Of a stretch of DNA of 64,000 bases, positions 1-64,000 are shown in pieces. The stretch is from Ulva prolifera (taxonomy: Eukaryota; Chlorophyta; Ulvophyceae; Ulvales; Ulvaceae). The translations under genes were made by a program, and so were the position numbers. The DNA lies in the NCBI GenBank assembly GCA_023078555.1, contig CM041196.1:6893985-6957984 (forward strand), given 5' to 3'. The number at the start of each line of letters is the position of its first letter. Positions within the stretch are counted from its first letter, which is position 1. The notes beneath the pieces are model-generated. The model had not been told where the DNA came from. It saw only the letters and a program-made list of their open reading frames with translations, and made no database searches.

Positions 1-2190
1 TGCACATCATGATGCATACGCACCCCTGTGCTCTCGCCAGTGGATGACAGGTCCGTGTTCATCAAAAAAGGAATGTAGGGTAGCACATGCATCCAAGAAA
101 GCTTGCACGGTGTGCCGGAGGAAGGCTCACAGGTCCCGGCGTGCGTATCAACATTGGCTACACGCTTCTGGCAACCCACATTTCTGCATGCCCCAGCGCG
201 GTGGACAATCAGGGCTCAACCAGAAGAAATGCCCTAGGTCACTAGACTAGCAAAGCCGTAGCGCAGGCTGCCTTGTTGCACGCCCAGACATGCATGTTAT
301 TGTACGACGAGCAGATGCCAGCACATCACCCTTGCCAGCTTTGGGTCTCGGCAGGTCATAGCACCAAAAATAAGGCGAGAGCAGCACCAGGAGTACCGCA
401 CGACCTTCATCAAGCATAGACGCGATTGTTGTCTTATGCCGGAATGCGCGCAGATAATATGGCTGTTCCGTCTGGTTTGCTCATGCAGCTCAGGTGCAAG
501 GCCAGATCCCCAGCCATTGTGCACAACGCTGCAACACCAGCCAGCGAGTGACATGCCAACATGGACAACGAAGTGTGCTTGCTGACCAACAGGGGTAGAT
601 GCATTGAGCTGTGCACCACATAACACAAGTACTTGTTTTGAGCAGTGAGGATGAGCGTTGCCTCTGTGCTCAGCACACTAGGCTCTATCGGATATGTATG
701 TCCAGCATGACTAGAGCACTGCACCAGGTATATGTCGCTTACCTATATTACACACTAGCGTTTACTGGCATTGCCTTGCAGGGATGGATACCAGAACTGG
801 GTTTTTGTCATGGTCACATATCACACACTCATCGGCGTGGATGCATGACCAATCTGCCTGATTGCGAAAAGACCAGGGCAGTTTTGTCTTGACGTTATTG
901 AGGTATAGTACGACGGGTTGTCAGACGCTCAGGCGATGTCGAGCCGTCCGCTGCCACAGCAGCATCGACTCAATCGGCATTTCGGCCCATTAAGGCATCG
1001 CCAGTTTAAGCAGAGCATGCTCGTATGTACGCAGTGATGACTGTGGACCGCATGCTCTATTCTCTGTCCAGTTGCACGCATCTTTATAGATGTGGTATGG
1101 ACCCAGAACGCAACTCCGAGGTCGTTTGCAAAACATGGTTGAGGGTCCTGTACAAAGCCTGATCAGCGCCATCCACACAATGCCTGCTGCTCTGCCGTTA
1201 CAGAGGTCTCATGAAGCCGTGCTTTGAACTCCGCTCAGGCGCAGGCAGTCTTCCGAGACCGGTTGCATTCGACTCAGACCATGGGCGATTCTCAGCGTCA
1301 GCCTCTGCAAGGTGCCCCAGAGACAGCGGAAGCCCAGCAATTCTGAGGGGAGTTGAACAACAACGACATGTGTAGCGACTTTGATACGGCAGTTGTCGCA
1401 GCCGCTTCCGAAACAGAGCCGGTCATCGACAGAGGGGGACGCAGGTGCCCTGCTGCTAAACAAGAACACAGAGGAAGCCGCTGCACACAAGTAGTGTCGG
1501 ATCACGCTGTGACCAAGCCTTCAGTATGTTTCGGACGCCAGATCACAGGACCTAGGCAATTGAAATTTCTTTAAAGAGTAATGTGGAGAAGTTGCGGCAT
1601 GTGGCACGAGACTCGAGGCTGATTCTGCCCTGACAGACATTGACTTTTCCATTCCTCAGTCATGCTGCCTCAATGTGCAAGGTCCCTTGTCGTCGAAGCT
1701 GGCGTCGCTTTCGTCGATGTACTCACCTCGCGCCATGCCTCCACGCGGCGCACTGTGAGCTGGTGTGAGGCAATCCCTGGCCAAGAAAATCGGAATCTAC
1801 GGCGAAGGTGGCACGGCTGATTCCATATGCAGCATTGTGCACGTTGATATGCAGACACTGTACCCTGAAATATTCCAAACGTACTCTCATGAGCGATGCG
1901 ACGCGTAGCTGAACTTCTCCAGGTCAAACCTGTGAAAACGGGGCTTGTGCATATCCAGATCAGCGAGGGCCGGGTGGCTTAATCAACTGACGCTAGCCAA
2001 CCACTAGAATACGTGATGAACTTGCTGCAACAACATATGATCAGGCTGACGCTTGGCGTGGCGGTGCGGCGTTGTACGTCAGGCTGGTCCGCACACAGGG
2101 ACGAAATCGCACTGCCTTGAACAAGAGTGCGCACATATCGAGAAAGTGAGCTTGTGCAGGCTGAATACTGGGACATCCGTTGACTTTCAT
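1..2190 (+). repeat. Duplicated block P, copy 1 (decayed core-family piece?)
   Basis: This stretch matches 10530-12790 along most of its length, at roughly 80 percent by eye, so it is the left unit of the tandem array, cut by the window edge. It contains an exon-like stretch at 782-902 after a clean TTGCCTTGCAG acceptor and before a GAG|GTATAG donor. The second copy reads it without a stop, whereas this copy has a stop in frame. The second copy's translation weakly resembles core exon 1 of the C genes, with an IP-x-RFC ending. I see no intact gene here, and a decayed family member is the best guess. Confidence 0.5.
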
Positions 2191-3090
2191 GAACGGACAT
2201 CACCACCATGGCCCCGTTGTGCCGGAAGACAACAACTTGCTCTATTCAATCTCACAGGGAGGCGCACTACAACGTGCGAGACCACATAGATTAGCCAACT
2301 GCAATCTGTATCTGTAACTAGTTCTGTCCATGACAGTCTACTAGATTGATCATGCCGCGTGTTCGGGCTTCAAACATCAGGCGAGGCCTCGCCTAGGCGT
2401 CGCGGCCTGGTGTCATCATGGCGACACACATCCAGTCATCACAGTCACAGGCGTCCATTCTTTCAAAAAATTGTCCATATGGCAGGAATCCGTGGAACTA
2501 CCCGCTCGTGTCTCCAACTTGTCTCCTCAACAGGCCCACGCCCCCGAGAAGCATGCATGGCAGCGCTGTGTGCGGTCCCGCGCTCCCACGCATTCCACTT
2601 GTCAACATGATTTATCACCTGTGGTAGAGTCTCGTATGCATATGCGCCACTCCCTGATCATGGCAGTGTACTGGTGCGTTACGCGGGGCTGCGGGCTGGA
2701 GCGAGGCTCGTGTCACAAGCGGCCAGGAGTAGCGCACTGTTGTCTGCGTAACATAAGATCATTGATTGCAGGCCGCCAAGACTTATGTTGTGTCGCAGTC
2801 GCCACCATGTCAGCAAACTGCCTCGTAGACAGCGTTGCGCCCAACGTATACTACGTAGCTCACATGGCCTTCATCCCTGCAGCAGTCAGGCACAGGCATG
2901 TAACTGGCGTCACTTTCACACGCATGGTAGTCCGTTCCAGCTTGCATGGCCTGGACGAATCGATTGGCCTATTTTGCTGTGGACCAGTGTTGGGTTGCCA
3001 TGCAGCATAGTTGGGGCTCCCCTCCGAGAATTTGGTCTGAGTAATTGGAATTGTTCTTTGTGATCGAGCCCGACGACCCGACACTGCTGT
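2190..3090 (+). repeat. Block Q, copy 1, upstream of C1
   Basis: This sequence recurs at 6466-7340 and 12790-13600, each time directly upstream of a C gene. It starts near ATGAACGGACATCACC and reaches the first core exon. Copy 1 differs most from the other two and alone carries an extra segment at about 2985-3085 that also occurs at 24625-24725. No reading frame is conserved across all three copies, so I take it as promoter, 5-prime leader or spacer DNA rather than a gene. Confidence 0.6.
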
Positions 3091-3172
3091 GGAGGCGGGC
3101 CTTGCAATGACATGTCAGTCGACATGCCCTCCCGCGTCGCGTGGTGGACACCTAATCTCCGTCAGCTTGCAG

Positions 3173-5762
3173 GTGTGGAGTGGTATCAGATGGGCTGCAC
3201 GTTCTCTCCCCGAAACGGCAGGTACCTCATTCGCGGAACATGCATATGGACTGATGGAGGCGCACTATTTCGGACAATGCTTGGGGGGGCGTTCGTCGAA
3301 GCCCAGCTCTTCATCACCAGAGCGCCCGCAGAGTTCTGTCTTCCCGTTCAGAAGAAACTTTTTTACCCGGGGTTCCAGGTCATGGTACGTCTCGGGCTGC
3401 TTGCGAGCGTGTGATGTTCTGCCGCCTTCACATACCCAGCATGCCTCCATGCTCCACTGCAGGACATCGACCCTTTTCATGTCACGATGTGCTGCCATGC
3501 AATGGGCAAAGACACTTGAGCTCAGCCTCTCGCAAGCAGAACATCACGCATCCCACGTGCCGCGCAAGCCTCAGCAGGCGCCAGATGGCACGGCCGTTGC
3601 AAGCACCTCCGGCATCGAAGCAGAACACATCGCTGATTGCTCAAGACGGGAAATACGCACCTGGCATGGTCAACTCCACGCTGCAGATGTGCGGAAAAGT
3701 GCCGATTAGATTCGGTCATGTCGGTCTCCCACCCTGTGCAGACGCGCCTCCCGCATGCATGCAGAGATGCGCATCTCTGGTGTGTATGCGTGTACGCTGC
3801 GTGCTGTCCAGCTACATGCCGCCGCCGGTGTCTCATCAGTGTGCAGATCAATGCGTCAGATCATTGCCAGACAGGCGCCACGCAGCGCCACGATGTGTGC
3901 CAGGTCGAGAGACCGGGCGAGCGAAATGCTACACGCACAGCCAGCGCCTCAGCACAACGCCTCAGCACCAACACCATCGATTGTGCCTCTGTCTTCGCTT
4001 ACCCCTCGCTCGTTGTAAGACCAGGTCTTGGGGACCACCAGAACGCGCAGTCGCATGCAGATGCTTCTGAAGTCACTGTGACGCGTGATTGCATGCACGC
4101 CTGCAGGTGTATCTGAGGTCACTGTCAGATCGCCCAATGACTGTGAATGGAAGGGTGCATGCCTACCCTCTGCCTGCCCATGAGCGCCAGGAGATCATGA
4201 GGCAGCTGCCGGAGCGCCTGCGCGCTCTGGCCGTGGACGGCTCAAACCCTCACTTTGGGGACAGGGAAACTTGCTTCGAATCATCACCGAATCACACGTA
4301 TACCACACCCTTCGACGACATCGACCTCCCCGCGGTAAACATCTGCTCCCTCCTGGAATTCTTGGCGTCTGCGGAATCGATCGTGCGGCGTTGTGGCCAT
4401 TCGCAAAGTACAGCTGTGAGCACCAAGATTCGCAGCCATGTGGTTGCTGTTATCAACTTGAATGCATATCTGCTTGCTCTGTGTTGTATCACGGCGCTGT
4501 GAGCTCTTCGAAGTGTTCTGCCCCATGCATGCCCATCCCCCCTCCCCCCCCCCCTATCTCTACATCCATGCGTGCTGCTGACGCCGCTGCCGGCGCCTGC
4601 GGCAGCTAATCGGCGCTGACAACGCCGCAACGCATGCTGCGAGTGCCGCGCTGCTCCTGCCATGCTGCAAATGCAGTGTGCTGCAACGTGGGTATCTGCC
4701 TGGCATGCGGCTGCTGTCCTGCTGGGTGCGCTGAACCGGCACTCACACACACACAAGCACGCGGATTGTACAGGGTGCGGACGTGTACGTGCAGCTGCAG
4801 TTCCCCACACTCAAGTTCAAGAAACTGTCAAACATGGTGCGACACCGCTACATACATGCCAGTGTGTGTGTGGTCACCCCTCGTCTGGGTCCGGCGTGAT
4901 GTCTGGTCTGACAGTTCATGCTCTTTTTGTTTGAGAGTCGTTTGCTCGTTCATACCCCGGGGCTTCCACCCCAATGCCCCCCACGCAGCAGCGGCACATC
5001 TTTCCAATGAAGTCAAGTCTGGGCCTGTACCCAGGCGCCGGTTTCGTTTTATTCATAGCGGGTGCTACAGCGCCGTCGGGCTGTTCCGGATGCGGCAGGA
5101 GCGACACCGGCGGCGAGTGCTGGTTGTGCATGCAGCAGCCCGTCACGCTCGTGTTTGCCATGGCCTTCGGGGATGCGCAGGACGTCATGGCCGTGATGCT
5201 GAAGCCCCCCACCATCTGCGTGTGCCGAGCGGACCAGCGTATCAGGGCAGCTGTCCAGCTCGGTTACTCCGAGCACGCATTCGACAGCATCAATGCCCTT
5301 GGTGGCATCCAGTTTGGCACGCCCGGCGATGCCCTTGGTGGCATCCAGTTTGACATGCCAGTGGTGGCCGTACATGCCGCTCAGCAGCAGCAGCCTGAGG
5401 TGCCGCCGCCCGACCACGCGCTTCGTGACCTGCAAGAGGCCGAGCTCCACCCGGAGGAGCTGCCGGATCCTCTGCAGCAGCTGCCGCAGCCCAGCTATGT
5501 GTTCTTCGACCTGGAAGAGTGGGAGGCCGAGCCTGTCCGGGAGGAGCCGCCAGATCCTCTTCAGCAGGTGCCGCAGCCCGGCTATGGATTCGCTGACCTG
5601 CTGCAGCTGCAGGAGAAGGCCGTGCCCGGCCCGGCGGCGTTCGCTAGACCCCGAACGTTCCCCGATGCCCTTCGCAACGACTTGCACGAGTGTATGCATC
5701 GTCCTGCCTCAGGCATGCTCCCCCCCGCCCTCCCCCCCTTTCCTAGGTCAAACGCGTGCTGA
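3173..5762 (+). CDS. C1: tandem core-family gene, first copy (partial model)
   Basis: Four exons can be read: 3173-3378, 4107-4334, about 4758-4836 and 4989-5762. Exon 1 has the family ITRAPAEFCLPV motif and ends at CAG|GTCATG. Exon 2 starts at CTGCAG and carries VTVNGRVHAYPLPAHERQ. Exon 3 carries VQLQFPTLKF and ends at ATG|GTGCG as in the paralogs. Exon 4 has two CxxC pairs (CSGC, CWLC), then QPVTLVFAMAFGD and ICVCRADQR, followed by a tail with a duplicated ALGGIQF and a duplicated PDPLQQ(L/V)PQP unit rich in Glu and Asp. The start codon is not resolved; upstream exons are likely. Later 3-prime exons may lie in 5990-6460, where the sequence matches C3 near 17.5-17.9 kb before the next unit begins at about 6466. 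Function is not recognised; a nuclear DNA-binding role is inferred from the fold hypothesis. The exon 3 acceptor phase is uncertain. Confidence 0.6.
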
Positions 5763-6465
5763 GTGAGCTTTTCTCCTCCCACCGCGAGGTAGCGGGCCAC
5801 ACCCACTCGAGCGAGTGTGCCGCTGCTCCGCATGTATGCACAGCCGTGTGCGGCGCGCTTGCTGCGTTCTCCAGATACAGGTCGCACCCGCGCGCGCTCG
5901 TGGCGCATCTATTCCGGCGGCCGTGTGCGGCGCTGATGCCGTTTCATCTGACGCGACGCAATTCGGAGCCCGCAGCCGTCCCGCCTGCCTCCGGCCAGTC
6001 TCCTTCCGGCAATGGTCCTCGTGGCCAGCCCTCACACCCCGTCCGATCTACGTCTGTGGCATGCAGCCCGGCACCGTGAACGAGAGAATGACCTTGAAGC
6101 CGCGGGCGGATATGACATGTGGCCACAGGCAGCACCGGGCCGCCGCAGGGGGAGAAGCCCCGGTGCGGGAGCCGGGGCGCGTGAGCGCACCCCCGCAGCA
6201 AGAGACCGGCACGATCCTGCCCATCTCTGGCCTGTCATGCGCTTCGGTGGCGTCGACCCTGAGCGGCCGCCCGCGCAGCAGCAGGCTGTGCACCCGCTCG
6301 GCGGGCACGCTCCCCCCGCCCATGGAACCGGCGCGCAAGCGGGCGAGCCGGCGCCGGCGCTGCAGGAGGAGCGAGAGGTCGGCTTGAGGCTGCTGGGGCA
6401 GGGTGCGGACGTGAATGGGAGCTTTGACACTGTGCGGAGGCCTGGTTCATACCATGATTCGACGA

Positions 6466-7340
6466 CTCGCATGAACGGACATCACCCCCATGGCCCCGTT
6501 GTGCCTGAAGACAACACCTTGCTCTATTCAATCTCACGGGGAGCCAAACTACAACGTGCGCGATCACCTGGACTGGCCAAATGCAATGTGTGTCTGGAAC
6601 TGGTTCTGCCCATGACAGTCTGCTAGATTCACCATGCCGAGTGTTTGGGCGTCAAACGTCGGGCGAGGCGTCGCGGCCTGGTGTGCTGGATGGCATCATG
6701 GCGACATGTGTCCAGTCATCGCAGTCACAGGCGTCCATTTTCAATGGACTGTCCATATGGCATGGGATCGAGGAGTCATCCGCTTTTGTCTCCATCTTGC
6801 CTCCTCAACAGCCCCACGCCCAAGAGAAGCATGCATGTCTGCCCTGTGTGCGGTGCCGTGTCCCCACACTTCCCTTCTCGATTCAATTTGTCGACATGAG
6901 TTGTCACCTGCAGTAAGAAGAGAGTCTCGTGTGTATATGCGCCGCTTCCAAATCACGACACTGGCATCGTGCGTCAGGTGGGGCTGCGGACTGCATCGAG
7001 GCTCGTGTCACAAGCGGCTGCCGGTAGCGCAATGTTGTCGACGCTACACAAACAGATAGATTGCAGGCGGCCGAGACTTATGTTGTGTCGCGGTGCCACC
7101 ATGTCAACAGACTGCCAGGTGGACAGCGTTGCGTTCAACGTAGCTGAAAGGGCGTTTACTTTCTGCAGCAGTCGGGCACAGGCATGCAACTCTCGCGTCA
7201 GTTCACACACAAGGTAGTGCGTTTGAGCTTGCACTGCCTGGGCGACTGTACTGGCTTGGCTTGCAGCGGGGGGCCCTTGCAATGGCATTCCAGTCAATGT
7301 GCCCCCCAGCGTCGCGCATGACGGACACTTGATCTCCATC
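6466..7340 (+). repeat. Block Q, copy 2, upstream of C2
   Basis: This copy begins abruptly at about 6466, directly after the 3-prime part of C1, so the block P seen before the other units is missing here. From about 6735 to 7205 I find no clear difference from 13057-13527, while the flanks on both sides differ at many positions. That pattern points to gene conversion or a very recent exchange between units. Confidence 0.65.
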
Positions 7341-7346
7341 TTGCAG

Positions 7347-9369
7347 ATGTGGAAGCGTTTCAGATGGCCTGCACGTTCTATCGTGCTGAACAAGGCACAT
7401 ACCTCGTTCGCGGAACATGGGCTATGGAAAGCCAGACTCTGCGGACAACGCTTGGGGAAACGAACGTCGATGTCACCCTCGGCATCGATAGAGCCCCTGC
7501 CGAGTTCTGTCTTCCCGTCAGAAGACAAAGATTTGGGCCGGATTTTCAGGTCAAGGCACGTACCGCTCTCAATGCAAGCAGACCATCACATTTGTCGTGC
7601 AAGCATACACAAAATGGCACGGTCAATCACCTCCGGCCTGGAAGCAGATGTCGCATGCAGTTGCTCCTGAAGTCAGATCGACCAGTGACCGTGAATGGAA
7701 AAGTGCATGCCTACCCTCTGCCTGCCTCTGAGCGCCAGGAGATCATGAGGCAGCTACCGGAGCGACTGCGCGCTCTGGCCGTGGACGGCTCGAGCCCTCC
7801 CTTTGGTGACAGGAGAATTTGCTTCGAATCATCACCGAATCACACGCCTACCACACCCTTCGGCGACATTGACCTCCTCGCAGTATGCATCCCCCTCCCT
7901 CCTGACATTCATGGCGTTTTGTGCAACAGATTGTGCGGTATCGTACCCATCCGCAGAGCACAGCAGCCATCACCGACGCCCGTGATGCATGTATGGCTCC
8001 GTGTCCTGGCTGTATTGTTTCCGCGGCACGGTGAACTCCACAACGTGTTCTGGCCCGCGTGCAGCTGAGTCCCCCCTCCCCCCGCCTCTCGGCATCCACG
8101 CGTGCTGCTGGTGCACGTGGCTGCCAGCTGCCCGGCGCTGACAACGCCGCATGCTGCAAGTGCCATGCTGCAGCGTGGGTTCCTGCCCGGCATGCGGCTG
8201 CTGTGCTGCCATAAGCGTGCCGAAGTGCAGCTCAGATTCCTCAGCACGCGGATCGTGCAGGGAGTCACCAAGTCCTTGGCGTTGCCATTCCCGACGCTCA
8301 AGTTCGGGGCGCCATCAGGCATGGTGCGGCCCCCCCGCCTGCCCCCGCCTCCTTGCAGCACCTGTGGCACATGTATACACCTCTATCTGCATGCACACTG
8401 TCGCGCAGCTTCAGGGGGCGATACATCACGTGCGTGTAGCGGGGTGGCGCCCGCCGCAACCACAACGGCGCTGGTGTGTGTGCGTGCGTGCATTCGTGTG
8501 CTGTCTATGCCCGGGCTGCTCAGACCAACCTGCGTTGGGCAGAGGCGCGACGTCAGTTCGGACATGCTTGTATTTGCGAGAGTTGTGTGGGGCCTCTGCG
8601 TCCAGATGAGGCGTGCATCCATGCCCTGGCGGTCCTCACCCCTGCAACCCCCATTCAGCGGTCGCGCATGAGTCCAATGGACTCTAGTTCCATTCCGGGC
8701 CGTGGGGTGCACCGTTTGAAAGGGTGGTGTGTATGGTACTGCCGACAACTCATCGGCCTGTTCCGGACGCAGCAGGTGTGGCACCGGCAGCCCAGTCAGC
8801 ATCCCGGGGTGCCTGCAGGAGCCCGTCACGCTCGTGTTTGCCATGGCTTTCGGAGATGCGGAGGACGTCGTGGCCGTGATGCTGACACCCCCCACCATCT
8901 GCGTGTGCCGGCCCGAGCAACGTATCAAGGCAGCTGTCAAACTTGGCTACTCTGAGCATGTATTTGACAGCATCAACGCCCTTGGTGGCCGGCATTTTGA
9001 GGTGGGGTGCACATGGAAACTTCCCATTGGGAAGCTTGGTGGAAGCAGGTCCCGGCGCCTCTGGACCCCCCATCAGCGCCTGGAGCCAACGTGTGACCCC
9101 CATCAGCCCCAGCAGCCGCCCGCCGTCCATAACCGCCGCGCGAACACGCACGGTGTCGTAGCGGGCGAGCAGCAGCAACACCACGCAGTCGACTTGTTGC
9201 CGGCGGAAGGGGACACGGGCGGGTGCTTGACAACGTGCAGGACGCCGTGCTGTCTGAGATGTGGGAAAACGTCTGGGGCCCTTCGGATGGCACGCAGGCG
9301 GCCCGATCCTTAACGGGCATAGACGAGGGCGGGGGGTACCTGACGTTGCCAGCGGACGATGCGCAATAG
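7347..9369 (+). CDS. C2: tandem core-family gene, second copy, shortened tail
   Basis: Exon 1 is 7347-7549 (TYLVRGTW, then GIDRAPAEFCLPV), exon 2 is 7661-7882 (VTVNGKVHAYPLPASERQ), exon 3 is 8231-8323 (LALPFPTLKF) and exon 4 starts near 8723. Junctions 1-2, 2-3 and 3-4 are all phase 0. Exon 4 has EPVTLVFAMAFGDAED, ICVCRPEQR and a DSINALGG end like C1. The long His/Gln repeat tail of C3 is absent: the sequence jumps from about 9000 to material matching C3 at 17.8 kb. One frame there ends in DEGGGYLTLPADDAQ at 9369, matching the C3 terminus; another frame closes at 9313, and I cannot tell which is used. It is a gene or a recently damaged copy. The start codon is unresolved. Confidence 0.6.
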
Positions 9370-9589
9370 TGTGAGGCACGTTGACTGGGGCTGTCCCAAG
9401 CCATCTGCGGGAGGTTGTGCACCCACACGCGGTGCAGCGCGTGTGTCCCTACTCTACCCGCTGTTCCCTGAAGTGGGTGCGGCGGCGCGGGGGCGATGGT
9501 GTGTCGTGCGAGGCAGGCATGTCTGCAGAAGGGCGCCGCGGTGCCGGCGGCCGATGGTGACCTCTTGCACATGCATGTGGCATGATGGC

Positions 9590-9745
9590 TGATAGGGATG
9601 TCTGTCCCCAGCTCGATGTGTTTCAGACACAGTTTGTGGGTCGTCTCGGTTCAACCGCTTTGCCACTTTTGAGAAATGCGATGGTCCTTGGTGCCCTGGG
9701 AGGTCGGCGCGACGCATGAGTCTGAGTCGCAGTGACGTGAGCTGG
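9590..9745 (+). repeat. Shared 3-prime flank of C2
   Basis: This segment matches 18310-18470 downstream of C3, so the duplicated unit extends past the coding region. It includes a conserved TGCACATGCATGTGGCATGATGG stretch just upstream on both sides; no ORF is conserved. Confidence 0.55.
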
Positions 9746-10529
9746 TCGAGTTCAGCTTTTCAACACAACAGCCTTCAGGGAGACAGCGCCGAATGTCAAT
9801 CGAATTGAGTTGATCATGCAGCCTCAAGTGGGTCTGCGGTGACTCAGCACTGAGAAGTTTGGTCAGCAGTAGCCCACGGATTCTGCCCAAGAGTCCTGTG
9901 ATAGCGAACCCAGACGCTACCGTAACATAGCAGTCCCGCTCTTGTGATCTCCGGGCACAGACCATACGAGCACGCCTTGACCAAGTTGGCACGGCTGCAT
10001 GGCGGACAAGGACCGAGCCGACGAGGCAGGCAGCACCGTGAAGGCAGCGAGCAGCTCGAGACCTGGTGCAATCGTCCAGCGTAACGCACCCGTGCCACAG
10101 ACGGCAGCCCACACCGAACAAGCACCGATGCAACACATCGCTCCCCAAACAATCAAGTCCGCACGCGCCTACACCACCATCGGCGTCCCAATATGTGTCC
10201 ATACCCCAATGCACACTCAGGCGGGAATTCAAAGGAAGACGTACGGTGACACGACCGCCCATGCGTGCAGACCCGCACGCACACCCGCTCACAGATGCAT
10301 GCACGCATCGCGCACGGCGGCCCAACCCGAGGCCCCCCGGCCCAGCCCTCACATATGCATCGCATCACACACCCCGTCACGCACCCTAGGCCACCCGAAG
10401 CTCAGACCATGCAACGCCAGCGCCGCTCCGGCTACAAGCACCCCAGGCTATGCATCCATGTCGAGGCTGACCGTTGTAGCTGAGCCAATGTCCTTACATG
10501 TCCAGCTCAGCGCAGATGTACATAGTCTT
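9746..10529. other. Unique spacer between array units
   Basis: I see no copy of this stretch elsewhere in the window and no convincing exon. The open frames here lack codon bias and clean splice signals. Confidence 0.4.
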
Positions 10530-12790
10530 CTCTTCATGCACACGCTTCCCTTTGCTCTCGGCAGTAGATGACAGCCCCGTTTTCATCAGGTATTTATGTG
10601 GGGCCGCGCATGCATCCAAGAAAGCTTGCAGGATGTGCCGGAGGAAGGCTCGCATGTCCGGGCGTGCGTATCAACATTGGCTACACGCTTCTGGCAGCCC
10701 ACATTTCTGCTTGCCCCGGCGCAACGGACAATCAGGGCTCAACCAGAAGAAATGCCCTAGCTAGGTCACTAGCAAAGCCGCAGCGCAGGCTGCCATGTTG
10801 CACGCCCAGACATGCATGTTCTTGTGTGACGACCAGATGCCAGCACATCACCCTCGCCAGCTTTGGGTCTCGGCAGGTCATAGCACCACAAATGAGGCGA
10901 GAGCAGCACCAGGAGTACCGCACGACCTTCATCAAGCACAGACGCCATTGTTGTCTTATGCCGGAAAGCGTGCAGATGGCTGTTTTGTCTAGTTTGCTCA
11001 TGCAGCTCAGGTGCATGGGCAGCCCTCCCCAGCCATTGTGCACAACGCTGCAACACCAGCCAGCGAGTGACATGCCAACATGGACAAAGAGGTGTGCTTG
11101 CTGACCAACAGGGGTAGAAGCATTGAGCTGTGCACCACATAACACAAGTAATATTGTTGAGTGTTGAGGATGAGCCATGAGCCATGCCTCTGCTGAGCTC
11201 ACTATACTCTATCGGATATGTATCTATGCCCAGCACGACTAGAGCACTGAACCAGGTAAATGTCGCTTATCATACACTGGCGTTTACTGGAATTGCCTTG
11301 CAGGGATGGATACAAGAACTGGATTCTTGTTTTGGTCACATATCACGCACCGGCGCGGATGCATGGCCTATCTACCTGATTGCGAAAATACCAGGGCGTT
11401 TTTGTCCTGACGTTTTTGAGGTACAGTACGACAGGTTGTCAAACGCTCAGGCGATCGATGTTGAGTCGTCCACTGCCACAGCAGCATCGACTCGATGGGC
11501 ATTTCAGCCCCAAAGGCATCGTCAGCTTTGAGCAGAGCATGCTCGTTCAGATACACGTTGCTACGCAGTGATGACTGTGGACTGCATGCTCTGTTCGCTG
11601 TCCAGTTGCACGCATCCTTGGAGGTGCGGTATGGACCAAGAACGCAACTCCAGAGTCGTTTGCAAAATGTGGTTGAGGGTGCTGTGCAAAGCCTGATCAG
11701 CGCCAACCAAACAATTCCTGATACTCCGCCATCACAGAGGTCTCATGAAGCCGTGCTTCGAACTCCGGTCAGGCGCAGTCAGTCTTCGAGACCGGTCGCA
11801 TACGCCTCATACCAAGGGCGTTTCTCAGCGTGAGCCTCTGCCAGGTGCTCGAGAGACAACGCAAACCCAGCGATTCTGAAGGCAGCTGAACAGCAACGAC
11901 ATCTGCAGCGACTTGGATACGGCTGTAGTCGCAGCCGCTTTCGAAACAGAGCCCGTCATCGACAGAGAGGACGCAGGTGCCCTGTTGCTGCATATGCATG
12001 TTCTTGGTACAAGAACACAGAGGCAGCCGCTGCACACAAGTATTGTCGGGTCACGCTGTGATCACGCCTTCAGTATGTTTCGGACGCCAGATCACAGGAA
12101 GTGGGCAATTGGAAGAGCAATGCGGAGAAGTTGCGACATGTGGCACGAGACTCGAGGCCAATTCTTCCCTGGAAGAAATTGTCTCCTCCATTCCTCAATC
12201 ATGCTGCCCAAATGGGCCAGGTCCCTTGCCGTCGAAGCTTCGACGGCAAGGGACGAGCGCCGCGGCGCTCGCGAGCGTAGATCAACAACAGTGACGCGCG
12301 CGACGCCAAGAAGCTTGATCTGGCCTGATCCCCAAGCCGCGGCACCGCGGCGCACTGTGAGCTGGTGTGATGCGGCCATAGCCCGACAAACGCGGTATGT
12401 ACGGCGAAGGTGGCACGGCTGATTCCATATGCAGCACTCTACACATTGATAAGCAGAAATTGTACCATGAAAGATTCCAAACGTACTCTCATGAGCGTTG
12501 CGACGCGTAGCTGAACTTATCCGTCTCAAACCTCCGAACACGGGGCTAGTGCATATCCAGATCAGCGAGGGCCGGGTGGATTGATCAACTGACGCTGGCC
12601 AGCCACTAGACTACGTGCTGCAGTTGCTGCAACAACATATGATCAGGCTGACGCTTGGCGTGGCGGTGCGGCGTCGTACGTCAGGCTGGTCCGCACACAG
12701 GGCCAAAATCGCACTGCCTCAAACACGAGTGCGCACATCTCGAGAGAGTGAGCTTGTGTGCAGGCTGAATACTAGGACATCCGTTGACTC
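10530..12790 (+). repeat. Duplicated block P, copy 2
   Basis: This is the counterpart of 1-2190. An exon-like stretch at 11304-11420 (after TTGCCTTGCAG, before GAG|GTACAG) is open for 39 codons and contains YLIAKIPGRFCP, which has spacing like the core exon 1 motif of the C genes. A second open stretch at 11569-11690 contains QLQSRLQNVVEG, weakly like core exon 2, but its phase does not join the first. A palindrome-rich insertion at about 12221-12330 is absent from copy 1. I read it as a decayed family member. Confidence 0.45.
12221..12254. repeat. 34-bp perfect palindrome centred on AAGCTT
   Basis: Each base from 12221 to 12237 pairs with its mirror from 12254 to 12238. It is followed directly by shorter palindromes (GAGCGCCGCGGCGCTC, GCTCGCGAGC). 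The homologous place in block P copy 1, near 1690, has only the left arm, so the palindrome arose after duplication. Confidence 0.9.
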
Positions 12791-13600
12791 TCATGAACGG
12801 TAATCACCACCATGGCCCCGTTGTGCCTGAAGACAACACCTTGCTCTATTCAATCTCACGGGGAGCCGAACTACAACGTGCGCGATCACCTGCATTGGCC
12901 AAAAGCAATATGTTTCTGGAACTGGTTCTGTCCATGACAGTCTGCTAGATTCATCATGCCGAGTGTCTGGGCGTCAAACGTCGGGCGAGGCGTCGCGGCC
13001 TGGTGTGCTGGATGGCATCATGGCGACATGTGTCCAGTCATCGCAGTCACAGGCGTCCACTTTCAATGGACTGTCCATATGGCATGGGATCGAGGAGTCA
13101 TCCGCTTTTGTCTCCATCTTGCCTCCTCAACAGCCCCACGCCCAAGAGAAGCATGCATGTCTGCCCTGTGTGCGGTGCCGTGTCCCCACACTTCCCTTCT
13201 CGATTCAATTTGTCGACATGAGTTGTCACCTGCAGTAAGAAGAGAGTCTCGTGTGTATATGCGCCGCTTCCAAATCACGACACTGGCATCGTGCGTCAGG
13301 TGGGGCTGCGGACTGCATCGAGGCTCGTGTCACAAGCGGCTGCCGGTAGCGCAATGTTGTCGACGCTACACAAACAGATAGATTGCAGGCGGCCGAGACT
13401 TATGTTGTGTCGCGGTGCCACCATGTCAACAGACTGCCAGGTGGACAGCGTTGCGTTCAACGTAGCTGAAAGGGCGTTTACTTTCTGCAGCAGTCGGGCA
13501 CAGGCATGCAACTCTCGCGTCAGTTCACACGCATGGTAGGAGTTTGTCTGAGCTTGCACTGCCTGGGCGACTGTACGGGCTTACCTTGCAGCCGTTGCGA
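12790..13600 (+). repeat. Block Q, copy 3, upstream of C3
   Basis: Third copy of the block upstream of C genes. It is nearly identical to copy 2 over about 460 bp and diverges on both sides. Exon 1 of C3 follows after a TTGCAG acceptor. Confidence 0.65.
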
Positions 13601-13667
13601 TGACATGCCAGTCAATTTGCCCCCCAGCGTCGCGCATGATGGACATCAAATTTCCATCAGGTTGCAG

Positions 13668-16600
13668 ATGTGGAAGGGTATCAGATGGCCTGCACGTTCT
13701 TTCGTGCAGAACAAGGCACATACCTCGTTCGCGGAGCATGGACTCCGGAAACGCAGACGCTTGAGACAAGGCTTGGGGAAGCAAACGTCGAAATCACCCT
13801 CACCATCGATCGAGCCCCGGCAGAGTTCTGTCTTCCCATCAAGAAAAAGTCTTTCAGCCCGGAGTTTCAGGTCATGGCACGTCTCGCTCTCAATGCAAGC
13901 ACACCATCACACGTCGTCCATACGGGCACCAGATGGCACGCCCAATCACCTCCGGCCTGGTGGTGATTGGGCGTGGCCTGGGAGCAAAATATATCGCTGA
14001 CGTCGTTCACCAAGAGAACCATATAATTGTTATCGTTGATCGCACGTAGTAAATGTGCGGTGATGTGCCGATTTCGATCATATCCATCTCATCAGAGCGG
14101 CGACCAGGCGACCTGGTCAGCACGCCTGCCCGTCAAATTTCCATGCAAGCGTGCGACGGCCTCGCTGCAGTGAGTGCACCAACATCGCCTGACTCTCAGG
14201 CCGGAGTACCAAGTCCCGGGGCCCCCAGACCGCGCAGTCGCATGCAGGTGCGTCTGCTTTCGGATCGACCAGTGACTGTGGCTGGAAGGGTGCATGCCTA
14301 CCCTTTGCCTGCCTATGAGCGCCAGGAGATCATGAGCAGGCTACCGGAGCGACTGCGCGCTCTGGCCGTAGACGGCACATGCCCTCAATTTGGCCAAAAG
14401 AACACTTTCTTCGAGCTCCAGACACCAAAACACGAGTACACCTCATCGCTCGGTGACGTTGAGCTCACCGCAGTGCGCATCCCGCTCCGCCCCCCGGCGC
14501 CTCGGCGTCCCTGCCGTTCGTTGGTGCTGATCATGTGACGGCTGCTCTGTTCATTGCATGGCTACGAGTCGTCGCTTTGTCGCATCATATGTTGGGGACC
14601 TCCACTCGAGTGGCATGCGGGGTGCCAGCCTGTGCAGTCACGTGAGGCGTTCGAACATGCTGGCAACAGTGCCACTGCTCGTCATCGTGGCGCTGTCTGC
14701 GGCAGCTACCCGTCGCCGATGCCGCAACGCATGCTGCGAGTGCCGCGCCGGGCCTGCCATGCTGCAACGTGGGTATCTGCCTGGCAGGCACACGGCTGCT
14801 GTGCTGTGCTGTAAGTGTCCTGAATTGTAACTCAGATTCATCGGCACACAGATTGTGCAGGGTGTCACCAAGCACGTGACGGTGCCGTTCCCTACGCTAA
14901 GATTCGGGAGGCCATCGTACATGGTGCGGCGCCCCTGTCTGCCCCCGCCTCATTGCAGCACCTGTGGCACATGTATACACATCTATCTGCATGCACACTG
15001 ACGCGCAGCCTCATCAGACGGTACATCATGTGAGTGTAACGGGTCGATGCCGGCCGCCACCACAAGGGCTCTGATGTGTGCACTGTCATGCTCCTCAAGC
15101 TGGCGCAGAGGAACTGCGTAGAGTGCACACAATCCGGTGGCTGCGGGCAGTGCACTGGTTGATGGCCTGCCTGTGTGCGTGCGTGCATTCGTGTGCTGTC
15201 TGTGCCGGGGGTGCTCAGACCAGCCTGCGTTGGGCAGACGCGCGACATCGGGTCTGGCGGGTCATGCATGCGCGCGTTTGCAAGAATTGTGTGCGCCTCT
15301 GCGTCAAAGATGATTCCTGCATCCGTTCCTCATCCCGGTAACCCCCATTCAGCAGTCGCGCATGATTCCAATGAACTCTGTTTCTATTCCGAGCCGTGGG
15401 GTGCACCATTTCAAAGGGTGGTGTTCATGTTACTGCCGACATCTCATCGGCCTGTTCCGGACGCAGCAGGTGCAGCACCAACAGCCCAGTCAGCATCCCG
15501 GTGTGCCTGCAGCAGCCCGTCACGGTGGTGTTTGCCATGGCGTTTGGAGATGCGGAGGACGTTGTGGCCGTGATGCTGACACCCCCCACCATCTGCGTGT
15601 GCCGGCCTGAGCAACGTATCAAGGCAGCTGTCAAGCTTGGCTATTCCAAGAGTGTGTTCGATGAAATCAATGCCCTCGGTGGGATTCAATTTGACCTGAA
15701 GGCCGCAAAGCTCGCTCAGAAGAAGGTGGTGCAGGCACCCTTGAACCCCCAACAGCCGTCGCGACCGCCACAGATGCCGCATGATCCGTATCAGCTGCCG
15801 CAGCCGACGAATGGCCTCCATGAGCCACATCAGCCACTGTATGGCCATCAGCCCGAGCAGCCGCCGCCGTTTGATGCCCATCATCAGCCCCAGCAGCCGC
15901 TGTTTGATGCCCAGCAGCCGCATCAGCCACTGTATGATGGCCACCAGCCCGAGCAGCCGCTGTTTGATGCCCATCATCAGCCCCAGCAGCTGCTGTTTGA
16001 TGCCCGGCAGCCGCATCAGCCACTGTATGATGGCCACCAGCCCGAGCAGCCGCTGTTTGATGCCCATCATCAGCCCCAGCAGCTGCTGTTTGATGCCCAG
16101 CAGCCGCATCAGCCACTGTATGATGGCCACCAGCCCGAGCAGCCGCTGTTTGATGCCCATCATCAGCCCCAGCAGCCGCTGTTTGATGCCCATCATCAGC
16201 CCCAGCAGCCGCTGTTTGATGCCCAGCAGCCGCATCAGCCACTGTATGATGGCCACCAGCCCCAGCAGCCGCCGTTTGATGCCCATCATCAGCCCCAGCA
16301 GCTGCTGTTTGATGCCCGGCAGCCGCATCAGCCACTGTATGATGGCCATCAGCCCCAGCAGCCGCTGTTTGATGCCCATCATCAGCCCCAGCAGCCGCTG
16401 TTTGATGCCCAGCAGCCGCATCAGCCACTGTATGATGGCCATCAGCCCCAGCAGCCGCCGTTTGATGCCCATCATCAGCCCCAGCAGCCGCTATTTGATG
16501 CTCAGCAGCCGCATCAGCCACTGTATGATGGCCACCAGCCCGAGCAGCCGCTGTTTGATGCCCATCATCAGCCCCAGCAGCTGCTGTTTGATGCCCAGCA

Positions 16601-18049
16601 GCCGCATCAGCCACTGTATGATGGCCATCAGCCCCAGCAGCCGTTTGATGCCCATCATCAGCCCCAGCAGCCGCTATTTGATGCCCAGCAGCCGCATCAG
16701 CCACTGTATGATGGCCACCAGCCCCAGCAGCCGCTGTTTGATGCCCACCATCATCCCCAGCAGCCACTATTTGATGCCCAGCAGCCGCATCAGCCACTGT
16801 ATGATGGCCACCAGCCGCGGCCGCATGATCCGCATCAGCCACTGCAGGCGCCGCATGATCCACATCAGCCGCCGCAAATGCAGCAGCAGCAAGTGCCGCA
16901 GCTGGGCCACAATCATGTTGATCTACAACCACCGCGGTGCTCACTTAACCCGTTCGCAGGCGATGCGGCGCGCGAGCCGGCTCTTGAACTGATCATGCGT
17001 GACGGTACGCGCCATCCTACCTCATGCATGCACACTGTCTTTGTGGCTGCTCTGAGTGCCGCCTCGCCATGTGTGGCACGTCATGCTACATCAGAGGTGC
17101 AGGCTGCAAAAAGCACTATTAAGTGCAGCAACCCTGAATCTGTTTAGCTGTGTCCTTCGGCACCAAGAATGTCCTTACATAAAACAGGAAACCTCGCCGC
17201 TGGGCACCAAGAGGACTGTGCAGTGTGCTCTCTGCCTGAACGCATGCATGTGCGCACGAGCTCGTGCGCACATGCATGCATGACTGTGTCCACAGCGGAC
17301 CTCCCGGGTGGCAACTGGAACATGAGTGCCCTCTGAAGGCTGATGCGCACCGGTCCTGTCACCATCGTTGCTGCATCATGCTGCTGCCGACTCATCTGCG
17401 CTGAGGAAGTCCGCACGTGTTTTGCCGACCTCAGTGTCACCTCTTGTCACAATTGACCTTGTTATTCTTCAGAAAAAGCACCGGCACGGACCGGCACCAT
17501 CAGATCGCATGACCCGTCTGACCGCTGAGCGTGGATTGCAGTGCGGAGCCGCAACAGACGATGACTCCGGAGCCACGGCCGCCCACCGCACGCAGCTGCC
17601 GCCAACACCTGGCCGTTGCAGGAGGAGCACACCGGGTGCGGTAGCCGGGGCCTGCGAGCGCAGCCCGCCCGCCAACCGGCGCGGCCCTGCCGGCCCCGGG
17701 CCAAGTCAGCGCTTCAGCGGCCTTCAGCGGCACCGAGGCCGAGCGGCCGCCCCGGCTGCCTGCCGCGTACCTGCTCGGCGCGCCCGCCGCTCGTGACGGC
17801 AGCGTGCAAGCGCGCGGCGGCGCAGCGCGCGAGCAGCGGCAACACCACGCAGTCGACTTGTTTCCACCGGGATGGGGTGCGGGCGGGTGCTTCGACGTCA
17901 TGCAGGATGCAGCGATGTCTGAGATGTTCGGAAACGTCTGTGGCCCTTCGGACGGCACGCAGGCAACCCCTTCCGTAACGGACACAGACGAGGGCGGGGG
18001 GTACCTGACGTTGCCAGCAGACGATGCGCAATTTTTCGAAGCGCGTTGA
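13668..18049 (+). CDS. C3: tandem core-family gene, third copy, with long His/Gln/Pro repeat tail
   Basis: This is the most complete tandem member. Exon 1 (13668-13870) has TYLVRGAWTPE and TIDRAPAEFCLPIKKK. Exon 2 (14248-14472, phase 0) has VTVAGRVHAYPLPAYERQ. Exon 3 (about 14831-14923) has HVTVPFPTLRF and ends ATG|GTGCGG. Exon 4 (about 15417-17004) has two cysteines, then QPVTVVFAMAFGDAED, ICVCRPEQR and FDEINALGGIQF, then ten or so repeats of a 31-residue unit. It closes at a good donor (GACG|GTACGC); reading on instead gives a stop at 17147. The last exon probably covers about 17.4-18.05 kb and ends in an acidic tail, DEGGGYLTLPADDAQ, shared with C2. The exon 3 acceptor looks weaker than in C2 (TTGTAA in place of GTGCAG), so splicing there is uncertain. 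Start codon not resolved. I infer a nuclear regulator. Confidence 0.65.
15826..16820 (+). repeat. 93-bp tandem repeat coding a 31-residue His/Gln/Pro unit
   Basis: The unit reads PHQPLYDGHQP then (E/Q)QP(L/P)FDAHHQPQQ then (P/L)LFDA(Q/R)Q. About ten copies are present with small changes (E/Q, L/P, R/Q) and one internal expansion of the FDAHHQPQQPL half. The period is a multiple of three, so several other frames on both strands are open too; only the frame joined to core exon 4 continues into conserved sequence. Confidence 0.95.
17242..17279. repeat. 38-bp perfect palindrome built from TGCATG and GTGCGCAC
   Basis: Bases 17242-17260 are the exact reverse complement of 17261-17279, centred on GAGCTC. 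It lies in the presumed last intron of C3. No such structure is seen at the matching place of C1 or C2. Confidence 0.92.
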
Positions 18050-18309
18050 CCGGGGCCGCCCCAAGCCACCTGTGTGAGTGTGAGCATGCATACCGGGGCG
18101 AACGCGTGCGCCTCGATAGAGGCACATGTATGCATGGGCAGAGCAGCTGCTCTGCTCGGTGTTCCCTGAGGTGGGCGCGGCAGTGCAGGGGCGACGGTGT
18201 GTACCCGTGCAGGCATGCATGTGTGTTTCGTGTGTGGCAGACAGGCATCTCTGCAGAAGGGCGCCGCGGTGCCGACGGCCGATGGTGACCTCTTGCACAT
18301 GCATGTGGC

Positions 18310-18470
18310 ATGATGGCTGATAGGGATGCCTGTCCCCAGCTCGATGTGTTGTACACACAGCTCGTGGGCCGTCTCGGTTCAAACTTCTTCACTGTGTTGC
18401 GAAAGGTGACGGCCCTTGGTGCCCTGGGAGGTCGGTGCAACGTATGAGTTCTGAGTCAAAGGGGTATGTG
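18310..18470 (+). repeat. Shared 3-prime flank of C3
   Basis: Matches 9590-9745 downstream of C2 and marks the right limit of the duplicated unit that I can follow. No conserved ORF. Confidence 0.55.
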
Positions 18471-19894
18471 ACGGTTGACTTGAGTTGTTTACCACAGCAG
18501 GCTCAAGCCAGACGACGCCGCGCTGAGCAATCGACGACCACGTCCAAACACTCTACCCGAGAGGCAAGTGTCATCAGCAGTTGCTGAAAATTGTAGACTG
18601 CTGATCCCTGTGTAACACAGTCAAACCAGAGGCGGAGAGGCAGGTACTGTCATATGTATCATACAGGTGCACAGCGAAACGAGATAGAGTACTGGCTACC
18701 CCCAGGCACAGGACGGAATTGAGGTTGCTGCACATATTAGTCTGAGCTCATGCCAGCTGCCATAAGTCCAGCATGTTATGAATAGACCGGGGACAGAGTG
18801 TGTGACGTGCAACTCATGATTGCCCGTCAATGAACCATCATGTTATGAAGTGTCGCTGAATGCATGCTAACAGAAGTGTCCTGATCGCCATGCTCATCAC
18901 AAGATGTCTAATGCAACACAGCTAGTTCCATGTCCCACCCAGCAGACATGTGGGAGTCCACGGCAAAAGCTGCATTCGGACCACAGCATGCTGGCACAAA
19001 GCGACACGTCATATCGAGGCCAACTTGATTTCATATTCCGACAGTATTACACTTCACTGCGCTTATATTTCTGCACTCTCCCCACTTCTTCGGACATGCA
19101 TGCTGACTCAAAACCACGACGCCACATGCATGCTGGCTCGGATCTCTGCCCATGCTTCAACACCCGCAAACGCATATGCAACAGCCTACGGAGCGCCACG
19201 GACCAGCCATCCCAACACGGCTGCGCGGGCCGGTGTAAGCCCCGGCCCCTCCAGGCAGCACCACCGGAGCCCGGCACGCGCTCAGCTGCCGCGACAGTGC
19301 AGGTGACCGCCACTGCTCCCGGCACGCGCTCAGCTGCCGCGACAGTGCAGGTGACCGCCACAGCTCCCGGCACGCGGAGGCCGAGCGCCCCGTCAGCGCA
19401 TCGGCCCGCATTAGTGTACACATCGTCCGGTTGCCGCGGCCTGGGCTGGGCACGCTAGTCAACGGCCCGCGTGCTCTCACACCTACACAAACCTTCATGG
19501 CGCGTCCCGTGCTGGTCAGCCTCCAGCCGCACGCGCCTTATGTCTTCTCCATCACTTCACATCCCATCAGCCAGCAGAGGCCCCGGCCGCCGAGGCGGCA
19601 GGGCCCACCTGCCTGCTACGTTCATCACTCACCATCTCTTCCGGCATCCACCGGACGCGCGCCCGGGACTCAGCCACGTCCCACGCATCGACATACCCGG
19701 CGCGCCAGGGCTTTGGTGCCATGCCATAACCTGCCACTCACACACACACCATGCCTGCATTCCTACGCTGCACCACACGCAGCTCTCACCAGAACCTCTC
19801 AACAGTTCTGCGCACAACGGCGCAGGACTGCTGACGAGGCGCTCAAGCCGTCCGCCCGGCTGTGGGGTGCCGGGCGTATCGACACGCACATCTC
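18471..19894. other. Spacer between C3 and M, with a 48-bp tandem repeat at 19270-19376
   Basis: No gene is supported. Positions 19270-19317 and 19318-19365 are near-identical 48-bp units followed by a partial third (start of unit CCCGGCACGCG). M, on the minus strand, ends at 19895, so this is its 3-prime flank and the 3-prime flank of C3. Confidence 0.5.
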
Positions 19895-22800
19895 TTATTC
19901 CTCCAGCAGCCCAAAGTCCAGGCTGTCGAGGTGGGGCAACATGTCCACGTCAAGGTCGAGCATGGCGTCGACGTGTGGCGGAAGCGCATCCTGCTGTCGC
20001 CCCCCCACCGCCTCCTCGACGGGCCATGGCCACGTCAGCGACGCTGCAGAGCGCAGAATCCCGGGGTCGCCTGCGCCACCCCACCGCATTTCTGACCAGC
20101 CGCGCGCTGCCCCGCCCATCGCCAGTGCCGCGCCAGGGTCCACGCCAGCGGGGTTCATGTCCGGCACATGCATGGACTGCCCTGCAGCCGGAGCCGAGGC
20201 CGACAGCTCCTGCGCAGAGCTGCTCCTGCCGCACATCACGCGGCCGTGGGAGCCGCTGGCCATCCGAGGCACCGGCCTCGCGGCGTGCGCGGCGTGTGTG
20301 GCGTGGGGATCCTGCGCCTGCAGGTGCACGTGGTCGAACCCTAGGGCGCGTGCCCCCTGGACACCGGCGGCCCCCGCGCCGCCCCACTGCTGGAAGACAC
20401 CCCCATCGCTATGGTCGTCCGGCGCCGCAAGGGGCACCTCCCCGGTCTCCATCCGCCACACCGAGTCATGAGCGCCGCGGTGGTGCCACGCCGCGGCATG
20501 GGCTCTCCGCTTTGGACCCGCGAGTGGCATGCCCGCCGACTGGCTCCGCACCACGGTCCGCGGCAGTGAAGGCGCGGGGGTGCTCTGGTGGCTATGGCCG
20601 TGCTGCGCGCTCGCGCCGGCCTGCTGCGGCACAGTCAAGCTGCGCGCGCGGTGTACTGCATCGTGCGGCCCGTAGGCACCGCTGTCATAGAAGTGTGGAG
20701 GCGGGCGCCGCGCGACCTTCAGGGGAGGCATCGCCGCGCTCGTGAGGCGGCACTGATCACCTGTGTCGTCAGGGCCCCCACGCCACAACGCACCCAAGTG
20801 TGGCGAGTGCCCGGCCGGGCCGCTGAGCTGTTCTCCAGACGCGGCCGGAGTGCTGTGCTGTGCGTCCATGCTGACGGCACCCGAGGGGCATGTCGCCGGG
20901 GCCATGTCGTAGCTGCCACACCGCGCCACGCGCCGTGCGGCGTCAGGGCCGGATGCGGCGGACGCGGTGCCAGGTGGCACCGCTCCTGCGGCGGCGCGGG
21001 CATCCGCAGGGCCTGCGGTGCGCGCCGCGGCATTGGAGGTAAGGGATTGAGGGGAGCCCGAAGGCGCTCGGGCCGGCGCCTCCGTGTCGGGCCTGCAGCA
21101 GTGCGTGTGGCGGTGGTCATCGACGGCATCGAGGTTTCGGGAGCTCCCTCCCATGTATCCCTCGCTGTTCCCGATTGCAATCACACAGCGAAGCAGAAGC
21201 AGCCGTGGCGGAGGTGTAATTGAGAGAGTGCACTGCCGGGTCGCAAAGCATCGCGCGGCCTGTCACCGCGCAGCACAGCTCATGCGTTGCAATGCCCCAC
21301 TCGCTGCGTGCAGTGACACGAGGTCGCACGCGCCTGAGCTGGGCGTTCAGTGAGGAACAGTGGTGGCATGAGTAGCAGATTGATCCAGCGGAAACCGTGG
21401 TGTGCTTTGAATCCGAAGAACCTTCCTCGATGGATGTGGATGTCGACTCCTGGCAACACTTGGTCACGGGCCCCTACTGCAACAAATACACGATGGAGAG
21501 AGCGCGAGGCGGACCTGGGAGCACTGGGTAAGGAGCTCTCGGCAGCCGTCGAGCCGCCATGCCACAGCGGCCCCTGACAGCCATCACCGCTGCCGAGCAC
21601 CTGCTGCAGCTCCACCAGCCGCTGCAAGTACGTCTCCTCCTCCTCCGCATCATCTACCGTGGCCACCACCGGCGGCCACGCCTCCGCCGGCGCTCGCCCA
21701 CCCGGTCCACCGGCCGGCCGCAGCCGTGCGTTGCGCCAGTCATCCGCGTAACCTCCAGAACCCTGGTGTGCCTCCCCGCTCGGTGTCCCCATCGCCGGTG
21801 CGCCTGTGGCGCCATGCGCCGCGCTGACGCCGGCGTGCGAGCCGTGACTGATGGCGGGGTTGTGTGCGGGCGCGGCGCCGCGGCGGCCCCACACCGGGTG
21901 CGTCTCGCCGGAGCCCTCGTGGAGGAGGGGGTCACGGGTCTGCGCACTGCGCTCTGCGCTGCCCCCGAGACGGCGCGGCAGCGACTGCCGCGACGACCGC
22001 GTAGCTCGCTGCCACACCTCCATTTTCGACCCTGACTCGCCCGCAGGGGCGCTGCTGGGCGCGATGAACGCCCCTGAAGCTGCGCCTGCATGCATGCTGG
22101 CAGCGCTCGGTGGTCAGACTGGTGATGCAAGTGGCGGCTGCTGATAGAAAGCCGCCAACATACATAGATCATGTATGACCACCTAGACTCATGCGAGGAA
22201 CAGAGAGCTAGGATGTAGGTCCAGGTAGGGAGGAGGGGGGGTTGTGGGGGCTGGGCTGCCTGGACGCACACACTGTTGACCACCACCTCGGATGCCAGCG
22301 GTTCCCACCAACACGTAGCATGCCTGACGGTGGCGGCCACACCGGCTTGAGGCAGTGGCGCAAGGACAGAGGCGTACCTCGGTGTTGGGCCGTTAGATCC
22401 TCAGTCGCAGAGCTGAAGGAGGGCCCCCGGCCCGCCGCAAGCTGCATTCCAACAGGCTGCGACGCTGTCGCCCCGGCCGCGGCAGCGCGCGCCGCATCGA
22501 CTTGCGACTCTGACGCCGCCGGCACCAGGTCTAGAAGGTTCCGGGCGCGCGGGGGCACATCGTCCGCCGCCCCACCGTCCGCACCCGCACACGCGCTCAC
22601 CACAGGCACCGAGTCCTCCGCCAAGGTGCCGCTGCTGCCGCCGCCGGTGCCTCCAGCAGCTGCGTGGCGCAGCACGCTGCTGCGGAACGCCGCATGCGGC
22701 GACTGCCCCCGCGGCTTCTCTGGGAACCAGAAGACCTTGCTGCTCCCAGGGTCGAACAGCTGCTGTCTGCATCCATGCGTGAAATGAGCAGCCGGAGGAG

Positions 22801-24674
22801 AAGCAGAGGCATGCACCGACTGACGCCCCGCATGAATGATCCTGCAGGATGCGGAGCGACGCGATTCTGCCACCACCGAGCGACGCTATTGGAACACATG
22901 CCGAACGGGCCATTTATGACGGCATAACAGCGCATCGCAGGCAGTGAACAGAGCATGTCACGGCGGCTGTAGGGTGCGGGGCGCACGCAGGGTCGGCATG
23001 CATGAGGTGTGACGCAGGGTCGCCGTCATGGCCCGGGGCCGACAGTGCGGGCCTCTTGCGTGCTTTGCGCGCAGCGCCCGCGCCGCCGTCCGTCAGCACG
23101 TGCGGATTCGCCCAGGCTTCGAAAGCCGGGCCCATGCCGTGCACGCCAGCGCCGTCGTGCTGTGCATCGTCTGGCCGTCCCTCATATCCCAGTGCATCGT
23201 CCCGGCGGTCTGCAAGAATACAGGGAGCTTGAGCAAGCCATGCATGCACCACAAGACCTGGGCCTTCAGCTGTGGGGAAGGGAACAGGTGCCGAGAGGGC
23301 TAGGGATGTACTGTGGCGTGATATTTGCGATGGCCGACCGCGATGCACGCGCATAATAGGTAAGGTGTGCTGTGTGTGGGTGTTGGGCGCACCACTGTCA
23401 AACCCAGTGCCACTACTGCTGGGGCCGCGGCTGGGGGCAGGCAGGCTGCGGGTGATGCGGAAGTCGCCACCAGCGCCGCCGGTGTGGCCATTCTGCAGCG
23501 GGCCGGTGCCGCCCAGCGGGGGCAGCCCGCCGCTGCACGCCCCAGCCAGCAGCCCACCACTGATGTCTCCCGTTCCGGCGTGTGCGCTGCCGCTGCGCGC
23601 TGCCGCGCTGTGAATGGACAACTGCTGCTGCCATGACCCATTCTGCCACGGCGCCGAGAGCGAAATGCCGTCCCCCGACCCCGAGCCGCAGTGCTGCCCG
23701 CCGCTTCCCGGGCCGTCGCTGCCCGGGCCATCGTGTTGTGTCGGGGGATTCTGTGGAGCATGCGCGGCCTTCGGCACGAATGTCGCAGCAAAGTGGCCCT
23801 GGGGGCTCAACGCCACGCTTCCCTCAATCGCTGTCACCTCTGTAGCCTCGCCATGGTGACTGCCATCTGCTATGTCACTGTCCAGTGGCACGTAGATGTT
23901 GCCCACCGGGGGCTCCTCATTGGGCGCCGACGCCTGGGGGAGCTCTGTCAGGCCTTCCCCGCCACCACCGCAATCGCCGGATGTGGCAGGGGAAGCGACA
24001 CGCTTCGCGCGCCGCTTCCGCGCGCCGGCGCCGCGGGCACCGCCGCCGCCGCGCTTCGGCTCACTGGCCTTGTCGATGAGCTGGTACATCGAGCCGCCGA
24101 CGCCGTGGATGGCGTGGTTGATGTCGTCCCAGAGCGTGCGTGCGACAGTCGGCGACATGCCGAGCTTCTCCGTCGCGGTGAGCCGCTGTTCGCCACGGCT
24201 GATGACCAGGCAGGGCTGCGAGAGCAGCGTAAGCACGATGTCGCGCTCTGGGCCGATGACGGCGGCAAAGGCGATGTACACGAGATTCTGCACGCCACCA
24301 CCCCGCTGTCAGGCCCAACATGCAGCGGCGTGGGCTTGAGCGGTCAGGGCTGTAAGTTCGATGCGGCGGGTGGCAAACCGGCGGGATGCCCCCTGGCGCA
24401 ACCAATGACACTAGCACCGATGACGCTGGTTCATACATGTATGACAGAAACAAACCCCTGATGGTGTCCAGTTTCCGCAACAAATCACATGCGCTCTGAC
24501 ATGATCGGGGCGATGTAGAGCCGGGCGCAGCAATACAACGCGGGCGACAGGTTGGCCGCTCTGGACTGTCGCACGAAAGGGAAGGGCAGGATGCACGGCA
24601 GCGCGACAACACGCACGCATATCAGTGTTGGGTCGCGTTGCAGCATTCCCAGGGCTGCCACCCAGAAATTAGAC
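19895..24674 (-). CDS. M: large minus-strand core-family gene with acidic activation-like tail
   Basis: Six exons fit by frame and phase: 24674-24575, 24287-23393, 23209-22987, 22766-22378, 22085-21515 and 21092-19895. Donors are GTGCGA, GTGCGC, GTGCGC, GTACGC and GTCCGC; all acceptors are CAG. The last five exons encode about 1,090 residues. The first of these carries the family core 4 (NLVYIAFAAVIG, then SQPCLVISRGEQR), followed by a basic run, RKRRAKR, that looks like a nuclear localisation signal. A very long Gly/Ser/Pro/His-rich disordered region follows. The end is acidic and hydrophobic, with DAMLDLDVDMLPHLDSLDF, much like acidic activation domains. The small 24575-24674 exon has ALPCILPFPF in place of the C-gene FPTL exon. 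Further upstream exons, including a possible core 1 near 25270-25400, and the start codon are not settled. I infer a transcriptional activator. Confidence 0.65.
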
Positions 24675-24725
24675 CTGAATATTCGGAATTGGTACATATG
24701 ATCGGGCCCGACGACCCCACGCACG
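24625..24725 (+). repeat. Segment shared with 2985-3085
   Basis: Both places read GTGTTGGGT, TGCAGCAT, then GGAATTG and ATCG-GCCCGACGACCC in the same order and the same orientation. Here it overlaps a minus-strand exon of M; at 2985-3085 it sits inside block Q copy 1 before plus-strand C1 and is missing from copies 2 and 3. Confidence 0.6.
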
Positions 24726-25630
24726 CATACGCACCGATTGCCACCCTCGCCAGCTCACGGGCAGGACACCGCATCCAAGTCTACTTTGTCATCGAGTTGG
24801 CCACGGCCACAGGTGCGCTGGGTCGACCATCGGGACCAGCGAACGGCATAGCTCGAGATCTGGACAAGGCGGAGTGGTGGTGTAGTGTGTGCTAGACGGT
24901 GTGTCTGGGAACAGCCAAGATGGGGCAGAGCCGCGGGCGGAGGCGGAGAACGGGCGGAGAATGCCGGCAACTACAGCTTCGCAGCACTGTCCAATTCTAG
25001 GCTGTAGCTGTGTGTGTTACACAACAGAGGAAACAGGTTCAGCAAGCTGCCCATGTCACCTGAAGCAAACTTGGCATCCATGATGGCTGCGAATGGGCCT
25101 GATCGATGTACACTGGGAAACCCAGGCTTCCGTTGCAAACCGAACTGACCCTCTTCAGACCATGATGCAAGCCCGTGTTGCCATGTCAGATACACATACT
25201 TGCGCCCTCGCGGTCCGTCATGACACATCAGCGACGGTGTATCTCCGGAACCATCCCAACCGTTGCAGCATACTGCCGCAGCCAAGCCACATGTTCAGAT
25301 GGACAAGCAGATTTCCAAGGCGGGCAACGTGATCATGCTGACCGTATGGCTTTCGCCAGCCACGCACAGCGCCGCATAGACGATGTAGTTGCCACGGGAT
25401 CCCGTCCCGTAGCAAGGGGGATCGACGAGGCCCTTGCCACAGGCGGACTATTTTCACAGCCAGCGCTGCGCAGCATTCATGAGCCTGGTCTCCGCCGCAA
25501 CACCGACGCTCCTGAGCTTGCGCTCCAGCTTATCTAGCGAATGCGAACACGAAAAGTGCAGCAGATCGCAATCAGATCGCAATCATGTGCCATCGGGGCA
25601 GCCATGCATATGGTCCCGATTCGGTAACCT
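24726..25630. other. Upstream region of M, not resolved
   Basis: On the minus strand near 25270-25400 a short open stretch has GNYIVYAAL and ITLPALEICL, with the spacing of core exon 1 of the C genes, and may be the first core exon of M. On the plus strand an open frame at 25175-25537 also looks codon-like (RIDDVVATGSRPVARGID). I cannot decide between them. Confidence 0.3.
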
Positions 25631-26038
25631 TAGGGCTCTACATCCCGATCGGTTTCCCGACCAAAAAAATGGAAAAAGGCAAATACACCGACGGTGAGCG
25701 AAGCGAGCCGTCGGTTTTCCCGGCAAGCCAGGGGGGTGCCGGCGGGCGTGCCCGCTGGCTGCCGATGGTGCTTTTCGGGATCCCCGGGTTTCGAAACGTC
25801 TGCATCAGCCGACCATGGCAGCAACGAAGCCAGTTGTCCGAAGAAATTGGCTGCAGAAAGCTCATACAAAATACTAATGCAAATCTCCCGAAAATTGTTT
25901 TTGACACCCCCGACAGAACCTGAGGAGGTCGGCGGGCAACCCGACATCCAGCAAGCTGCTTGCCGGGGCCAGCCCGACCAAAAGAGGGGGTTTGGCTTCG
26001 GTTTTCCCGACCAGAAAAAATTGGCCTGTAGAGCCCTG
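25631..26038. mobile_element. Small non-autonomous inverted-repeat transposon, hAT-like ends
   Basis: The left end TAGGGCTCTACA and the right end (reversed CAGGGCTCTACA) match at 11 of 12 positions and fit the YAGGG start of hAT ends. Both ends carry copies of a CCCGACCAAAA / GGTCGGG motif just inside, as expected of subterminal transposase sites. It is about 408 bp with no transposase frame. The flanking 8 bases (GGTAACCT, GTCCCTAT) do not form a convincing target duplication, so the family call is tentative and the insertion is probably old. Confidence 0.6.
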
Positions 26039-26604
26039 GTCCCTATCGCTGCATCGGCGTATTGCTGTGTTCTGTCCACAGCTGCAACGGTGTGCGTCAT
26101 GTCGACGAAGCCAATGGTGATCACGTACAGTAGTAGGGGCCATGCATGCAGATGTTCGTCGCGACGAACAACATCTCCACGACGCGTCGTGGAGATGAGG
26201 CATGTGCAGGTACGAGCAGCCCGAGCGACTCAGCGAGAGGCCTCTACGCGGCTGACACGAGCGTCCGGCTTGCCGAGGCGCTCGTGGAGCAGCCGGGTGC
26301 AGTACTGCGTCGTGAGCATGAGCGAGGTAGCTGTCGATAACTTTGATTGGACAAGCATTAAGTATGTTTGATCTCATGAAATGTTCTACAGTCCGATCTA
26401 GCTCCAGGATGACAGCCTGATTCATTGACAGATCGACGATATCGTATAGCGAATGTGGCTCCTAGGATCCCATCGGGGGCTACACATGTACCACACATGC
26501 CCACGTGCAGACATCGTATCATGCATGGGCACAGGGGAAGAGTCGCGAGAGACAAGAAGATTGCAGCGGGCACACGCTGTGTTGGATTCAGCTGAAGCAT
26601 CCAC
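26039..26604. other. Spacer with paired palindromes, no gene seen
   Basis: Apart from the palindromes at 26154-26196, no exon is supported. Confidence 0.4.
26154..26196. repeat. Two adjacent perfect palindromes (16 bp and 24 bp)
   Basis: GTTCGTCGCGACGAAC occupies 26154-26169. After three bases a 24-bp palindrome occupies 26173-26196, centred on ACGCGT. Together they could form a double hairpin. Confidence 0.92.
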
Positions 26605-26793
26605 ATGACTAGTCCCAATGAAGAACCGAACTGCAAGAGTACGAATGCGGTCAGGCGCAGCGAAGGGCAACGCAGGGCGACGGCGGGAGAGGTCTTGGTA
26701 CCATTGCAAGTCTCTAGTGCAGGAGAAAGTGTGACCGAGCGGCTGACGCGGGCAGATCTGGATCAACTGCTGCAGCGAGCGCGGCGGACCTGA
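26605..26793 (+). CDS. Short open frame, possible 3-prime exon of an unknown gene
   Basis: The last 35 or so codons look coding (VLVPLQVSSAG, then RLTRADLDQLLQRA) and end at a stop. There is no resolved acceptor and no homolog I know. It may equally be chance. Confidence 0.2.
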   Translation: MTSPNEEPNCKSTNAVRRSEGQRRATAGEVLVPLQVSSAGESVTERLTRADLDQLLQRARRT

Positions 26794-26920
26794 AGAATAG
26801 TCTGTCATAATAACGGACCAATGCGTGCATCGCGCAGACTTCGTGACAGGACCATATCCACACACCGCAGTCATATGCATGAGCCAGCCTCTCCGACTTC
26901 GTCCTAGAAACAAACGTCAT

Positions 26921-29030
26921 TCATATGCATGAGGAATGCAGATCGCGCGAGATGCACCGGCGGATGCGCTTAACGGACGAATACAGAGTCACGCACTCTC
27001 GTCGGTGCCTCACCTGCTTAGTCGGACACTTGAACTTCAGGGCATTCCTGACCTTGCCAGTCTTGTCCACGTCAGCAAATGACGCGACAGCCAGGCCTCG
27101 GGGGCGCCTGTGTGCGGGATCGCCCGTTTCCGCTTCGACCTGCACGACACCCGCCACGTCTGCACCGCCATAGGAGATTCTCGCGAGGCCTCGCCGTCAT
27201 ATCGTGATGCATAACGCAATACGCTGGTGCAGATTGCATGCATGATGACACATGCATGTACTACATGCGTCAAAGCCCACCCTGCAAGCAACCACGCGAG
27301 ACGAGCAGCAAAAATCGCAGCAAGCAGATGCTACCTCCCGCTTCCAGAGTTGCAGCAGATGTGTTACAAAGATGAAGTCGGGCATGCAGGAATTCCTAGG
27401 AAGCGTCTCAGCAGATGTGAGAGCCAGCAGTGGCCAGGGGTGGCACAACCTGACCGTGGCAGCAGCCGCCTTAGTGCAGCCAACCAGAAGGCAGCAGAAT
27501 ATGCGACAGACCTGACCGCCAGGAATCTCACATCCGTAGTCACACAGTATATCAGAGCCTTACAATTCTACATGACACTCTAGCTGAGCAGCCTGCCCAG
27601 AAGCCTGCGCAGAAGCCGGCTGAGACCGCAGGCAGAAGCCAAGGGCTCCCTGCTGCGGACACGTACACGACTTCCGCTGCACGCCTCTCATTGCCATTGA
27701 CACAGGCCAAGCCAGGGTTACGCCATAGCGCACCGCGGGGTGCCGCAAGCGCGGCGCGAGGCTGGCCCGTCAGCCCCGCTCACACCGCGGCAGAGCCACC
27801 CGGCGCCGCCCTGCGTCCGGCATCGCGCCGCGCAACTACAGCTTCCCAACGACAACAACGCCTGCTGCCGCAGACGTGCAGCTTGTGCGGCACCTGTGGC
27901 CACACAGACACACCAGCAACTGTGCATGGGTTCACTGCTGGGAGGGGGAGGGAAAGGGCAGGCGCACCGGCGGGGGCGCCGGGATGTTGACGCTGACGCA
28001 CTGACAGCCCGACATGAGCTGGAAGGGCTCTGCGGTGGCGTCGGCGGGGCGTGGTGCAGCGTCGGCGGGGCCCGCCGCGCCGGCGTCAAGTGCGCGGCGC
28101 TGCAGCCACAGCGGCAGGTGGTGCTGCCGCAGGACGTTGACGTCGTGGTCGGTGAGGGCGTAGGCCCGCACCTCCGTGGCCGCCCATTGCCGCTGCTGCT
28201 GCGCATCCTCCATCTCCACACCCACCTGCCCCACGCGCGCTCGTTTGTGTGTCTGTGCTTGGCTCTGAGGGCTGCGGCGTGTGAGTGGGCATGCATGACT
28301 GTGTGGCAGGGCACACAGACGCTGCATGAGGCCACATGCTGTTGCAAACCGCGTTTGATTTGAATGATTTGGATCTACAGCTGGAAGGTATTACCCGCTA
28401 GTGCGGTGCATGGCGCCCAGTCAGCAGCGCATATCCTCACAACAACAACAAAAAAGCCGGGTCGAACAAAAAAGCTGGAAAGGCTGCAGTACCTCGGCGG
28501 ATGCAGGTGTCACATATCAGCCCAAACAGCACGACGGCAGCGAGCAATGCCAAGCCAATGGTGCTGGATCCACCAACGCAGCCTGTGGGCATGCAGGGCG
28601 GCGGTGACAGTGTGGAGGCCCTTGAGACAGGGGCCTGATATTGATGCAGGGACAAAGGCAGAGAGGCAGGCTGGACAGTCAGCAACGCTCGCTGACAGAG
28701 AAGCGCGGAGCGCCAGCAGAGCAGCATGCACAGCAGAGCGGCATCCGGGCACAGGGTGAGGATTAGCACCTGCACAATGAAAGGTGGGAGAGCCTGCCTT
28801 GCTTTCTTGATCGGGAGGAATGCCCTCGCAGGCGCCTGAATCACCTGGAGCGTGGCTTGGACAGCTGATGCAGGGCAGCTTGGGTCTGCTGCATCGGGCC
28901 CGCCACTCGGAGAGCCTGCAGTGGCCGCCATGGGCCCGGGTTCCTGTGCTAATGGGATTCTGTCAGTGAACGCCGCTTGAACGGTGATCAGGCATGCATG
29001 TGATGGGCGTGCAGGGGGCCAGCAGCAGCA
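26921..29030 (-). CDS. N: compact core-family gene, four exons, minus strand
   Basis: Four exons join with all three introns in phase 0: 29030-28770, 28225-27968, 27893-27786 and 27139-26921 (stop). Exon 1 contains ATLQVIQAPARAFLPIKKA, closely matching TIDRAPAEFCLPIKKK of C3, and both end at CAG|GT. Exon 2 contains EVRAYALTDHDVN and LPLWLQRRALDAG, matching VHAYPLP and LPERLRALAVDG. Exon 3 is short and basic. Exon 4 contains RRPRGLAVASFADVDKTGK then ALKFKCPTKQVRHRR, taking the place of core 4. The three C genes use phase-0 junctions at the same places, so this is homology rather than chance. There is no long low-complexity tail, so N may be the plain form of the family. At least one upstream exon with the start codon is missing from the model. 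Function unknown; DNA binding is inferred. Confidence 0.6.
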
Positions 29031-32000
29031 CTGTGAGCGAGCAGAGAGCAGAGTGGATGGCGTGTGGTCATCGTTTGCAGAACATGTCGCGGATGTTTGA
29101 CTTTTGTAGCAGACAGATTGCACATGGGCTGTGGGGAAGATGACTTGGAAACATTTTTCGCTTCGGCACTTGGAGCACAAAGAGCATGTGATGGCCTCTG
29201 AAAGGCTGTAGTCAACGTCCAGCTTAATCGTGGCCTATGTGATTTTGCATGAATTTTTTTTTTGTCTCTGATTTGCAGCGCATCGTGGCATCGGAATCAT
29301 CGGGCGACGTGCAGCAGCTTTCCTGCTCGCAAGAGATCTATTTCCAGGTCATGCGGCATCCCCGAATGTTGAAGTATGCCATACAACAAATCACTCACCG
29401 GGTACCGCAAGACTCAACACGTATACATAGACAGTTGCAGCGACACACCGAGGCGGTAGCAGCCTCTGAGCTGTTCTCGGCTTCCGCCGCGTGCGTGCAT
29501 GCGGTGGCCCTGGGCTGACTTGAGCCAGTGCCGGAGCGACCTTGAACGTGAGAGTTGACGCCATCACTTCTGACTCCAGAGGAGTTGAGATGCTGCCGTT
29601 CACATGCGTAGCCTGTGGCACTTCGACACAGGTAGTTCTGCTGCAAGCGACCCGTCACAGCATCTGCAAAAACAATGGCAGAAGTTGTATGATATCGTAA
29701 ACAGGACGGTTTGATGTGTCTGTGGCGTTATTTGTCTCCTTGCGACCACACGATGGATCGGTGTTGGTGGAGAAGCGTACCAGGCGATCGAAACACAAAA
29801 TGAGATGCTCAGAGAGCGCCCGTGATCCTCTATGGGTCTAATTGGACCACTAATAGCGAAAGATTAAGCATGTCAACAGCGCATGTTGCGCATGGCGAGG
29901 GAAAGGTCACCTGGTAGCGCTCTTGACGCGGCAAAAGCTTGGACAAACTCGTGTCTGTCACAGCCAGGGATGAAAAAATCACTCCCTGTCATCTGTTGAG
30001 ATGTTGCTGTTGAGTTTAGTCCAGTTCTGTAAGCCAGCCTGTACGCCGTGCGATCATGGCAACGCGCATCGACAGCTTCTTCAAGGCAGACTGCACATTG
30101 CAGGGCCTTGCGCACAGGGATCCAACGCTTACAACATCCAGCACAAAGTAGAAATTGCTATGCTAAAGTTGCTGCATCACTGAACGGCAAGCGGCTTTCA
30201 TCCTACGTACGATCCCCAGGACGTCGACAGCCATGCTGCACAGGAATCAGCGCGTACTTGGATTCGGTGGAGCTCGAGCACTGCGATCTTCCTCAGTGTG
30301 CTTGGGTTCAAGTAACTTGCTACCAGACACCGGGATGTTTTGGAGCTGGAATGTGGGGCTCGAAGACCTGGTGGCCACTTCAGTTGCTACGTCTCAAATA
30401 TTGCTTGTCAGAAGTTTCGAAAGCGAAGAAGCGCTGTTACACAGTTGGTTACGAAGGAGGATGCCGGAAGAGCCAACTGCCTTGGCCTGTCGGCCCCACG
30501 GAGATCGTGTGACTCATCAGCTACGCCGTTCTTGCCAAGACGTGGTACATTGTCGCAGCTGGACCAGAGCTGGGTGCGCGTGTCCGGATAAAGCAGGAAG
30601 CCAGAAGTGCTGTCATTTTTGTTGACGACGGTGTCTAGAGCACAGCCTGAAACGTATGCGGCCTGAAGAAGTTGTGCACTACCAGCGGTGATCTAGATGT
30701 GAGCCGGGGCCCGCGGGGCTGCGGGTCCATCACGTGTCTGATTACAATGTGCAAGTTTGCTAGTTCCTGATGTACTGACCAGGTGGGCTCCATATGCATG
30801 CACACAGCCTTGGGCCCTAGGGTCGCATGGGGACCTTCCAATGCATCTAGCGAGGCGGCGAACATCGCATGCAAACCTCATACAATATTGTGCATTTACG
30901 TCAGCTGGGGTTGCCCATCAAAGACATAAAGAGTCCGCTGGCCAGGGCTTTGATGAATATCAACAAAGATGTTGCGTACGCAAGGTTTGCTTGGGTGTTC
31001 TCCGGGCGAACTCACCAGCGGACCTCGCGCAGCATTCGAACATTCGCCGGCCTGCGGGCCGGGCGATCGCGATATAATCTCGCGGCTCGTTGCGAACTCC
31101 ATGTCCGCGGCGCGCCGCGTATCTCGTAGACAAACGCCGCATCCGGATCACGAGGACCATGACGCGTGATGGCGAGTTATGACGTATTGCCAGGGCCTCA
31201 CCAGCTGCATATCTGCCTGGTACCTGCATAGCTGCGTGCACTGCCCTCCCACCCCGGGCCGGCTGTAGCGTGCGCCTCTACCTCCGGCTCTGATAATCAA
31301 TCTCGGCAGCACTCATGATCAGTTCGAGGCTCAAGCTCGAGAGTTGTGTCGCCTATGAGTGATCGGTTCTGGAGTTGAAAATGTAAACATACACAGCAAT
31401 CCCTTTCGAAGAAGCCACCACAACTTGTGCACCCGAGGATTGCCGTGAGGACGCGGGGGCGGTGGTGTGCATGCATTAGCCCCACGTCGCTGCTGACGGT
31501 CTTGTGTTTCGGGGTACATCATAGCATCAGGCATGCTTCCGGTGTGCAGACGGCCGCCTCAAGCCGCCGTGACGCCTCCAAAGAAGCTTTCATAGGCCAA
31601 ATCATCTGACTGAATCAGATGCCGAGAAGCAGCTTCACCTCAACAAACGCTTATGCATGTCTGCTCATCAACTGTCTACAGCTGTCAGATCGGGCCAGGT
31701 GGATGAGGTGCTGTCTGAGGTTGCAAGTTCGCTGGATGGTGATGATGCCATCTTGTTCCGGCCGCCTCAGCAGATGACTGCGCCAGACAAGCAAGCAATA
31801 ACATTGCACAAGCCTTTTAACTCCAACACCCCACCCCCCCCACCACCCACCACATACGCATGTGTGAATGCAAGCAGGGGTTGCCTCGCCGCTGAACAGG
31901 CCGGGGAAACGACAGCAGCACCGCCGGACGCGCTGGCCCCACACACAGCACCCAGGGCGGCTGAGCTAGCTGTACGCAGATCAATGGCAGATACTCCCTG

Positions 32001-32616
32001 GGCGACTTGCGTTGTCGGGGGGGAGGGGGGGGGGCTCATGCAGCATCTACTTTGAATAGTGGACCATGCGCAAGCGCCCACAGGCGCAGGCCCGGGCAGC
32101 ACACCCGACATGCATGAGCAAGAGAGCATGCATGTGTGCACAGCAGCTGCAGCCATCGTCCACAGTACTGCCACTTGCCACCTGCCGGCCACGCCAGCCG
32201 TATGCAACCCCCCCAGCCACAGCGGCGCAGTCCTGTGCGAGCTACCCTTGCCAGGAGATACCAAACTCCCCCGGCAACGCAGTCATGCGAATGAGCACTC
32301 GAGCTCACATGCAACAAGCAGCACCACACGCGTGGCCGAGCCGCAGCATACCACCAAACCCTGCCGGATGTGCCACATTCGGCCTCATGTGCATGCGTGC
32401 CATGCATCATTGCAATTCGTGCACAGCCACAGCTGGCATTGGGTTTCACTGTACGCGACCCCGCATGTGGACACACGTGAGCTGGCGCATGTGCATCTAT
32501 CTCGAGATAATGCGGAAACTGATGTGGGCCGGGGCCTGTCCAGGGCGCCCGCCTGCGTTGGCAGCCCAGAGGCTGCAACCCCGCGCAGCGTAGCTGACTA
32601 GGCGCCGAGGGGGCTG
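29031..32616. other. Mostly unassigned DNA; scattered exon-like pieces
   Basis: A 69-bp plus-strand stretch at 29279-29347 follows a long T-run and TTTGCAG and ends at TTCCAG|GTCATG, the same junction as core exon 1 of C1 and C3. On the minus strand 29873-30115 is open and codon-like. Neither could be joined into a gene. Positions 31140-32600 show short repeats and poly-C runs only. Confidence 0.35.
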
Positions 32617-35600
32617 CTAGGCTCCCCAGAGGTCCGGCATGGCGCGCTGCTGCATGAACGCATCCACCACCGCATCCGTCACCATCGCCCGCGCCCGCTG
32701 GTGCCGGCCCACGAGCTCCTGCACCATCACATACACCAGTGCCGGGCCACTCTGATGACCGGAAAAGGGACAAGACTGCGACGTAGGTTTGGTGGTGTGC
32801 CTGGAAGAACGGGAGCTTCCATGTGGTGCCGCTAGGACAAGGACTGCACCCCCATCGCCATGCATGCAGCAGCGGCGGCTGCGATGCCTGGCCACATGCT
32901 TTGTGGTGCTCTACCATACAGTGGCGCGCGCTCTTGCGGTTTGTTGACCACGCACGCACAGCCATGCATGCAGCGGCGGCGGCAGCAACACACCTGCAGC
33001 ACCGAGACGAGCTGCTGCTTCACCTCGCCGGTGAGCATCGCGCCGGAGCCGTAGTCGCGCTCGATCTCGGCGTAGCGCGCGTCGTCGTCGAGGAAGAAGC
33101 GCAGCCACTTAAACGGCACGTCCACGGCGAGGTCCGCGCCCAGCCGCCGGTGTTCCTCCACCGTCTGCCGGCCGCCCGACAGCGCGTGCCTGCACACACC
33201 CCCGGCCGCTGCTCAGCCCTCCGCTCCTGCGGCAGCACGGTGGCATCTCCCGAGCGGACCCGTGCGGGGGCACGCTCTGATGCCGCGACGCGATCAGATC
33301 CGCGACCACGGGGAATACTGGGCATTTCACACGGGTCGAGCAGGAGGTAGCGCCTCGCAGGCCGGATCCAAAAAACAATGGACAGCGGCCTTCGCTTTGG
33401 CAGGCGGCCTGCTGCAAAACTGCGGCACGTGTTTCACGGCCCCGGCCTCGTGCAGCAGCACAGCGCACGGCCTCTGCGCAGCACGCCGCCGCACAACACA
33501 TGCATGCTAGCGGGGATCGAAGGAGGCAGGCGAGAGTCTTGCACCCCAGGCAACATCACGCCGATTCGATGTCTGCCTTGGTATTCCGCCCTGAGACGCT
33601 CCGTGCTTGGGTGACGCGTACGACGAATACCGGACAGAGAGTCAGCAGGCGGCGGGGGCGGCGCCGCACTTGTTGATCTTGTCTTTAATGTCCTTCGGGG
33701 AGTCGGACACAAAGATGGCGGAGGAGGTGACGCTGGCGGACATCTTGCCGGTGTCTCCCTGCAGCGCCGGGAAGAACTGCGACTCGATGAGAGCGGGCTT
33801 GAGGAAGCCCATGACCTCCGCGTGGTCCCGCGTCAGCCGGAAGTATGGATCCTGCACCGCTGCTGCCACGTCTGCTTGTGCTGAGAGCAGCGACGTGTGG
33901 CTGATATGAGCGACTGAGATCTGATCAGAGGTCAGGTGGTTCCCAGCATTGGTGGGGGAAATTTTGTCAACAGCTGTTCATCTCAGGATCTGGGTGTGCG
34001 TTAAGGCTGTGGGGGGTGGTGGGCCATTGTGGCGTGGGTTCGTGAACTGCTGAGAATTTTGGCAGTGACATGAGTTCAGGTCGGTGAGAGGTTGCAGACC
34101 CTGCATGCAGCGCATTCCAAACATGGATGTGGCCACCAGCGCAACGAGCGTGGGCGGAGCCCGGCGCGGGCGCGGGAGCGGCAGAAACCGCACCTGGTCG
34201 ATGGCGCACGGGATCAGGCATGGCACGTTCTTGAGGTGGGCAAACATGTGCGGGAAGATCGTCGAGAAGGACGGAGCGGCCTGGATCGCACAGAAGGCCG
34301 CCTTACCCACACTGTCCTCGTCCGTCAGCCCAAAGATTTTCTTCACCTGGTTGATGTTCACCTGCACGCCGCAGCCGCTGGACTTACAGGCCGATCATCC
34401 CCAGATATTTCCGATTTTCCGGGTGTATCCTGCGCTCGCACTAGGGATGGCACAAAGGCGAGGTCGAGGACCTCGTTCCAGTCCGAGGTCAATGAACTCG
34501 AGTCTCGTACCGAGGCCGAGGTGAAAAAATGGCCCACCTCGGATGGGGTCTAGGTCCTGTTATGTCGAACACTGCTTAAAGTCTCAGACGCACTACTAGA
34601 CACTGATTGGAGACCACATATTGCGGAGACATGTGCACAAGCCCAGGGCATGAACAAACTATAATTAAATTACTCGCATTGATTACCACTGGCGAGCCTA
34701 CAATTGAATTAAACAATTGCCCGACATGGATGGTGTTTGTCGCACAGTACAGAAATGCATCTGTGGTGGAAGCCTGTGGTGAGGAGGTTTTAGTAGTGGA
34801 CATGGAGGCACTTGCACATGAGGATGCACAGAGGGAGGTGGAATCAATTGAATGACTATTGTAAGGTTTGTATATCTACTGTATTGCATTGCAATGCTAT
34901 ATATCGATTGAACAAGCGTAGTGCTGCTTTGTACATGCCTGCACACCCGATCCGAGGTGAATTAGTGCAATCCGAGGTGAATCGTACGAGTCCTAGGACA
35001 ACTCGTACGATTCCTAGGTCACCTCGGTTGATCTCGTGCCACCTAGACCTCGGCACGAGACGAGATGGACACCCACCTCGGCTCTGTGCCATCCCTAGCT
35101 CTCACACTGCCGCCCCAGTGGAGCTGGGCTGCCGCTGCGGCACTCCAGCCGCACGTGGACGCGGGGGGCTGGCGGGGTATCATGCATGCGGTGCATGATG
35201 CTAGGGAGCACAGCATGCCTCGCAGCCCAGCACGCCTGCGGAGATCAAGAGGTTGCGCGGAACGACGCAGCAGAAGATGAAACTTGCACGAAGTGGGGTG
35301 GGGGGGTCAATCCTACCGTCAATGGGATGGGCGTAATAGGCTTTACCTACCAGCAAAAACCAGAGCGCGTTGGTGGGTGGCCGGGGCATGCAAGCACTTC
35401 GCAGACGGGCATGTGTGCTCCACCAGCGTGGCTAATTGCCCCTATCTGTTTAAGCAGATCTTGTAAAGTGACCACATCTGTTTAAGTACGGGGAGAGGGG
35501 GGGAGCACCCGGCCTTGGAGCTCGCTGGCGACGCGGTACATCGCGCCACCGACGTACTCAAAGTCGCTGAAGACAAAGGTCTTTCGCACGTCGAAGCCGC

Positions 35601-36586
35601 AGGCGATGATGTCCTTGCAGTTCTCGCGTGCCAGCCGCCGCGCCTCCGCCGTCGGCAAGCCCTTCCACAGGCACTTCTCATCGTCCGTGAGCTGCACGAC
35701 GAGCGGGCACTTGAACGCATCCTGCAGCCACTTGGTGAACATGAAGGGGATGAGGTGGCCCAGGTGGAGGGCCTCTGAGGAGGGGCCGCGGCCTGCATGC
35801 ATGCATGTTCTGTGGGGTCTGGCAGGTGCCGCTGCGGCGTCATGCCGTGGCCGGGCGCAGCCTACCAGCCGGGTCCCGCAAATGGGTGTGAGTGTAGACG
35901 AACTGTGCATGATCGAAGTCTTTGCATTGGACATATGGCTGCAACTCACTTCAAAACGACTTTCATCGGATCATTGGAACACGCTGTTGGGGCTGCAAAG
36001 GGAGACCACAGGAATTACCGGGTACACCAGTTTTCAGGTGGCCATATCAAGGCCTTTGCGGGTACGGAGGACGGAGGGTGTGGAGGACGGAGGCAGCAAC
36101 ATTGCATCGGCAACCGGGCAACCGGGCGCTCCCGCCGCTCGGCTCTCAACGCACAGCTTCTGGTTGTGCATATTCAGTGCTCCCAGCCTCAAGCGGTGGT
36201 CCCCTGGGCTGCCAGTGTCGTTGTAATGACTCGGCGCAGCCGATTGTGAGGCGAGGAGGCAGCGGGAAGCTGGGCATCTAAGGATCGGGGTGGATGCTAA
36301 ATTGGAGGCGGGGCTGAGGCATACCGGTGTATAAGTAGAACTTCTTGCCAGCTTCATACATATCCAGGAGCTGCTCCAGGTCTCGGTGTGCATAGAAGAC
36401 GCCCCGCTTGAGGAAGGGGTGGGCTTCCACGCCCGTCACCCGCTCTATCCGTTCGACTAGCTGAGGAGAGATGAGCGAGCAGCCAAACTGTTCACATAGC
36501 TTCTTGTAGTCCACCTTGCCTTTGACCTCATGGGCTGTCACAACAGCTTCATCTTCCTCAACATCTTGGGGCTGTGCTGCTGCTTC
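32617..36586 (-). CDS. WARS1: Cytosolic tryptophanyl-tRNA synthetase
   Basis: The enzyme charges tRNA-Trp with tryptophan in the cytosol. Six exons fit with consistent phases: 36586-36325, 35792-35509, 34361-34194, 33851-33670, 33189-32994 and 32718-32617 (stop). Junctions fall inside conserved words: [19 protein letters not shown] (the HIGH-like loop), [24 protein letters not shown] and [14 protein letters not shown]. The KMSKS loop is present as KMSAS in exon 4. The [12 protein letters not shown] start of the catalytic region and the [11 protein letters not shown] terminus match plant and green algal enzymes. The 36586 end follows a good acceptor (CTTCACTGCAG) and contains no in-frame ATG, so a short first exon lies upstream, probably within 36587-36770; ATGGCTGCATTG near 36716 is one candidate. 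The second intron carries a transposon. Nothing in the reading frame is broken. Confidence 0.95.
34442..35097. mobile_element. Non-autonomous hAT-type transposon in a WARS intron
   Basis: The ends TAGGGATGGCACA and (reversed) TAGGGATGGCACA are perfect inverted repeats of 13 bp. The flanks are GCTCGCAC (34434-34441) and GCTCTCAC (35098-35105), an 8-bp target duplication with one mismatch, as hAT elements make. It is 656 bp and clearly AT-richer than its surroundings, with CGAGGT/ACCTCG motifs repeated inside both ends. An 82-codon frame at 34607-34855 has no transposase feature that I recognise. The near-perfect duplication suggests a fairly recent insertion. Confidence 0.9.
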
Positions 36587-36675
36587 CTGCAGTGAAGCAA
36601 GCACGATGTCAAGCGGTCATACTTTTTCTGAGTGTACTTCAGCGATGAGCGTAGTTTATATTGCAGCCATGATCC

Positions 36676-37667
36676 ATGCACACTGTGGGGGACTCGCCCA
36701 TGGTCTTTCAATGCAGCCATACGCTGCCACTGCCGACGCGAATGTACAACAATGTACACATGATGAACCTTACAGATGTGGCAGAGCTTCTAGAGCAAGC
36801 AGCCAGCCTCTCTGACGATCACGATCACTGGTGGGAGAGACAGGGAATGGCACGGGACATACCGCCCCCGTTTCACCAGCCGGCTCAGCGGCAGCTGCAG
36901 CCACACCAGGGCTCATTGCGTAGCAGGCTGCTGTGAGATAGCGGCCAATGAGGCTGCTGCGTATACTAGGCCTTGTGTGAGGCAGATGTCCCAATTATGC
37001 TTCTGGCAACCGTCGTCTAAAACAAACGCGGCTGTCGAGTCTGGCACAGTGGACACGTAAAAGTATAGTCAACCCGATCCAGTGGCTTCACAAATGCGAT
37101 CTTCTGCAACAAGACATGGGCCGCGAGGAGGTCGGCTACTTCACGCGATGCGCGTGTAGACACTATGATGTTAAGGTACTGTGCGGCATCCATGACATCA
37201 CTGCGGCCAGTGGTACACAACTTGCAGCTTCAGGGCTCAGATTGATATTGGTTCGGTGTTGACGCGTGCTTCAGAGCAGGATTTTTCTAGGATTGCGAGT
37301 CGCAGCATCGACTCCTGCCGCTGCTAACTTATCATAATTGCCCCGCTTTTACATCAACAGAGAACATCCACAATAAGCAGCGTAATATCGCGTTACCCTG
37401 CCTTCTTAAGGGTGTTACCCAGCGCCAGACGTTGCTCTTGCAATGCGTGCAGCTCAACAGGAAGACCTTTCTCGCTGCAAGTAATCTGACCAAGCTACAG
37501 GCCTCCTGTGCTACACTGGATAGTTGCGGGAATATTATTGATGGTGCGCCGATTTCTGTGTAGCGCTTTGGCTGCCTTGTGGGCATGCGCCGGATGGTCG
37601 CGAGGAAGCATCCGTTACGAATTTGTGGCCCTTCACGAAGGCGCCTTACCGCGATGGATCAGCTGTC
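36676..37667 (+). other. Possible upstream exons of S
   Basis: A plus-strand frame at 36676-36936 contains YNNVHMMNLTDVAELLEQ, with spacing like core exon 2 (GRVHAYPLPAYERQEI). Another at about 37370-37560 contains LLKGVTQRQTLLL, loosely like core exon 3 (IVQGVTKHVTVPF). A minus-strand frame at 37017-37190 ends in TFTCPLCQTRQPRLF and competes for part of this space. None is secure. Confidence 0.25.
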
Positions 37668-39068
37668 ATGTCGCGAGCTGTACGAACGTCCAGGGAGAAG
37701 GCGATGGGAGAGCACAGCTCTGCAAGGCGCCGGAGCGATGTCTCAGAGCTGACAAGGCTTCTGTCCCAAACCGGTACTCTGACAGATTGTCAGCAACATG
37801 ATTCCTCCAACGTGGAAACTTCAGGTACACAATCATTACCTATTCCAATTCCAAGACCATTAGCCGCTCAGCACGCAACAGTCGACACAGGCCTTTCCGG
37901 AGGCAGTCGTGACCAAGCCATATCGACCATGTTCGCCCGCCCGTCCGCTTCCGGAGTAATGCAGAGCGTTCAGTGCTCCCCATACCAAGGGGTGTGCCAG
38001 GCGCAAGTATGTGCAAGCCATGTAAGTGGCCCAGATCCTCCTTGGTTTCTTCCAGCCAGCGCTGCCATTGGTGAGCCAGTTGCTGCGCAATCTGTGGCTG
38101 ATGCAGGCCGCCTTCCTGCGGGATGTCCAATGAACGAGGAATGTTCGTTCATCATGTGGGAGTGCAGGTCACACTTGCCGCAGGTTTGTAGGGTACCGCA
38201 GCATAGCAAAGCCAATCGTGCTTCACAGAAAATTGAAGCTGCGCCTGACACAGATTCAGTGGACTATGGCATCGCCCAGCCTGGACCATGGGGCAGCGAC
38301 TACTCACCCTTTGGCAGTTCGCCAGTGTTCATCCCACATCACCAGATGTCAGTTAACGTGGACATCCGTGACGTGGTGCTGCATTCCAGCGCAGCTCCAG
38401 TTGTCCCTGGCACCTGTGGCTCATGTGTGGACCCACCCACTGCAGCTAGTGGGCTCAGTGGAGCCCTGTTTTCTCTGGACGAAGATCTTCCAGAGGCTCT
38501 ACACGCTCCTGCATATGCATCAAGCATGAAAAGACCTGCCACTAATGAAGTACACAGCCAGGTGATGGCCGCTGGCGGTTCAACGATCACAGTGGATCCT
38601 TCTTCTGGCAACCATTTGCCGGCTGTTCGAGGTTTGCGGCCTGCCCTGTGCTTGAATGCAAGTCTGAGTAGGGGACTGCCGCATAGGGATCTCCGTATCC
38701 AATTGGCATCGTGGCTGCAGATGACGATGACGCTGATGACAGCAAGACTTAAAGGAATTGCTGACGCCATAGAAGGCGTTGTAGGAAGTCTTGAATGCAC
38801 TCAGGCTCCTGGCTTGGCCATTCATGTGAATTGTAACAATGGCGCATGTGGATGTGACAGCCATGAAAGATCACCAGGTACAGGCAGGATGCACCAGCAT
38901 GAAGCAGGGACAGGCTGGATGCCGCCGTCCGAGGACGTGTCGAATGAGGGTGTGGCGATCGCCGCATTCCTTCAGTCTGCTTTCAGTGCATCTGATGAGG
39001 TTGTTGAGGCCGTGCTGGCAGCAAGCCAGTCCCCAGGCTGCTCCCATGGCAACGGTGCACATGCATAG
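37668..39068 (+). CDS. S: 466-residue low-complexity protein, function unknown
   Basis: One open frame of 467 codons starts at ATG 37668; the frame is open a little further upstream without another ATG, so this could also be a last exon. The protein is rich in Ser, Pro, Ala and Gln with no known domain. It has a basic N-terminal patch (SREKAMGEHSSARRRSD), an acidic stretch (FSLDEDLPEAL), a possibly helical segment (LRIQLASWLQMTMTLMTARL), a CNNGACGCDSH cysteine cluster, and an Ala-rich C terminus. Codon use is less GC-biased than in its neighbours. Its position downstream of core-like pieces and its disordered nature make it a candidate tail exon of another family member, but that is a guess. 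It starts about 1.1 kb from the first known exon of WARS, which runs the other way, so the two may share a promoter region. Confidence 0.5.
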   Translation: MSRAVRTSREKAMGEHSSARRRSDVSELTRLLSQTGTLTDCQQHDSSNVETSGTQSLPIPIPRPLAAQHATVDTGLSGGSRDQAISTMFARPSASGVMQSVQCSPYQGVCQAQVCASHVSGPDPPWFLPASAAIGEPVAAQSVADAGRLPAGCPMNEECSFIMWECRSHLPQVCRVPQHSKANRASQKIEAAPDTDSVDYGIAQPGPWGSDYSPFGSSPVFIPHHQMSVNVDIRDVVLHSSAAPVVPGTCGSCVDPPTAASGLSGALFSLDEDLPEALHAPAYASSMKRPATNEVHSQVMAAGGSTITVDPSSGNHLPAVRGLRPALCLNASLSRGLPHRDLRIQLASWLQMTMTLMTARLKGIADAIEGVVGSLECTQAPGLAIHVNCNNGACGCDSHERSPGTGRMHQHEAGTGWMPPSEDVSNEGVAIAAFLQSAFSASDEVVEAVLAASQSPGCSHGNGAHA

Positions 39069-42015
39069 ATGCCGTCACTGCAGGTTCCAACATCTTACAA
39101 AGAGGAGTCAGACATAGGCAGGTTCGAGCAACGTAGGCAATGACTAAGCTTTGAAGGCTGCCAGTGGCAATGCTTACCCGGCACAATGTCACTACACCAC
39201 ACTGGGAAGAGGTGGCAGGACTGCTGGCAGCACTTCAGTGGTGGATGTGGAATTATTTACTGTCTTAATGCCGGAAGACTTTGGAGAGCGTAGAGCAGGT
39301 GCAGCACGTGTGCTGTTGTTTGGCCTCTGGAGAAATCAAAGGAACAGCTGCGGCAAGTTGTGGGGAAGATACAATGCAATGAGACGCGCTATTCCAGCGA
39401 TGTCGTTGTGTCAGTGCTGAGGCTCACTGTGGCACTTTAACAACTTCAGCACAGGATGCACGGGCTTGCCTGTCTGGATCGTCTGTCAAGTTACAAAATA
39501 CATAGCTGTGGAACCAGGTGATGGTGTATGAACTCGAACTGGAGTGCTAGGAAGGTCGGTCAGTATCATGAGCTGCCTCGGACGTCGACATGGCAGGGCA
39601 TGGCAGGGCTCGTTGTGGGCCATTGCGACCATGCAGTGCCATGCCAGGCTAGCAAGAAGGGGCTTAGCACACATGGAGGCTGCCACAGCAAAACTTTAAC
39701 AGAGCACCGGCAGAATTCAGAGCATTGCAGTGTCATTGGTGGGTCAGTGATTGCCACGACGGAGTCACTGCCTGCCTGACACGCTTACTGCAAGATGCCA
39801 CAAGACATGCTCCCATATGATCTGCCATCGGGCAACAGAATCCCAGTTCACGGACCAGGTGGGCTGTAGCAAAGCACTGGAGATCACGACTCACAAATGG
39901 GGGGTCTTCAGGTGCACAAAAAGAGAGCGATACCGGGCGCTCGGGCACTGTTGTGAACATTTGCACAAATACTTGAAGTCCATGAGATGCCCATCCTGCG
40001 CTGGAGTCATTATGTATTGTAGAGCTGCAGATTGAGATTCCGGAGAGGGTAATCAATTTACAGTAACCAGCAGGCTTTGGAACTCCTACAAAAGCAAATC
40101 CCCAACGGTATGTTGTAAGAGAACATCAGTTCTGCACCACACGCAGAACCATATATGCATATTTGGTGGATATATGTCCACAGGCTGCATATATAAGGAC
40201 CCTGCCAGATATACGGCACCGTTCTCAATGTGCTAGCATCCACTGCATCGCATATCACAATTTAGCCACAAGATGCCATACATCTTCATGGGGTCCTGCA
40301 ATCAGCCGCCCCAAGCCCCCCCCCCCCCCGGCCTTAAGGAGAGGAATTCCATCTCTGATGACTGCCCTTGCCGGAACGCAGAGCCCTGAGGGCCCCCGCC
40401 AGGCTGACAGGAGATGCTGTCCCTGACCTTCCAGGGAGGCACGTGTGCGCATCGCCTTGGGCTGCGCCTGAGCCTCGGGCTGAGCCGCCACCATGCACGT
40501 GAGGTGAACGGCACACCCACGCCATCATGCACATGCGGCCAGCCACGGCCCGCACTGCATGCGCCTGGTCATCCGACGCAGCAACAAGATCCATACGCAG
40601 CATGTACCTGCACTTGAGGCACAAAGCACAGGGAGCGTGTTGCGTGGGTGTGACGGGAGCGATGGCGCGGGTGCTCTGGGCCGGGTTGCTGGTTGTCGCT
40701 TCTTGACCTGCTTGCTGCTTGTGCAGTGATGCCCGCCTCGCCACGTTTATCGTCGTGACACAGCACAAGGGGCGGTCACAAGCAGGCAGGCCTCTCGCTG
40801 AAGCTTGCCAGATGCTCAGTGAGCTGCCATCACCCCACACCAAGGTCGCAGAAAAAAAAAAAAACAATCGCACTGCCACTGCCGGAATATGGTATGGCAT
40901 CACCCATGCTGCACACAGAGCCCACACACAGCCCACACCTACCACTCAAGACTACCATGTTGTCACACATAGCCCCCGTTGTGGGTTTTGCATGCACTGG
41001 TTGCGCAGATGGACTATGTGTCGCGGCAGTTGGAGAGGCAGGGAGCACAGCACAGCAGCAGAGCACAGCACGACCAAGCCGGACAGCAGGCATCACCATA
41101 ACCCAGGGCAGAGTGAGGCCTAGCACCTCAGCCACACAGCACCACAGCTGGTCCTGGCCGCTCCAGCTTTGTCCTTTGTAACACAGCACCACAGCACCAC
41201 CCCCAAGCAGCCAACTCCCAAGCAGCTGACTCCGCCCACCAATGGACCATGTGCACCTGAGTAAGAATTCAGCTGCCAGCTTTTGCAATGTATGCATCCC
41301 TATTGCATGTGTATGCAGAGGCTGCACCTGTGTCATAAGAAAGTGGGAACCACAGAGGTGCCCAGCTGGTGCAGCTGCAGACCCTGACATCTCCAGGCTC
41401 TGGAGCGTGGCTGTACAATCCAAGTTGGGGTTTTGGGTACCCTAGCTGGCGCTGTGCTTGGCAGCCCCATTCCATTGCTGTTGTTCGGGGCCGCATGGGC
41501 CAAACTTTTCACACAGCCAAATGCGATATCAATTCTCACCCAGAGCTGGTGTAACATTGATGCAGTCAGAAAGCACTGACGGAAGCTTTGCCAGAGCATC
41601 CCTGTTCAGTTCTATGCATGTGCTCCCCGATTAGCAAAGCAGTCGTGACCTGCAATGTCAGAGTGGATGACGAGACGGCAAGGAATCCCCAAAATGACTC
41701 AGGCGCACACATCTGCGAGCTGCAACACGACCACACTGTCACATCGACGGGCGCCGCAGCCGAGTATATTTGGTCGCCAACAGCTGCTGCATCAATCGAT
41801 GCGTGCACCAGTCGACCTTGACACAGCCCGTGCGCGACTGCAGCTATCGACTGACCAATGAAGACTCGAGTCCGCCTGCCATGCAACAGAGGTTCGGCCC
41901 CAGAAGCTTCCGAGCGACATCAAATGATAAAATAATATACTTGTGACGAGATGCAGGTCATCCCATCTGCTCCCGTGGCAGGCAACAACTGCAGCTGCAG
42001 CAACGCATCACCGTT
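39069..42015. other. Intergenic DNA, no gene supported
   Basis: Open frames here lack codon bias and splice signals. A 16- to 18-base C run sits near 40318-40330 and an A run near 40850-40863. A locally AT-rich patch with TATATGCATA, GGATATATG and GCATATATAAGG lies at 40150-40200. Confidence 0.4.
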
Positions 42016-43747
42016 TTGCTCAGGCTGGACGCTGCGACAACTGCAATGTTGATGTGGAGATGCGTACTTGCGAGTCTGACTGGATTCACAGACAGTCACT
42101 CATCCGACCGGCGCATATGTGACGCCATGGGCCACGGGCCGTTTGGCCTGAATGCAGCCGTTGTTGCCGTGCCTGCTGCATGCGCCACGCCAGCCAGATT
42201 CCGGAACTCGTTCGAATTGAACCCCGCACGATGCGACGGCTATCTGGGCAAGTGGTGCACGTGCACAAGCAATGGCACGACTGCATGCTGCAGCTGCTGC
42301 AGGTTCATCATCCCGCAAAGCCGCTGTGCGCAACAACGAACCGCCCGTGCTGTGCCCTGCATGGACGCCGTGCGCTCGCTATGGCATCAATCACCCAAGT
42401 CACGACTGCCTCCAGCGCCCGAAATCTGTGTTCCCTCTGCTTAGCGGCGGGGCGAGCCGACAGCATGCATGGGTGACCATGAAATTCCGCAATTGTGCCA
42501 CTCGGCCACCGCTGCGAAGAGACAAGGAATCGGCCAAAGCATGCAGCTGCATTGATTTCAACTCTCTGATCCGTTGCGTCTTCCACAGTATACTGCGTGT
42601 TTCGCAGTCAGCCTGATCGCTGCTGGAAGGCGTTTGTGATCCTCCTTTAGACGCTCTGCCTTAGCATTTTAGGCCAAAGGGCCTGTGAAAGGACACGCGT
42701 CAACTGCCGCTACATGTCACAGCATAGAAAGAAGTGACGGATTTTCAGCGGTGGCGATATATGTATACCTGTGGTGGCAAGGGCCTTTAGACGTGGTGTC
42801 GCGTGTAATGGAGCCCATGCGCTCGGCACGGAAGTCAAGGTGTGCATTCTCGACCTGTGGCGTTCATCGTGGTGGTTTATCTGGACCTGTTGCACGGACA
42901 ACTGTGCGCTGTGGCCGCGTAATGGGCTAACGTCCAAAACCATGAGGCCTCGGAGAATCGACCAGCTCCACACGCAGAATTGCCCTGTTGCCCCATGTTA
43001 CTCCAAGCAAGGAAATTCAGGCCAGTCCCTGGGTGCATAGCGTCGCACATCTGCGTATCCCTGCGCAACCTCGTGGATTCACTGTCCCCTTTCGACTCGG
43101 TCCACGGGAACGATAACATGTCGCCGGCAACAGTATTCATGTGACAACGTGGACAGTAGCTCCAGTTGCGGAGTGTGTCTTTACGCGAATCCACGCTCTG
43201 GTCTCTGGACACGTTGCCGCTGTGCACATGCTGGCTGTGCCGCTGCGCTGTCCGTTGGCGCCTGACAGACGCCAAGCGTACCAAAGGGCACCACAGTACC
43301 ACCGTCACCGCCGTATGTAGCTTTGATTTATTCCGTATCTTGCATCTGTCTGTCACATGTGGTAGAAAGGGTTCTCTCCCTGCGGGACGATCGCATTCGT
43401 ATAAGAAACGCATCACCACCGTTGAAGATGCCCTCACGCCCCTCTTCTGGTATGATTCTTGGGATTAAGCGGGTATGTAGCGTCTATGTTGTTGTTTGGT
43501 AAGCATGCGCTACTCTGTTCGACAGCTTCTTTCGCGCTGTCGCGAGCTTAGTTTGGCTGTCTCTGCACCCGCTGAGTCCTTACAGTGTAAGCACTGCTTG
43601 ACAAACTCAAGTCTTATAATCTGTGGCGCAATAGACGACACGTTTGGCCACACTTGGCATGGATGAGTCCTGCCTGCTGAGTAACTTGACCTCGCCATGA
43701 CGACCTGTCCACTGCTGTAGGCCGAAGAGACATTGCCCCAGGCGCAG
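42016..43747 (+). other. Possible upstream exons of T
   Basis: A frame at 42016-42240 has AAVVAVPAACATPARFRNSF, with the spacing of core exon 1 (ITLTIDRAPAEFCLPIKKK). A frame at about 43285-43465 has TTVTAVCSF, LHLSVTCGRKG and YKKRITTVEDAL, loosely like core 4. Splice joins are not resolved, so this is only suggestive. Confidence 0.25.
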
Positions 43748-43776
43748 GTCAGAGGGCTTCGGAAGAACCCTCTAAG

Positions 43777-46700
43777 ATGTCCTCTTCGGCGGGATATTAT
43801 TCGCTCGCTCGTGTACCTTCGCAGACTCCATCTTCTCCTGCCCACTCAGCATCCAACGCCCCCGTTGCAACCAGCTCCCCAACAGCTCGCCAGTCCTCCT
43901 TGGTTGCGAGAGTCGTCTCTCGCATGACAGCTCGTGCAAGGCCCAACTCTGCAACGCCGACGCACTCTCAGAAGGCCACGCCGAAGGCCACCCCAAACGC
44001 CACACCCTCGCACTCCCGCACTCTAGCCCCCTCCTCCTCCAACGCCTCCTCAGCTGTAACAGCCCTCCCTACCACAGACGCCACACCCGGTGCCTACGCG
44101 TCCTCAGGCGGATCTTCGCAGGCCCACGCCGGAGCTTCTGCACGGCGCCGCATGCCGAAGCAGCCAACGCACATGCATGCCCTCTACCCCCCACCAGACC
44201 TCGAGTCCCCCACCGCCTCCCCCCCGCAGTCCCCCCGGCGCGCACCGTCTGTGCAAACCCCGATGATGACGCCCAACCCAGCGTCGGCCGCCATGCAGCA
44301 GCACCCACGCCCCAGCATGGTCCCACAGCCTCCGCCCGGTCAACCAGCAGGCGACTCCAGCACGTTCTCGCTGCCTCCCCACTGCCCGTCCCCTGGGCCC
44401 CGCTCGACACCGCCGAAGCGCAGCCCCTCGATCCTCACAGCAACCACTCGGGACATCACCTCCACCACGCAGGAGATATCTGACACGATCTCCGTGCCTC
44501 TGCGCCCGCCCGCGCACGCCGCGGGGCATGCCCTCGCCGCGCACGGCGACCACCAGCGCCATCCGCCGCAGCGGCCCCTTGCGGCGATCCCACCAAGCAG
44601 TAGCAGCTCCGACTCGGGCGCCACCGGCCCCGCCTCCAACCACTACACCCCTGCGGATCCGCCCCCCGCCCCGCCTCGCTCGCAGTCCCCTGGGCCGCGC
44701 TTCGAGCCGCCGCGGCCGCGCAGCCTGCTCGTCCCCGCAGAGCACCTCGAGCGCACGGCGTCGCCCCCTCCAGACACGTTTGCGCACTTTCAGGTGCCGC
44801 ACTCCACGGAGGATGTGGCCGTGCCGCCGCGACCTCACTCCCCGGCCCCCGCGATCGTGCGCCGCTCCCCGTCGCCGCCATTGCCGTACCCCAGCCACAC
44901 CCGGGCCTCCCCGTCCGGGGCGCGCCCGCGGCCGCAGCAGCTGCAGCCATCGCCGTTCGGCGACTTTGACGCGGCGGCCGGCTCGCCGGCGCATGCGTTC
45001 GCCGCTTTTGACCAGTCTGTCTTTGCGGCGCATGACGGTAAGCCCGTGCATCGGCACACCCACTCCGCCGGGCAGCACGGCGGCACGCCACTGCGGCAGA
45101 TGCATGCGCCAGACTCGACAGACTCTCACCGCTCCGCAAGGACCTCATCGGGCACCCACAGCCGCCGAAACCCTGGCGGCCCAGTGCGTTACCGCAGCGG
45201 CCCACCACAGCTGCCGGCATTCGCTGTCCTACCTGACTTCGGAGACCCGCAAGCAGCGCCGCCGCCGGAGCCGCAGCAGACTGCTGCGGAGGCAGCAGCA
45301 GCCGGGGGCGGCGCTGGCTGCTCTGTGCCGCTGCCCCACAACTCTGAGCTCCGCACGCACGCGTCGTCAGCCGGTGGGGGGGTTGCGGGGCAGCACCCTG
45401 ACAGCCGCGGCGAGGCCGCCGCGCCGGAGCCGCGCAAGCCGGAGCTAAAGGCTGCGAAATCGTTCTATCAGCCGGTAGGTATCGCGACCATCGGCGGCTG
45501 CGACATGGCGGCGGCAGAGGCGGCGGCTGTGGCTGCGAGCGATGCCGTCCGCGCCAATGCGGTCGCGCAGGCGCAGCACCTCCGCACCATGACGGCGGGC
45601 GGCCGCCCCGCGTCCCTGTACAGTAAGAACCTCGTGGCCAACTCCAACATCACCCCTGACGCGTACTCCACCCTACCGGCGAACTTTGACATGCCCCCGC
45701 CGCCTGCAGCAGCAGCTGCGGCATCGCTGCGGCCTGCCAAGGCGGCGGCTGTAACTTACCGCCAGCGCGGCTTCACCACGCTCCCCGTCGGGGCCGGGCT
45801 GTACAGCACCCTTCACTCCGGCGCCCCGGAGGAGCCGTCCCTCTGGCGGAACACCGGCCCCGCGCCGCTGTCGGTCGGGGCGGTTGCGGTCAGCGCCCCC
45901 GGCGGCGCGCCCATCCTGCCCCCGGCCTCCCTCTCCTATGCTCCCCCCCGTCTGCACCAGGTGTGTACTTCTGCCGCATGCATGCCGCTGCATCGACGCG
46001 TTTGCTGCTGTGCTGCAAGTCCTCACGCGCTCATATCTGGGCGCAGCTTTCTGGCTGGGTCGCCGCAGCTGCAACCTGCTTGGCTGACGCGTCTGCGGCC
46101 TGGACAGGGTACCTTATGCCCTGGCGTCCTCTCATGTATCCATGTGCTTGCACGATTGTGCTCCATGGCTGCGACTGTGTCAGTGCATGACGTCTTCCGG
46201 TGCGTGTAGGGAGCCGCCGGTGGCCACGGCCGCATGCCCAATTACGCCCCCACCTCTGTCCCCTCACTCTACCGCTCCTCCTCCCGCCTGCCATACGGCG
46301 CCAGCATCCCGGCGCCGCGGACCCTGGCAGCACCGACCGAGCGCCGCCTCCTTGGCGCCGCGGCACGCATGCATGGCGAGCGCAACACGCCAGAGCCGCC
46401 CCGCTCCCCTGACATCCCGGAGTACTCGCACGGGACGTTCCTCACGATGCGTGAACGCATTGCCGCAATGCATGGGGTGCGGTCGCAGACGTCGCTGTAC
46501 ACCTCAGCCACGCCACGCGGCCCCCCGCCGAGCCCAAGCGCCACCGGATACTCCCCACCCGCGCAGCGCCTGCGCACGGGCCGCAGCGGCGGTGGCGGCG
46601 AAGCCGCAGCGCCGCAGCCGGCGCCGTTGGGCCGTGCGGCGCCAGCGCCGCAGCCTGCGGCGCCTCCGCTGCGGCCGCGTTCGCCGCACGCCTCCGCTGC

Positions 46701-47529
46701 GGCCTCGTCACCCGCACACACTCCCCCACTGTCCCCCGGGCACCACTGGAGCCGCGCTCCGGAGCCGTTCCGGTCTGAGATCGTGCCGGCCGGTGACCGA
46801 GGCTACGGCAACACGCCGCCGCCGCGCATGCGGCCGCAGCCGTACGGTGGCGCGGCTTCGTCGGCAAGCCGGGCATCAGGCGGCAGCACCGACCGCCGTG
46901 TGATGCGGCGCCGGACGACCGCCATGCTCGCGGCGACAAGCAACGCTGACGCTGTGTCCAAGGCTGCGCACGAGGCCGCGGCCGCCGCGCTCGCGGAGGA
47001 GCAACGCATGGCAGCCATGTATGGCGCGGCCGGGTCGAAGCGGCGATTGAATGTTTCTGGGGTGGATAGCTCCCCGTCGGAGATGCTGGTGGGCCCCGCT
47101 GCTGTGGGGTCCGGGTCCGGGCTTGCGGCGGTGCCGAGTGTCCTCGAGGCCAGCTCCACGCTGGGGTCCTCCAGCAGCACTCTGAGCCGGCGGGAGGCTG
47201 CGTTTGCCGTTGTGATGGGCCGCGCGTCAAATGTGTATCCTGGCGGAGTGATGGAGCGCCGTGCGGTGGGCTCTCCAGCTGCGTCCATCGACCGGGGCAT
47301 GCGCGACCACGGGGACGGAGCGGGAGCGGAATTTGATGGGAGGGCCCGTGGCGAGAGGTGGGCGCAGCGGAAGGATTCTAGGCAGCCTAGCGCGGAGTAT
47401 TCGGGTAGCCCAGGCGGTGAGGGCGGTGTCAGCAGCCCCTTTGCTGCGGAGGCCCCTGTTGAGGCCTCTGTTGACGGAGGCCGCTTTGCTATGCATTTGG
47501 CGGATGCACATGGGCAGTGGCTGGAGTAG
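43777..47529 (+). CDS. T: giant Pro/Ser/Ala-rich disordered protein, two exons read
   Basis: Exon 43777-45960 (728 codons) ends CAG|GTGTGT; the 249-bp intron ends GTGTAG; exon 46210-47529 follows in phase 0 and stops, giving 1,167 residues. Third positions are overwhelmingly G or C. No known domain is seen. Runs of PPP, SSS and RSP-like elements, many PxxP turns, and Arg/Ser-Pro sites suggest a disordered phospho-scaffold. The C-terminal half has Ala/Glu-rich helix-like segments (AAHEAAAAALAEEQRMAAM). Upstream of the ATG the frame stays open to an acceptor at 43747 (GGCGCAG), so 43777 may not be the true start and the reading could be a tail exon of a larger gene. A TGTAA motif lies 50 bases after the stop. 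Function unknown. Confidence 0.7.
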
Positions 47530-47578
47530 ATTATGACCTCGCGCTTTTGTATCAACATGTACAGGAGATGCCTGCATT

Positions 47579-47583
47579 TGTAA
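47579..47583 (+). promoter_or_regulatory. TGTAA, likely poly(A) signal of T
   Basis: TGTAA is the usual polyadenylation signal of green algae and sits 50 bases past the T stop codon, a normal distance. Confidence 0.55.
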
Positions 47584-49931
47584 CTCCCTGACGTAGCTGT
47601 GCATTGTGTGCGTGCATTGTGTGCGGTCCTGTGTATCTCGAGATAGGCAAACTGAAGGGCTTCAATGCACAACTTGCATGAAGAGTCAGATCAGAAAGGG
47701 ATGATGCCTGCTTGGATCACAATTTTACAAATGAGAGCGCTCTGTGTTCAGCGCAGTCATCCGTAGTGTGACAGAGCCATGCCGAGCGCCACAAGCGCGT
47801 GCTTGGAAGGTAGTGATGGGTCCGTTAGCCGTTCTCAACAGCGTAATGCCAACTCAACCATCGCACAGAGTATGGGCATCTTTGAACGGCTAATCGTCCA
47901 CTATTACTGTAGACGCCATGATGTGAAGGCCGTGACATGAGTGGATCTCATCTCCCATGGCTTTCGTTGCGAGCTCCTGACGCATTTGTCGCAGTGATGT
48001 TTTCCGATGCGTCTGAAGTGTCAGCTGGTGATCATGGAGCCGTGAATCGCTCCGTAAATACACAGTCGACCGCATACGCGAGCATTTCATTCGCGCGGAG
48101 CGATGGTCACGTCGCACAGCCGCAAATCCAGCTGCTCAGCGTGCCAGACGACATAGTCAGTGCTCAAGACCATGATTGGCTGAGACCATCGCAAGCTCAT
48201 AATTACGCCACAAAAAATGGTGCCTGGCTGACTGGCTGCCGAACGAAAACATGCAGCCATTCACCTGCTCTCATCGGATTACTAGGACAGCTGTATCAAG
48301 CAGGTCCGAGCATGGACGCGCGGCCATCATGCTCACGCAGGCAAACCTGCAGCTTACAAGGGCTGTGCAGACCGTTTATGCTGGAGGCTTCGGGCTGTGA
48401 CTCGGCTGTGCCCGAACAGAGGGCAATGCCGCGCAAGCGCCGAGTCCCAGCTGAGCCCTGTGAACACGCCGTGCATCTAGATATATATGCCTTGCAGCGT
48501 CTCAGCGCATGCGCTGTCAGTCGAGCCAGACTGTGCGTGAAAGATGACGTGTCGATTGAGGAATCCGGGCATTCCATGTCTACAGGCCGCTTGGCCATGC
48601 GCTTCAAGTTGACCAGGTCCTCCTCACGCATTGCGGCTCCAGCTAGATGACGATTATGCAGTGAATCTGCTCCCGCAGGATGAAAGCCACTCCACTCTGC
48701 GCCGACGTACAGCCCACCGAGGCTAGCAGTGGTGTGCCGCTACACGTACGCACTCCACTGTGGCTGGCTCCTTCGCGCCGCGCCAATCGGTGTGTCGGCT
48801 GCCCGATGTGCGAGTGGATCGCATGCTCGAGGCAGCCGCCCCTGCATGTGTGGAGGTCCGAGCCGGGACGATCCCAAGTCATCAGCAGCAGTCCCAACGG
48901 CATACATACGAGGCTAACGATGGTGACTGAACCTGGCCAAGAGCACTATGTCGCTACAATTGTCTGTTGCGCAGCAGAGAATCGATCGGTGCTCTTGCGC
49001 GCCTGGTGATGCACTTTACAGCCGTCGGAAACATCTTCGATCTGCCCAAGGCTTCGCATGACGGCCACCGTTTACAAGCCGCGGCGGTAACGTATCCACA
49101 GGTGCTCTCAAGCAACGGCAACAACACAACATCATGGAAGGCTCGCGAATTGTGCTGGATGCACGTGTGCACAGTGCTGAATACAGCTGGATAGTCAGCA
49201 TCGCCACCCTTTATCCAAACACCTCGACCCAGATGCGGACCTTCCACCTCCAATAGGACAGCACCGGCCGTTGGCATCGATGCATCCGTCATCAGCGAGT
49301 TCTCTCGGCAGATTTGAAGCGACCACATGGGGAACAGCAACATTCACGACCGATCTGGTTCACTCGGGGATGATGTCCTCCAACGGCTGCAGCAGGTGTG
49401 CATGTGTCTCCGTCGCTGGACACGCATGGGCACGTCGCGCTGCTGGCATTACTCGCGTGGCATGCGGGGAAAGGGATCATAGTGACCTCACATTCCCAGA
49501 CATTTAGCTTTCCAGACGCTGGGCCGCGTCGCTGCTGCCACGCGGGCTTTCTCGTGATGATGGCGCTCTGAGATGTACAGGCGCCCTGCACTGGTCTACG
49601 TCCAATGTCACCAGCCGCAAGCGATCCAGTGGACCGCTTGCCTACCTATCATTTGCTCGGTGGCATCTAGCTGTTTTGCATCAGGCCGTTCAGCCTTTGC
49701 TTGCCCGCACGGACCTGCTTGCAGCACAAGCGACGCCTAGCCCGCCACGGCTGCCCCGCAGCCTCGCCTGAGCCAGCTCATGATGTACATTTTGATGCCA
49801 ATGCTGCGATAGTCCGCTCCAGGTGGCGTGCACCGGCCTTGCCGCTCGTCAGGTGATTTTCGTAGCAGCACACTGGCATCACAGGTTTGCCCCGCAGAAT
49901 AACGTCTAAAACTCGCGCCTGCGCATTGCAG
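47584..49931. other. Spacer between T and U; unassigned frames
   Basis: A 237-codon plus-strand frame starts with ATG at 47937 (APDAFVAVMFSDASEV near its start), but has mixed codon use. Upstream exons of U probably lie here, since U begins after an acceptor, but I could not place them. Confidence 0.3.
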
Positions 49932-52565
49932 GTAGAAGACATCAGCGATTCGATTCCATTCGATCCGCTGGACACACAGCGCCGGCGGATGTCACGCCGA
50001 GCGCATGGCTCCAGTCAAGCTACCGGCAAGACGCCTGCCAAGGCTTTGGCGGGCCGAGCCTCGAGGTCCCGGAGAGAGTTAGCGTCTCCTGATGACATCT
50101 CAAACACGATGTCGCTCCTCGCCTGCACAGATGCCACGCACACCGCCAGCTGTAGGTCAGCCGGTTTGTCGAGAGATCCAAGGACAAAGGACGCGGCGAC
50201 AGCTGGTCAACGCACTCAGTCACAGCTCCCAGTTATCGAGGACTCCACCGCCATGTCTCCATACTACGGCGTTCCCCCTCCTGAGCCAGTCCGCCCAGAC
50301 AACTCTCATACCGGAGCCCTACCCGATCATCCAGATAGCCCTACAAGCTCACAGAAGGAGGAGCACAGCCCTGATGCACCAGCAGCCACTGAGCAGCCCC
50401 GCCCGCTCACCAAAGTGCAAGCGACAGCCACTGTCGCCCCACCGCCGCCCCCTCCACCACCCCAACAGGAGCCACAGCCGGCTCCTAGGCAGGAGTCTCA
50501 CGCTGAGGTAGTGCATGTGCCAGACGCCCCCGCAGCGCAACGGCCCGCCTCCTGGCGCCCGGAACCCCCGGTCCCGGCCCCCGCCCGTCTCCACCACCCC
50601 AGCCGCGCCCCGGCCCCCCGCGTCGAAGCCCAACAAGCCGACTTCCTCTCCACGCCACCTCCCGTCGACAAGGTCCTCCTCGACCGCTTCCTGGCAGCCG
50701 CGGCAGATACACAAGGTCTCCCAGAAGACGCGCGGGCAGCCTCTAGCTCCTCCAGCCTCGGCTCCGCGGCCCCCCCGGCTGCAACCTTGAACCGCGCAGC
50801 GTCCCCTGGCAAGCCCGCGCCCCGCGGCGCTGCTGCGACGGCCGCGATGTACCTCACGCCGCGCCGCGCTGCCACGCGCACCAGCGACTCCTCCTCTGCG
50901 CTGCCTCACGGCGGCCGGCCGCAGCAGCACGCGCAGAGCGCGATCAGCGCGTTGTACCGCTTTGCGACGCTGGCCGCCGAGCGCCGTGCTGGCGGCAACG
51001 GCGGCGCGGCGGTGGTGCCCCCGCTGGCGCCGCCCCCACGCCGCCCCCCCGGCCTCCCCCGCCACTCCCTCAGCGGCGAGCTTAAGCCGTTGCTGCAGGA
51101 GGACTCCCAGCTGACGCCGGCTGCGCATGCGAGCGTCGCGACAGGCACCCCCCGCGACGAGGCGTCCCCACGGCGCATCCGCTCCGGCTCGCGCACCCGC
51201 CGGCCCTGGGGCTGCGGCCCGCGTGCATCCCTCGCATGCATCTGCGGCATGCCGGAGGTCGACGAGGGGTCGTCCTTCGACCTCGTGCCGCTCGTGCCGA
51301 CCGACGCGGAGCTGTCTACACACGGCGAGGCGCGCAAGGCGACCCGGCCGCACAGGTCGCCGCAGGAGGAGACACCGCCTCTGCACAGCCGGCAGCAAGC
51401 CGCCTACGCGATGTACCAGGGCACCCCGCCACGGCCACAAGTGCAGCGGAGTCCTCTCGGCGGCCCGGCCTCCAGCACCCTCTCCCCCCGCCAGATGCAT
51501 GGCCGGCGCGGGCCGCCGCGCCCCGGACCCCCGTCCGGGCCGCACATCACCGGCGCAGGCCCTCCGGAGCACCCCGTGCGCGACAGCCCTCGGACGCCGC
51601 AACCCAGCGAGCCCACACGCACGGCGCCCCCGCACTGGCGCAACACGAAGCGGCAGGAGCTGTCTGCCGCGCTCACGCAGGGCAGCCCCCGGCGCCACCG
51701 CGAGGGGCAACACACGCCGAGGGGCACGTGCCGGCGGTGCGGCATGTCGGCGTGCCGCTGCGCCGCCCGCGAAGCGCAGGCGCAGGCGCCCGGCGAGTGC
51801 ACCCCCCGCACCGGCTGGGGCAGCCCGCGCGTGCTGCCTGGCGGCTACACCTCGCAGCCCCTGCGCAGCCCCCGCCCGGACTCCCCCTACGCAGGCGTTG
51901 CGATGCAGCGCGCCGACTCGCAGCCGGTCCACGGCGAGCCGGACGGCAGCCTGCACCGCAGCGCGGTGCCGCCGCGCATGCTGGGCGCGCTGGGCGAGTA
52001 CCGCGGCACGGGCGTGGGGCCGGTACGGCCGGGGCCGTTCGGGGGCCCGACGGAGGGCCCGCCGGTGCGGTTCCGTACGATGCAGGAGACGATGGCCGCG
52101 CAGGTGCCGCCGACGGCCGCGGAGGCCGCGCAGCGCGTGCAAGGGGGCCTCCGGCCGAGTCCGCAGCGGCTCGAGGCGACGAGCTCGTGGGCGTTGAGTG
52201 CCGCACGAGCCGCGCACGGTGCGGCAGTGGCCGCGGCTGCGGCCGAGGGGAGCAATGTGGACGCCGCTGCCGGCGGTGCGGGCGACGACCCGGCAGGGCG
52301 CGTCGAGGCGGTGTCGGCGCTTGGTCGCGGGGCTTCTCCGCCCCCCTCTGCAGCGGGGCGAGACACGCCAGATGGTGGCGATGTCAGCGCGGCAGAAGGT
52401 GCACTGGGGCGTGGGGGGGAGGGCAGTACTTCTGGAGACGAGGCTGTAGAGCCTGCCGCAGAGCAGGTGCCACCAAGCTCCCTCTGCCGCTCTGTGGACG
52501 TGGAGGTGACGGACGGCGTGTATGGCGGCGACAGGCCATCGTCCCAGACCCTTGTAGCCGCATGA
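49932..52565 (+). CDS. U: giant Pro/Arg/Ala-rich disordered protein, last exon
   Basis: The frame starts right after a good acceptor (TGCGCATTGCAG) in phase 0 and runs 877 codons to the stop at 52565. If there is no upstream exon, the first ATG is near 49989. Third positions are strongly G or C. The protein is basic and proline-rich, with polyproline runs, many Ser-Pro and RSP sites, a cysteine cluster (CRRCGMSACRC) and an Ala-rich C-terminal part with acidic residues near the end. It resembles T in composition and shares a short motif (EDISDSI and DDISNTM here, EISDTI in T). No domain is recognised. It may be a disordered tail exon, as in the core family, or a scaffold protein; the sequence does not settle this. 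Confidence 0.65.
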   Translation, partial: VEDISDSIPFDPLDTQRRRMSRRAHGSSQATGKTPAKALAGRASRSRRELASPDDISNTMSLLACTDATHTASCRSAGLSRDPRTKDAATAGQRTQSQLPVIEDSTAMSPYYGVPPPEPVRPDNSHTGALPDHPDSPTSSQKEEHSPDAPAATEQPRPLTKVQATATVAPPPPPPPPQQEPQPAPRQESHAEVVHVPDAPAAQRPASWRPEPPVPAPARLHHPSRAPAPRVEAQQADFLSTPPPVDKVLLDRFLAAAADTQGLPEDARAASSSSSLGSAAPPAATLNRAASPGKPAPRGAAATAAMYLTPRRAATRTSDSSSALPHGGRPQQHAQSAISALYRFATLAAERRAGGNGGAAVVPPLAPPPRRPPGLPRHSLSGELKPLLQEDSQLTPAAHASVATGTPRDEASPRRIRSGSRTRRPWGCGPRASLACICGMPEVDEGSSFDLVPLVPTDAELSTHGEARKATRPHRSPQEETPPLHSRQQAAYAMYQGTPPRPQVQRSPLGGPASSTLSPRQMHGRRGPPRPGPPSGPHITGAGPPEHPVRDSPRTPQPSEPTRTAPPHWRNTKRQELSAALTQGSPRRHREGQHTPRGTCRRCGMSACRCAAREAQAQAPGECTPRTGWGSPRVLPGGYTSQPLRSPRPDSPYAGVAMQRADSQPVHGEPDGSLHRSAVPPRMLGALGEYRGTGVGPVRPGPFGGPTEGPPVRFRTMQETMAAQVPPTAAEAAQRVQGGLRPSPQRLEATSSWALSAARAAHGAAVAAAAAEGSNVDAAAGGAGDDPAGRVEAVSALGRGASPPPSAAGRDTPDGGDVSAAEGALGRGGEGSTSGDEAVEPAAEQVPPSSLCRSVDVEVTDGVYGGDRPSSQTLVAA

Positions 52566-55500
52566 CGGCTCTGATTAAGCGCTGGCCGTGCGGACCGCCT
52601 CCCGACGGTGTGCCTCCCTAGCACAGAAACAACACCAAACGCCCCAAAACGTTGTTGGCGTCGGTCTGGGATTTGCTTTATGCCTGCATCCTGGCAGCCC
52701 ATTTCGCGGGGACGCTGCTGCGAAGGATGTCAGCGGAAAGACATGCAGAAGCACAATAGGCACGCCCACAGCCCGCACTTGACGCAGTGGCATGCGTGCA
52801 GGAGGCGCAGCGGCTGGGTCGAGGTTCCCATGCGCGGGCACGCATAGGTGTCGGCACCTTCAGCCCGTGGCGGGCCTCGACCTGAAGTTTGCGTTGTGAC
52901 AGAGCGTGCCGCGCATGCTGCGGGCTGGAGTATGCCGCCCGTGGCTCCGCGCCGCTATGGCAGGTGCCGTATGTTGTATTCTCATGTAGCTGGCACAGGC
53001 ATGGTTTGGTGTGGGAGGTGTCGGATGTATGTTGCGGGTAGATTAGCAGTGGCGGGCCATGCTGAGGCTCTAGGGTTCGTGTTCAGGGTGTGGCTCCAGG
53101 AGGTGGCGATTGCGGTGGCGTGCGTTCCACACGCATGCGGTGGCGTGCGTTCCACACGCATGCGGCCGCGGCCATACGTCGGACATTGCCGATGCGGTAG
53201 GCCGGCTGCTGCGGCGGAAGCATCCCATGCTGCGTGCGATGCGCCGGGTGGGCGCGTGTCTACAGCGGTTGAGGTCCGGGGGCCGGACACGTGTACAGGT
53301 GCCTAACGTACAGCCAGCCATGTCATGTTGGAGGCCTGATTCTGTGGCCATGAGGTGGCTGGAAGGGCCGGAGAAGCGATGAAGTCACAATTATGCTGTT
53401 GAGAGGACCAACGTGGGGGTGCAGATAGGCCTCAGTGGCTGGTAGGTGGTGTGTTGTAGTAGATTGGCAGGTGGATCAGCGAGAGACAGAGAGTAGCCAG
53501 ATGCTGTGTGTATCATTCAAGATCATATCGGGAAGGTCAGGCCAGTTACCTGTAGTGCTTGCGAGAATGGGGTGAATGGTGTGGAGATGCTGAAAGGCAT
53601 GACCATTTTTTGTGGTGCTGTGTATGACGGCAGCAACGGAAGTGAGTGTCCCGGGGATGAGGGGTACATCCAGCGTGGCTACATGCAGGATAAAGATCGG
53701 CAGTTGCTCTGCCGCTGATGCTGTGGGGGTGTAGCGCCGGGCGCCGTAATCACGGTCAGCCGCATGGGTACAGAGGGATCTGTTGTGTTGCCAGTGGGGG
53801 AGGGCGCATGCTCGCTGGGGGAAGATGAGCGCTGTGCAGCAAGGATGGGCCGGCCGGGGCGGCTTTGGGCTGTCGGAAAGTGGATCGGCCTGCTCGCTGG
53901 TAGGTCATGCCATGTTATACTGATGATGTTTTTGGATGTCACTGTGTTCTGAAATAAAGGTTTCCTCTCAACATTGGCAGGTCATGGACCATACATGGTG
54001 TCATGCTTTGGCGTTGCGTAGGCATCGAACAACACGAGGAAGTTCCATTAGTATATGCTGTACTGTATTTCAGAAGGCGAAGACAGACTTTTTTGTCATA
54101 CTAGGGCAAACTATAATACTGCGCCGGCATGCCAACACATGGCACTTGTCAAGCTTGGCCGGTCTCACGAAAAGTGACCAACCTCATCGGTCCGTGAGCG
54201 TCATGTCATTTAGCAACAACCAGTGAATTTGTGCCTCAAATGGTACAGTCACCGACAAGCTTGTCACCTGATCGAATAAACAGGACCGTTCCGTAGTACT
54301 TTGTCACACACATTGTCCATCAATGTGACCCATCACACATGGAGAGGACCACTCGGCTGCGCGCGCATGGCATGCAGACGTACACACTTCACGAAGACTT
54401 GTCAACCAACGGCGACTCTCTAACCTTGCCACCCACATATTCATATGGCTTTGGAAATCGTTTACATCGTGAGTGCAGCGAAGTCCGCGCTAGCAGAAGG
54501 TCAGTGTCAGCAGAGCTGCATGTTGCGCACACAGTCACAAATCGTCTGTTGATACGCAGTGTCCGCTGGAAGTGTGTACTCTAAAGATGCAACGTTGATG
54601 CTATTTGCGCCATGGGGTGGAACCGACGTCATCACGCGATCAGGCTTCCGTTCGAGCAAGGGCAGTGCACCCGGTCCACCACTGCTGCAGCTGCTGAATA
54701 CTGACCTTCCGAAATGACGCTCTGCTTGTTCTGAATTTTGATGTGTCAAAGGTCAGACACAATGTCTGTCTTGTTCCATGCAGTGAACTGGGGCCGGGAT
54801 GAGCACAATTGCGGTTCCGCGTGCCTTCGAAATCGTGCACAAGCTGATGCCTCGTGCCCCATGTCTGAATCAATCCTTTCCAGGCCAGAATCAGGAGAGG
54901 CTGGATGCTTCTTTGATGTCGGTCGCGGCGTTTCGCGATCACGTCGGACCAATGCACATATAAGATGACAGATAACTGAACTTGAACGAACGAGCCCACT
55001 TAGCGGACGCGGAGCACCGATACCTTCTTACCCGACACACGAAATCACAAGCAATGAGCGTATACATTGCGATGCCAGTAGCTGATAGGTTGCACAGCGG
55101 TAGGTATTGCTGCTGAGCTAAGTGTAGGCACGGGCAGTTCTTGGGTGCGCCCAGCAGGATATGCCTGCATGACGAGCACCATCGACTGCAGGCTTTGGAG
55201 GATTGTACATGCATTGAAAGTCGACGGAGTGCCGTGTGGTAAGGCTGCAGCGGCAGGTGAATGTGTGCACGCAGGTGCTTCGAATGCATCTGGAGTCAAC
55301 CCCCACAAGCAGCGGCCGACGTCGTTGCAAATCCAGACCACAATGCCTCTGTGGCATACGCCATTCTACCTGATTCCCATGTTCAGTGCTGATGTATGCT
55401 GGGATGGCTGTAGCTGCACAGGGCATTGCCTGCAATATGCTGTACCATGGGATGTGCAAAATAGCTGCAGCCAGGCATGCGGAGCTGTAGGCTGAGACAG

Positions 55501-56114
55501 TAGTAGCCAGTGGCTACTAGCCACCTCTCTAGTCATCTGATTTGTTCAACACCAATGGAAAAGCACAGCCCACGTACTGCTAGCATTGCTGATACCACAG
55601 GAGCGTCTGCATGCATTGACAACTCCAAGTGCATTGTGTACTGAGGTAGAAAGTTCACTGGTTGATGCTGTATTACATGAACATCACGGACCGGCATAAC
55701 ATGTTCCGGCCTTGCCAAAGGGCCTCATCAGACGCCTACGTGAGTCAAGCAACCAACACCGAACCAGCTCGCAAGTTCCCTAATATTCACTCCTCTAGAG
55801 CGAGACCGACCGAGACTGGAAGAAACGTCCAGAGCCCAGAAAACCGACACAAGATAAGATAACGAGATAAGGCACATCACGCCGCAGAGGCACGCAAGTG
55901 TACCTCCGCAGCACCTCCAGCCCGTGCGGAAGCAGCCGCACGACAAAATAGGCCGACTGCCCAAAAAACGCAGGAAAAGAAAGAAATCCTAGGTGGCAAT
56001 GTCCGTGGCAGGAGGACAGCCAAGTACAACAAGCTTATCAGTGACAATGGCAGAAACCCACAGTGGACTACAAACCAACTGCATGAGAGGCACACATATG
56101 TTGCAACCACTACA
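52566..56114. other. Intergenic DNA, no gene supported
   Basis: The left part is probably the 3-prime flank of U. No frame shows the GC-rich third positions of the neighbouring genes. A perfect 25-bp duplication is listed separately. Confidence 0.4.
53111..53160. repeat. Perfect 25-bp direct duplication
   Basis: Positions 53111-53135 and 53136-53160 are identical (starting TGCGGTGGCGTGCG). Confidence 0.95.
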
Positions 56115-56570
56115 TCACACATCCGCCAAAAGGCGCAGAAACAGATCCCTGCCCGCATAGAAGTCATCCTCCAGGATGCCAGGGTGGAAGGCCAGAATTG
56201 CTCTGCGCGTGCGCACAGCCGAAAAGCCGAGATGCGACGCGTCGAGCCAGATGGCGAGGAAGCCGGCAGCGTGGAGAAGACCGTCCAGGGTGGCGGAGGT
56301 GTTGTCGCGGAGCCGCGCACACTTGCCCATCACCCATGCACGGAAATAGACACGGCCGGTGCGGACCACGGAGGGAAAGAAGGTGACGCGCGGAAGCGGG
56401 GGGTGCCGTAGGTGGGCGGCGAGATTCTTCGGGCGGAAGAGCAGATGGATGTCGGTGGTGTCGAGGATGATCCGGTGCTCCAGGATGTCGATGATGCGGC
56501 CTTCAGCGGCATTGTGTGCAAAAGTGACTAGGCCAGGCCGTTCCCCGAAGAACCGCGACCCGCGTGGCAT
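56115..56570 (-). CDS. Single-exon 151-residue protein of unknown function
   Basis: The frame starts ATG (MPRGSRFFGE) and ends TGA. Nearly all codons end in C or G, in contrast to the AT-richer DNA around it, which supports real coding. The protein has a mixed strand and helix look: an ILEHRIILDTTDIHLLF segment, a basic/proline turn, VTFFPSVVRTGRVYFRAW, then a Leu- and Ala-rich stretch (LLHAAGFLAIWLDASHLGF), and an LFLRLLADV end. I recognise no family. The frame continues open upstream for 25 codons without the same codon bias, so the ATG at 56570 is preferred. It could be a free-standing gene or one exon of a longer one. Confidence 0.5.
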   Translation of the reverse strand: MPRGSRFFGERPGLVTFAHNAAEGRIIDILEHRIILDTTDIHLLFRPKNLAAHLRHPPLPRVTFFPSVVRTGRVYFRAWVMGKCARLRDNTSATLDGLLHAAGFLAIWLDASHLGFSAVRTRRAILAFHPGILEDDFYAGRDLFLRLLADV

Positions 56571-58849
56571 GATGCGATGCGCACACCCATGCATGTGCTG
56601 CACATGAGATACACTCGCACAGCACAGGACTGCACTATAGCTCACTTTCGTTGTTGGAAGTCATCAATCCATGCAGTAGTCCAGCCTTGCACAAATACAT
56701 AGCAACGTAGCAGTAAAGTGAGTGCTGTTAAGGTCAGGAAGTCAATGAGCTGTCAGTGTCTGTCTGACCAACACGCATCCGTGCACAGCCTGCAGTTTTC
56801 CCCGCGGTGTGAGGTCCAACATTCTTGTGGCCAAACATCCGAGATATCGCGGGTAGCAAGTGTCAGTCAGCCTGGCGATCGCGATGGTGATTGCTGGAAG
56901 CCTTATGCAGACTACCGTAAAACATGTTGGCTTCGCGACAGGTCGGACAATTTTACTGTGAACACCGTCGATGTCACCAGTATCGCTGGTGGCACACAAA
57001 TTGACCGTGAGACATGGCTCGACGACAGCAGGATCATGCGTTCTCCGACGTTCATCCAGAAGTGCGGTTCCTTGCCTACTGGAAGCCAAGATGCTTGGTA
57101 ATGCAAGCGGTCAAAAGCGCAGTGGCACTGGTCAGCGCATAGGGCGCAATCTCGTCAGCCTTGCTGCTGCCCCCGAGCCCAACAAGCTCGGCGACACTCG
57201 CTTTGATAGACATTCATGTATGTTCTAGTTTCCCGTGAGGAGTTGTGTCACCGGCAGGCTGGCAATGCCGACGGCAGGCTGGCGATGCCGATGGCCCAGC
57301 CTGTTTCGCTGGGCAACCAGCACTGTGCGTGCATATGCGTCCCCTGATAGCTGATGAGATGTGCACATTGCTGCAGTTGTCGTATGCGCAAGCCTTGATC
57401 GCGGTCCCTGTGTCGCTTCTGCGCGCCTGTATGCCGAACACAATTCATTTTTGCCGCTCGAACTGTTGCCTGCATCGACGCTGTCTTAATCCTGAATGTT
57501 AGTTCAGCCGGAATGTCTTTGATCTGAGGAAACCCATGTTCGTGTCCGCTCCCTGAGCTGAGCACAAAATGCAGCAGCTCGTCCGCATGTATCCCCTCAC
57601 GGATGGAACGAGGGGGGTCAGATGGCCCCGTATGTCGGCATTCATGTTTATTTTTTTCCACGTTGACACTAGTTTGCGTGCGTGTATGGTGTCGGAAGCT
57701 GTCTCAGACTGCTAATGGTGTAAATCTAACGCGATGGACAGCGAGAGCTGACTCTGCGGCGATCTCTATGCAATAGTCACCGCCATCATGCGTCTTCAAA
57801 ATTGTTCCGGAGCTGTAGCTATGGTCACCGCTCGTCTGCACATCCGGAGACTGCAGCACATGTAAGGGGCACCACATGTTCCAACATGTCGTGAGTTTCA
57901 GCCACGTGCAGGCAGAACTGTGCTTGGTAATGTATGCATGTCACACATATCTCCAGCTGTTTACCTATGATGGTAGCTGGCTGCTGCGTGATCAGCCTAG
58001 GTGGTGCTGGGGCTATGTAGTTCTAGCTGCGACAGGGGCCCAGTGTCCCAAGGATGCGGTCAGCTTGGACTGCCTTGGGACTTTTTTGAGGGATAGGGCG
58101 CAAGGTTCGGACGCAAACAAAGCCTGTGCTCTGTGCCAGTGCAGGCAGATTTGAAAGCTGGAGTCGTGTATCGAGATGCAGTGGTTTATAGCAAGGCATG
58201 ATATATTCGTTTTATAGTAAGGCGTCAGTGGAGTTTTCCTCTGTTGCTGCAGTGGCAACGGATGCTGCAGCCCGTTGTGTGACCATATCTGGACATGTGT
58301 CTCCGATGCACCAGGGCAAAGTACATCGGACACTGACAGGCAGGGCACAGATGTTCGAGCAGCATGTGGCTCAATGTGCAGCATGTCCTGCAGGTGTATA
58401 CAAATGGCTCGAGCACCGATGGCGACGTTGGCAGCAGACGTGCAAGCTGTGAGATGTCGTTCAAGCAGGCCTCGCGAGACTTTGACGACGCGAGGCTGCA
58501 CCCAGGCAGCCACAACACGCATCCACGAGCGGACTATCGAGGCGCAGCTGCTGACACTGGTCGCGAGGTCGACGTTTTCACGGGCCCGGGTGCGAACCGT
58601 TGGTGTTGCCAGTGCCGTTGCTGGCTTGGCTCGCGCACCTGACCAGAACAGTCGCGACAGCACTCGTAGCGCCGCTCAGACAACAACTTCTTTCCTGTTG
58701 CCATATTCCTCCATGGTTCATCATCCAGTGCATCAAGTACACTGACCGATGTTTGCATGTCGCCCTGTGATAGCCTCTCCCGTGGGCCAGCCCTCATGTC
58801 TCAGAGAGGGCCTCCAGGTGAATCATGCCGCAGAGCAGTGGCCCTTTTC
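56571..58849. other. Mostly unassigned DNA; possible 5-prime part of G6
   Basis: A stretch at 58258-58391 lies between a strong acceptor (CTCTGTTGCTGCAG) and a donor (CTGCAG|GTGTAT) and has a cysteine pair (CAACPA), so it may be an exon. The rest shows no convincing gene. Confidence 0.3.
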
Positions 58850-60641
58850 GTCCAAGTCTGTCAGGAACATACTGGGACATTGCCAGTGAAGGTGATGTGG
58901 ATGGTCGTGCATGGTGGCGGGAACCATGCTGCATCCTCGAGCTCGATGTCACTCCCAGGTCCCACATGCATTGCCTCGTCAGTGACTGCCTTGGCGGTTT
59001 CCTCACCCACCACAGCACAGCTACAGGTGCATAGCTACCACCGGGCTGAAGGGTCCGCATGCTGGACATCCCTTAGTGCAGGACCGTCGACACAACCACC
59101 ATGTCACCATCACTGCACATATCCCCCACGCTGCCACGAAGAAGGCTCGGTCCAGGCTGCTCCAGATCGCCCGCAGTGGGCCTTGCTCCCCCGCAGAGGT
59201 CTTGGCTTGCAGCGCTGGCGCGTCTGCTCTCCGGCGAATACATTGTAAATTCCACCCCCTCCTTTTCAGGAGATCGTGGGGTAGCGTGCGCTTTGGGGAG
59301 CGAGACAGCGTGACCACCTCGCTGAGCACAGGAGGAGGCCCGGTGAGTTGCGTACGGTTGTCTTAAGTGGGTTTTCCAGGCAGTTTGCTCCTTCGCCACG
59401 TGATCCCGTCCATCTGGAGTTGTCGATGTCCTTTACAGGATACGGCTAACCAAGTCCAGGTTTACTTGACACGGGCAGCGCTCCTGTCCTGTTCCCGCTG
59501 ACTGCTTGAACACCATACCATGCATACATGCATGTATTTCTGCAAGGAACGTCCCACGCTGACCCAATCCCCCACTGGGACGCAGAGCAGCCGCTGCCGT
59601 GCAGGCCTGGCTGGGGATGACGCCGCCCTCGCACATGCCACCCTCGACTCGGCGTCGCTCGTCGACATGCATGCGCTCCTCAACGAATCCGGCCGCCTGC
59701 TGGTCTGCCTGCGGCCGACCCTCAAGATACCCCTGCCCGATGAGGACATGCACGCGTTTCTCAACGAGTCCGGCGGATCGCTCTGCTACCCGTGGCCGTG
59801 CTTCGACGTGCCCCCGCCCGGCGCAGTTGTCCGTGGCGGCGCGCCCGTCACCCCGGCCACCTTGCCGCCGCAGGGCGTCACCCTTGGCGCCCCCTACCTC
59901 GGCGGCGCCTCGGTGTCTGAGCGGTCTCTTGCGCCGATGCTGACCGATCCCGGCTACCCCAGCACAGCTACCATCCCGCAGCCGTGGGTCGAGCTCGGCG
60001 TTCGGCTGCCGCACCCGGACGCCATCTCGGCGTTCCGGCCCCACATGGTTTCCCTCGTGGACGACATGCCGATGGTGTGTGCGCAGGCGGCGCCAGGCCA
60101 CCTCGACGGCATGCATGTGCACGGCCGGGGCTTCCGCAGCGCCTTCCGGCAGGCGCGCGCGGCCCTCCCGGACGCGCAGGCGTCCCGCGCCGGCTCCGTC
60201 GTCAACTTCAGCATCACGCTGGACACCCACGGCGCCATGCCGTCGCCGTTCGGGGGCGCGGCGGACACAGCCACGCTGTTCCAGGGCCCCCCGCCGTGGC
60301 ACACCCCGTTTGCGGGGCCCCCTCCAGGTGGTTTCAATCTTGCCTCGCGCCTCCCTCCAGCCGACCCAGGGGCTGCTGACGTGGAGCGGGGGGATGCCGA
60401 ACACGAGTATGCGCGCATCGCGCGCGCATATGAGACGGTCACCGCGTCCTTTGCTCAGCCCTTGGTTGCCCCTGTCCCCACAGTGCCGCTGCCGATGCAT
60501 GCGCGAGGGCCGCAGCTCGGCCTGGCGATGTTTGGTGGCATGGGCGACGGCAGCGACGCGCCGGTGTGGGTCGACGCCGCGGAGTCGGTGGAGCTGCCGG
60601 CGTCCGACGACATGCACGGCGTCACCGCCGCCTTTGGCTGA
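58850..60641 (+). CDS. G6: probable core-family gene at 59-60.6 kb
   Basis: The last exon, 59586-60641 (after ACGCAG, phase 0, 351 codons), is secure: strong GC third positions, a repeated unit (DMHALLNESG then DMHAFLNESG), and an end with VDAAESVELPASDDMHG. Its start (DDAALAHATLDSASLVDMHA, then LLVCLRP) has the spacing of core 4 of the C genes (VVFAMAFGDAEDVVAV, then ICVCRPE). An exon starting at 59082 after GTGCAG, phase 0, has HHVTITAHIPHAATKKARS, matching PVTVAGRVHAYPLPAYERQ at the same distance from the splice site. A stretch ending about 58975 has GTYWDIAS and ILELDVTPRSHMHCL, like GTYLVRG and ITLTIDRAPAEFCL of core 1. A small exon at 59270-59342 would be core 3, but phases around it are not resolved. 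Start codon unknown. Confidence 0.5.
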
Positions 60642-62518
60642 GAGCGCTGCAGCAGCCGATACCCTTGAGAACGCGGTGCGGCGTCTTCTGGTCGCTGGCT
60701 TTGCTGTTGGTCCGGCCTGCGGGCTGACGGCCTGACACAGCCGCTGCCATATCATTTCCACTCGTGTGCCAGTGGCTCATGTCCGGGTGCATGATGCACC
60801 GTCAGACTGTCGCTAGACTCTCGCCCGACCGGACTCTGTGAGTTTATGAAGATGGCTCTACCTGTGGCCACCCAGCACGCACCTGTGACCACACATGGCA
60901 CTTGCAGCGGGTCCCAGGAAGGACTGGGCCGCCCATGCTCAAAGCACAACCCTTGCAGCCTGTGGAAACACTAGGCAGCTGCGAGGCACGGAATGCTCAG
61001 CTGCGAGGCACGGAATGCTCAGCTGCGAGGCATGGAATGCTCAGCTGTGAGGTGTGCTGCAGGCATCATGGCATGATACCAGCGCAGCGCAACAGCGGCT
61101 GCGGCCCCCAGTCAGCGCCCTGGGCTGCACGGGATCCTTCCCGTTTTTTGCTATAAAGCTGCAGGGTGACACTGGAACTGGATGGCCAGTGGTGCCAGGT
61201 GAAGGCCGGGCGGCAGGCAGCCTGGCGTGCGCTCCTCCCCTAAAACCCTCCATGCGGCCATAGGCCTGTGACGCTGCCGCGCCTGCAGCGCATGCATGCA
61301 CCTGCACAGAGTCGATGCGTGGCCCACAGTCATCGGCTGATCAGCGTGAACGCGGCAGCGCATGCATGCCCTTCACGTCGGCCCTGTATGTTCTGTCTTA
61401 AGCGCACACGTGTCCACGGCTGCATGCATGTGGCAGAGATGTGAGGCGCCTGCAGAAAGCAAAAGCGGGCAGCCATATGCAGGGCCAGCGCGCCTGAGCT
61501 GCTGTGCACTCCACGTCCGCGAGGCCGCCGCAACGCGGCGCTCCCCGCGACCCACAGGGCCCCCCCTCAGAGGCGAGACCACCCAGCAAGCCGCCGCCAC
61601 GCAGCCGCACCGCGGCAGCTCCAGCGGCACGCAGCGGTATGTGTGCTCCAAGCGCCGGGCACCGACGGTGGTTGCCCCCAGGAGTGCAGCGCGGAGGACC
61701 ACGCCCGCCAGTTCCGCCCCCCCCCTCCCCCCCAACCCCAAGCCACAGTGCCGAATCTGTGCCAGAGCAACTTCGCCGGAAGGTCGCAGGGAGATGCCAA
61801 AGACTCTTCTGCGGTGCCCTGGCGTACGGGTTGCTGTAGGCTGTGGCAATGTTGTGTTTTGGCGGCCGGCAGAGGCTCTGTGTGGGCTGGCCGTGCGCTC
61901 GCGGGTGCTGTGAATCCGTGGTTCTCCACTGTGGCAGAGGCTGCGGCGGTGCTTGGCCTGCTGGCCTGGTCCTTCATGCGTGCTGGCTGGCATGTGGATC
62001 TCATCTTTTTGAAACGCCAATTCCACGCGGGGCCATTCCGGCCCAGCCGCAGCGCTGCGGCGATTGGTGTGAGAGACCCTGCTGTCAGTGTGTGAGGAAG
62101 TCTCCGGGATCTAGAGGCTGTATGTAGCCGTGGTTGGGCCGTGTGGAAGCTTTGTTGTTGCTGATTTTGGATTCGTCAATGTCCCTATGACGTGACGCTG
62201 TAATTGACATACATACGTGCTGAAAGTGTGTGCCCCATTTTGGGTCGGCAGGGTGTGACTACCCGACGTGCCTTGTCTGTCCTGGTGATGGCCACTTTGT
62301 GGCTGCTTGGGGTCTGGGACTGCGCCTAGGCAGGACCTCTGAAGATATATAGATATGCATGCAGCTGCAGAAGCTCCAGTTGTCGGCAGAGAAGGGGTGA
62401 TCTGAGCTGCCCGGTGCCCCTGCTCCTGTGCATCCGTGCCATGCGAAGCTGTGTCGAAATATGCACAAACTGTGCTGACACGACATTTGGTTGAGATCTA
62501 CTTGTGCTGAATCCACAG
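60642..62518. other. Intergenic DNA, no gene supported
   Basis: Some GC-rich frames at 61500-62090 exist on both strands but none has convincing splice sites or a known domain. Confidence 0.35.
60976..61053. repeat. 22-bp tandem repeat, about 3.5 copies
   Basis: Unit CAGCTGCGAGGCACGGAATGCT begins at 60976, 60998 and 61020, followed by a partial unit at 61042. The third copy has one change. Confidence 0.93.
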
Positions 62519-62705
62519 ATGGCGCCAGCTGGTCTCGATTCGAGTGTCCCAAAAAGCTGAAGTATCGCTTTCACCTCTCATGGTGTCCGTTTTGCACAAC
62601 GAAATCTGTCGTCGACGAGGAGTATCGCAATCTCATGATATATCACCACAAGTATGAGCTACAGTACAAGCGGTCTGCGCCCTTGCACACTTCGCCGCAT
62701 GTGTA
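62519..62705 (+). CDS. Exon candidate with a CPFC motif, unknown gene
   Basis: It follows an acceptor (AATCCACAG) and is open to a stop at about 62705. It encodes FECPKKLKYRFHLSWCPFC, then a hydrophilic region (VVDEEYRNLMIYHHKYELQ). Paired cysteines suggest a small zinc-binding unit. No family is recognised and no neighbouring exon joins it securely. Confidence 0.3.
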
Positions 62706-63318
62706 ACCTGTACTGCACACCACATTACCAGGTACATGCCACGTTCTGGCATGTTGGGAGCACTGCAGAAGCGCATACCGCCACTCCATCGAGTGGTACA
62801 CCACACGCTCTAGATACAAAGGAATCATCAGCATGCGGGATGTGTGTTCCGTGTGCACATGTGGTCGCTCTGGTGTGTCTCGGACATGTATGTATGTATG
62901 CATGATTACATAGCCGTATCCATTTGGACATTGACAACTCCGAAATCCGGGACCGGGACGGGATGTGTGACAAAGTACAAGTGCTCGGGCCGTTGCATTG
63001 TAGAGCATGTTGGCCTCGGGTGCGTGACATCGATGCAGCTGATCGCTCGATCACGCATGGCCATGTGCCCCGCCGTTGCCCTCTCTAAGCCTCTGTGCTC
63101 TCTGAGGTGTTCGGGCAGGTGTGACGAGGTGAAAGAATTGTGTTGCCTGCCACCTCTGCTGAGCGGCTTTGTATGATCCGTCACGCCACTGCCTCAAACA
63201 GTCCATACATAGAAGAATGAAGCACAGTAGAGCATGCCGCATCACACTGGTCTGCCGGAAAGCACCTCTGAACGTTGGTCCTTGGCACCCGTGGCCACTG
63301 CACTCGTTCGCCCGACAG

Positions 63319-63467
63319 TATGCATGCAATGGCCTGACAGCGGCTGCAAACCGAGGACGTTGCACTTGAAGCAGCACGAGTTCGGATTCTTCGACGTCCT
63401 CGTTGAAAGTGTTGGAGAGTCTTGGGGTTGCTATTGCATCTTCTGTGGGAGGCAGCGTCATACACAG
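63319..63467 (+). CDS. Exon candidate with a CYCIFC motif, unknown gene
   Basis: It lies between an acceptor (TTCGCCCGACAG) and a donor (CACAG|GTGTTG). It encodes CMQWPDSGCK, LKQHEFGFFDVLVES and WGCYCIFCGRQRH. The W-x-C-x-FC pattern resembles the exon at 62519-62705 (WCPFC), so both may belong to one zinc-binding gene, but phases and order are not settled. Confidence 0.3.
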
Positions 63468-63627
63468 GTGTTGCGGAGCCGGAGGCCTCTGCTTCGTACC
63501 TTGATGGACCTCAACTTTCTTTTGTATCGTATATGTTGATGTCGTATCTGCCTTGGTGCTGGCTTGTCTGTTGAGTGTCTCATAACTTGCGACGCGATTG
63601 GTTCCACTTGTGTCCCGTTGAGACAGT

Positions 63628-63892
63628 ATGGGTGGTCACGGTGGTCTCAACATCCTGCCGCAAAAAAGCTGGAATGGTACGACATCTTTTGAACGATCGA
63701 CAGCTCTGCTGCAGTCTTTTGGATTGATCACGACCATGCGCTCCTTGCAGTGTACGGACAGCGCAATCGCCAGAAAGTGGCAGAGGATGAAAAAGCTGAG
63801 CGCGAGAAGCAAGGACAGCAGCGTGAACAGCAGACTAGAGGTGACAGAGTGGCGAGAGTGAACGTGCTCCGCAATCAAGTTCCCGCCCAGGC
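63628..63892 (+). CDS. CIR-N domain protein (LENG1-like), 5-prime part, runs off the window
   Basis: Exon 1 (63628-63676) starts MGGHGGLNILPQKSWN; the intron 63677-63750 begins GTACGA and ends TTGCAG; exon 2 restores VYGQRNRQKVAEDEKAERE. This is the N-terminal CIR-N domain of the LENG1 family in its plant form (MGGHGGLNILPQK, WNVY, then a KV-x-DE basic-acidic helix). Family members are nuclear and are linked to spliceosomes or to co-repressors. The predicted helix (EREKQGQQREQQTRGDRVARVNVLRNQ region) continues to about 63890, where another intron probably starts; the rest lies beyond the window edge. The 5-prime leader is upstream of 63628 and is not conserved with anything here. Confidence 0.85.
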
Positions 63893-64000
63893 ACGTTTGT
63901 TCACATTCACTGACAAATTCTGGTCACCCTTGCCCAGTCACCCTTGCCCGTCGCAGGCAACGCAAAATCTCAAGCGGTAAACAGTGCAGGAGCTCCATGA

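Follow-up and report, generated by a model that had tools for sequence, protein, structure and literature searches.

A small predicted family of four-exon genes in a 64 kb window: a tandem triplet and a diverged relative on the opposite strand

Four genes in the window (the whole 64 kb stretch of DNA analysed here) appear, from comparison of their sequences, to be a genuine protein family, though a small one: C1, C2 and C3, which lie on the plus strand at about 3173-17147, and N, which lies on the minus strand from 28931 to at least 22917. The first-pass annotation had described a multigene family that shares a four-exon core and has members on either strand, and that picture stands, with the C triplet on one strand and N on the other; the family spans about 3.2-17.1 kb plus 22.9-28.9 kb, as against the 3173-60641 originally claimed. 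The DNA itself is eukaryotic and nuclear, as judged from its spliced genes and from a gene for a cytosolic-type Trp-tRNA synthetase.

C1, C2 and C3 each carry four exons in one order, separated by three phase-0 GT-AG introns, and the frames are open in every copy, exon 1 included, with no stops or frameshifts. In C1, exon 1 (core 1, APAEFCLP) lies at 3173..3378 (codon-trimmed 3175-3378); TTGCAG precedes 3173 at a tentative 5′ acceptor, and the donor after 3378 reads CAG/GTCATG (slashes mark exon borders). Exon 2 (core 2, VHAYPL; 4107..4334) runs from GCAG/GTGTAT to GCG/GTAAAC in phase 0, and exon 3 (core 3, FPTLKF; 4774..4836, 21 codons) from CAG/GGTG to ATG/GTGCG, also in phase 0. Exon 4 (5136..5762) begins at GCAG/CAGCCC and holds core 4 to about 5318, followed by an acidic tail up to the stop codon. 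The corresponding exons of C2 are at 7347..7549 (codon-trimmed 7349-7549), 7661..7882, 8261..8323 and 8819..9313, the last with core 4 to about 9001 and then a short tail that lacks the repeat of C3. Those of C3 are at 13668..13870 (codon-trimmed 13670-13870), 14248..14472, 14861..14923 and 15513..17147, again on the plus strand; here core 4 extends to about 15695 and gives way to a Q/P-rich tail with an in-frame 93-base repeat (15885-16816), that is, a 31-residue repeat with LFDA/LYDG. The exon 3 acceptors of C1 and C3, previously left uncertain, are in phase 0, and CAG/GG is found at this border in all three copies. The copies are a tandem triplication whose likeness at the DNA level extends to introns and flanks, and because a single tandem triplication is involved they represent one lineage, not three independent observations. 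A pN/pS scan for an upstream coding exon of C1-C3 established none.

Exon 4 is clearly protein-coding and under purifying selection, with Ka/Ks of 0.18-0.24 in each C pair. Constraint is weaker in exons 1-3 (Ka/Ks 0.49-0.79 among C1-C3): values reach 0.72 in exon 1 (0.72 and 0.63 in the C1 comparisons) and 0.79 in exon 2, and the overall figure is 0.44-0.53. Alignment gaps sum to multiples of three in 12/12 exon comparisons and in 2/9 intron comparisons. These values bear on a rival explanation, namely that N alone works and that C1-C3, or some of them, are decaying copies that still look like genes. The overall Ka/Ks, higher still in exons 1 and 2, would fit decay, as would the pN/pS of exons 1-3, whose range overlaps the values for the best non-coding windows, the shortened tail of C2 and the long non-coding flanks carried within the duplicated blocks. 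However, the exons are intact in all C copies and exon 4 is constrained in every pair, and decay is considered an unlikely account of the triplet.

N is a true distant relative of C1-C3, with the homology carried by its exons 4 and 1. Exon 4 (22917..24287, minus strand; core 4 to about 24090, then a long low-complexity tail) matches C3 in blastp at 2.2e-7 and a profile built from C1-C3 alone at E 6.7e-6, where the next non-self match is at 0.80; 0/2000 shuffles did as well. Exon 1 (28770..28931, minus strand), which has a possible start codon (MAATAGSP...) and the donor CAG/GTGCTA, is the top non-self match of a C1-C3-only exon-1 profile (E 0.15, next 0.92), and in comparison with C3 or C1 0/2000 shuffles score as high. 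The two exons between them are tentative: exon 2 (VRAYAL; 27968..28225, minus strand) and exon 3 (27014..27139, minus strand), the latter picked among 133 candidate exons, have phase-0 GT-AG borders, and by sequence both lie within chance (shuffles as good in 686/2000 cases with C3 and 126/2000 with C1 for exon 2, and in 1223/2000 and 138/2000 for exon 3). The earlier inclusion of N in the family is thus borne out by profiles and shuffles for exons 4 and 1, while exons 2 and 3 follow the pattern in order, splice sites and phase but not in sequence. The high scores of N in the first whole-window profile search were circular, because N was part of that model. An open frame 3′ of N (19895..21262, minus strand), which ends in an acidic-hydrophobic stretch, is possibly its last exon.

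The family had also been extended to the spans designated M, G6, S and T, so as to fill roughly half of the window, and this wider extent finds no support: no member is demonstrable in any of the four. Core 4 had been reported in M and G6 and core 2 in G6, yet profiles built from C1-C3 alone give nothing above background for core 4 in either span or for core 2 in G6; for S and T, credited with weaker traces, profile searches of the whole window show no member among the matches listed. The G6 peptide judged most core-4-like is equalled or beaten by 244/2000 shuffles against C3, 342/2000 against C1 and 985/2000 against N. A search of these spans with NCBIfam gave two sub-threshold matches in M and none in S, T or G6. 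At 33140 on the minus strand, a peptide resembling core 3 turned out to be Trp-tRNA synthetase.

That the family could not be placed among known ones agrees with the searches, in which no match in Pfam or the PDB gives it a name. Relatives were sought in Pfam, the PDB, IMG/VR viral contigs and GTDB prokaryote contigs, and in phage records with core 4 of C3 as query, and none was found in these collections; such absence says little because the collections hold no eukaryote proteomes. (The PDB search, one Pfam search and one viral-contig scan used an alignment that included N minus its exon 3.) Pfam gave a few weak matches, all falling far short of the cut-off and taken as noise: exon 2 of C1 with DUF2267 (E 0.19) and with DUF1797 (E 0.3), one of the four cores with Cas9_Topo (E 0.022), and exon 1 of C3 with Tail_tube (E 0.2). 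A helix-turn-helix considered at the end of core 4 had no Pfam match. In the PDB, the four-core profile reached a single chain at E <=10, namely 7pkt chain D, the mitoribosomal protein mL40 of the Chlamydomonas mitoribosome (E 0.015, over positions 37-139 of the 224 in the profile). The match is best at LPERLRxLA and the following loop, in exon 2; the LPERLR motif is poorly kept in N and the rest of the core is unmatched, and this weak, local score was taken as chance. Literature searches listed no paper on a four-exon family of this kind. The evidence base is one older gene plus one tandem triplet, and the importance of the family hinges on N orthologues elsewhere because it is known from a single 64 kb stretch. 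If confirmed, it would represent a conserved domain picked up here by none of Pfam's 24,736 models, with a signature simple enough (four phase-0 exons) to make related proteomes easy to search.

As to function, the best reading, tentative and held at somewhat less than even confidence, is that these are intron-containing nuclear genes encoding transcription regulators. N, a diverged single copy, and its paralogues C1-C3, a tandem triplet of later origin, would each give a strand-rich core of about 220 residues, encoded by four exons joined in phase 0 and followed by a low-complexity tail; the junctions, which show the phase-0 splice-site consensus in the DNA, are presumed to be used, and in N exons 2 and 3 and the extension to 19895 are likewise putative. 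The core may bind DNA or a chromatin partner, and the tail, to go by its acidic-hydrophobic or Q/P-rich composition, may activate by recruiting the transcription machinery. A nuclear location is suggested by one basic cluster, RKRRAKR (24000..24020, minus strand), which lies just after the core, in frame with exon 4 of N, and could be a nuclear localisation signal; it is peculiar to N within the family, C1-C3 being without it, and no other such cluster occurs in the 47,769 seven-residue windows taken from the window's open frames of at least 100 aa. Acidic-hydrophobic stretches without K/R occur in three places in the window: the C1 tail (from 5448), the frame at 19895..21262, and T. The thresholds for both features were set post hoc, with the sequences already seen. 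Were the core to bind DNA, the family would be one of regulators missed by catalogues of known domains. It is also possible, though short of probable, that the family is real and its product something else, such as a scaffold or binding protein whose tails are disordered, in which case the cluster and acidic stretches would be incidental. No known DNA-binding domain was matched in Pfam or the PDB, T holds one of the three acidic stretches while lying outside the family, and the large open frames of S, T and G6 are low-complexity too, all of which suits a non-regulatory product; the uniqueness of the basic cluster and its place directly after the core argue, post hoc, for regulators.

Within the regulator reading, the core could be a p53-like immunoglobulin-fold DNA-binding domain (p53, Runt, Rel/NFAT, CSL, STAT, MYRF/NDT80), a sub-case given very little weight. 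To our knowledge this class is usually described in other lineages, and it is equally improbable that the genes represent an unrecognised p53/Rel/Runt-like domain outside them, comprising a conserved gene and a newly arisen tandem triplet whose copies differ in their activation tails. Long, possibly activating tails are common to the family and to p53-like factors (p53, Runt, Rel, NFAT, CSL, STAT, MYRF, LSF/Grainyhead), and the order of short motifs is alike by eye (LP..P.F.V - V(H/R)AY.L - F..L(R/K)F - V...FA...G - P.(I/L).V..R), but there is no statistical similarity. When C3 was aligned locally, with gaps, to human p53, the alignment was collinear along most of the core, and few shuffles did as well for p53 against C1 (3/500), p53 against C2 with other gap costs (4/500) or p63 against C3 (9/500); hhalign gave p53 a Z of 1.89 (4/60) and Rel a Z of 1.64 (3/60). 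Yet the pair that stands out shifts with the gap costs, and unrelated controls stand out too (ubiquitin against N, 0.013; GFP against C3, 12/1000, where the best p53 result is 63/1000). With seven or eight families tried, these scores are within chance, as were all four kinds of sequence and profile test. Pfam covers p53-like families, and none of them was matched. For LSF/Grainyhead, the authors of PMC2873413 report no convincing homologue in Volvox or Chlamydomonas.

AlphaFold models of very low confidence (mean pLDDT 36.1 and 34.8; the first model's alignment omitted exon 3 for C1 and C3 and, for N, exons 2 and 3) place strands in exon 1 and over part of exon 4, which speaks for the regulator reading with its strand-rich core, and render exon 2 of the C copies helical rather than strand-rich, which speaks against it.

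C1, C2 and C3, the plus-strand genes at about 3173-17147, share four exons in one order (cores 1-4, core 4 being the start of exon 4, with a low-complexity tail after it). As the first-pass annotation had proposed, there are four exons per copy; read jointly, the three copies show GT-AG borders throughout and phase 0 at all three introns of each. Phase 0 extends to the exon-3 acceptors previously left open in C1 and C3: the acceptor is CAG|GG in all three copies, each with a 21-codon exon 3. In C1-C3 the exon-1 acceptor is uncertain, as is whatever may lie upstream of it. DNA self-comparison of the window identifies one tandem triplication: C2 and C3 are 91.7% identical over 6464-7641 vs 12786-13960 and 84.1% over 8477-8988 vs 15172-15682 (which contains the exon 4 core), and C1 and C3 are 84.6% identical over 12-1700 vs 10536-12239 (plus) and 81.6% over 1744-2958 vs 12346-13570. 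The copies are therefore a single lineage, not three independent observations. Upstream of the C genes, the duplicated block at 12-1700/10536-12239 continues for some 1.7 kb or more.

Coding constraint differs along the core. Core-wide Ka/Ks (222-223 codons) is 0.53 for C1/C2, 0.44 for C1/C3 and 0.51 for C2/C3; by exon it is 0.62-0.72 (exon 1), 0.50-0.79 (exon 2), 0.49-0.54 (exon 3) and 0.18-0.24 (exon 4). As a control, pN/pS was taken from 40-codon stop-free windows of the duplicated flanks in the three plus-strand frames, using the lowest three values per frame; the lowest was 0.41, whereas exon 4 gave 0.21-0.26 and the best value of exon 2 was 0.37. Protein constraint is plain for exon 4; for exons 1-3 it is not clearly beyond that of the flank windows. 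Exons 1-3 are supported by frames open in three copies and by indels in multiples of three; exon 1 is supported also by N, a diverged minus-strand relative running from 28931 to at least 22917.

Profiles built from C1-C3 alone were searched over the six-frame translation of the window. The best non-self match of the exon-4 profile was in N (24281-24117, minus, E 6.7e-6; next 0.80), as was that of the exon-1 profile (28865-28797, minus, E 0.15; next 0.92), on the same strand and in the correct order. In pairwise comparison with C3 and with C1, 0/2000 shuffles equalled the scores of N exons 1 and 4. The top matches listed for the exon-2 profile did not include N exon 2, which was matched or beaten by 686/2000 shuffles against C3 and 126/2000 against C1. 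N exon 3 gave just a six-residue match at rank 25 (shuffles 1223/2000 against C3, 138/2000 against C1); its placement at 27139-27014, picked from 133 phase-0 candidates and from its neighbourhood, is tentative. N scored far better when the model itself included N, which is circular. N holds as a member through exons 1 and 4, with exons 2 and 3 plausible, within shuffle range.

Beyond these four genes the proposed family found no support. Profiles of C1-C3, with or without N, detected no member in M or G6, two other proposed members, and the G6 peptide most like core 4 by eye was equalled or bettered by 244/2000 (C3), 342/2000 (C1) and 985/2000 (N) shuffles, so the suggestion of a single family taking up half of the window is not supported. 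In Pfam, the M, T and G6 frames and the first S frame had no match at E <=1, and NCBIfam, the one library used for the second S frame, had no match to T or either S frame. The S frames (43690-46206, 839 aa; 46210-47526, 439 aa) and the T frame (49866-52562, 899 aa) are plus-strand, very long, GC-rich and of low complexity.

Together, C1-C3 and N form a small but genuine family, unnamed in the libraries searched, consistent with the earlier view that it fits no known one. Pfam gave no credible match, whether queried with single exons, with spliced cores or with the last part of core 4, and the viral contigs, prokaryote contigs and phage records scanned held no relative. Against all PDB sequences, the four-core profile (N without exon 3) found one chain at E <=10, mitoribosomal mL40 (7pkt_D, E 0.015), with similarity that covers part of exons 1 and 2 and peaks at LPERLRxLA. 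This likeness to a stretch of mL40, which takes in core 2 of the C copies (4107-4334 and paralogues), is probably chance.

The run of core motifs looks similar to p53, Runt, Rel, NFAT and CSL domains, immunoglobulin-fold DNA-binding domains, and was tested against sequences of such proteins. Pairwise at gap costs 9/0.5, p53 reached Z 2.95 against C1 (3/500 shuffles), 1.5 against C3, 1.5 against C2 and 1.7 against N, and p63 stood out against C3 only (9/500); at 11/1, p53 stood out against C2 only (4/500). CSL against N gave 0.017, yet the control ubiquitin against N gave 0.013. Profile-profile comparison (60 column shuffles) gave Z 1.89 for p53 (4/60), 1.64 for Rel (3/60), 0.62 for Runt, 0.21 for STAT, -0.09 for MYRF, -0.60 for CSL and -1.24 for NFAT, with controls at 1.07 (GFP), 0.88 (transthyretin), 0.41 (myoglobin) and -0.35 (SOD). 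In profile searches against 1000 shuffles the best p53 result was 63/1000 (C1), and control GFP reached 12/1000 (C3). These comparisons give no evidence either way. AlphaFold models made from contiguous window sequence, one of C2 with its introns left in (mean pLDDT 36.1) and one of C2 exons 1-2 plus the intron between them (34.8), are both too poor for a fold search.

N carries KRGGGGARGAGARKRRAKR after its core. With thresholds chosen post hoc on sequences already seen, so that the counts describe rather than test, RKRRAKR in N is the sole qualifying window of 47,769 (7 residues, >=6 K/R, >=2 K; open frames >=100 aa), and 21/42,958 24-residue windows qualify as acidic-hydrophobic (>=6 D/E, >=8 LIVMFWY, no K/R), confined to the C1 tail (from 5448, plus), frame 21262-19895 (from 19996, minus), which may be N's last exon, and T (from 51240, plus), outside the family. 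The C3 tail holds about 10 copies of an in-frame 93-base minisatellite (15858-16816, plus) encoding Q/P-rich repeats with LFDA and LYDG; C2 lacks it, so tail length shifts fast between copies. Such tails are frequent in nuclear regulators, and for that reason we prefer, tentatively, to read the products as nuclear regulators; some unspecified non-regulator role is rated equally likely. The family is most likely nuclear, its mechanism being something we infer.

The window is eukaryotic nuclear DNA, with spliceosomal-intron genes and a cytosolic-type tryptophanyl-tRNA synthetase, two minus-strand exons of which match solved enzymes (35748-35485, best PDB match E 1.8e-26; 33212-32997, E 1.3e-19). 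A peptide in the latter exon mimics core 3.
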